Assembly (NCBI RefSeq): GCF_900105075.1
Contig: NZ_FNSK01000007.1
Coordinates: 1 to 39,778 of the forward strand
Length of the DNA: 39,778 bases
Reading direction: 5' to 3'
Origin: Rhodobacter sp. 24-YEA-8
Lineage (GTDB): Bacteria; Pseudomonadota; Alphaproteobacteria; Rhodobacterales; Rhodobacteraceae
Shown here: positions 1 to 39,778 of the stretch, piece after piece
Position numbering within the stretch: the first letter of the stretch is position 1
How the letters are laid out: each line of letters opens with the position of its first letter
Program-made: the position numbers and the translations under genes
Notes under the pieces: model-generated
Told to the model about the DNA's origin: nothing
Seen by the model: the letters and a program-made list of their open reading frames with translations, nothing else
Database searches by the model: none

Positions 1-274
1 GCGCGCCGGGCAGATGCCGCGCATCTACCGCCTGCTTGACGGCGAGGACCGGCTGGAGATCCGGTCCTATATCTGTGACATTACCCCGGCACAGGCGGAA
101 CAGGTCCGTATCGGCGAGGCTGAATGGACCAGGGCGCTCCGCGTCAACGAGACCTGCCACAACCCGCGCGGCGCGCTTTCCTTCACCCATTGGGTAAAAG
201 AGGGCCGCATCCTGCAAAGCATTCAGACCTTTGATCCGGGCTTTGGTCCGGTCGATATCCTCTTCCTGCCATGA
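1..274 (+). CDS. yjbF: YjbF/GfcB-family lipoprotein, C-terminal part (continues from the right edge of the window)
   Basis: The frame is open from the first base and ends at TGA 272-274. Read circularly it joins the frame that leaves the window at 39778: the last two bases GC plus base 1 (G) make an Ala codon, followed by R-A-G-Q and then the ATG at 14. The piece carries family-like text (YRLLDGEDRLEIRSYICDI, then a late HWVKEGRILQS segment). YjbF/GfcB proteins are about 200-220 residue periplasmic lipoproteins of exopolysaccharide operons, of unclear biochemical role. The ATG at 14 should not be taken as a start, because it lies mid-protein and has no upstream signal. The Wza-like gene follows after 45 bp, probably in the same transcript. 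Confidence 0.85.
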   Translation, partial: RAGQMPRIYRLLDGEDRLEIRSYICDITPAQAEQVRIGEAEWTRALRVNETCHNPRGALSFTHWVKEGRILQSIQTFDPGFGPVDILFLP

Positions 275-319
275 TCCAGCCCGTTATCCCTTCTGTGATC
301 CCCTTCTGTGAGGCCTCCG

Positions 320-1678
320 ATGCGTAACCCTCCTTTGCTTGCCACGCTCATGGCCGGGCTTGCGCTGTCGCTGGCGGGCTGCGGCATTGCCTATCAAAGC
401 ACCAGTATCCGCGAAGGTGTGGTGGACGGCACCAAGGTCAGGGTGATCGGCCTGACGCCCGAAACCACATTGGCCGCCAATCAGCAGGCCTATAGCCCGC
501 GGGCGCTGCCTGCAGCCTTCAGCGCGACGGCCGGCACCCATGGCACAATGGCGCGCGGCCTGCCTCAGCCCGCGAACCTCCCCGAACAACGCCAGGGCGT
601 GCCCGCGACCAGATTGCCGCCTGCTGTCGCGGCGACCCCCTATCAGGTGGGTGTCGGGGATGTGGTTTTGCTCGCGACCAAGGCGCCCGCCAATTCGGTG
701 GCCGAGCTTTCGGGCCTCCTGGCCGCGCAAAACAATCGCCAAGGCTATACCGTCCAGGATGATGGCGCGATCGCCATTCCCGATGTCGGCCGGGTCCGCA
801 TCGCGGGTATGACGCTGGAGGATGCCGAAGCGGCGGTGTTCCAGCGCCTTGTCGAGCGCCAGATGGATCCGAGCTTCAGCCTCGAAGTGGCCGAATTCAA
901 CGCCCGCAAAGTGCCGATCGGTGGCGCGGTGGCAAAGCCGGGCGTGGCACCGGTCACGCTGACGCCGCTGACGCTGGATACGGCGCTGGCAGCGGTGGGC
1001 GGCATCGCCGCGCCTGACCGGGAATCTGCAGTGATCCGCATCTACCGCGCCGGCTCGCTTTACGAGATCCCGGTCACCGAATTCCTGCGCAACCAGAGCT
1101 ACCAGAAAACTCGTCTCCTTGATGGCGATACGGTCTTTGTCGACAGCGATTATGATCTGACCCGCGCTGAGGCCTATTTTTCCGAACAGCTCGCTTTGCA
1201 GGGCGCGCGCTCTTCGGCCATCACCGCACTCAGCCAGGAAGTGGGTATCCGCCGCTCTGAGCTGGAAGAGCAGCGCGCGAATTTCAACACAAGGCTCGAG
1301 CTTGGGGCCGAGAAGCGGGACTATGTCTATCTGACCGGCGAGGTCGGCAAACAGGGTCGCTGGGCTCTGCCCTATGACCAGAGCGCAAGCCTTGCCGATG
1401 CCCTGTTCGATCAGGGCGGCATCATCGCCAAGACCGGCAATCCAAGACAGATCTATGTGCTGCGCGGCTCGGCGGATCCGCGTGAATTCGGCGCCCTGAC
1501 CGCCTGGCATCTTGATGCCGGTGCCGCAGCCGGCCTGATGCTGGCGACACGTTTCGAGATGCGCCCGAATGACGTGGTTTATATCGCGCAGCAGCCGGTC
1601 ACCAAATGGGACCGCGTCATCTCGCAGATCACGCCCAGCCTGATCACGGTTCCGCTGAACAATCTGACCGAAAACTGA
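320..1678 (+). CDS. wza: Wza/GfcE-like polysaccharide export outer-membrane lipoprotein
   Basis: A 452-residue periplasmic/outer-membrane polysaccharide export protein, predicted to form the secretion channel. It has a short hydrophobic signal ending in the lipobox LAGC (Cys at residue 21). A Poly_export-type domain (YQVGVGDVVLL, then DDGAIAIPDVGRVRIAGMTLEDAE) is followed by SLBB-like repeats (KVPIGGAVAKPGVAPVTL, then YVYLTGEVGKQGRWALP). The ATG at 320 is preferred over a GTG at 308 because GAGG (310-313) sits 6 nt upstream of it. It is somewhat longer than E. coli Wza (379 aa). It is the last gene of the wzc-yjbH-yjbF-wza run and is followed directly by a strong terminator. Confidence 0.88.
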   Translation: MRNPPLLATLMAGLALSLAGCGIAYQSTSIREGVVDGTKVRVIGLTPETTLAANQQAYSPRALPAAFSATAGTHGTMARGLPQPANLPEQRQGVPATRLPPAVAATPYQVGVGDVVLLATKAPANSVAELSGLLAAQNNRQGYTVQDDGAIAIPDVGRVRIAGMTLEDAEAAVFQRLVERQMDPSFSLEVAEFNARKVPIGGAVAKPGVAPVTLTPLTLDTALAAVGGIAAPDRESAVIRIYRAGSLYEIPVTEFLRNQSYQKTRLLDGDTVFVDSDYDLTRAEAYFSEQLALQGARSSAITALSQEVGIRRSELEEQRANFNTRLELGAEKRDYVYLTGEVGKQGRWALPYDQSASLADALFDQGGIIAKTGNPRQIYVLRGSADPREFGALTAWHLDAGAAAGLMLATRFEMRPNDVVYIAQQPVTKWDRVISQITPSLITVPLNNLTEN

Positions 1679-1680
1679 AC

Positions 1681-1707
1681 AAAAGCCGGGCAGATGCCCG
1701 GCTTTTT
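1681..1707 (+). terminator. Rho-independent terminator after the export operon
   Basis: A perfect 7-bp stem GCCGGGC/GCCCGGC with loop AGAT is followed by five T and preceded by four A that can extend the stem. It begins 3 bp after the Wza-like stop codon. Confidence 0.9.
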
Positions 1708-1820
1708 GCACAAAGATACCGCCAGCCCGCTCTGGCGCTGCGCGCGCAAGGGCACTGTCATATTAATGGTTTAAAAATGGTTGTAAAATGACGAGGATTG
1801 CGGCATTGGCTGGTGCCAGC

Positions 1821-1835
1821 GTCACAATCTGTGAC
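1821..1835. promoter_or_regulatory. Operator-like palindrome upstream of the ExoY-type gene
   Basis: GTCACA-ATC-TGTGAC is a perfect 6+6 inverted repeat in the 269-bp gap between the terminator at 1707 and the start at 1977. The gap is AT-rich (1760-1790 and 1925-1960) and also holds AGCAA-T-tract-TTGCT at 1928-1945. It must contain the promoter of the downstream EPS run, because the upstream transcript is terminated. The binding protein is unknown; this is inference from symmetry and position. Confidence 0.4.
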
Positions 1836-1976
1836 AAGAAGGGGCGTTGATAAATAATCGGGAACGATTAAAAGCTGTGCGCTGAGCCCAGATTGTGCGG
1901 GCTCTTTCCCTGTTCTGCGCTTTGGTAAGCAAGTTTTTTTTTGCTACATCGAAAAATAACTTGTTTAGGACCTCCC

Positions 1977-2654
1977 ATGGCCGACGGAGCCCTGTCGACA
2001 TCCTGTAAGACCTCCGCTGAACGGACCCCGATTCCATTAGCAGGCGCCACCAGGCATGGCTTTTACCGTTCTTACGGCAAACGCTTTCTGGATTTTTTTC
2101 TGGCCCTGTTCCTCATCCCTGTTGTAGTGCCGGTGCTGGTTGTGCTTGCGCTGCTTATCGGCAGATCCCCCTTCTACAGCCAGACCAGAATTGGCAAAGA
2201 CGGCCGGACCTTCCGCATGTGGAAGCTGCGCTCGATGGTGCGGGATGCCGATACGGCCCTTGCCGCCTGTCTCGCCCGGGATCCGAAGCTCCGGCGCGAA
2301 TGGGATCTCAATCAGAAGCTGGATCAGGACCCCCGCATCACCCGGATCGGCCGCCTGATCCGCAAGACTTCGTTTGATGAATTGCCACAGCTCTGGAATG
2401 TGCTGCGTGGCAATATGAGCATTGTCGGCCCGCGCCCGATGATGCTGGATCAGAAAGACCTCTATCCGGGCCAGGCCTATTACCGGTTGCGTCCCGGCCT
2501 GACCGGCCCCTGGCAGGTCTCGGACCGCAATGCTGTCTCTTTCCGGGCAAGGGCGCAATTCGACGAAGATTACGAGCATCACCTGAGTTTTCGGGGTGAC
2601 TGCGGCCTTATCCTGAAAACCATCAGGGTCGTGCTGCGCGCGACCGGGAAATAA
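1977..2654 (+). CDS. ExoY/WbaP-type undecaprenyl-phosphate sugar phosphotransferase
   Basis: A 225-residue monotopic phosphoglycosyl transferase (Bac_transf family) that would start the repeat unit by moving a sugar-1-phosphate from a nucleotide sugar to undecaprenyl phosphate at the inner membrane. There is one hydrophobic segment near residues 38-62 ([20 protein letters not shown]). The catalytic core follows with the family motifs [22 protein letters not shown] and MSIVGPRP, then [11 protein letters not shown]. The length fits the small ExoY form, which lacks the extra N-terminal membrane domain of WbaP. The ATG at 1977 is preferred over a longer TTG frame at 1941 because AGGA (1967-1970) lies 6 nt upstream. 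The acceptor sugar cannot be read from the sequence. Confidence 0.9.
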
Positions 2655-2667
2655 GCGAGGACATGGC

Positions 2668-2868
2668 ATGACAGAGACAATGATGTTCCAGGGGGCGATT
2701 GTGCTCTATCTTCTGATTTCGCTGATTGCGCTCGCGCTGACCTATCGCGAACAGCAGAGCAGCGGGATCTCCTCGCCGCTGTTTCGCATGATCGGCTTTA
2801 CCCTCTGCGCGATCTGGCCTGTCACTTTCGTGGTTCTGTCCTCGATCCGGCTCGTGATGCGCGCCTGA
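2668..2868 (+). CDS. Small two-helix membrane protein of the EPS cluster
   Basis: 66 residues with two hydrophobic stretches (GAIVLYLLISLIALALTY and MIGFTLCAIWPVTFVVLSS) separated by a short polar loop. GAGG at 2657-2660 sits 7 nt before the ATG, and the gene starts 13 bp after the ExoY-type stop, so it is very probably translated from the same message. I recognise no family. Its position between the initiating transferase and a glycosyltransferase suggests a membrane accessory role; this is inference only. Confidence 0.65.
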   Translation: MTETMMFQGAIVLYLLISLIALALTYREQQSSGISSPLFRMIGFTLCAIWPVTFVVLSSIRLVMRA

Positions 2869-2875
2869 GGATACT

Positions 2876-2968
2876 ATGAAGATGACCCCTATCGAGATGC
2901 AGCACTCACCTGTGAGCCCGGCAGCCGGCACGCGGCCAGAGCATATTTTGGCCTGCCGTCTGGGATAA
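2876..2968 (+). CDS. Possible 30-residue peptide gene
   Basis: ATG at 2876 to TAA at 2966-2968 encodes 30 residues (MKMTPIEMQHSPV...CRLG). A GAGG within the end of the preceding gene lies about 6 nt upstream of the ATG. It ends 4 bp before the next ATG at 2973, a layout consistent with a leader or translational coupling. It has no recognisable homology and could be chance. Confidence 0.35.
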   Translation: MKMTPIEMQHSPVSPAAGTRPEHILACRLG

Positions 2969-2972
2969 GATT

Positions 2973-4271
2973 ATGAAGCTGCTGATACTGGGTATAAACT
3001 TCGCTCCCGAGATGATTTCGACGGGGATCTATACGACGGGCCTTGCCGAGGTCATGGCCGAGGCTGGCGATCAGGTCAGCGTGGTCACGGCCCAGCCCTA
3101 TTATCCGGACTGGAAAGTGTTTCCCGGCCATTCGCGCTTTTTCTGGAGCCGTGGGGAATTGCCCTCGGGGGTCCGCTATATCCGCTGCCCGCATTATGTG
3201 CCGGCAAAGCCCAGTGGCGCGAAGCGCATCATGCATCATGCTAGCTTCGCCCTGACCGCTTTCCCGGTTCTGGCCTGGAAAACCCTGATCGGGCGCCCCG
3301 ATATGGTTCTGGTAATCGCGCCGGCGCTGCTGCCCGCGCCCTTTGCCTGGGCGCTGGCGAGGCTTTCGGGGGCGAAATGCTGGCTGCATGTCCAGGATTT
3401 CGAGGTCGAGGCCGCCTTTGCCACCGGCCTTCTGAAACCTACAAGCTTTGCCGGCCGCCTTGCGCAGAAATTCGACCGCTGGATCCATCGGCGCTTTGAC
3501 AAGGTCAGCACGATCTCGGGCCCGATGCTGCGCAAATTGTCGGAAAAAGGTCTGCCGCCCGGCCGCATTTTCGAGCTGCGTAACTGGGCCAGGCTTGATG
3601 ATGTCACGCCCCTGACAAGCCCTTCGCCCTACCGCGAAGAATTTGGTATCATCGAAGAGCATGTGCTGCTTTATTCCGGCAATATCGCCAATAAACAGGG
3701 TCTTGAGATCCTTCCCGATGTGGCGCGCCGGCTTGCCCATCGCAAGGATCTGCGCTTTGTGATCTGCGGCCAGGGGCCTTTCCTTGACGAGTTGAAAGCG
3801 CTCTCCGAAGGGCTCGACAATATCTCCTTCTTCCCGCTGCAACCGCTGGACCGGCTGGGGGATCTGCTTGGCCTCGCCAGCCTTCATCTCCTGCCCCAGA
3901 TCGCCGGGGTGTCGGAATCGGTGCTGCCGTCGAAGCTGACGAATATGCTGGCCTCGGGCCGCCCAGTTCTGGCCACCGCCGAGCCGGGCACCGCGCTGGC
4001 CGATGAGATCGCAGAATGCGGCAGTGTCACGCCGCCCGGCGATGCGGCAGCACTGGCAGAGGCGATTTCCGCGCTGCTCGACAACCCCCGGCAGCGCGAG
4101 GCCTGCGGGCTCGCCGCCCGGGCCCGCGCTCTGGAACATTGGGACAATAAGCGCATTCTCGAGCGCTTCCGCATTGCCGCCCATGACCTGACCGGCCAGC
4201 CCCGACCCATTGCACCTCCTGTCGCCAAAGCGACGGAAGCCCCTCTGATCAACAGAACGAGACAGACATGA
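2973..4271 (+). CDS. wcaI: WcaI-type GT4 glycosyltransferase
   Basis: A 432-residue cytoplasmic glycosyltransferase of the GT-B/GT4 fold, closest in motif content to the colanic-acid enzyme WcaI. N-terminal acceptor-side motifs: [21 protein letters not shown] and [11 protein letters not shown]. The middle has [16 protein letters not shown] and [15 protein letters not shown]. The C-terminal donor domain has [12 protein letters not shown] and [21 protein letters not shown]. The family transfers a sugar (fucose is reported for WcaI) onto a lipid-linked intermediate, which fits the GDP-fucose genes immediately downstream. Its stop overlaps the gmd start as ATGA. Confidence 0.85.
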
Positions 4272-5386
4272 AAAAGGCCCTTATCACCGGCATCACAGGC
4301 CAGGACGGCTCTTACCTCGCCGAGTTCCTGCTGGAAAAGGGCTATGAGGTGCATGGGATCAAGCGCCGTGCCTCGTCTTTCAACACGCAGCGTGTCGATC
4401 ACATCTACCAGGACCCGCATGTCTCGAACGCGCATTTCCGGCTGCATTACGGCGATCTGACCGACAGTTCCAACCTGACCCGCATCATGCAGGAAGTGCA
4501 GCCCGACGAGGTCTATAATCTCGGTGCGCAATCCCATGTGGCCGTGTCTTTCGAGGCCCCCGAATATACCGCCGATGTCGACGGGATCGGCACTTTGCGT
4601 CTTCTGGAAGCGATCCGCTTCCTCGGGCTCGAGCAGAAAACCCGTTTCTACCAGGCCTCGACCTCCGAGCTTTATGGCCTGGTGCAAGAGACCCCGCAGC
4701 GCGAGACCACACCCTTCTGGCCCCGGTCTCCTTACGCTGTGGCCAAGCTCTACGCCTATTGGATCACGGTGAATTACCGCGAGGCTTACGGCATCTATGC
4801 CTGCAACGGCATCCTCTTCAACCATGAGAGCCCGCGCCGCGGCGAGACTTTTGTCACCCGCAAGATCACCCGCGGCCTCGCGAATATCGCCCAGGGGCTG
4901 GAAAGCTGCCTCTTCATGGGCAATATCGACAGCTTGCGCGACTGGGGTCATGCAAAAGACTATGTCCGCATGCAGTGGATGATGCTGCAACAGGACAGCC
5001 CGGAAGATTTCGTCATCGCCACCGGCGTGCAATATTCGGTGCGCCAGTTCATCACCTGGTCGGCGCAGGAACTGGGGATCGAACTTGCCTTCACCGGCGA
5101 GGGCGTGAACGAAATCGCCACCGTGGTCTCGGTCTCGGGCGATAATGCGCCTGCGGTCAAACCGGGCGACGTCGTCATGCGCATCGACCCGCGCTACTTC
5201 CGCCCGGCCGAGGTGGAAACCCTGCTCGGCGATCCGGCAAAGGCAAAAGAAAAACTCGGCTGGGTGCCCGAGATCACCGTCCAGGAAATGTGCTCCGAGA
5301 TGGTGTCCGAAGACCTGAAAGTCGCAAAACGCCACGCCTTCCTGAAGGCCCACGGCCATGACGTGCCGGTGAGTGTGGAGGCGTAG
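4268..5386 (+). CDS. gmd: GDP-mannose 4,6-dehydratase
   Basis: 372 residues, the normal length for Gmd. Converts GDP-D-mannose to GDP-4-keto-6-deoxy-D-mannose. The NAD(P)-binding motif GITGQDGSY is at residues 8-16. The catalytic set is visible: T132 and E134 in STSELYG, and Y156/K160 in [20 protein letters not shown] and the DWGHAKDYV segment are typical. The start overlaps wcaI by 4 bp. It uses GDP-mannose from manC (32058-33524), and its product feeds fcl (5658-6623). Base composition is GC-rich like the rest of the plasmid and unlike fcl, so the two consecutive pathway genes look to have different origins. Confidence 0.97.
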
Positions 5387-5419
5387 TTACCAGAGAACAG
5401 CCTTCATCACATCTGGTAA
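5387..5419. repeat. Inverted repeat just after gmd
   Basis: TTACCAGA (5387-5394) and TCTGGTAA (5412-5419) are perfect 8-bp inverted arms around a 17-nt loop. No T-tract follows, so it is not a clear terminator. It lies exactly where base composition changes from GC-rich to AT-rich. Confidence 0.45.
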
Positions 5420-5440
5420 GTTCTAGCGTTAAGAGTCTTA

Positions 5441-5564
5441 GCTACTTGGGCGATGCAACACTTATAGAAAAATAACTGGATGTCAGCCTGAGATTTCTGT
5501 TCGAGATGGTGTCGCTGCCTTCGTGCGTTGGTACAAGGAATACAACTGGTATTCTAAGGCCTAG
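5441..5564 (+). pseudogene. C-terminal remnant of a nucleotide-sugar 4-epimerase
   Basis: The DNA between gmd and fcl encodes, with frameshifts, the tail of an epimerase like the intact one at 30310-31332. ATWA is read from 5441. A second frame then gives D-A-T-L-I-E-K, and a third gives I-T-G-C-Q-P-E-I-S-V-R-D-G-V-A-A-F-V-R-W-Y, ending KEYNWYSKA and TAG at 5562-5564. The intact copy ends ATWADADLLKRLTGY, PETGFRDGVAQFVAWFRDYY, so the alignment is colinear. Only about 40 codons remain and at least two indels are needed. It is AT-rich like the downstream cassette, which suggests it came with that cassette. Confidence 0.75.
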
Positions 5565-5657
5565 CGAAGGCTCTAACTTCAAACAAGATACGATACGAGA
5601 ATTGGCTCCCCTTCGAGAAGATCGGGGGCCTATATTCTAAATAATCGGGGGCATATC

Positions 5658-6623
5658 ATGAAGTACTTTATTGCAGGGCATAAAGGTATGGTTGGCAGCG
5701 CAATCATGCGAAAGTTGATAGAACGAAAAGTGCACGGCGATCCCTTGGAAATAGTTACTAAAACGCGCGCCGAGTTGGATCTAACAGATCAAAAATCAGT
5801 GCGCGATTTTATGCATGTCGAAAAGCCTGATGTAGTGATTGTTGCAGCCGCAAAAGTCGGTGGCATTCACGCAAACGACACTTATCCTGCTGAATTTATC
5901 TACGATAATTTAATTATTGAGTGTAATCTAATACATCAGGCATTCAAATCCGGGGTGGCTAAGCTTCTTCAACTTGGATCCTCATGCATATACCCAAAAT
6001 TCACTGATCAACCGATCGGTGAAAGTGCACTACTTACAGGCAAACTAGAGCCAACAAACGAACCATATGCGATTGCTAAAATAGCAGGGATTAAACTTTG
6101 CGAAAGTTATAACAGGCAATATGGGGTCGATTATAGATCAGTGATGCCGACTAATCTTTATGGGCCAGGAGATAACTATCACCCTGATAACTCGCACGTC
6201 GTTCCCGGGCTTCTCAAAAGATTTCATGATGCAAAGCAGCAGGGCGTGGATGAAGTGATGATCTGGGGGTCTGGAAAGCCTCGTCGTGAATTTCTTCATG
6301 TAGATGATATGGCAGAAGCGTCTCTTTTCATTTTGGGTCTGGAAAAATCTGTTTATGATCGCAACACACAGCCAATGCTTAGCCACATTAATGTTGGAAC
6401 GGGGATTGATCATTCAATTCTGGAGCTTTCAAAAATAATTGCAGATGTAGTTGGCTACTGTGGCGGTATTTCCTTTGACACCACTAAGCCCGATGGAGCG
6501 ATGAGGAAATTAATGAGTGTTGATAGAATTAACAATATGGGATGGAAATATAAAATAGACTTAAAGAGCGGAATTAGGGACACCTACGAATGGTATATAA
6601 ATCAGGGTCAAGTCAGGTCTTGA
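5658..6623 (+). CDS. fcl: GDP-L-fucose synthase
   Basis: 321 residues, the expected length. Performs the 3,5-epimerisation and 4-reduction of GDP-4-keto-6-deoxymannose to GDP-L-fucose. The NADP-binding motif GHKGMVG is at residues 7-13. Catalytic residues are visible in LGSSCIYP (S108) and Y137/K141 of EPYAIAK, matching S107/Y136/K140 of the E. coli enzyme. [15 protein letters not shown] and [12 protein letters not shown] are family hallmarks. AATCGGGGGC precedes the ATG. It is AT-rich and marks the start of the low-GC cassette, yet completes the pathway begun by gmd. Confidence 0.96.
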
Positions 6624-6674
6624 TTTACTGATGCATATCATGCACCGACAAGTGACGACACAAGGGAGTGAACA

Positions 6675-7808
6675 ATGTATCACGACAAGATCATGAAAAA
6701 AGTTATTGTTGTTGGCCCCTTCCCCCCGCCGCATAATGGTGCTGCAAAAAATACCCTAATATGGGCCGAAGGAATCAAAAAAAATGACGTGCCAGTCATT
6801 TGCATTGAAACCAATGTTAAGACCGGATCTGCGCATAAAAGGTCCCTTCGCTATCACTTCGATAGAGCATACCTCACCTTTATAAATGTAGCCTCTATTC
6901 TAAAGTCAGCAGACTCGTCGACCGTTGTCTATATTGTTCCGGATGGGGGGTTTGGGCTATTTTATAATATCGCATATGCCCTGTCATTTAAGTGCAGAGG
7001 CGTAAAGTCAGTATGGATGCATCATCGAAATTTTCACAATATTTCAAATGGAGGCTGGCTTTTAAAGATATTTAATAGAATTATTGGAACCTCTGGCAGT
7101 CATATATTCCTTACTGTAGGAATGGAGAGCGCTTTCAAACGCTATATTTGCCCGAAGATTAGATCTGTTGTGATCGGAAATGCTGCCACCTGCGATGTGC
7201 GAATAAATGAAGCAGGCAGCGGTCGCCCTGAAAGAGATTGTATTCAAGTTGGATTCCTTAGCAATTTGAATTATGATAAAGGATTCGACATTGTAGTTGA
7301 GGCATTCAAAAGTGTTTCTAAGAGCTCGCCGGAAGTAACTTTTGCGGTGGGAGGCGAGGCGAATGACAGTGACGCATCTGCCTGGCTAGTGGATCTAAGA
7401 AATAGTGTTGGTGAGAAAGTAAATATACTCGGGCACATCTCAGGAGATAAAAAACAGGAATTCTATGAAAATTCTGATATCTTGGTTTTTCCCACCACAT
7501 ACAAGCTAGAAGCACAGCCAAATGTTCTGATGGAGGCATTAGCGGCAGGCTGCTCAGTAATCGCGACAGATCATGCTTGTATCGCGGAAACTATATCTGA
7601 TTCACATCACGATCTGATTAAGTTACAAGCCAGAAAAGATATGGTGATTGAACTTGTTGCGAAGCTTAATGAAATGATCGCGCAGTTGTCCGACCCTTTA
7701 TCCCGGCGTGCCGCTATAAATGCGAATACGGAGGCATTCCGGATAATGAAGGAAAGGGACACCCGTGCTTACAATGATCTAATCGCTGCAGAGTTTACAG
7801 CATTATGA
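6675..7808 (+). CDS. GT4-family glycosyltransferase
   Basis: 377 residues with a GT-B organisation. N-terminal start: KKVIVVGPFPPPHNGAAKNT. C-terminal donor-binding half: IQVGFLSNLNYDKGFDIVVEAF, then FPTTYKLEAQPNVLMEALAAGCSVIATD with the E-x7-E-like pattern of GT4. GGGAG at 6664-6668 is 6 nt from the ATG at 6675, so this start is preferred over the internal ATG at 6693. It would add a sugar to the lipid-linked repeat unit in the cytoplasm; donor and acceptor are not readable. The stop overlaps the wzx start (ATGA). AT-rich. Confidence 0.82.
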   Translation: MYHDKIMKKVIVVGPFPPPHNGAAKNTLIWAEGIKKNDVPVICIETNVKTGSAHKRSLRYHFDRAYLTFINVASILKSADSSTVVYIVPDGGFGLFYNIAYALSFKCRGVKSVWMHHRNFHNISNGGWLLKIFNRIIGTSGSHIFLTVGMESAFKRYICPKIRSVVIGNAATCDVRINEAGSGRPERDCIQVGFLSNLNYDKGFDIVVEAFKSVSKSSPEVTFAVGGEANDSDASAWLVDLRNSVGEKVNILGHISGDKKQEFYENSDILVFPTTYKLEAQPNVLMEALAAGCSVIATDHACIAETISDSHHDLIKLQARKDMVIELVAKLNEMIAQLSDPLSRRAAINANTEAFRIMKERDTRAYNDLIAAEFTAL

Positions 7809-9082
7809 TCGCAAAGAAAAAAATTGTAAACCTTATTGGACTTGGAATTGGATATCTCCTTGGCCAAGGCAGCTTTTTAATTGCATCATTTTATTTGCTC
7901 TCCAATGAGAAATATGAAACGGCATCTGCTGTCGGATTTGGAATGTCAGTGGTCACCCTATCCTTATTGATCATTGATATGGGTGGACAGATCTATCTTT
8001 CTCGCCAAGTTGCGATAGATAGAAACTTGTGCCGAGACACTGGGATTGGCGCATCCGACGAAGTGTTGAAGTCAATTTTTTCCATTATATTAATACGGCT
8101 TATATCTTGGGCCTCCCTGCTATTATGTGTTGGAATTTTTGGAAGAAACTTGGGTTTTGCAGAGGATCCTCTTTCTGAGAGGTTCATATTAATTTCTATC
8201 GCATGCTTGTTTTTCTGGATATTTAACCAAACTGGCGTTCTTGATGGCCAACGGCTCCAAGGATGGTCCGGTCTATCTCTATCCATCCCTTGGGTCTTTG
8301 TGAGTGCAGCTACTATTGCCCTGTCGAATTACGATGTCTCGCCATCATTCTTCGGAATATTCCTTGGTCTTTCGTTTGGCGCGGGATCATTGATCGCGGT
8401 TATCCTGCAAATTGTTGTAAGTCGAATTTTTTATAATTTGCGCATTGCACGTATATGCGTGCGGGATATATTGATGGCTTTGAGAATTGGGGGCGGGGCA
8501 TTTCTGTCGCAACTTCCAGGGCAGCTAAATGGCAGGGTGCAAATATACTTCGCAATGATGCTGTTCTCTCCGGAGTTGGCCGCGGCATTTATCCTTTCTC
8601 GAAATGTACTTAATGCGTCTAATAATCTAGTTGGAATGGCCAGGAGAATAGAATTTCCAGATCTAGTGGCTCTGTTAGGAACTGGATGCGTCAGTATTTC
8701 TGTTATATTCCGACGTCAAAAGATGTCATTCTTATTTAGCATTCTGATCTGCATTTTTTGCTTAATGTGCGGCATTGCTTCGTACACTGACATGCTGCCA
8801 TCGTATCTTAAAGGAAGTTCGGATGCTATTTTAATTAATGCGATATTCGTGCCTGTACTTGTATCCTCTACTATTTCTGGCGCGTTGGTTCAGGCCATGC
8901 TTGCATCTGGAAAATCTTTCATTGTTGCGCTCTCAAGTGTCATCTCATTCTTTCTGTCAACGTTGATCGTTTGGCTTCTGATTGATGATATTATGGTGTA
9001 TGCAATGGTTTTGGCGTCAATTGTTTCCAATGTTGTTATTTCTGTGTTAATGATGTCCTCAATTCAGAAGCGAAGGATGTGA
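7805..9082 (+). CDS. wzx: Wzx-like polysaccharide flippase
   Basis: 425 residues, almost entirely hydrophobic, with roughly 11-12 predicted membrane segments (for example LIGLGIGYLLGQGSFLIASFY and SLLLCVGIFGRNLGFAED, ending VYAMVLASIVSNVVISVLMM). This is the layout of MATE/MVF-type O-antigen flippases. It would move the undecaprenyl-linked repeat unit to the periplasmic face. Sequence conservation in this family is low, so the call rests on topology and on its place between a glycosyltransferase and a Wzy-like gene. It overlaps both neighbours by 4 bp. Confidence 0.72.
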   Translation: MIAKKKIVNLIGLGIGYLLGQGSFLIASFYLLSNEKYETASAVGFGMSVVTLSLLIIDMGGQIYLSRQVAIDRNLCRDTGIGASDEVLKSIFSIILIRLISWASLLLCVGIFGRNLGFAEDPLSERFILISIACLFFWIFNQTGVLDGQRLQGWSGLSLSIPWVFVSAATIALSNYDVSPSFFGIFLGLSFGAGSLIAVILQIVVSRIFYNLRIARICVRDILMALRIGGGAFLSQLPGQLNGRVQIYFAMMLFSPELAAAFILSRNVLNASNNLVGMARRIEFPDLVALLGTGCVSISVIFRRQKMSFLFSILICIFCLMCGIASYTDMLPSYLKGSSDAILINAIFVPVLVSSTISGALVQAMLASGKSFIVALSSVISFFLSTLIVWLLIDDIMVYAMVLASIVSNVVISVLMMSSIQKRRM

Positions 9083-10131
9083 AAATGAAAATACTTCTGT
9101 GGGGCGCGTACCAGCAAGGCAACTTCGGTGACGACCTAATGGCAATACTGTTTGCCAAGAAATTTTCACAAGCCGGCCATACTGTTGAGGTCTTTGGGTT
9201 GCAAGAAACGGAGGCAAGTCTAAACGGCCTTGTGGTTTGCAATGACATTTACTCTGGCGTAAAAAATGCTGATGTGGTGGTGTTGGGCGGTGGAGCAGTC
9301 CTCAAAGAGGCGCAAATTGCTCGTATTCTTCTAAAGGCGGCTCCGCGAAAGATTGAGGCTCGTTACATATCGCTTTTCAGAGCGATTTCTAGGTATGGAA
9401 CGCCTGTTTGCTTCACATCAATTGGTAGCGATGGAATATCGAGCTTTTCGGATGTTGCGTGGACACGGCGCCGGCTGTTTACAAGCCCCTTGATGCTAGG
9501 CGGGACAGTTAGGTTAATGAAGGATGTCGAAATCCTCGGGAGCAAGAGTGTTGGTGCGGAATTTATTCCTGATGTTTTGATAGGGGCAGCACATCACTTT
9601 GGGCATGAGCCTGCGAAGTGGGGATTTCAGAGGCCCAAGATTTTACTTAACCTGCATCAGAGGCACGCATCTTTTGGAAGGTCATTTGTATCATATTTAC
9701 ATAGGCATCTTCCCGATGCGAAGATTGTCATTTCAAACTCCCATCTCCCTAGCTCTGGGCTATCTTATGAGTGGAAGGGCGATCTTTCAGGCGAGCTATA
9801 TACACCTTATAAAGATTGCCTTGAATTCAGAGACTTGATCCGAACCGTTGATTTTGTAGTTTCTTCGAAGCTGCATATTGGATTAACTGCTATGTCCTAC
9901 GGGATACCCTTTATGAGCGTGGGCGGCAGAGGTAAGGTCCGCGACCAGCTTCACCAGCTTGACCTGCAAAGTGAATGCTACGTCGCGCCAGATGATTGCG
10001 CGTCTGTTTTTGAGGCGGATTTTTCTCAACGCGCTTATAGAATCAAAGAAAGACTAGATCAAATCGTGCCTAGTCTGGCAGTTATTTCCTCAGGTCATTT
10101 TGATGTTCTTGACCGATTGGTGCTGAGTTGA
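9079..10131 (+). CDS. Polysaccharide pyruvyltransferase family protein
   Basis: 350 residues. It has the family's opening motif (ILLWGAYQQGNFGDDLMA), an ADVVVLGGGAVL strand-loop, and the late motif VVSSKLHIGLTAMSYGIPFMSVGG, in which the S-x-R/K-x-H element is characteristic. Members transfer pyruvate from phosphoenolpyruvate to form a ketal on a sugar, adding negative charge to exopolysaccharides; others such as CsaB act on cell-wall polymers. Overlap with wzx (ATGA) and with the next gene (TTGA) places it in a tightly coupled operon. Related CsaB/AmsJ-like activities cannot be separated by sequence alone. Confidence 0.8.
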   Translation: MKMKILLWGAYQQGNFGDDLMAILFAKKFSQAGHTVEVFGLQETEASLNGLVVCNDIYSGVKNADVVVLGGGAVLKEAQIARILLKAAPRKIEARYISLFRAISRYGTPVCFTSIGSDGISSFSDVAWTRRRLFTSPLMLGGTVRLMKDVEILGSKSVGAEFIPDVLIGAAHHFGHEPAKWGFQRPKILLNLHQRHASFGRSFVSYLHRHLPDAKIVISNSHLPSSGLSYEWKGDLSGELYTPYKDCLEFRDLIRTVDFVVSSKLHIGLTAMSYGIPFMSVGGRGKVRDQLHQLDLQSECYVAPDDCASVFEADFSQRAYRIKERLDQIVPSLAVISSGHFDVLDRLVLS

Positions 10132-11459
10132 TCGATTTAATTTTCCTGCTGTACCTTTATGCGTGCTTTAGCTTTGTGAGGGTTCGCTTAGGGATGATTG
10201 CTCCTGTCAGCTTTCTCGCCCTAAGTAACTTCATATCGTGTTCTTTGCTGTTCTGGGTGAACCTCCAAGGCCTCACAAAGTTTGACTTTATGTCTGCTGG
10301 GATTTATTTTTCGGCAATGCCTATGGAGAATCTTGATTCTATTTTAATTGATACACTTGTCTTCTTTTCATTTCTATCATCGCTCTGCGTGATGTCTTGT
10401 TTTGATATTAAAAGATATGCTTACCGAAATGTGATGAGCGGGGGGGGGCTGAAGCTTGCGATTTATCGGTTGCGTGAGTTCTTGAGCAGTCCCGCATCTG
10501 CGAAATCTTTGGGTGTAGCTGGTGCTGCTCTTTGTTGCGCAACGCTTCTGCATTTTCTGGACATGGATAAATCCGTACTTTGGTATAACACTAATTATCT
10601 TACAATTAAGACAGCTGAGGATGTTGGTCTTTCCAATGAATTTACTATTGTATACCATCAGGCTTTCCGAATTGTTGGCCTTTTATCCGGAATGCTTGGC
10701 GTTATATTGATATTCAATGGAAGAATTGCACTGGGATTTTTATTTTTTTTCCTGTGGTTTTATGCCGTTCTTTTGCTTTATATTGGGAACTCGAGGTGGT
10801 TGATTATATATTTTTCTAGTGTCGCCATTGCTGTAAGAATTTTTGGCAGAGGTGCACTTTCACGCACGGGCTTCTATCTTTTGATTCTGTGCGCGCTGAT
10901 ATCGTTTATTCAGGTTATTTTCGGTCGGGGAGGCGATCACTTTGGTTTCAGTGTTTTGTCAAATCAGTTTTTCTCGTTTTCGCTTTCTGATGTGCCGTTT
11001 GCGTTGCGCGGTATTCTGATTAATACTTTTGAAGGCGCTCTAAACGTTGCGAACTCTATATTGATATCTCCCTCGTTTTCACAGCGATATCAAATTGGAT
11101 CGGTTTCCCCACTTTTATCTACCATCGACGGCTTCGACACGTTTCGTGATTCTGATAAGGCTAAGTTTGCACCACATGTCCCGATGGGTGCATTTGGTGA
11201 AGTCTTGCATTTTTCACTGCCCATACAAATTCTGTACTTTCTCGTTCTTTTTCTTGCTATGCGCGCTACAGTGCGTTGGGAGTTTTCGCTACCTGTTGCA
11301 TATTATCTTCCCTTAGCAGTTTTCTATATTTACGTCTTCTATCTTCTTCCTACCTATTCTGCTCGCACCACTTCTCGATTTATTTTCCTGGCATTTTTTA
11401 TCTATTTTGTTTGGCCCTATATCAAACACGTGTTGGCTAAAGCATCGCGAAGAGCATGA
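10128..11459 (+). CDS. wzy: Wzy-like polysaccharide polymerase
   Basis: 443 residues with about 10-12 hydrophobic segments and a large polar stretch near residues 300-370 (FSQRYQIGSVSPLLSTIDGF...KAFAPHVP region), as in many Wzy proteins with a big periplasmic loop. It would join repeat units in the periplasm. The start is a TTG at 10128 overlapping the preceding stop as TTGA; no better ATG exists near the first membrane segment. Wzy proteins are poorly conserved, so the call depends on topology and on the wzx/pyruvyltransferase context. Strongly AT-rich. It is the last gene of the low-GC block; insertion sequences start about 90 bp downstream. Confidence 0.68.
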   Translation: MIDLIFLLYLYACFSFVRVRLGMIAPVSFLALSNFISCSLLFWVNLQGLTKFDFMSAGIYFSAMPMENLDSILIDTLVFFSFLSSLCVMSCFDIKRYAYRNVMSGGGLKLAIYRLREFLSSPASAKSLGVAGAALCCATLLHFLDMDKSVLWYNTNYLTIKTAEDVGLSNEFTIVYHQAFRIVGLLSGMLGVILIFNGRIALGFLFFFLWFYAVLLLYIGNSRWLIIYFSSVAIAVRIFGRGALSRTGFYLLILCALISFIQVIFGRGGDHFGFSVLSNQFFSFSLSDVPFALRGILINTFEGALNVANSILISPSFSQRYQIGSVSPLLSTIDGFDTFRDSDKAKFAPHVPMGAFGEVLHFSLPIQILYFLVLFLAMRATVRWEFSLPVAYYLPLAVFYIYVFYLLPTYSARTTSRFIFLAFFIYFVWPYIKHVLAKASRRA

Positions 11460-11546
11460 ATAATGTTTGGCTTTGTCTTTCTGTAAGCGCTGTACCGGTT
11501 ACACTGTGAGGGGGTACTCCCACGTGAGCATGTCGTAGATCTGGGG

Positions 11547-11584
11547 GGTAATCCTCCCCCGTTTTAACGGGGCGCAGAAGTAGA
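11547..11584. repeat. Terminal inverted repeat of the IS3 shell (orfB side)
   Basis: 38 bp beginning GGTAATCCTCCCC and ending GAAGTAGA; it pairs with 14809-14846. Confidence 0.8.
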
Positions 11585-11586
11585 CT

Positions 11587-11877
11587 TCAGGCAGCCATCT
11601 TCAGTTTCTGGGCGGGTTTGATGCCGCCGATGCCCATGTTGGGGCGCTCATTGTTGTAAGTCCATAGCCAGTCGGTTGCGATCTGTTGCGCCTCCTCGAT
11701 AGTTTCAAAGATGTAGAGGTCCAGCCATTCATGCCGGACCGTTCTGTTGTAACGCTCGACGTAGGCGTTCTGCTGGGGCTTCCCGGGCTGGATGTGGTTC
11801 AGGGCGATACCCTGCTTCTCAGCCCAGATCATCAGCGTAGAGCTGATGTATTCCGGGCCATAGCACGTCGTGAACAA
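11587..11877 (-). pseudogene. IS3-family transposase OrfB, C-terminal fragment
   Basis: The last 96 codons of an rve-type DDE transposase: IQPGKPQQNAYVERYNRTVRHEWL carries the final catalytic Glu region, and the protein ends YNNERPNMGIGGIKPAQKLKMAA as in the IS407 group. The usual CDNGPEY motif holding the second catalytic Asp reads C-Y-G-P-E-Y here, so the Asp is absent. The frame is cut at its 5' side by the IS110-family element. Not functional. Confidence 0.85.
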
Positions 11878-11890
11878 CGGTCCGCTTGGA

Positions 11891-11997
11891 GGTTATGGCC
11901 GCGCGCGGAGCCTGCGAACTGCGCAGCGTGCGGCCATAACCGGCGCTCAGGTCTCTATGGTGGTGTTGCGAACCACCCACCACAGAGGAGACCGCCT
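11891..11997 (+). ncRNA. Candidate bridge-RNA region of the IS110 element
   Basis: The non-coding left end is highly structured. GGTTATGGCCGC (11891-11902) pairs perfectly with GCGGCCATAACC (11930-11941), and a second imperfect hairpin spans about 11952-11991 (TGGTGG against CCACC/CCACCA). IS110-family elements are known to encode a bridge RNA in a non-coding end that pairs with target and donor DNA. Position and folding fit, but the RNA boundaries and guide loops are not proven here. GAGGAG just before 11998 is the ribosome site of the transposase. Confidence 0.5.
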
Positions 11998-13289
11998 ATG
12001 ACCAAGTTCGAGCATACTGCCGATGCCCGTGTTCTGGTAGGCATCGACATTTCCAAGCACCGCCACGAGGTGCTGATCGCGGCCCCCGGCAAGACCCGGC
12101 GGCGGCGACTGACGATCACTGACACGCTCGACGATTTCCAGCGGCTGATCGCCATCCTGAACGATTACGCGCGGCCGGTGCAGATCGGGTTCGAGGCGAC
12201 CGGTAACTATCACCGAGCGCTGATCTACCAGCTCGGCATGGCCGGCTTCGATGTGAAGCTCATCTCCTCGGTCGCCTTGGCCAGAACGCGTGAGGCGCTA
12301 CACAACAGCTGGGACAAGAATGATCCCAAAGACGCGCAGGTCATCCTGCACATGCTCCAGATCGGCGCCACCCAGGTTTTCATGATCCGCTCCGCGCCGG
12401 GATCGCCAATATCCAGGAGCTCTCGATGACTCATGAGGTCGTATCGCGCGCCAAGACCGAACTCTGGCATCGGATACTGGGGCATTACCTCCCGCTCTAC
12501 TTCCCCGAGGCGGCACGTTTCCAGCGGAGCACCCGCAGCGAATGGTTCTTGGCCTTCCTTGAGATGTTCCCTTCGGCCCACATGATCACGGCAATGGACA
12601 AGGATGACTTCACCGCCGCCGCATGGGGCGTCGTGGGTAAGAAGGTAGCGAAGGCTGCATTGATCTCAGACATTTACGAGACCGCACGGTGCTCGGTCGG
12701 GCTGCCGGTCGCCGCAGAGTCGGACGCGCTGCGGATGTTTCGGATGGTGTTGGCGGAGGGGCGCGGCCTGATGCGCCAGCGCAGCGAGATCGAAGCAAGG
12801 GCTGTGGCGCTGCTCGGGGATCACCCCGACTATCGGCTGCTTACCTCGGTGCCGGGCATCGGCCCGATCAACGCCCTGACCATCCTGGCCGAGGCCGGCG
12901 ACCTGCGCCGCTTTCGGCATCACCGGCAATTCCTGAAGTTCTGCGGGATGGACCTTGCGACGGTGCAGTCCGGCTTGTTTCGAGGGCGGAGCAGGATCTC
13001 GAAGTATGGCAATGCCCGCCTGCGCCGGACGCTCTGGATGGCGGGACAGACCGCGGTGCTGCATCGCGCGAACAGCTTTCGCGACAAGTTCGAACGCTAC
13101 ATCGCGCAGGATCGCCACAACCCGGACCTGCGCCGCAAGGCCTACACCGCCATCGCCGCGAAGATGGCGCGCACCATTCACGCCGTGATCAAATCCGGCG
13201 AACCCTATCGCCCCTTCTTCGGTGGGGGTGAACCCGAGCGGAAGGACCTCTCTCTGGTGAGCCGTGGAGGCAGCTTTCTGACCTCGTAG
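11998..13289 (+). pseudogene. IS110-family transposase with a frameshift
   Basis: The first frame (11998-12429) gives the RuvC-like half: VGIDISKHRHEV, GFEATGNYHRAL and NDPKDAQVIL supply the D-E-D-D residues. The protein then continues in another frame whose open reading begins before 12426 (LRAGIANIQELS) and runs to 13289. That half contains the transposase_20 region SVPGIGPINALTILAEAGDL and SGLFRGRSRISKYGNARLRR, with a conserved Ser. A single-base deletion near 12395 (ATGATC|CGCTCC) explains the break. No slippery heptamer is evident, so programmed frameshifting is unlikely. The result is inactive or a sequencing error. Confidence 0.85.
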
Positions 13290-13400
13290 ACAATGTTCGG
13301 GCCTTCCGCTTGGGACGTAAGCGCTGTCAGCACCCCACCTTCCAGCCTCAGTCCTGATCGCCTCATTGGAGGTGCATGATTATCAGGACGGAGGTTCTCC

Positions 13401-13790
13401 ATGGAGAGCATACTGGAGGTTCTCCCGGCCGGCGGTCGGGAGCGTCGGAACCGGCGGTGGCCGGATGAGGTGAAGGCGCGGATCGTTGCGGAGACGCTGG
13501 TGCCAGGCGCGACGGTGAACAGCGTGGCGCGGCGACACGGAGTTCCGGCGAACCATGTGTCGTCATGGCGGACGATGGCTCGGAAGGGGCGGCTTGTTCT
13601 GCCCGCGCCGGAGGGCGCGGTTGAGTTCGCGACGCTGATGCTTGGACCGGGTGAAGACGCGCCCGCTGTCGCAGCCCCTGTTCTGGACAGGGTGGAGATC
13701 GTCTTCTGCGCTGTGATCATCCGTCTGGAGGCCGGGGCCTCGGCAGATCGGATTTCTTCGGTCGTGCATGCGCTGACGGCAGACGCATGA
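13401..13790 (+). CDS. tnpA: IS66 accessory protein TnpA
   Basis: 129 residues. It has an N-terminal helix-turn-helix typical of IS66 OrfA (RRWPDEVKARIVAETLVPGATVNSVARRHGVPANHVSSWR) and a variable C-terminus. Its stop overlaps the tnpB ATG (ATGA). Needed together with TnpB and TnpC for IS66 transposition, so it is orphaned here. Confidence 0.9.
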   Translation: MESILEVLPAGGRERRNRRWPDEVKARIVAETLVPGATVNSVARRHGVPANHVSSWRTMARKGRLVLPAPEGAVEFATLMLGPGEDAPAVAAPVLDRVEIVFCAVIIRLEAGASADRISSVVHALTADA

Positions 13791-14140
13791 TCTTTCCGTC
13801 GAACCGGGTCCGGATCGTGGTCGCGACGAAGGCAATCGACTTCAGAAAGGGCCATGATGGGCTGGCCGCGCTGGTGTCGTCGGTGCTGCGCAAGGATCCG
13901 TTCACCGGCACGGTCTTTGTGTTCCGGTCGCGCCGTGCGGACCGGTTGAAGATTTTGTATTGGGACGGCACCGGGTTGGTGATGGCCTACAAGCGGCTGG
14001 AGGGTGGCAGCTTCACCTGGCCCGCCGTCAAGGATGGCCTGATGTCGCTGAACCATGCGCAGTTTGAGGCACTGTTTGCCGGGCTCGACTGGCGCAGGGT
14101 TAAGGCGCTGGAGGCGCGGCCGCCCGCTGCAGCGGAATAG
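13787..14140 (+). CDS. tnpB: IS66 accessory protein TnpB
   Basis: 117 residues, the full family length. It shows the typical TKAIDFRKGHDGLAALV, DPFTGTVFVFRSRRADRLKILYWDGTGLVMAYKRLEGGSF and WPAVKDGLMSL segments. Starts inside the tnpA stop. Confidence 0.93.
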   Translation: MIFPSNRVRIVVATKAIDFRKGHDGLAALVSSVLRKDPFTGTVFVFRSRRADRLKILYWDGTGLVMAYKRLEGGSFTWPAVKDGLMSLNHAQFEALFAGLDWRRVKALEARPPAAAE

Positions 14141-14194
14141 ATCAACGCTCTGTTTTTGTGTGTTTTTGTGGATGCTTCGTGGTAGATTTCCCCC

Positions 14195-14695
14195 ATGTCA
14201 GTTGCCCCCGCCCTGGATCTCTCTGCCCTGCCTGTCGCGCAACGCGTGGCGGCGCTCGCGTTGATCGAGGAGGTCACTGCGCTTCGGGAGATCACGCGCC
14301 GGCAGGAGCATCTGATCGCCGAGCTGAACCATGCTCTGCATGGCAAGCGGTCGGAAAAGCTCTCCGAGGACGAGCGGCAGTTGGCCTTCGAGGAGCTGTC
14401 GATCGCGCTCGCCGAAGTCGAGGCGGAGAAGGACGCGCGCGGAAGCAGGGCGGATGACGCAGCGCCCCGACCCGCGCCCAAGCGCACGATCGGCAACCTG
14501 CCGACCGCGCTGCCGCGCATTGAGGTGGTCATCGAGCCCGAGAACCTCGACTGCCCCTGCGGCTGCGGTCCCCTGCACAGGATCGGCGAGGACCGCACCG
14601 AACGTCTCGATATCGTGCCCGCGCAGTTGCGCGTCATCGTCACCATCCGCCCGAGATATGCCTGCCGGGGCTGCACCGATGGGGTGACCCAGGCA
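14195..14695 (+). pseudogene. tnpC: IS66 transposase TnpC, N-terminal fragment
   Basis: The first about 167 codons match TnpC: a coiled-coil N-terminus (EVTALREITRRQEHLIAELNHALHGKRSEKL) and the zinc-finger-like region CPCGCGPLHRIGEDRTERLDIVPAQLRVIV...YACRGCTDGVTQA. Family text stops at the Ala near 14695. The frame stays open to 14851, but the added residues are antisense to IS3 orfA. The DDE catalytic domain is missing. Confidence 0.88.
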
Positions 14696-14776
14696 AAGTT
14701 CAGGCACGGCCACACCGCTCTCAGCTTGGCGAAGCACAGCCATGATCTGCGGTTCCGTGAAACGGCTCTTTCTCAT
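14694..14776 (-). pseudogene. IS3-family OrfA, N-terminal fragment
   Basis: Minus-strand ATG at 14776-14774 with GAGGAG upstream. The first 28 residues (MRKSRFTEPQIMAVLRQAES..., ending VPELC) are the helix-turn-helix start of IS407-type OrfA. Family similarity ends at the junction with IS66 tnpC near 14695. Confidence 0.8.
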
Positions 14777-14808
14777 TCAAATCTCCTCAGCTCACGCTAC
14801 GAGAAAAT

Positions 14809-14846
14809 TCTACTTATGCAGCCCCTTAACCATGGGGAGGATTACC
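14809..14846. repeat. Terminal inverted repeat of the IS3 shell (orfA side)
   Basis: Partner of 11547-11584, with 30 of 38 positions identical in inverted orientation. It ends 24 bp before the repA stop codon. Confidence 0.8.
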
Positions 14847-14870
14847 GTTAAAAATCTAGGTGCCTTTAAG

Positions 14871-15902
14871 CTAGATCCGCTTCTTCAGCCATCCAAGGAA
14901 GGCCGCATCGGCCGAGCGCAGCCGCGGCCGGCCGGAGCGCGCCCACATCTCGCGCCATTCCGCCTCCAGCGCATAGATGTCCCAGCCGGGCATCAGCGCC
15001 CGCGCCGCACTGATCGTGGCCTCTTTCAGCACCGGGCCGGTGCCGGGCAGCACCACAAGATCACGGCGCGTCACCCGCAGGATATCGCCCGGCTCCTCGG
15101 CAAGGCTGTAATCGGGCAAGGGATCGCTTGCGATCATATCGCGCATCATCTTGCGAAACACCCTGAGCGGGCTGGCAGAGCCCGATTTCTGCGCCAGCAC
15201 GGCCATCGAGACCCGCCATTCCGGCTGGCGGCCGCAATGCTTGCGCGACAGCTCATAGATGCGCCGCTCCAGCGGTTTTCTGAGCCGGAAATAATCGCGC
15301 GACAGTGTCAGCACCGATTTCGACAGCACCGCCCGGAAGAGCCATTCCGACAAGGTCACCGCCACCTGCACCATCCGCCCGCCTTTGGTCGCGCGCACGA
15401 TCTGCCAGGTTTCGATCAGGCCAAAGCCGGTGGTGACCTCGGGCCCCTCACCGGTCGCGATATTGGTGGTGATGCGGGTGCCCGCCAGCCGCTCAAAGGC
15501 CTCACGCAGCCGGGCATAGCCGTCTCCGCTCGTCTCGCGATTGGTCGCGACCAGCAGGTCATGCGCGGTCAGCCGCAGATGCCGGCTGATCTCGCGCCCG
15601 GCATTCAGCGCCGCCATCAGCTGACTGATACAATAGATCAGAATGTCTTTGTCAAAGAGCGTCGCAAGCCCCCTGACCGAGGGCACCACGGTGATCTCTG
15701 CCCCGTTCCTCTCATAGCTCAGGATACGCCGGTCGGGCCGCGTCGAGAGCGAGAAGATCGGATGCTCCATGCTGGCCATATCGTCTTTGGGCAGCACATC
15801 GAACAGATCGCAAATGAAAAACCCCGCCTCTGCGCGGCGGTCAGGCAGCCATGTGGCGCCCTGCACGGGGAGAGCCCCCGCCCCATATCCCGGTCCTGTC
15901 AT
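14871..15902 (-). CDS. repA: Plasmid replication initiator RepA
   Basis: 343 residues, matching the alphaproteobacterial RepA (replication initiator protein A, RPA family). It shows MASMEHPIFSLSTRPDRRILSYERNGAEITVVPS near residues 42-76, FDKDILIYCISQLMAALN, and a winged-helix region (SRDYFRLRKPLERRIYELSRKHCG). It would bind the iterons in the 15.9-16.4 kb gap and recruit the host replisome. The ATG at 15902 is preceded on its strand by GAGAGAGG. It is transcribed away from parA/parB, the usual divergent arrangement of RepA-type replicons. The C-terminus sits right beside the nested IS block and looks intact. Confidence 0.92.
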   Translation of the reverse strand: MTGPGYGAGALPVQGATWLPDRRAEAGFFICDLFDVLPKDDMASMEHPIFSLSTRPDRRILSYERNGAEITVVPSVRGLATLFDKDILIYCISQLMAALNAGREISRHLRLTAHDLLVATNRETSGDGYARLREAFERLAGTRITTNIATGEGPEVTTGFGLIETWQIVRATKGGRMVQVAVTLSEWLFRAVLSKSVLTLSRDYFRLRKPLERRIYELSRKHCGRQPEWRVSMAVLAQKSGSASPLRVFRKMMRDMIASDPLPDYSLAEEPGDILRVTRRDLVVLPGTGPVLKEATISAARALMPGWDIYALEAEWREMWARSGRPRLRSADAAFLGWLKKRI

Positions 15903-15984
15903 CCGCCTGCCTCTCTCGCCTCAGCCCCGCTGCCGGGGTCTCATATGGCGGGCCTGACGCCCGCTCTGCCTGCCGCCCTTTGCG

Positions 15985-16300
15985 GTGCTGACAGGGGTTT
16001 GTCCACGAAACACCATGGCCTTTGCCAGGGCCTCAGGGCCCCTCCGGAGGCCGCTTTGCGCTTCGTGGTTTCATTGACGCTTAACTTATCCACAGGTGGT
16101 CGGTTTGGCGAGGAAAAATCTCCGGCGGGATCGTGGGATCAGAGTCACCCGGGCGTGGGATCAGAGTCACCCTGTCGTGGTTTCAGAGTCGCTATGGGCT
16201 TTTCAGATCCGGATATTTCATTAAGTATCAATGAGATAGATATAAGAATTATGCGCCTTAACTATTATAATAACATGATACTAACTGAGAAAGATCAGAC
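15985..16300. other. Probable replication origin (oriV)
   Basis: The 554-bp repA/parA gap holds the expected origin parts in order. There is a perfect DnaA box TTATCCACA at 16086-16094. Three 22-bp direct repeats lie at 16132-16197. An AT-rich stretch at about 16205-16290 (repeated ATA/TAT runs) could unwind. A palindrome CCTCCGGAGG is at 16041-16050. Confidence 0.75.
16132..16197 (+). repeat. Iterons: three 22-bp direct repeats
   Basis: Copies start at 16132, 16154 and 16176, exactly 22 bp apart. Copies 1 and 2 share CGTGGGATCAGAGTCACCC. Copy 3 is a variant (CGTGGTTTCAGAGTCGC). A partial match, CGTGGTTTCA, occurs at 16064. The 22-bp period and the position beside repA fit RepA binding sites. 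Confidence 0.85.
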
Positions 16301-16456
16301 AGGGCCTGAAGGCGCATCCAGGACATCGGCCTCAGATGCAACCCTAGCATTTTGATTTTGCTATGAAATATAGAGAACTGCGGCAGATGTGTGCTCTTTG
16401 CTTCCATGTTGCATGTTTTGCTGTATGCTGGCGAAAAACACGCACATGAGGCAGCA

Positions 16457-17857
16457 ATGGCCCGCGAATCGAGCCGCGAGGCGGATCCCGCCCAGCCCCC
16501 CTATTTCAACATCTCGCCCGATCAGGAGCTGCAACGCCTTGGCCCGCCCGTTGGCACCGCCGAGCTGTCACGGATTGCAGGTCTGGCGGCCCGCGGGCGC
16601 GATGAGCTTGCCACACGCGGCCTCGGGGTGGAGGGGCGAAAAAACCTGCGCCTCTTCTCGACCTGGGAAATCACCCGCTATCTGATCCCCGTTGCCCAGG
16701 GACATTTCCGCCGGGTGCTGAAGAGCAATCCCGATCTGCCCCAGGGCCGCTCCGAAACCGAGGGGGGGGCCAAATGGTTCACGCTCGACGAGGTGCTGCG
16801 GCTGCGCGTCTGGTTCGCGGCTGAAGGCGCGAAGAACCGCGACTATCAGCCCTACCGCCCGAAGGGCCTGCCGGCCAAGATTGTCGCCGTGGCGAATTTC
16901 AAGGGCGGTGTCGGCAAGACCTCGACCTGTGCCCATCTCGCGATGTCGGCGGCGCTGGATGGCTACAAGGTGCTGGTGGTCGATCTCGATGCCCAGGGCT
17001 CGATGACCTCGATCTTCGGCGGCAGGGTTGCCGATGAATGGGGCACCGCCTTCCCGCTGATCGCGCGCCATTATGCTCGCCATCTGCAAAACGACAACCG
17101 TGCCCGGGTCGAACGCGGCGATGCGCCGCTGGCGCTGGATGCCACTTTGTCGGAAGCGCTGAAGACCGAGCCGCGCGACGTGGTGCAAAAGACCCATTGG
17201 CCGAATATCGACCTGATCGGGGCGCAGCTGAACCTTTACTGGGCCGAGTTCCAGATCCCGGTCTGGAGGATGCAGTCACGCGGCTGGAAGCTCTGGGATG
17301 CGCTGACTGACATTTTCGCGGAAAGCGGGCTCCTGGATGACTATGACCTGATCTTCCTCGATACCCCGCCGGCGCTTGGCTATCTGACAATCAATGGTCT
17401 TGCGGCGGCGGATATGCTGCTGGTGCCGACCGGGGCCTCTTTCCTCGAGTTCGACTCCACGGGGCGGTTTTTCGACATGCTCCATTCCACCTTCGCCTCG
17501 ATCGAGGAGGGGGAGAATATCGCCGCCCGTGCCCTGGGGCGCGAGGAGCTGGCCTTTGAATGGGATGCGGTGCGCGCGGTGATCACCCGCTATGACGGCG
17601 CGCAGCAGGCCGAGATGGCGTCGTTCATGCAGACCTGGCTTGGCGGCGCCATGAGCCCGCAGCGGCAGGAATTCACCGCGCTGATCGGCCAGGCGGGCGA
17701 ACAGGTCAATGGCATCTATGAAGCCGATTACCGCGACTTCAACCGGGAGACCTATATCCGGGGCCGCGAGACCTTTGACACCACCTGGGCCGAATTCAAG
17801 CGGCTGCTTTATGCCATCTGGCGCCGCGATGAGCGGGCGGCTTCTGCCGGGGAATGA
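16457..17857 (+). CDS. parA: Plasmid partition ATPase ParA
   Basis: 466 residues. An N-terminal region of about 135 residues (ELSRIAGLAARGRDELATRGLG, then WFTLDEVLRLRVWF) resembles the DNA-binding part of long type-Ia ParA proteins, which repress their own operon. The deviant Walker A FKGGVGKTST is at residues 148-157, followed by VLVVDLDAQGSMTSIFGG and the Walker B LIFLDTPPALGYLTINGLAAADMLLVPTG. The ATG at 16457 is favoured over a longer GTG frame at 16391 because TGAGG ends 5 nt upstream. It moves plasmid copies apart with ParB on parS. Confidence 0.94.
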   Translation: MARESSREADPAQPPYFNISPDQELQRLGPPVGTAELSRIAGLAARGRDELATRGLGVEGRKNLRLFSTWEITRYLIPVAQGHFRRVLKSNPDLPQGRSETEGGAKWFTLDEVLRLRVWFAAEGAKNRDYQPYRPKGLPAKIVAVANFKGGVGKTSTCAHLAMSAALDGYKVLVVDLDAQGSMTSIFGGRVADEWGTAFPLIARHYARHLQNDNRARVERGDAPLALDATLSEALKTEPRDVVQKTHWPNIDLIGAQLNLYWAEFQIPVWRMQSRGWKLWDALTDIFAESGLLDDYDLIFLDTPPALGYLTINGLAAADMLLVPTGASFLEFDSTGRFFDMLHSTFASIEEGENIAARALGREELAFEWDAVRAVITRYDGAQQAEMASFMQTWLGGAMSPQRQEFTALIGQAGEQVNGIYEADYRDFNRETYIRGRETFDTTWAEFKRLLYAIWRRDERAASAGE

Positions 17858-17862
17858 GGGAT

Positions 17863-17882
17863 ATGTTTCGCGCGCGAAACAT
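17863..17882. promoter_or_regulatory. parS-like palindrome 1 (parA/parB gap)
   Basis: ATGTTTCGCGCGCGAAACAT is a perfect 20-bp palindrome lying between parA and parB. It resembles the general parS form TGTTTC...GAAACA, and an identical copy lies inside parB. Probable ParB centromere site. Confidence 0.82.
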
Positions 17883-17901
17883 TTGCTGAGAGGGGGCTGA
17901 T

Positions 17902-19011
17902 ATGGCCAGACGCAAGCGGCTTGGCCCGGCAATAATTGCGCCGGAGACAGATGAAAACAGCCATGTCAGTGACGTTTCTGAAGGCGTGGCGCCCGAGGTG
18001 AAGGCCGCGTTGCCGCCGCCGGGGGCAGGCAGTTTCGGCGCGCCTCCTCCCATTGCGCGGGTGGCGGCGGAATCGGCTGCCGAGGCCGCGCTTAGCGAGA
18101 TTTCAGAAGCCATGAGCCGGGCCCGCGCCGAGGGGCGGCTTGTGTTGCGCCTGCCCCTGGCCGGGATCGAGGCGGATCATCTGGTGCGCGACCGGATCGA
18201 CCTTGATGAAGAGGACCTTGCGGGTCTTATCTCGTCGATTGCCGAACATGGCCAGCGCAATCCGGTCGAGGTCAGCGAGATCGCCCCCGGGCGCTATGGG
18301 CTGATCTCGGGCTGGCGGCGGCTGACAGCGCTGAAAAGGCTCTGTGCCAGCGGAAATGACCGTTTTGACCATGTGCTGGCATTGGTGCGCAAACCTGAAT
18401 CCGCCGCCGATGCCTATATCGCGATGGTCGAGGAAAACGAGATCCGCGCCGGTCTTTCCTATTACGAGCGGGCGCGGATTGCTGCCCGCGCGGTCGAACA
18501 GGGGGTGTTTCCGACCGAGCGCGATGCGCTGCGCCGGCTCTTTGCCAATGCAAGCCGGTCACGCCGTTCAAAGATCGGTTCCTTCCTGGTGTTGTATCAC
18601 CATCTTGATCCGGTGCTGCGCTTCCCCTCTGCAATCCCGGAGCGGCTGGGTCTGACGCTGGAAAAGCGGCTGCATGACACAGGTTCGGCCATGTTAGAGA
18701 CATTTCTGGTTGAAATGCGCGATGATCCGTCGGTGGACGCGGCCACGGAACAGGACCGGCTTTCACGCTTTGCCAGTGCCGATGTCGGTGCCCCACCCGC
18801 GCCTGTAGTGGGGATCGGCGCCAAAAATGTTTCGCGCGCGAAACATTCAGAGCATGATGCCTTACCGCAGGCCCAGGGTCAGGAGCTGCGCCCCGGTATT
18901 CTTCTGGCCGAGAAAGGCGGCGCCGGGCAGACCGTTCTGGTCCTGTCGGGGCCTGGCATCAGCCCGGAATTCCGGGCGCGGCTTGAGGAATGGCTGGCGT
19001 CGGAAAGCTGA
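17902..19011 (+). CDS. parB: Plasmid partition protein ParB
   Basis: 369 residues. The ParB/Spo0J N-terminal nuclease-like domain is seen at LAGLISSIAEHGQRNPVEVSEIAPGRYGLISGWRRLTALKRL. This is followed by MVEENEIRAGLSYYERARIAARAVEQGVF and a helix-turn-helix region (ALRRLFANASRSRRSKIGSFLVLYH). The C-terminal dimer part is less conserved. It would bind the palindromes at 17863 and 18827 and work with ParA. It starts 44 bp after parA. Confidence 0.92.
   Translation: MARRKRLGPAIIAPETDENSHVSDVSEGVAPEVKAALPPPGAGSFGAPPPIARVAAESAAEAALSEISEAMSRARAEGRLVLRLPLAGIEADHLVRDRIDLDEEDLAGLISSIAEHGQRNPVEVSEIAPGRYGLISGWRRLTALKRLCASGNDRFDHVLALVRKPESAADAYIAMVEENEIRAGLSYYERARIAARAVEQGVFPTERDALRRLFANASRSRRSKIGSFLVLYHHLDPVLRFPSAIPERLGLTLEKRLHDTGSAMLETFLVEMRDDPSVDAATEQDRLSRFASADVGAPPAPVVGIGAKNVSRAKHSEHDALPQAQGQELRPGILLAEKGGAGQTVLVLSGPGISPEFRARLEEWLASES
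18827..18846. promoter_or_regulatory. parS-like palindrome 2 (inside parB)
   Basis: An exact second copy of the 20-bp palindrome at 17863-17882, embedded in the parB coding sequence, where it encodes residues NVSRAKH. Confidence 0.8.
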
Positions 19012-19104
19012 CAGGCGCGTGAAGGGCTGGCGTTTTTGCTGGCCTTCCGCAGGAAAGCCATGTGATGACCCTTGGGTTCCGACAGCACGACAGCCCGGCA
19101 GAAG

Positions 19105-19695
19105 ATGACCGCGCGCCGGCGCCTCGCGCCACCGGTGCCGGACGAGCCGGTCTGCCTTGTCGGCGACCGCCGCTTCCTTGCGCTCAGGCAGGTTCATTTC
19201 CCGCAGGCAAGGGTCATCTTTCTGGGCGACATGATTGATCGCGGCCCGGACAGCGCAACTGTGCTGGCGCTGGTGCGCGAAGAGATCGCGCGCGGCGCGT
19301 TGGCGCTTGCGGGCAATCATGAGGCGATGTTTATCGACTTTCTCAATCAGGCCGAGCCCGGGCGCTCCTGGCTGAAACATAGCGGCTTCGAGATGATCGC
19401 AAGCTATGGGATCGACCCGACCGGCGGTGATCCGGCTGATCTGCGGGACCGGCTGCGCGCCCCGATGGGCACAGAGGCGGTTGTTTTGCAATGGGGACAT
19501 CGCGATTTCGGCCGGTTGCTGCGCCCCGACGGGCTTTGGGTCGCGCATGGCCAAAATGTAGTTGACAAGGCCTTTGCCCAAGCCGGAAGGATCGCGCTTG
19601 ATATCTGCGCTTATGCCACCGGGCGGCTGTGCTTTGCCCTGATTGACCCAGCAGTGCCGGAAACAGAGCAGATGATGATCGCCGTCACGCCCTGA
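19105..19695 (+). pseudogene. Degenerate metallophosphoesterase
   Basis: The product resembles Ser/Thr-phosphatase-like metallophosphoesterases: VIFLGDMIDRGPDSATVLALV and LALAGNHEAMFIDFL carry two metal-binding motifs. The first motif, normally GDxHG, reads GDRRF, and the stretch before it is shortened. The middle segment with a conserved His is missing. The late G-H-T motif reads HGQNVVDKAF. With several metal ligands lost it should be inactive. The frame itself is uninterrupted (196 codons from ATG 19105; a TTG at 19072 is also possible), so it may be a decayed or repurposed gene. Confidence 0.65.
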
Positions 19696-19932
19696 AGGCA
19701 TGACTGTGCGCTCAGTCCATCGCGGAGGGACCGGTTTCAGAGGCTGCCCGCTTACCGGATCCGGGTGTTTATCTTGGTATCACGCGCGGCTATAGAGGAC
19801 TGGTTATTGTGCGTTCCGGCTCTGGTTCTGACGCAGAACCCCGTGAAAACTGGAGCAGGGGATTCTTTGAGGATATTAAGCGGTTACGTGAAACTGAAAT
19901 AACGGCATCAAGCCATTTGAGGGAATCCTGGG

Positions 19933-21099
19933 ATGAAAATTGCAGTCGCTGGTCTTGGCTATGTTGGCCTGTCGAATGCGGTGCTTTTGGCGCAGCATCA
20001 CCGGGTTGTGGCGGTGGATATTTCTGAGGCGCGGGTCGCCCTCGTCAACCAGGGCAAAAGCCCGATTGTCGACAGTGGGATCGAAGAGTTCCTGAACAGT
20101 CGCAAGCTTGATCTGACCGCAACGCTGACGGCCTCTGAAGCCTATACGGATGCCGACTACATCATCATCTCCACGCCGACGAATTATGACGAGCATTCCA
20201 ACCATTTCGACACCTCTAGCGTCGAGGCTGTGATTGCTCAGGTCATGGCCTGCAACCAGACCGGCACCATCGTGATCAAATCCACGATCCCGGTCGGCTA
20301 TGTCGAGGAGATGCGGGTACGTTTCGCAACCGACCGCATCCTGTTCAGCCCGGAATTCCTGCGCGAGGGGCGGGCGCTTTACGACAACCTGCACCCGTCG
20401 CGGATCATCGTGGGGGAACAGTCGGAGCGCGCTCGCATATTCGCGCAGCTCTTGGCGGACGGGGCCGAGAAAAAGGATATTCCTATCCTCTTCACCGGCC
20501 CGTCCGAGGCCGAGGCTATCAAGCTCTTCGCCAATACCTATCTTGCGATCAGAGTCGCGTTCTTTAACGAGCTTGACAGCTATTCTATGGCGCGTGGCAT
20601 GGACAGTCGCCAGATCATCGAGGGGATCGGCCATGATCCCCGGATCGGCAGTCATTACAACAACCCCTCCTTCGGCTATGGCGGTTATTGCCTGCCCAAG
20701 GACACTAAGCAGCTTCTGGCCAACTATTCCGAAGTGCCGCAGAACTTGATCGGCGCGGTGGTCGATGCCAACCGTACGCGCAAGGATTTCCTCGCAGACC
20801 TCATCATCGCAGCCAAGCCGAAAGTGGTGGGTGTCTACAGGCTGGTGATGAAGGCTGGCTCGGACAATTTCCGCCAGAGTGCGATCCAGGGCATCATGAA
20901 GCGGATCAAAGCCAAGGGCATCGAAGTTGTGATCTATGAGCCGGCGCTCGAAGATGATCTCTTCTTCGGCAGCCGGGTGATCCGCGATCTTGCCGGGTTC
21001 AAGGCGGGCAGCGATCTGATCCTTGCCAACCGCCAGACAAAGGATCTTGATGATGTCGCTGCGAAGGTCTTTACTCGCGATCTGTTCGGCGGGGACTGA
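19933..21099 (+). CDS. ugd: UDP-glucose 6-dehydrogenase
   Basis: 388 residues, the same length as E. coli Ugd. Oxidises UDP-glucose to UDP-glucuronate with two NAD+. It has the Rossmann motif [11 protein letters not shown] (residues 7-17) and [28 protein letters not shown] follows, then K197 in [12 protein letters not shown], and the catalytic Cys253 in [29 protein letters not shown] lies just upstream of the ATG. Its product can be converted to UDP-galacturonate by the epimerase at 30310-31332. It stands alone as a single-gene unit between the replication block and the IS5 element. Confidence 0.95.
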
Positions 21100-21661
21100 C
21101 AGCGCCACGGTGTCGGGGAGATCTGTCCGGATCATCAGAGTAAGAGGAGCAGGAGGTAGGCATACGTCCCCAAGTGTGTTCTCAGGGCAGCACAGTTGCC
21201 CTGTCTCGACTAGGTCTGCAATAAAGTCATAGCCCTACCAGCTCTCGCACCCCGCGATCGGTGCGTTGTGCAGAAGCCTGTCGCGCGTCGAAGCATTGTC
21301 AAAAATGAAGTTACCCGTGGCTTTCGGCACCGCAATGCGCCTCGAAATAGCCGACCATCCGCCTCGCACAGGGCCAGCACACCCGAGGCTTTGCAACAGA
21401 ACGTCAACCCGATATTCAGCGAAATGCCGGGATGGCCATGGATCGGGCGTTCATTCAGCACTGCCGAGAAGCCTTCTCCGCCCCTGAACATCACCCCCAC
21501 AATCGGCACGGGGACGAATTTTAGATCCATCCGTTCGAAATGCGGCTTGGGGAAATGCGGCCCCGCAGCATCGCTCGCCATGGGCCGCTCATCCATTGAC
21601 GAGTTGCCAGAACCCGTGCTCCTCCGGTTTTTCTTCCTAATTGCGGCAACGAATTGCTTAT
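21100..21661. other. 562-bp gap without a recognisable gene
   Basis: Overlapping open frames exist on both strands (plus 21268-21672; minus 21210-21596, 128 codons). Neither shows a known domain or a good ribosome site, and each is the antisense of the other. No terminator with a T-tract is seen after ugd. Probably remnant DNA disturbed by the IS5 insertion. Confidence 0.5.
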
Positions 21662-23019
21662 CAGGCCGCTGATTTAGTCGGGCCTCGACGCGGGAATTGG
21701 AACATGATTCACCCTGAGCATCGCGATGCTGGGGTGAGAAGATGCGTGGAGCGGATGAGACGAGCGGATCGCTGTTCAGCTACGTGGACCTTGAGGATCG
21801 GATCCCGGCACGCCACCCTCTTCGCAAGATCCTGCAGGTGGTCAATGACGCGCTCGCCAGCCTCGATGCCGAGTTCGAGCGGCTCTACATCGACTTCGGG
21901 CGGCCCTCGATCGCGCCGGAGCGGTTGATCAGGGCCAGCCTGATCCAGATCCTCTATTCGGTCCGGTCCGAACGGCAGTTGATGGAGCAGATGCAGTATA
22001 ACCTGTTGTTCCGCTGGTTTGTCGGCCTGGGGATCGACGCTCCGGTCTGGGTCCCGACGGTGTTCACCAAGAACCGCGACCGGCTGCTGAGCACCAAGAT
22101 GTCGCGCAAGATCATGGCGGCGATCCTCGCCCATCGCGAAGTGAAGCCACTTTTGTCGGATGACCACTTCTCGGTCGATGGCACGCTGGTCAAGGCTTGG
22201 GCGTCGATGAAGAGCTTCCGGCCAAAGACCGAAGGCTCGCAGGGCGATGACGATCCCGGCGATCCGCGCAGCTTTGACATTGCCGCCGATGACCAGCCCA
22301 ACACGACCGAGATCGCCCCAATGCCCCGCACCAAACCCAGCCCCCGCAATGCCGAAGTCGACTTCAGGGGCGAGAAGCGTTCAAATGCGACCCACGCCTC
22401 GACGACGGATCCGGACGCGCGGCTTTACAAGAAGGCACCCGGCGCAGCCGCCGCGCTGTGCTTCATCGGCCATGGGCTCATGGAGAACCGCAGCGGACTG
22501 ATCGTCGAGGCCGATCTCACCCGCGCTACGGGCCGCGCCGAGCGGCAGGCCGCGATCGATATGATCCACCGCCATTCGCCGGGCTCGAGCCGGAGGCTGA
22601 CGCTCGGCGCCGACAAGGGTTATGATGCCGCGGAGTTCGTTACCGATCTGCGCCACGCCTGTGTCACACCGCATATCGCACAGAAATCGCGGCATTCAGC
22701 AATCGACGGACGCACCACCCGGCACAAGGGCTACGCCCTGTCCCTCAGGCATCGCAAACGGATCGAGGAGGCTTTCGGCTGGGCTAAAACCATCGGAGGG
22801 GCCGCTCAAACCGTATACCGTGGCATCGAGCGTGTGCGGTCGCGCTTCATCCTGACACTGGCGGCCGGAAACCTCGCCAGACTGCCCAAATTGCTTGCCG
22901 CCTGAGGGGAACATGCCGGGCCAAACCGCGCGCAACGGCGAGGCGCCCCGGCCGATCGGGGCGCGAATGACTCACATGCGAGAATGCCGTTCCCAGAGCG
23001 GGACTAAATCAGCGGCCTG
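21662..23019 (+). mobile_element. Complete IS5-type insertion sequence with target duplication
   Basis: 1358 bp with perfect 18-bp terminal inverted repeats (CAGGCCGCTGATTTAGTC at 21662-21679 and its complement at 23002-23019). It is flanked by a 4-bp direct repeat, TTAT (21658-21661 and 23020-23023). It holds one intact transposase gene, so this is the only insertion sequence here that looks recent and possibly active. Confidence 0.92.
21742..22905 (+). CDS. IS5-family transposase
   Basis: 387 residues. The N-terminal DUF772-type region (RHPLRKILQVVNDAL, then PERLIRASLIQILYSVRSERQLMEQMQYNLLFRWFVGL) is followed by the DDE domain: HFSVDGTLVKAWAS (D), LGADKGYDAAEFV (D) and KRIEEAFGWAKTIGG (E). 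The frame is unbroken and lies centrally between the inverted repeats. No accessory gene is present. Confidence 0.94.
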   Translation: MRGADETSGSLFSYVDLEDRIPARHPLRKILQVVNDALASLDAEFERLYIDFGRPSIAPERLIRASLIQILYSVRSERQLMEQMQYNLLFRWFVGLGIDAPVWVPTVFTKNRDRLLSTKMSRKIMAAILAHREVKPLLSDDHFSVDGTLVKAWASMKSFRPKTEGSQGDDDPGDPRSFDIAADDQPNTTEIAPMPRTKPSPRNAEVDFRGEKRSNATHASTTDPDARLYKKAPGAAAALCFIGHGLMENRSGLIVEADLTRATGRAERQAAIDMIHRHSPGSSRRLTLGADKGYDAAEFVTDLRHACVTPHIAQKSRHSAIDGRTTRHKGYALSLRHRKRIEEAFGWAKTIGGAAQTVYRGIERVRSRFILTLAAGNLARLPKLLAA

Positions 23020-23023
23020 TTAT

Positions 23024-23420
23024 GTGTAGGGGCTGCAAATCCTGTGAGGGTTCATCATGAGAAGCCCGCGTGTTAGCTGGAAGTCCTGAGCAGACCAACA
23101 CTCCCTGCCTACAAGACCAGGAACTGGTCGGCTTGCAACACGGCGTTGAAGCGCAGCTGCTCACTGACGATCTGGTTCGATCCCGCTATGACGTGGGAGA
23201 CTAACGTGAACACGCCTTATCTGACATGTCGTTCATTTGCAGGCTTTCAACAGCGGCGCGTCGCTGGTGAAAACTTCGTAATATCCAACCTGAATCGGCG
23301 TATTTTGTTAATTTTATACCCATAACCGCCGCGTATGTCATGAGATAGTAACGTCCCATAATATTGCATTATCGGATGTTAATTATCTGCATCGGGTGTG
23401 ACGATTGTACGATGAAAAGA
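23024..23420. other. About 400 bp without a recognisable gene
   Basis: No coding sequence is supported. A short minus-strand reading of about 30 codons ends FNAVLQADQFLVL with TAG at 23111-23109 and could be the tail of a lost gene, but I cannot name it. The right part (23290-23400) is AT-rich. Confidence 0.4.
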
Positions 23421-23426
23421 CCGGTC

Positions 23427-23600
23427 GACCTGCACGCTTGGGAGACCGGATCGGAGGCGAAGACTGCCATCCGGAAATGGATGACCTTTTATAACCACCA
23501 GCGCTCGCACTCAGCCCTCGGCGGCAAGCCACCGGCGCTGGTCTATTGGCAGAGAAATGATATCAACCAACCCGATCAGCAGGTGCAACGAGTAGCTTAA
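23427..23600 (+). pseudogene. IS3-family transposase, C-terminal remnant
   Basis: 57 codons of an rve-type transposase tail (DLHAWETGSEAKTAIRKW, YNHQRSHSALGGKPPALVYW, QPDQQVQRVA) without the catalytic part. The element's end probably lies near 23664, where GGGTGGGGGCGACA resembles an IS3-type terminal repeat. This is a different IS3 subgroup from the shell at 11547-14846. Confidence 0.8.
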
Positions 23601-23605
23601 GGCAA

Positions 23606-23640
23606 CCTCAATGCCCGCTGTGAGGGCATTGAGGTATTTT
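23606..23640 (+). terminator. Terminator-like hairpin at the end of the IS3 remnant
   Basis: CCTCAATGCCC/GGGCATTGAGG is a perfect 11-bp stem with a 7-nt loop, followed by TATTTT. It could insulate the mob genes from upstream transcription. Confidence 0.6.
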
Positions 23641-23866
23641 CTCTGCCACAGGGTGGGGGCGACACTTAACGGGCCGCTGATAGGCTTCTGGTGGCTGTTT
23701 TGACCCATCCTTGCAGCTGGCCGATGCTTATTGAGTCGCTCAGGAGGGCATTCGGTCTAGGTCGCGTGTGGCGAACTGTGACTGGTCGGATGAGATCCGC
23801 CTCTTGTTTCTTGTCAGAAGGGGCGAAAATGGTAAGTTTAGGTGTTAAGATGGCAGGAAATGTAAT

Positions 23867-24460
23867 TTGTATTCGTTACACTCTACAAAAACTACTAATC
23901 GGCGGCTTTCTCTGAGCGAAAGCAAGGAGATAGCCGAGGCCGCGGCGCGTGGTGAGAGCGTTACAGCCCTCGCCGTGCGTTTTGGTGTTTCCCGCCCCAC
24001 GATCTATCGCGCCATAACCCGGCATTCCGCACCCGCTGCGGGGCAGGGGAGGCGGCCCGCGAACAGCCGCCCGGTTGCCGTCAGGCTGAACCCCGACGAG
24101 CTGGCGGCCTTCGATGTACTGTCAGGGCGGATGAACCTCAGCCGGTCAGAGCTAGCCCGGCAGGTTCTGCGCCGCGCGGCTGACTTTCTGGAGCCGGATG
24201 AAGAGGTTTCACAGGCGGTTCAGGATTTGACCCGGCAACTGAAATCCATCGGCGGCAACCTCAATCAGATCGCTGCGCACCTGAACCGGGATGCCCGTTT
24301 CCACGGATCGGCCAAGCCCAACTCTGCCCAAATGAAGCAGGTCGAGGGGATTGAGCGCGAGGTGAAGAGCCTCGCTAAACGTCTGGACAGCCTTTTCCAG
24401 AACACTGCCGGGCGACGCAGGGCCAAAGTCGCTGACCTCCTGAAGGGGGTTCAGCCATGA
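23867..24460 (+). CDS. mobC: MobC-like relaxosome protein with an N-terminal helix-turn-helix
   Basis: 197 residues. Residues about 13-50 read like a recombinase/Hin-type helix-turn-helix (LSESKEIAEAAARGESVTALAVRFGVSRPTIYRAI). After a linker comes a ribbon-helix-helix/MobC part (VAVRLNPDELAAFDVLSGRMNLSRSELARQVLRRA), then the MobC hallmark LKSIGGNLNQIAAHLNR. MobC proteins help the relaxase open oriT. The start is probably TTG 23867, with AGGAAA 6 nt upstream; no in-frame ATG exists before the HTH. The stop overlaps the relaxase ATG (ATGA), so the two are co-translated. Confidence 0.8.
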   Translation: MYSLHSTKTTNRRLSLSESKEIAEAAARGESVTALAVRFGVSRPTIYRAITRHSAPAAGQGRRPANSRPVAVRLNPDELAAFDVLSGRMNLSRSELARQVLRRAADFLEPDEEVSQAVQDLTRQLKSIGGNLNQIAAHLNRDARFHGSAKPNSAQMKQVEGIEREVKSLAKRLDSLFQNTAGRRRAKVADLLKGVQP

Positions 24461-26733
24461 GTGGCGCAAAACCCTTCATCATTGGCCGCACAGAATGGCT
24501 GAAAAACAACCACGCTAGGGCCTCAAAGGTGACCCCGGCACGATCCAGCAGACCGGCCAAACTCTCAGCGAACACGCGCGCCGTGCCGCAGATCGTATTC
24601 AAGGTTGCGAAGAACGGCGGTTGCCACGGGCCGAACGGACTTGGCGCACAGATGGATTACGTTCTGGGGAAGGCGGAGCAGATCATTGATCCGTCGAAAA
24701 CCTTTGACCGTATGGACCATCTGCCGAAGGAATTTACCAAAGCTCTTGCCGAGCAGTGGTCAAACGACTGGTCGCGGAAGGTCAACAGCGGTCATTCCAT
24801 GCACATGATTGCGTCCTTCCCGAGGGGTACAGATCCTGACGCAGTGGCCGAAATCATCCGCGCGACGTGCCATGACATTCTGGATCAGGGGCGCAGCCGG
24901 TTCGATTACATCGCGGCGGTTCACAATGACACCGACTATCCCCATGCCCATATCATCGTGGACCGGCGCAATGCCGAGGGCGAGTTTTTCTACTTTGCCC
25001 GCGACCACGAATTTACCTACGACACCTTCAAGGATCGCATCGTCGAACATGCGGCAGATCATGGGATCGAGCTGGTCAACAGCAGCAAACTTTCGCGTGG
25101 GATCACCAGGGATGCCGAACCCCATGCGCGCGACGCTCTGCGCGGCCTCGCGGGTACGCTGGTGGCGCATGGCGTGGCACCCTATCAAAACAAGCCGAAA
25201 GAGCGGTCCAGCTACTTCGTAACCGTCCAGTCTCCCCAGGGTGAAAAGACCCTCTGGGGTAAGGAATTGGGCCATGCGATCACTGCCGCAGCGCCGGAAA
25301 TCGGACAGCAGGTTCGGATCACGCATGAAGGCAAAGAGGCCGTCGAAGTGCCCGGCAAGGATGGTCATGTCATCCAGACCCACCGAAACAGATGGGCCGT
25401 GGCCGTTGAAGGGCGTGAGCGCGACACTGCGGGCAATCCTGCAGCGAAGAACGGCGGTGGCGCTGATCCTGCCCCCCGCCGTGACTATGATGAGGCAGAG
25501 GGCCGTTCCGCCGAATGGAAGCGGCAACAGGTTCTGGCTCATGCAGAAGAGTATCAGGGGTTGGCCGGTCAGCTGGCCCGTGATTTTCCGGCGCTTTCCA
25601 GGGCGTTCTCAGTCGCTGCCGATACCCTGCGGCGCGGCGGCGAGCTTACCAGTCAATTTGTAGAGAAGATGAGAGGTGAAGGCCTTATGCCAGACGATCA
25701 AACCATGCAGAACGAGAATGAAAGCCTTGTTCAGACCATCGAGCAGTCGCGCAACGATCTTATGGCCGTGCGTGACCGCATTGATGACATGCCCCCGGCC
25801 GAGCGGCCCGAGATCGAGGCGAAGTATTTTGATGCCCTGCGCGACATGCAGGTGATCCAGCAGGGCCATGCTGACCGCGAGTTTTCCGATCCGTCCAATG
25901 GGACAATCTATTCGGAGAGCAACCGCGATGTGATGCAGGGCATGGACAAGGACGCGCTGTCCAAAGCGCTTGAGGGCACCGGCATCGACGCCGGGGAAGT
26001 TGCCGCGCGTATTTCGGTGCAGGCAAACAACGCAGCCCTGGAAGCCCATTGGGTGGAATCCGATGCGCGAGCCATCGCCACGGAGAAAGATTACGACCTT
26101 GAGACGGAAGAGGGCAGGGAGCAGACCCATAAGGTTCTGGTCGACACCTACCGGGCTATCCATGGTCGGGCGACAGAGCTTTCCGCAGCACAGCACCAAG
26201 GGCATGGCCATGACGGTGACCGGGAGGCTGGCCGCCTCGGTGCGCAGGCCGAGCAGAAATTTGAGCGTTCCCAGGGTCAGGACACACCTGAGCGCGCGCC
26301 CCTTCCTGAAGCCGAGCTTCCCGACCATCCCATGTTTGACGATCGGGAGCTTGTCAGTGTCGTTGAGGACCGGCAGGCGCTGATGGACGAGGCGAAGGCG
26401 CTGGCAAGCCGCGACACGCTGACCTCTGATCAGCAACGCCGCCTTGTGGAAGTTGTGGATCAGGCCATCGGCAAGGAAGCCGCGCAGGAGCTGAAGGTTG
26501 GGAACAGCGAAGTACTGCGGGACTTCGGCGGACGCGACGATCAAATGGACCTCGCCCAGAAGTACCTTGAGGCCGAAAAGGCGCATGGGGCCAATCGCGA
26601 TGCTGCGCTCAATGTCGTTGATAAGGACCGACAGCTTTCAGCCATGGACAAGGATGCTGATCGTCAGCGCGACATGGACGACCAGCAAAAGCAGATGTGC
26701 GCCCGTAATCGCGAAGAGGGTCTGGACCGTTAA
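24457..26733 (+). CDS. mobA: Mobilisation relaxase (MobA/VirD2 type, MOBP-like)
   Basis: 758 residues. The N-terminal relaxase domain has the three-His metal site HNDTDYPHAHIIVDRR (H156, H163, H165) and SMHMIASFPRGTDP. The catalytic Tyr is not assigned with certainty; Y69 in MDYVLGKAEQ is one candidate. A second region near residues 245-310 (SSYFVTVQSPQGEKTLWGKELGHAI) resembles accessory domains of large relaxases. The rest is charged and helical with no clear primase or helicase motif. It would nick oriT and lead the strand into a transfer channel supplied by another plasmid, because I find no type IV secretion or coupling-protein gene here. Confidence 0.88.
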   Translation: MSGAKPFIIGRTEWLKNNHARASKVTPARSSRPAKLSANTRAVPQIVFKVAKNGGCHGPNGLGAQMDYVLGKAEQIIDPSKTFDRMDHLPKEFTKALAEQWSNDWSRKVNSGHSMHMIASFPRGTDPDAVAEIIRATCHDILDQGRSRFDYIAAVHNDTDYPHAHIIVDRRNAEGEFFYFARDHEFTYDTFKDRIVEHAADHGIELVNSSKLSRGITRDAEPHARDALRGLAGTLVAHGVAPYQNKPKERSSYFVTVQSPQGEKTLWGKELGHAITAAAPEIGQQVRITHEGKEAVEVPGKDGHVIQTHRNRWAVAVEGRERDTAGNPAAKNGGGADPAPRRDYDEAEGRSAEWKRQQVLAHAEEYQGLAGQLARDFPALSRAFSVAADTLRRGGELTSQFVEKMRGEGLMPDDQTMQNENESLVQTIEQSRNDLMAVRDRIDDMPPAERPEIEAKYFDALRDMQVIQQGHADREFSDPSNGTIYSESNRDVMQGMDKDALSKALEGTGIDAGEVAARISVQANNAALEAHWVESDARAIATEKDYDLETEEGREQTHKVLVDTYRAIHGRATELSAAQHQGHGHDGDREAGRLGAQAEQKFERSQGQDTPERAPLPEAELPDHPMFDDRELVSVVEDRQALMDEAKALASRDTLTSDQQRRLVEVVDQAIGKEAAQELKVGNSEVLRDFGGRDDQMDLAQKYLEAEKAHGANRDAALNVVDKDRQLSAMDKDADRQRDMDDQQKQMCARNREEGLDR

Positions 26734-26745
26734 GGAACGAGTAAC

Positions 26746-26814
26746 ATGAATACGAGTGGAACTTCTGATCACGCGCGACAGCTTGGCTCTGCGCAGCGGG
26801 CCCGCGCCGGGTGA
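26746..26814 (+). CDS. 22-codon frame after the relaxase, possibly a truncated gene start
   Basis: ATG at 26746 with AAGGAACGAG upstream, 12 bp after the relaxase stop; 22 codons to TGA 26812-26814. The spacing and ribosome site are those of an operon gene, but the length suggests a cut-off third mob gene or chance. The rest of 26815-27048 holds nothing I recognise. Confidence 0.3.
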   Translation: MNTSGTSDHARQLGSAQRARAG

Positions 26815-27048
26815 GTGATCGGACCCGGCTCTGATCTGGCGGGGACGGAGATCCGGTCAGGACGTCGTTAACTCAGCCGGGCGCTCAGAGCCGCCGGCCT
26901 GGGCACATCGCTCAGGGCGTGTAGGACATGGTGATCGTGGCCAGCCGCTCCGTGTCAGGCTCTGACATAACGACCGCCCAGAACGAGAGGCGGGGGGGCA
27001 GGTCTCACTTCGGTTGGGCAGGCGCGGGGCCACCGCGCCCCCCCCCGG

Positions 27049-27077
27049 AAAACTCCCTTCTCCCGGGGAAGGCTTTT
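27049..27077 (-). terminator. Likely terminator after cysNC
   Basis: On the minus strand four A are followed by stem CCTTC/GAAGG with a 7-nt loop and then GAGTTTT, starting directly at the cysNC stop codon. It is symmetric enough to work in both directions. Confidence 0.5.
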
Positions 27078-28994
27078 TCAGCGCGACAAGAGAGCTTCGA
27101 CCACGCGGTCAGCGGCCTCTTCTGCCGAAAGCGAGACGGTATCGACCACCAGCTGCGGCGCCTCGGGGGGCTCATAGGGGCTGTCGATGCCGGTGAAGTT
27201 CTTCAGCTGGCCGGAGCGGGCTTTTTTATAAAGCCCCTTCACATCGCGTGCCTCGGCGACCTCCAGCGGCGTATTGACGAAGACTTCGATGAACTCGCCC
27301 TCCGCCATCAGGTCGCGCACCATCTGCCGCTCGGCCCGGAAGGGCGAGATGAAGGCGGTCAGCACGATCAGCCCGGCATTGGTCATCAGCTTCGCCACCT
27401 CGCCGACGCGGCGGATATTCTCCACCCGGTCAGCATCGGTAAAGCCGAGATCGCGGTTCAGCCCGTGGCGCACATTGTCCCCGTCCAGCAGGAAGGTGTG
27501 CTTACCCATGGCGTGCAGCTTCTTCTCCACAAGGTTTGCGATGGTCGATTTCCCCGAACCCGAGAGGCCGGTGAACCAGACCATGGCAGGCTTCTGGTTT
27601 TTCAGGCCCGCATGGGCGTCGCGGTTGATGTCGACGGCCTGCCAGTGGATGTTCTGGCTGCGGCGCAGCGCGAAATGGATCATGCCAGCGGCGACCGTCG
27701 CATTGGTTATGCGGTCGATCAGGATGAAACCGCCGAGATCGGGGTTCTGCGCATAGGCCTCGAACGGGATCTGACGGTCGGTCGAGATATTCACGACCCC
27801 AATCGCATTCAGCCCCAGCGTCTTTGACGCCAGATGCTCCAGCGTGTTGACGTTGACCTCATATTTCGGCTCGGTCACCGTGGCGGTCACGGTCTGGGTG
27901 CCGACTTTCAGGAGATAAGGCCGACCGGGCAGCATCGCCCCCTCATTCATCCAGACAAGCGTTGCCTCGAACTGGTCGGCCACCTCGCAGGACGCATCGG
28001 CCTGCACGATCACATCGCCGCGCGAGCAGTCGATCTCATCTGCAAAGGTCAGAGTGACGGACTGCCCTGCCACCGCCTGTGCCAGATCGCCATCGGCCGA
28101 AGGGATCGCCTTCACGGTGGTGGTCTTGCCCGAGGGCAGCACCCGGATCGCATCGCCCGGCGCGACGGCACCCGAGGCAATCTGCCCGGCAAAGCCGCGG
28201 AAATCGAGATTGGGCCGGTTCACCCATTGCACCGGCATCCGGAACGGCGTCCCCTGCATGCGGCTGTCATTGACCGGCGCGGTTTCCAGATGCTCGATCA
28301 GGGTCGGGCCCTGATACCAAGGGGTCGAGGCCGAGCGGGTGACGATATTATCGCCCTTCAGCCCGGAAATCGGGATGGCCTGAAACTCCGCCATGCTGAT
28401 CTTGTCGGCAAAGGCGCGGTAATCACGGGTGATCTCGTCAAACCGTTCCGCCGAATACCCGACGAGGTCCATCTTATTGACCGCCAGCACCACGTTTTTG
28501 ATGCCCAGCAGGTTCACCAGATAGGAATGGCGCCGCGTCTGGGTCAGCACGCCCTGGCGCGCATCGATCAGGATCACCGCCAGATCAGCTGTCGAGGCGG
28601 CGGTGACCATATTGCGGGTATATTGCTCATGGCCGGGGGTATCGGCCACAATGAATTTGCGCTTGTCGGTGGCGAAGAAGCGGTAGGCGACATCAATAGT
28701 GATGCCCTGTTCGCGCTCAGCCGCCAGACCATCGACCAGCAGCGCGAAATCGATCTCCCCCCCTTGGGTACCGACTGCCTTGCTGTCATACTCGAGGCTT
28801 GCCAGCTGATCTTCAAAGATCATCTTGCTGTCGTAAAGCAGCCGCCCGATCAGCGTCGATTTGCCGTCATCGACCGAGCCACAGGTGATGAACCTTAGCA
28901 TGGTCTTGTGCTGGTGCTTTTCCAGATAAGCGTCGATGTCCTCGGCGATCAACTGATCGGTGACATATGCGGGGCTGGTGTCGTGAGCGCTCAT
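27078..28994 (-). CDS. cysNC: Bifunctional sulfate adenylyltransferase large subunit / APS kinase (CysN-CysC, NodQ-like)
   Basis: 638 residues. The N-terminal GTPase (CysN) has the P-loop GSVDDGKST at residues 39-47, [12 protein letters not shown] and NKMDLVG, followed by EF-Tu-like barrel domains. From about residue 455 an APS kinase (CysC) domain begins with its own P-loop [12 protein letters not shown] and [16 protein letters not shown]. With CysD it activates sulfate to APS and then PAPS. The fused form is common in Rhizobium (NodQ) and other alphaproteobacteria. The start overlaps the cysD stop (ATGA on the minus strand). PAPS can feed cysteine synthesis or sulfation of polysaccharides; no sulfotransferase or PAPS reductase is on this plasmid. 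Confidence 0.96.
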
Positions 28995-29902
28995 CAGAAA
29001 TAGCCCTCCTGCTTTTTCTTCTCCATCGAGGCGGATTGCTCATGGTCGATGGCGCGGCCCTGACGCTCGGATGTGGTGGTCAGCAGCATTTCCTGGATCA
29101 CGTCCGGCAGCGTTTTCGCATCAGATTCCACTGCGCCGGTCAGTGGGTAGCAGCCAAGGGTGCGGAAGCGGACCGATTTCATCTCCGGCACTTCGTCGGG
29201 GTTCAGGCGGAAGCGCTCATCATCAACCATGATCAGGAGGCCGTTCCGTTCGACCACCGGGCGCGGCGCCGAGAAATACAAAGGCACGATCTCGATGCCC
29301 TCAAGATGGATATACTGCCAGATGTCGAGCTCGGTCCAGTTCGAGATCGGGAAGGCGCGGATCGATTCACCGGCGGCCTTGCGGGTATTATACAGTTTCC
29401 ACAATTCAGGGCGCTGGTTCTTCGGGTCCCAGCGATGGCTGGCCGAACGGAAAGAAAAGACGCGTTCCTTGGCGCGGGATTTCTCCTCGTCGCGCCGCGC
29501 GCCGCCAAATGCCACGTCAAAGCCGAATTTCGTCAGCGCCTGTTTCAGCCCCTCGGTCTTCCACATATCGGTATGCAGACTGCCATGATCGAAAGGGTTG
29601 ATGCCTTTCTCCAGCGCTTCGGGGTTCTGATAGACGATCAGATCCATACCGGCGGCCTCGGCGGCGCGGTTGCGCAGCTCATACATCGCTTGGAACTTCC
29701 AGGTCGTATCGACATGGAGGAGCGGGAAGGGCGGCGGCGCCGGATAGAAGGCCTTTTTCGCCAGATGCAGCATCACGGCGGAATCCTTGCCCACCGAGTA
29801 CAGCATGACCGGGCGGTCGGCATTTGCGACCACCTCGCGCATGATATGGATGCTTTCGGCCTCGAGCCGTTGAAGGTGGGTCAGCGTGGTTTTCGCAATC
29901 AT
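28994..29902 (-). CDS. cysD: Sulfate adenylyltransferase subunit 2
   Basis: 302 residues, the standard CysD length from the ATG at 29902. A longer frame to 30151 is open but has no family text (Cys/Arg-rich), so the internal start is chosen. PP-loop ATP-pyrophosphatase motif: [16 protein letters not shown]. Also seen are [32 protein letters not shown] and the C-terminal QEGYF. It binds ATP and sulfate and pairs with CysN. It is first in a two-gene operon whose promoter must lie in 29903-30309. Confidence 0.96.
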
Positions 29903-30309
29903 TGCCCTGCCATGGCACTGGATAAGGATCGTCGCGTGATGCCACAGCTGCCGAGAAAAGCAAAGGCAACGGCGGGGCAAAGCCGGGGCTGGTTTGCATT
30001 CAGGCCAGAAAATCCGGCACCGGGGAAAAGCCCGGAACGCGGTTTTGTGCCGCGCCCCTGTGGGTTGAAACTCGTTCAGCGCTGGAGACGAAACCGGAAT
30101 GCTGGCCTTGCGGATGCGGCAGGGAGCATGTTCTTCCTGGAAATCCGGCAATAGGCCCTATCGGCCCGGCAGCCTGCCACCGCTCCGGTATCTTACAGCG
30201 ACTATTTCCCACGGGCTTCAATAGGCAGCAGACAGCTCTCCCAGTTTCCTCTATGTCGCATGCATCAGGCGAAGGCCCGACATTTTTCAGCATGATCCAA
30301 GAGATACAA
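29903..30309. other. 407-bp divergent intergenic region
   Basis: It lies between cysD (minus) and the epimerase (plus) and must hold both promoters. I see no clear -35/-10 pair, palindrome or small gene. Confidence 0.5.
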
Positions 30310-31332
30310 ATGAGCAATCAGCAACGCATCCTGATCACCGGGACGGCCGGATTCATCGGCTTCCATCTTGCGCAGCTCTTGCTGACCGAAGGGTTCCGTG
30401 TGCATGGCTATGATGGGATGACGGATTACTACGATGTCCGACTCAAACAGCGCCGCCATGCGATGCTGATGCAGGACGGCAATTTCTCGATGACCGAAGG
30501 GATGCTGGAAGACGCGGCCCTGTTCGACCGCATCGCTGATGAGTTCCGTCCCGATGTGATCGTCCATCTCGCCGCTCAAGCCGGGGTGCGTTACAGCCTT
30601 GAAAACCCGCGCGCCTATATCGATGCGAATATCGTGGGCACTTTCAATGTGATGGAGGCCGCGCGCCGGCTGGAGGTGAAGCATCTCCTGATGGCCTCGA
30701 CCTCCTCGGTTTACGGCGCCAATGAGGACATGCCCTTCACCGAGACCGAAAAGGTCGATACGCAGCTGACGATCTATGCCGCGACCAAGAAAGCCACCGA
30801 GAACATGGGCCATTCCTATGCCCATCTGTGGAACCTGCCCACCACCATGTTCCGCTTCTTCACGGTTTACGGCCCCTGGGGGCGCCCGGATATGGCGCCT
30901 TACAAATTCGCAGATGCGATCCTCGGGGACCGGCCCGTCGATATCTACAATCATGGCGAGATGTATCGCGATTTCACCTATGTCGATGATCTTGTGCGCG
31001 GCATCCGCCTGCTGATCGACGCGGTGCCGGTGCGCCCGGCCTCGAAAGACGAGATAGAGGAAGGCGACAGCCTGTCGCCGGTCGCGCCTTACCGTGTCGT
31101 CAATATCGGCAATTCCGAGAAGGTGCGGCTTCTGGATTTCATTGATGCGTTTGAGCAAAGCATCGGCCGCCTGGCGATCCGCAATTATATGGAGATGCAG
31201 AAGGGCGATGTGCCGGCGACCTGGGCCGATGCGGATCTCCTGAAGCGCCTGACCGGCTACCGGCCCGAGACGGGTTTTCGCGACGGCGTGGCGCAATTCG
31301 TGGCCTGGTTCAGGGACTATTACGGCAAATAA
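30310..31332 (+). CDS. NAD-dependent nucleotide-sugar epimerase, probably UDP-glucuronate 4-epimerase
   Basis: 340 residues of the extended SDR family. NAD motif GTAGFIGFHLA (residues 11-21), HLAAQAGVRYSLENPRAYIDAN, catalytic TSSVYG (131-136) and Y156/K160 in YAATKKATE, then FRFFTVYGPWGRPDMAPYKF. This motif set is typical of CapI/LspL-type UDP-glucuronate 4-epimerases. With ugd on the same plasmid it would yield UDP-galacturonate. UDP-glucose 4-epimerase activity cannot be excluded. The ATG at 30310 is chosen because the family begins just before the glycine motif; upstream in-frame ATGs at 30253 and 30292 only add unrelated residues. Confidence 0.9.
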   Translation: MSNQQRILITGTAGFIGFHLAQLLLTEGFRVHGYDGMTDYYDVRLKQRRHAMLMQDGNFSMTEGMLEDAALFDRIADEFRPDVIVHLAAQAGVRYSLENPRAYIDANIVGTFNVMEAARRLEVKHLLMASTSSVYGANEDMPFTETEKVDTQLTIYAATKKATENMGHSYAHLWNLPTTMFRFFTVYGPWGRPDMAPYKFADAILGDRPVDIYNHGEMYRDFTYVDDLVRGIRLLIDAVPVRPASKDEIEEGDSLSPVAPYRVVNIGNSEKVRLLDFIDAFEQSIGRLAIRNYMEMQKGDVPATWADADLLKRLTGYRPETGFRDGVAQFVAWFRDYYGK

Positions 31333-31601
31333 GTCTGCCTGACGGGCGGCGGATCGGCGCCTCCCCCCCTTCGGCGCCCGCCCGCCCCCTCAAGGCACGC
31401 CGGATTCGCCTTTTGGCCTGATCAGAGGCGTTGCGCCGGAGCGGCTGTTCTTTTTTGGGCAGATGGCAGGATATCCGGCAACGGAGGCTGGCATTTCACG
31501 CGGTTCGGGCTTATGGGGAGAACAGCGTATTTGGTTGCGATCCTGTAGCTTTTGTCAGCTATGCTGAATATTATCCCCCGTCAGAAATTTGGAGAGCCCA
31601 G

Positions 31602-31913
31602 ATGACGAATCTGAAAACCGGACTGACAGTTGCAGTGCTTATGAGCGTTATGACCCTGCCCGCGGTCGCACAGGAGACAGCGCCACAACCTGTCCGCTCT
31701 TCTGCATCCGGAGGTGGTGCTGGTACCACCGCGACTACTACGCTTCCTGCAGCGCCTGCTGCTGCAGCGCCTGGTGCTGCGGGCTTCATGCCAGCTGTAG
31801 GCGGTCTGGGCGCTGCCGGTGCTGCTGCTGCGGCGGCGGCCGCCCTGGCAGTGGCGGTTGGCGTTGGCGGCAATGGTGGCACGGACGGCACCACGACCCC
31901 ATCCACGAACTGA
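31602..31913 (+). CDS. yjbE: YjbE/GfcA-like secreted low-complexity protein
   Basis: 103 residues: a signal peptide (MTNLKTGLTVAVLMSVMTLPAVAQ), a Thr/Ala/Pro-rich middle (GTTATTTLPAAPAAAAPGAAG) and an Ala-rich hydrophobic C-terminal stretch (AAAAAAAALAVAVGVGG). GGAGAG lies about 10 nt before the ATG at 31602. E. coli GfcA/YjbE proteins are similarly small, Thr/Ala-rich, and encoded with YjbF, YjbH and Wza. Here the gene stands apart from the other yjb-like genes (37.2-39.8 kb). The call rests on composition and context; sequence identity would be weak. Confidence 0.6.
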   Translation: MTNLKTGLTVAVLMSVMTLPAVAQETAPQPVRSSASGGGAGTTATTTLPAAPAAAAPGAAGFMPAVGGLGAAGAAAAAAAALAVAVGVGGNGGTDGTTTPSTN

Positions 31914-32057
31914 AATTTCGCCTGAACCGGCTCCGCCAACGGGGCCAGGTTCAGGTCTGCCCGCCCACGCCCTGCGGCGCTCCGGGGCGTGCCGTTCCCT
32001 GAGTAAATGGGCTTCCTCCCTGAGTTCAGGGACTGATTTCGAACAATCGAGGCGAAA

Positions 32058-33524
32058 ATGACGCTGCAGACCATTGTGCCGGTTCTTCTTTGCGGGGGAT
32101 CGGGCACTCGCCTCTGGCCGCTTTCGCGCAAGAGTTATCCGAAACAATTCGCGCTTGAGATCGGGGGGCGGACGCTGTTCCAGGCCTCGGCCGAGCGGCT
32201 TTCGGGCGAGGGTCACAGCGGGACCGGGGCGGGGTTCCGCTTCGCCGCGCCGGTGACGGTGACCGGCTCGGATTTCCGTTTCATCGTGACCGAGCAGCTG
32301 GCGGCGATCGGCATTGATCCGGGGCCGATCCTGATCGAGCCCGCGCCGCGCAATACCGCGCCTGCGATCCTCGCGGCAGCGCTTTATCTGCAGGAACGTG
32401 ACCCCGATTCCATTATGCTGGTGGCGCCGTCAGATCATGCGATCCCCGATGAGCAGGCCTTCCGCGCGACGGTCGCGCGTGGTCTTTCTGCGCTGGAGTC
32501 GGGGCGGCTGGTGACCTTCGGCATCACCCCTGACCGGCCCGAGACGGGATATGGCTATCTCGAACTGGCGGGCGCGGCGGGCGCGGATCCGGTCGATCTG
32601 AAACGCTTTGTCGAAAAGCCCGATGCCACCCGCGCGGCCGAGATGCTGGCCGCTGGTGATTTCCTCTGGAATGCCGGGATCTTCCTGTTCCGGGCCGCTG
32701 ATCTGATCGCGGCCTGCGAGGCGCATGTGCCGGCGATGGTGGCCCAGGTGCGTGAGGCCCTTGGCCAGGGCCGCACCGATCTTGGCTTCCTGCGGCTGGA
32801 GGAAACCGTCTGGAACGGGATCGAGGATGTCTCGATCGATTACGCGGTGATGGAAAAGGCCGACAATCTCTCGGTGGTGCCTTTCTCGGATGGCTGGTCG
32901 GATCTGGGCGGCTGGGATGCGGTCTGGCTGGAAGGCGGGCCGGATGCAAATGGCGTGGTCACCTCGGATCATGCGACCGCGATTGACTGCGAAAACAGCC
33001 TGTTGCGGTCAGAATCCGGGGCGGTGGAGCTGGTGGGGATCGGGCTGAAGAATGTGATCGCGGTGGCGATGCAGGATGCGGTTCTGGTGGCCGATGCCTC
33101 CCGCGCGCAGGATGTGAAAAAGGCGGTGGCGGCCCTGAAGGCGAAAGGCGCCCGCCAGGCCGAGACCCTGCCGCGCGACTATCGGCCCTGGGGGTGGTAT
33201 GAGAGCCTGGTGATCGGCCAGCGCTTCCAGGTCAAGCGCATCCATGTCCATCCGGGCGCGGCGCTGAGCCTGCAATCGCATCACCACCGCTCGGAGCACT
33301 GGATCGTGGTCGAGGGCACGGCGCGCGTCACCGTCGATGATCAGGTGACGCTCGTGACCGAGAACCAGTCGGTCTATATCCCGCTGGGCGCCGTTCACCG
33401 GATGGAGAATCCGGGCAAATTGCCGATGGTGCTGATCGAGGTGCAGACCGGCAGCTATTTCGGCGAGGATGACATCATCCGCTATGAGGATGTCTATGCG
33501 AGAGGGCAGGGTCCCAAAGGCTGA
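32058..33524 (+). CDS. manC: Mannose-1-phosphate guanylyltransferase / mannose-6-phosphate isomerase
   Basis: 488 residues, two domains. The N-terminal nucleotidyltransferase has the pyrophosphorylase signature LLCGGSGTRLWPLSRKSYPKQF (about residues 11-31), IEPAPRNTAPAI and FVEKPD. The C-terminal cupin isomerase domain has QSHHHRSEHWIVVEGTARV near residue 406 and YIPLGAVHRMENPG. It makes GDP-mannose from mannose-1-phosphate and can convert fructose-6-phosphate to mannose-6-phosphate. A phosphomannomutase linking the two steps is not on the plasmid and must be chromosomal. It feeds gmd and fcl. Confidence 0.96.
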   Translation: MTLQTIVPVLLCGGSGTRLWPLSRKSYPKQFALEIGGRTLFQASAERLSGEGHSGTGAGFRFAAPVTVTGSDFRFIVTEQLAAIGIDPGPILIEPAPRNTAPAILAAALYLQERDPDSIMLVAPSDHAIPDEQAFRATVARGLSALESGRLVTFGITPDRPETGYGYLELAGAAGADPVDLKRFVEKPDATRAAEMLAAGDFLWNAGIFLFRAADLIAACEAHVPAMVAQVREALGQGRTDLGFLRLEETVWNGIEDVSIDYAVMEKADNLSVVPFSDGWSDLGGWDAVWLEGGPDANGVVTSDHATAIDCENSLLRSESGAVELVGIGLKNVIAVAMQDAVLVADASRAQDVKKAVAALKAKGARQAETLPRDYRPWGWYESLVIGQRFQVKRIHVHPGAALSLQSHHHRSEHWIVVEGTARVTVDDQVTLVTENQSVYIPLGAVHRMENPGKLPMVLIEVQTGSYFGEDDIIRYEDVYARGQGPKG

Positions 33525-34968
33525 TCCGTGCTCACTGCGCGCCGCTGCTCCTAACCTATTGGGCATCCGGAACCGGTTCCGCCGATAAATATACCCGAAA
33601 ACGCGCTTAAGAGATGGAACCATCGCAGGCTTACAGCGCCATGAAAGCGCCCAAGAAAACCAGTAGAGATTGAGCCCACCATGGCTGGTGAATTGCCCGC
33701 ATGGCTGATCAGCACGAAAAGGATGACCATCCTGCGCAGGACATCGGCCCCTTCCGAGCGAGCCCGGGGAGGGCGCCAGAGAGACCCTGTGAAAACGGAT
33801 CTTGCGGAAGACAAGGGCATGGGGAGCTCCCGGACCGCTGGGGAGTTCCGGGCAGTATGGCTAATGGATGCCGCCATTGCTGATCGTAACATAGCCAGGC
33901 GACCATTCGGCAAGCGCGAAAAAATCGGTCAGGCTGCGGTAGGAGATCACCACCTTGCCCGAAGCCCGGTCTCGCCGATCCGCTGCCAGCCTGCGGGGCT
34001 GGCTTGCCAGCGGTAACGCCCGGAATTAGCGACTGTGCCGCCAGCGATGGGATCGGCGTGGCTTCCGGTGTCGCCAGAATGGTCGTGACCTCGGCTTTTG
34101 AAGCCTGGACCCAGAGCCTTTTAGGCGCGGCCGGCAGGCTGTTGCTCAGAAGATCACCCAGCACATACTGCGCCGCAGCGCCGATCTGGATCGTACCCAG
34201 TGATGTCTAGCGCGGCACGAATCTCCGGGCGCGGGTCCGTCTCGTCCCAGCGGGGTGACCGTTTAGTGGGTGCCATGCAGCCCCTCGCTGTTGCGTCAGA
34301 GACGGAAACCTTCGGGCAGAGCTCGGCCTCATCAATCGCTACGGTCAGCGCCGATGGCAGCAGGGTATCCTCGCCCTCGCGATCCTAGGCCGAGAGGGTG
34401 AAGTTCGGTTTCACCTCGGCAAAACCTCGCCCGTTGGCAAGGGGATGCGACCGGTGATCAGGCTGCTGGTTAATGGCATTCGTGGGCTACAGTGTCGGTT
34501 GCAATAGAGCGCGCGCATAAGGCGCCCAAGCCGGATACTGCTCGGGCGGGGTAGAGCTCTCCTTGCCCGAGCGTACGTAGCCCACATCCTTGGGCTGGCT
34601 TGGCCATTTCAGGGTCTGTCTCCCGCAAGCGTTACAGAAGGGCCGCGCAGAGGAGGCCACGAGAGAAGGCCATGGCCGGAAGCCGCGAAACTGGAAGGAA
34701 AGTCGCAGAAAACGATAGTGGAAATCACCGCAGAGCCGCCGGAAAGCGCGGGATTTAAAGGGCTGATGACATGCAGGGGTTGTTTCAACAGGGGAGCTCG
34801 TTTAGGGTCCGCCTGCTTGGTCCCGCTGCCTCGGTTGACGTTGTTTATGTGGTAAGTCCTGTTTGTGCGCGGTCCTGATCTGCACGGCTTAGCCGGCTTT
34901 TAAATTACATTTTCTTGCGAGAATGGCCCCACGTGAACATTTCTTCTTCGCCGACAGCTGCGGGTGCC
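33525..34968. other. 1.4-kb region without an intact gene
   Basis: Short frames on both strands are interrupted and lack ribosome sites. The left half holds the minus-strand remnant listed separately. Between about 34630 and 34855 one plus frame (KLEGKSQKTIVEITAEPP) faintly recalls transposase text but is too short to call. The last 150 bp must contain the promoter of the wzc operon; TTGACG occurs near 34836 without a convincing -10. Confidence 0.55.
33861..34430 (-). pseudogene. Decayed unidentified gene
   Basis: On the minus strand a protein-like reading continues through several frames. One segment gives GRGFAEVKPNFTLSA then a stop. Next comes DREGEDTLLPSALTVAIDEAEL. A further frame gives LGTIQIGAAAQYVLGDLL and RLWVQASKAEVTTILATPE. 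A last shift gives RYRWQASPAGWQRIGETGL and SGKVVISYRSLTDFFALAEW, ending SNGGIH with TAG at 33863-33861. The text looks like a real former coding region with at least three frameshifts. I do not recognise the family. Confidence 0.4.
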
Positions 34969-37071
34969 ATGTCTAACTCTGACGATACGATCGATCTCCT
35001 AGGCTTGCTGCGGACCCTCTGGCGCGGCAAGCTGGTGGTGTTGGGAGCAGTCCTTCTGTGCATGATCCTGGGCGGTCTTTATGCTTGGCGTGTGGCTGTG
35101 CCCCTTTATTCAGCAAATGCCGTGGTGATGCTGGACGCGCGCGAAAATTCCGGCATGGGGCTGAGTGCGATCCTCGGCGGGCTTTCGACCGACAGTTCGA
35201 CCGTGAATACCGAAGTGCAGGTTCTGCGCGGGCGCACTCTGATCGGGCGGGTGGTGGATGAGCTGGATCTGACCGCGGATCCTGAGTTCAACGGCGCCTT
35301 GCAGCCCGAAGGGCTGACGACGACGCTGCGTCGCAGCATCGGCCTCGGCTCTGATCCGGTTGTCTTGCCGCCTGAAGAACAGGCCGCGCAAGAACGTGAC
35401 GCCACGACCTCTGCGCTTCTGGAGCAGGTGGCGATTTCCAATGTGCCGAACAGTCTGGTGTTCCAGATTGCCGTCACCACGGAATCCGCTGCGAAATCCG
35501 CAAGGATCGCCGATACGGTTGCGCGTCTTTATATCGATGATCAGATGCGGGTCCGTTTCGAGGCGACCGAGACCGCGATCACATGGCTGTCGGGCCAGGT
35601 GGTGGAGCTGAAGCGGAATATCGACGAGGCCGAGGCGGCGGTCCGCGAATTCCGCGCTGCCACCAATGTTGTCGATCTCGAGACGCTTGGCGCGCTGGAC
35701 CGGCAGCTCAAGGAAACCCGGCGCCGGATCGAATTGCAGACGCAACAGGCCGCAGATCTGCGGCTGCGGCTCGAGCGTATGGCAAGTGCTGCTGATCCGA
35801 TGGCGAAGGCGCTGGCCAGCGGGGATGAAGCGCTGATCCGGCTGGCCAGCCAGGCGCAAGCGGGTGAGGCGGAGGCCAGTCAGTTTGAGGCGGGCCTTGC
35901 CCGGGTGACGGCGCTGGCCCGCCAGGACCTGGCCCGGGTCGAGGCTCAGGACGGCTCGCTGCGCGAGGCGGAGCAGAAGCTTGCCGCTGATTTCGAGACC
36001 CAGTCACGTGACCTGGTGACGCTTGAGCAACTGGTGCGCGAGGCCGAAGCGAACCGGCTGCTTTATGATCAGTTCCAGACCCAGCTGAAAGAAACCCTTG
36101 CCCAGCAGGGGATTCAGCGCCCCGACAGCCGGATCCTGTCACAGGCGGTAATGCCGGAAAGGCCTTCGGCACCGCGCAAAAGCCTGATCCTTGCGATGAC
36201 GCTGGTGCTTGGCACTATGATCGGCACTGGGATCGTGCTGATGCGCGAAATGATGGTCAACCGGGTCCGCACGCCGCAAGAGCTCGAGGCGCTGACCGGC
36301 CGCCCGGTCTTTGCCCAGGTGCCGAAGATTGATGAGCGCAGCCGCAAGGGCGTGCTTGGATATCTGGCGCGCAACCCTGCTTCGGCCGCCGCCGAGGCGA
36401 TCCGCAATCTCAGGGTCTCTATCCTGCTGTCTTCGGCAGAAAAGGCGCCGCAGGTCATCATGATCACCTCTTCGGTGCCGGGCGAGGGCAAGACCACCAC
36501 GACGCTGGCGCTGGCGCAGAACATGACGATGCTGGGCCGCAAGGTGCTGGTGATCGAGGGCGATGTGCGCCTCTCGCCGCTCAGCGAATATTTCGACGGG
36601 ATCGGCAAGGGGAAACCCGGTGTGGCCGAGGTGATTGAGGGCAAGGTCCCACTCTCGGAGGCGGTGCAGTCGATTGCCGGCGTCGGGGATCTGCTGTCTG
36701 AATCGAAAATCACGATCAATGCGGCGGATCTCTTTTCCTCCGAGCGCTTCGCCGGTCTGATCGCCCAGGCGCGCGGGCTCTATGATCTGATCCTGATCGA
36801 TACGCCGCCGGTCCTTGTCGTACCTGATGCCAGGATCATCGCACAACAGGCCGATGCGGTGATTTTCGCCGTGCATTGGGACCGCACTTCGACCGAGCAG
36901 GTCAGGGCTGCAATGCACCAGCTTGAGCTGGTCAATGTGACGCCGGCGGGCTTTGTGCTGACGCTGGTCGACCCGCAGGGGATGCGCCGCTACGGCTATG
37001 GCGGCAGCTATGGTGCCTATGCCAGCTACGGCAAGAATTATTATACGAGTGAAGGCAAACAGATCTCATAG
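34969..37071 (+). CDS. wzc: Wzc-like polysaccharide co-polymerase with BY-kinase domain
   Basis: 700 residues from the ATG at 34969 (TTG 34915 or GTG 34933 are in-frame alternatives; no ribosome site is decisive). The Wzz-like N-terminus has a membrane segment (LVVLGAVLLCMILGGLYAW) and PLYSANAVVMLDAR. A long periplasmic coiled coil (about residues 200-400) follows, then a second membrane segment after RPSAPRKSLILAMTLVLG. The cytoplasmic tyrosine kinase has Walker A SSVPGEGKTTTT near residues 500-511, VLVIEGDVR and LILIDTPPVLV. It ends in a Tyr-rich tail (YGYGGSYGAYASYGKNYY) suited to autophosphorylation. It would set chain length and couple Wzy to Wza. No Wzb-type phosphatase gene is seen. 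Confidence 0.9.
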   Translation: MSNSDDTIDLLGLLRTLWRGKLVVLGAVLLCMILGGLYAWRVAVPLYSANAVVMLDARENSGMGLSAILGGLSTDSSTVNTEVQVLRGRTLIGRVVDELDLTADPEFNGALQPEGLTTTLRRSIGLGSDPVVLPPEEQAAQERDATTSALLEQVAISNVPNSLVFQIAVTTESAAKSARIADTVARLYIDDQMRVRFEATETAITWLSGQVVELKRNIDEAEAAVREFRAATNVVDLETLGALDRQLKETRRRIELQTQQAADLRLRLERMASAADPMAKALASGDEALIRLASQAQAGEAEASQFEAGLARVTALARQDLARVEAQDGSLREAEQKLAADFETQSRDLVTLEQLVREAEANRLLYDQFQTQLKETLAQQGIQRPDSRILSQAVMPERPSAPRKSLILAMTLVLGTMIGTGIVLMREMMVNRVRTPQELEALTGRPVFAQVPKIDERSRKGVLGYLARNPASAAAEAIRNLRVSILLSSAEKAPQVIMITSSVPGEGKTTTTLALAQNMTMLGRKVLVIEGDVRLSPLSEYFDGIGKGKPGVAEVIEGKVPLSEAVQSIAGVGDLLSESKITINAADLFSSERFAGLIAQARGLYDLILIDTPPVLVVPDARIIAQQADAVIFAVHWDRTSTEQVRAAMHQLELVNVTPAGFVLTLVDPQGMRRYGYGGSYGAYASYGKNYYTSEGKQIS

Positions 37072-37194
37072 CGCAAGAGCCTGACCACCCGGGGCCTGCA
37101 ATCGGGCCATGGGGCTTTGGCGGATTTTGAGAACAGAAATACTGCGACAGCCTGGCCTTTCCGGGTGTGGCGCGGATGGTTGGAAACGGAAAAG

Positions 37195-39399
37195 ATGCGA
37201 CGCCTGCCAGCGGATCCCTTTTCGGACGAGAGAAACGCGAGAGCCGCACCGAAAAAGGGGGCGGTGCGTCTTGCCTCTTTCGCCTTATTCACTGCCACCC
37301 TCGCCGCCCCTGTGGCCGCGCAGGATGTTGATGACCGGCGGATGCCGGGGCTTTCCTCGTATGGGGTGCCGGGCCATATCGACATGCCTTCGGCCTGGGC
37401 ACTGCCCGATGGCAGTTTTGCTTTTACTCTGAACCAGTTTGGCAGGGATATCCGCCGCGCCACCATGGCCTTCCAGATCACCCCGCGTGTGACCGGGGTC
37501 TTCCGCTATTCCTATCTCGATGGCTATCTGATGAGCGGCGACTCGCTCTATGACCGCAGCTTCGACCTGCGCTATCAGATCCTGACGGAAAATCCCGATG
37601 GCTGGCGCCCGGCGCTTTCGGTGGGGTTGCAGGATTTCGGCGGCACCGGCATTTTTTCGGCCGAATATCTGGTGGCCTCGAAAACCCTCAGCGAGACGGT
37701 CAGCGCCTCGGCCGGGATCGGCTGGGGCCGGTTCGGCTCTTATGGCAGTTTCTCGAACCCGCTTTCGATCCTCTCTGACCGTTTTAATGATCGCGGCAGC
37801 TTCACCGGCATCGCAGATACCGGGCGTGTGGGGTTCGATCGTTTTTTCCGCGGCGATGCGGCGGTGTTTTTCGCGCTGGACTGGCAGGCAACGCCCCGGC
37901 TGCAACTGAGCCTTGAGTATTCCTCGGATGCGATGGATCAGGAAGTTGCCCGCATGGGCTACCGCCACCGCACGCCGGTCAATCTCGGGATGGAATACCG
38001 CTTCGACAATGGCGGTATCTTCGGGCTTTCGGTGATGCATGGCTCAGAGGCGGCGCTGAGCTATACGCTGGTGCTGGATCCGACCCGCCCCTCCGCGCCT
38101 TCGGGACACGAAAGCGCACCTCCCGCCATCTCGCGGGGCAGCGCCGCCACCGTGGCCAGCTGGGGCGATATCTCCGGCAGCCCGCAGCGCGAGGCCCTGG
38201 CAGAGGCGCTTTCGGATCAGGGGATCCGCCTTGACGGGCTGAGCTTCGGGGGCGGCACCGCGACCGTTGCGATCCGCAATCAGCAATGGCCCAATACAGC
38301 CCAGGCCTGGGGGCGGACCGCCCGCGTCCTCAGCGCGGTATTGCCGGCTGAGATCACCCGGTTCCGCATCCGCAGCATGGATCGTGGCCTGGCCGTGAGG
38401 GATGTCACCCTCACACGCCAGGATCTGGAAGAGCTGGAATTCGCGCCGGATGGGGCCTGGCAGATCTATGCACGTGCCGATATCCGCGATGCTTATACCC
38501 CCGGTCCGGGCGCCCCGGGGCAGATTGGGGGACCCGACCCAAGGCTGGATCTGGAAAGCCAGGCCTCGCTGCGGTTCTTGCCCTATACCGAGACCGCGAT
38601 GTTTGACCCTGACAATCCGCTGCGGATGGATTTCGGCGCCGAGCTCTTGGGCGAATGGTCGCCGGGGAACGGGCTCTATTTCTCGGGCGCGATCCGGCAA
38701 AAGCTGGTGGGCAATATCGACACCTCGACCCGGGTCTCGGATTCGATCCAGCAGCATGTGCGCTCGGATGCGGCGCTTTATGCCAAGACCACCGGCCCGA
38801 AACTGGCCTTCGCCACCGCCGAATGGTTCAGCCGCCCCGGCCCTGACCTCTATGGCCGCGTCAGCGCCGGCATGTTCGAGAAGATGTTCGGCGGGATCTC
38901 GGGCGAACTCCTCTGGGCGCCGGTCGAGCGGCACTACGCGCTTGGGATTGAACTGAACTATGTGAAACAGCGCGATTATGACGGCGGGCTCGGCTTTTTC
39001 GATTATGATGTGCTGACCGGCCATGCCTCGCTTTATTACGATTTCGGCGGCGGTTATCTTGCTCAGATTGATGCGGGCCGCTATCTCGCGGGCGATCTCG
39101 GTTCGACCCTGACCCTGACGCGGCGCTTCGGGAACGGGTTCGAAGTGGGCGCCTTCTTCACCCTCACGGATATCAGCTTTGATGATTTCGGCGAGGGCTC
39201 GTTTGACAAGGGGATCACCATCAGCCTGCCTTTGTCCTGGGTCACGGGCAAGCCGACGCAGCAAAGGCTGGGCCAGGTGATCCGCCCGATCCAGCGCGAT
39301 GGCGGCGCAAGGCTCAGTGTCCGCAACCGGCTTTACGGGCTGACCCGGGATGAGACGGATGCGGCCCGGGGCATCGGCTGGGGGCGATTCTGGCGATGA
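37195..39399 (+). CDS. yjbH: YjbH/GfcD-family outer-membrane exopolysaccharide protein
   Basis: 734 residues. A signal peptide (hydrophobic ASFALFTATLAAPVAAQ) is followed by the YjbH opening (PGLSSYGVPGHIDMPSAWALPDGSFAFT) and many amphipathic beta-strand-like segments (FRYSYLDGY, LAFATAEWFSRPGPDLYGRVSAGMFEKMFGGISGELLWAP), as expected of a large beta-barrel. The family is encoded in yjbEFGH/gfc-type EPS operons and has been proposed to act in polymer export. The ATG at 37195 is chosen because it places the signal peptide near the N-terminus; the frame is open to 37117. It ends at TGA 39397-39399, overlapping the possible yjbF ATG at 39396. Confidence 0.88.
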   Translation: MRRLPADPFSDERNARAAPKKGAVRLASFALFTATLAAPVAAQDVDDRRMPGLSSYGVPGHIDMPSAWALPDGSFAFTLNQFGRDIRRATMAFQITPRVTGVFRYSYLDGYLMSGDSLYDRSFDLRYQILTENPDGWRPALSVGLQDFGGTGIFSAEYLVASKTLSETVSASAGIGWGRFGSYGSFSNPLSILSDRFNDRGSFTGIADTGRVGFDRFFRGDAAVFFALDWQATPRLQLSLEYSSDAMDQEVARMGYRHRTPVNLGMEYRFDNGGIFGLSVMHGSEAALSYTLVLDPTRPSAPSGHESAPPAISRGSAATVASWGDISGSPQREALAEALSDQGIRLDGLSFGGGTATVAIRNQQWPNTAQAWGRTARVLSAVLPAEITRFRIRSMDRGLAVRDVTLTRQDLEELEFAPDGAWQIYARADIRDAYTPGPGAPGQIGGPDPRLDLESQASLRFLPYTETAMFDPDNPLRMDFGAELLGEWSPGNGLYFSGAIRQKLVGNIDTSTRVSDSIQQHVRSDAALYAKTTGPKLAFATAEWFSRPGPDLYGRVSAGMFEKMFGGISGELLWAPVERHYALGIELNYVKQRDYDGGLGFFDYDVLTGHASLYYDFGGGYLAQIDAGRYLAGDLGSTLTLTRRFGNGFEVGAFFTLTDISFDDFGEGSFDKGITISLPLSWVTGKPTQQRLGQVIRPIQRDGGARLSVRNRLYGLTRDETDAARGIGWGRFWR

Positions 39400-39407
39400 G
39401 GCAGCGC

Positions 39408-39778
39408 ATGACGGCGATGACCCCACTGAAGATGCCGGCAACCCCGATGCTGGCAATCCTGCTGCTGGCAGGATTGGTCCTGAGCAGCTGCTCGGGCCGG
39501 ACCAGCGACGCGTTGCTGGCCCGCTATGCCGGCAGTGCCCCCGGCGAGGCGGTCACCGCCGCGCCCGCAGGCGCTGCCCGCCTGATCGTGCGGATCCCGA
39601 AAACGGGGCAATCGGCGCTTTTGCATGAAGCGGGCGCGCGTGATGGCGTCCGGCGCTGGCAGGCTTCGGATAATGTGCAGATCTATACGCGAGATGGCAT
39701 GATCATCGGCACCCGGGGTCTCGGCAATGATCTGATGAGCGCCGATACCGGCGCCGCGGCAGCGCTGATCCGCGAGGC
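39408..39778 (+). CDS. yjbF: YjbF/GfcB-family lipoprotein, N-terminal part (continues at position 1)
   Basis: A lipoprotein signal (MLAILLLAGLVLSSC, lipobox LSSC) is followed by RLIVRIPKTGQSALL and the family motif DGMIIGTRGLGNDLMSAD. It reaches the right edge of the window in frame and continues at bases 1-274. The ATG at 39408 has TGAGG 6 nt upstream; the ATG at 39396, which overlaps the yjbH stop, is the alternative (218 rather than 214 residues in total). YjbG/GfcC is missing from the expected set. Confidence 0.88.
   Translation, partial: MTAMTPLKMPATPMLAILLLAGLVLSSCSGRTSDALLARYAGSAPGEAVTAAPAGAARLIVRIPKTGQSALLHEAGARDGVRRWQASDNVQIYTRDGMIIGTRGLGNDLMSADTGAAAALIRE

Follow-up and report, generated by a model that had tools for sequence, protein, structure and literature searches.

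Introduction

Among the plasmids already described, pGal_F69 of Phaeobacter gallaeciensis is listed in Table 6 of PMC4148982 as a circular RepA-I replicon of 68,752 b; the plasmid is presented as rich in cell-envelope genes and is itself thought responsible for attachment. Rhamnose-operon biofilm plasmids form another described kind and are cited in PMC9426580. For the outer-membrane proteins concerned here, GfcC and the outer-membrane barrel GfcD are known as binding partners of GfcB in E. coli (PMC8592465), and YjbH is described as a GfcD-like protein with two predicted barrels (PMC9603273).

Here we analysed a stretch of DNA of 39,778 b (the window), which is the whole of contig C7 in a genome of seven contigs (5,011,740 b, completeness score 100%). 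It was compared with two relatives, the same-genus contig G012:C11 (39,581 b) and contig G005:C118 of Pseudogemmobacter humi (NZ_UXAW01000138.1, 40,260 b), and with more distant plasmids; pGal_F69 was taken to be NC_023142.1. The features of the window are collected in Table 1.

Table 1. Features of the window, in order of position
Feature	Position	Strand	Remarks
yjbF/gfcB, 3' part, to stop	1..274	+	joined product 218 aa
wza-like outer-membrane polysaccharide exporter	308..1678	+	Poly_export, SLBB; Wza_C below cut-off
Priming glycosyltransferase	1941..2654	+	Bac_transf
Glycosyltransferase	2973..4271	+	
gmd, GDP-mannose 4,6-dehydratase	4268..5386	+	last gene of conserved export/sugar block
Low-GC glycan cassette	5388..11459	+	43.1% GC vs 61.5% in the rest
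Cassette epimerase	5658-6623	+	
Cassette glycosyltransferase	6675-7808	+	
Wzx-like MOP-fold protein	7805-9082	+	
Pyruvyl transferase	9079-10131	+	
Wzy-like membrane protein	10128-11459	+	
IS110-family element	11547..13315	+	transposase pieces 11686-12429 and 12426-13289
IS66 remnant	13316..14851	+	two accessory ORFs and tnpC frame
repA, RPA-family replication initiator	14871..15902	-	343 aa; PF10134, 326.9 bits, cut-off 27
Iteron array, candidate oriV	16063..16197		copies at 16063, 16132, 16154, 16176
parA	16391..17857	+	
parS-like palindrome TGTTTCGCGCGCGAAACA, copy 1	17864..17881		between parA and parB
parB	17902..19011	+	
parS-like palindrome TGTTTCGCGCGCGAAACA, copy 2	18828..18845		inside 3' part of parB frame
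Metallophosphoesterase-like protein	19072..19695	+	
ugd, UDP-glucose/GDP-mannose dehydrogenase	19933..21099	+	
DUF772/DDE transposase	21742..22905	+	
mobC-like mobilisation accessory protein	23867..24460	+	
Relaxase	24457..26733	+	PF03432, 42.0 bits, cut-off 24.6
cysNC, sulfate adenylyltransferase GTPase fused to APS kinase	27078..28994	-	
cysD, sulfate adenylyltransferase small subunit	28994..30151	-	Pfam PAPS_reduct; annotated cysD in relatives
Nucleotide-sugar epimerase	30253..31332	+	
manC/manA-type GDP-mannose pyrophosphorylase-isomerase	32058..33524	+	
wzc-like polysaccharide co-polymerase with kinase-type domain	34915..37071	+	
yjbH, outer-membrane protein	37117..39399	+	642 bits, profile 3-657 of 658
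yjbF/gfcB, 5' part	39396..39778	+	127 codons + 2 bases; continues at base 1

Results

The initial annotation had described the window as a complete circular plasmid opened inside yjbF, its end running into its start, and the recomputed frame agrees with this. By position 39778 the first two bases of codon 128 have been read; the third is base 1, which gives GCG (Ala), and the stop follows at 274, so that the joined ORF (39396 to 274) has 657 nt and encodes 218 aa. The whole lipoprotein made from the joined ends matches the Pfam YjbF profile (PF11102) in one stretch, unbroken at the junction (73.4 bits, profile 27-189), while its halves score 40.8 bits (profile 26-90) and 25.8 bits (105-189), the latter just under the cut-off of 25.9. 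Joining also restores the wzc-yjbH-yjbF-wza order, which is uninterrupted in both G012:C11 and the G005 contig. The window might instead have been a linear part of a larger replicon, with the yjbF halves at its ends by coincidence. Such a linear fragment is ruled out by the profile fit and by the DNA of the relatives: both halves score in YjbF, in profile order, without overlap and in frame, and the joined sequence is continuous in two relatives, so that this reading is refuted in practice.

A profile HMM built from 20 homologues gave 161.6 bits for the join against 78.1 and 65.7 bits for the halves, and every one of 32 altered joins (8 deletions and 24 random insertions) scored below the true join. 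Its rows are 20 distinct loci with a tblastn match to the joined protein, several being near copies of each other; L023 and L033, without such a match, were omitted, and L043 is a duplicate of L044. The nearest altered join, with two residues removed, reached 157.9 bits, and since the closest ones lose only about 4-6 bits, the HMM alone cannot place the seam to the base, the exactness of which rests on the DNA comparison.

In that comparison, G012:C11 is uninterrupted over the seam of the window, with one 1200-base match at 93.6% identity. Window positions 34679-39778 correspond to 26089-31225 of this contig and positions 1-5379 to 31224-36606, and these adjacent matches make the two ends of the window neighbours there. 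G005:C118 crosses the seam as well (877-b match, 77.8%); within 50 b of it the alignment has 102 columns, of which 84 are identical and 4 contain gaps. Because the join is in frame with a full YjbF profile match, and because both relatives are continuous over the seam, the window is almost certainly a complete circular RepA plasmid whose sequence was opened at an arbitrary position within yjbF. As a whole replicon, it would also tell us that a gene absent from the window is absent from the plasmid.

We regard it as very improbable that the circle is real but has a few bases missing or wrong at the seam. Five of the seven mismatches to G012 in this region bunch right after the seam, at positions 5, 6, 9, 10 and 14 (5-14 b past it), and C4 of the same genome switches frame at its own seam. 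Nevertheless, the 50 b on each side of the seam align to G012 without a gap and with 93 of 100 bases identical, the frame is kept and the residues fit the family; the residues RAGQ, read just past the seam, also occur in homologue L032, which speaks against a seam error. As for the other contigs of the genome, an ORF crosses the contig's own seam in frame in five of six, and a Pfam stretch spans the seam in C1 (FtsK/SpoIIIE), C2 (Fe-ADH) and C5 (amine oxidase); in C3 and C6 the best Pfam stretch stops short of it. By eye, the short-chain dehydrogenase frame of C4 ends at the seam and seems to resume in another frame, so that not all seams of this assembly are base-perfect. We read the assembly as a set of rings opened at arbitrary places.

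No exact terminal overlap was found between the ends of the window at 10-399 b or at 8-2999 b, nor one of 8-2,999 b in any of the seven contigs of the genome. The start and end of G012:C11 carry a direct repeat of about 7,235 b (99.96% identity, three single-base indels). A long terminal direct repeat is a usual mark of a circle, and this end repeat makes it very probable that G012:C11 is circular, with a size of about 32,346 b. Some long-read assemblers are described as leaving start-end overlaps of thousands of bases when they assemble circular replicons (PMC6966772). The repeat of G012:C11 is probably untrimmed, in which case its stated size would overstate the plasmid by 7.2 kb.

The sequence seam by itself is identical for a circle and for a tandem repeat, and the unit could therefore be tandemly repeated, a multimer or an array integrated in another replicon, with no free 39.8-kb circle. 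A Roseovarius contig (SP300) with three copies illustrates this ambiguity. We consider such an arrangement very unlikely for the window: no hybrid contig was seen, a search of the genome with bases 1-300 and 34915-39778 found full-identity copies on C7 only (two chromosomal stretches gave diverged matches, of 67% and 73%), and an initiator, origin-like repeats and partition genes are all present on the plasmid itself. On the Roseovarius metagenome contig (PBIL01000001.1, 138,513 b), the three near-identical RepA-plasmid copies (L100-L102) lie about 55.2 kb apart and are 99.93-99.96% identical over shared stretches; this contig probably represents a circle that the assembly followed for about 2.5 turns.

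The plasmid had further been described as holding RepA, ParA, ParB, iterons and a relaxase once each, which is borne out in part. A profile search of the contigs found one RPA initiator in the whole genome, and the 40 ORFs scanned in the window include one ParA and one ParB. The relaxase family PF03432 has a single match on the window contig but five genome-wide, and the iterons are present but form an array of about four copies, namely three tandem 22-nt units and a fourth copy 69 b upstream. The word TTATCCACA, which we take to be DnaA-box-like, lies in the same interval between repA and parA, and by eye G012 and G005 have a similar sequence in this interval. No clear sign of an origin emerged from the cumulative GC skew, and Rfam gave no match at gathering score.

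A reading of RepA from a plus-strand frame is rejected; repA is the minus-strand ORF. The plus-strand ORF 14742-16355 (537 aa) matches no family and is antisense to repA, and its tblastn match in NZ_CP069373.1 falls on the strand opposite the annotated repA. Used as a tblastn query, its translation finds matches in 407 plasmid records, a strand-call trap in GC-rich DNA. The repA gene is divergent from parAB, likewise in L045, L046 and L166, and the protein is 73.3% identical to RepA of NC_023142.1. A RepA tree that has no pGal_F69 row, and in which some deep forks are open, places the window in a large group with Phaeobacter inhibens L166; this group also takes in four long-branched rows that belong to other RepA types. 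Judged by its initiator, the window is a RepA-I-type plasmid of Rhodobacterales.

The exact 18-bp palindrome TGTTTCGCGCGCGAAACA occurs twice on C7 and is absent from C1-C6, and the chromosome has TGTTTCACGTGAAACA, two bases shorter, twice, flanking the chromosomal parA on either side. The core TTTCGC(GC or AT)GCGAAA has 146 occurrences in the 1.37 Mb of 80 RepA loci and none in 20 mononucleotide shuffles of all 80 loci. Where both ParA and ParB were found (69 loci), a site is present somewhere in 63, and in 54 there is one around parB, in a region that begins 400 b past the ParB match and reaches 50 b into the ParA match, with none there in the other 15. Near-duplicates (L100-L102, L125/L126/L133) are among the loci, which makes the counts non-independent. 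No parS-like site was found in L046 and L043, and the sole site of L166, at 3610, lies beside repA (3739-4764) and away from parB, all of which argues against the parS-like reading. The letters of the motif were not met in the literature searched, and other notations or further papers may have them.

The block of wzc, yjbH, yjbF, wza, the priming transferase, the glycosyltransferase and gmd has 90-98% protein identity to G012, with YjbF at 88%. Of the components of a Wzx/Wzy-dependent locus, Wza, a PCP-type Wzc and a priming transferase are present. By analogy with GfcB and GfcD, the seam gene yjbF would encode an export accessory. In the 1.4 kb before wzc (33525-34914), the scanned ORFs have no family match, and part of this stretch (34075-34497) is 72.6% similar in G005; the stretch may be what is left of a gene, or it may hold the promoter of the export operon.

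Downstream of gmd, the Wzx-like protein has no Pfam family. It adopts a MOP-superfamily fold in a modest model (pLDDT 60, pTM 0.60), which matches MATE transporters and MurJ first and WzxE from rank 15, at TM 0.63-0.68. The Wzy-like protein has 10 hydrophobic stretches, no family at curated cut-off and a poor model (pLDDT 39). Among about 8,000 best candidates of 5.8 billion proteins, each of the two had two relatives at E 1e-3. Compared with the cassettes of G012 and G005, that of the window has the epimerase alone alike (50% and 49%, respectively; BLASTP 1e-5) and no DNA match, whereas the G012 and G005 cassettes share three genes, for an epimerase (87%), a glycosyltransferase (76%) and a family-2 glycosyltransferase (68%), together with two further weak matches (26% and 29%), the other genes compared being different. 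The pattern of shared genes shows the gmd-repA slot (5388-14870) to be mosaic, with the greatest change in the window.

Outside this slot, the two relatives differ in how much of the window they hold. G012:C11 is close in RepA (99%), ParA (97%), Wza (98%), Gmd (97%) and ManC (96%) and has the same export block and cysD/cysNC, but it carries another glycan cassette and has no match to the transposase-mob-relaxase stretch at 21.1-27.1 kb or to the region of the second epimerase gene. G005:C118, at 90% for RepA and 91% for ParA, has no match to the cysD/cysNC, manC, ugd and relaxase genes of the window in the 40,000 of its 40,260 bases searched. As far as the alignments go, the replication and export blocks are kept between the window and its two sister plasmids, and the gmd-repA glycan cassette is largely replaced.

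Among the insertion elements, the tnpC frame of the IS66 remnant stops at 14851, with its N-terminal domains alone matched. A 41-b stretch at the end of this remnant (14806-14846) is found inverted in G012:C11 (21692-21732, 97.6%), just beyond cysNC, and may mark an old IS66 insertion there. The DDE transposase at 21742..22905 is presumably IS5/IS1182-like, and positions 23420-23600 read by eye as the 3' remnant of an IS3-type transposase. MobC and the relaxase make the plasmid a likely mobilisable one; the VirB4 family PF03135 has no match in the genome.

Over 26928-30154, the plus-strand ORFs have no Pfam family, and minus-strand cysNC and cysD are preferred. No sulfotransferase that would use PAPS was found in Pfam scans of the 40 window ORFs. 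Besides the plasmid cysNC/cysD, an ATP-sulfurylase (PF01747) is encoded on the chromosome of this genome. In G012, whose completeness is 98%, the sole CysD match lies on the plasmid contig (G012:C11:18666-19772) and PF01747 has no match, so that the plasmid may carry the only sulfate-activating enzyme of that genome.

Discussion

The gene content of the window suggests how such a plasmid would be maintained and what it would do. RepA would act on the iteron/DnaA-box interval (15903-16390) to initiate replication, and ParA and ParB, with the two parS-like palindromes, would segregate the plasmid. The cargo is most likely a Wzx/Wzy-type exopolysaccharide system, made up of nucleotide-sugar enzymes, glycosyltransferases and a flippase-fold protein, whose product would be exported via the Wzc-type co-polymerase, Wza and a YjbF-YjbH outer-membrane pair. 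With its relaxase and MobC, the plasmid should be open to transfer by a conjugative helper, and its host would be a Pseudogemmobacter-like bacterium.

The window and its sister plasmids point to a fixed export and replication frame with an exchangeable glycan cassette. A wider, tentative reading, which we hold to be somewhat doubtful, is that RepA-I plasmids are a swappable sugar-coat platform, in which replication, partition and export are fixed, glycan genes are exchanged and the plasmid has its own 18-bp centromere. The glycan genes between gmd and repA would then be exchanged piecewise or whole. The centromere TGTTTCGCGCGCGAAACA would resemble the chromosomal parS TGTTTCACGTGAAACA plus two extra central bases, and these two bases would keep plasmid and chromosome segregation apart. 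This platform is made less likely by the three cassette genes that G012 and G005 share and by L166, whose only site adjoins repA and not parB. The parS-like motif lends itself to a test of plasmid-chromosome orthogonality.

Among known plasmids, NZ_CP081219.1 of Phaeobacter inhibens has a RepA 74% identical to that of the window and a repA divergent from parAB, as in the window. NZ_CP081219.1 also unites yjbH-yjbF, gmd, GDP-L-fucose synthase and manC-type genes on one plasmid. The window is smaller than the pGal_F69/NZ_CP081219.1 type and adds mobC and the relaxase, and the feature list of NZ_CP081219.1 over bases 1-50,000 contains no cysNC-cysD. In Paracoccus sp. MC1862, NZ_CP067228.1 (53,553 b) likewise has polysaccharide genes with yjbH-yjbF, and its relaxase, at 45.5%, ranked first in the plasmid collection against that of the window (MobC 53%). 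It differs in its RepA (46% identical), in another arrangement of the partition genes and in its annotated rhamnose genes. The original report on rhamnose-operon biofilm plasmids is said to be that of Michael et al. 2016. As no family of the rmlC type (dTDP-sugar isomerase) or of the rhamnose (rfb) operon was found in the 40 window ORFs scanned, the window is not filed with those plasmids. Going by its genes, it has the role of an exopolysaccharide plasmid and shares the replicon type, RepA-I. It is a fresh example of an already known plasmid type and in that respect an ordinary finding, and the cassette slot and the parS-like site are of more interest than circularity itself.
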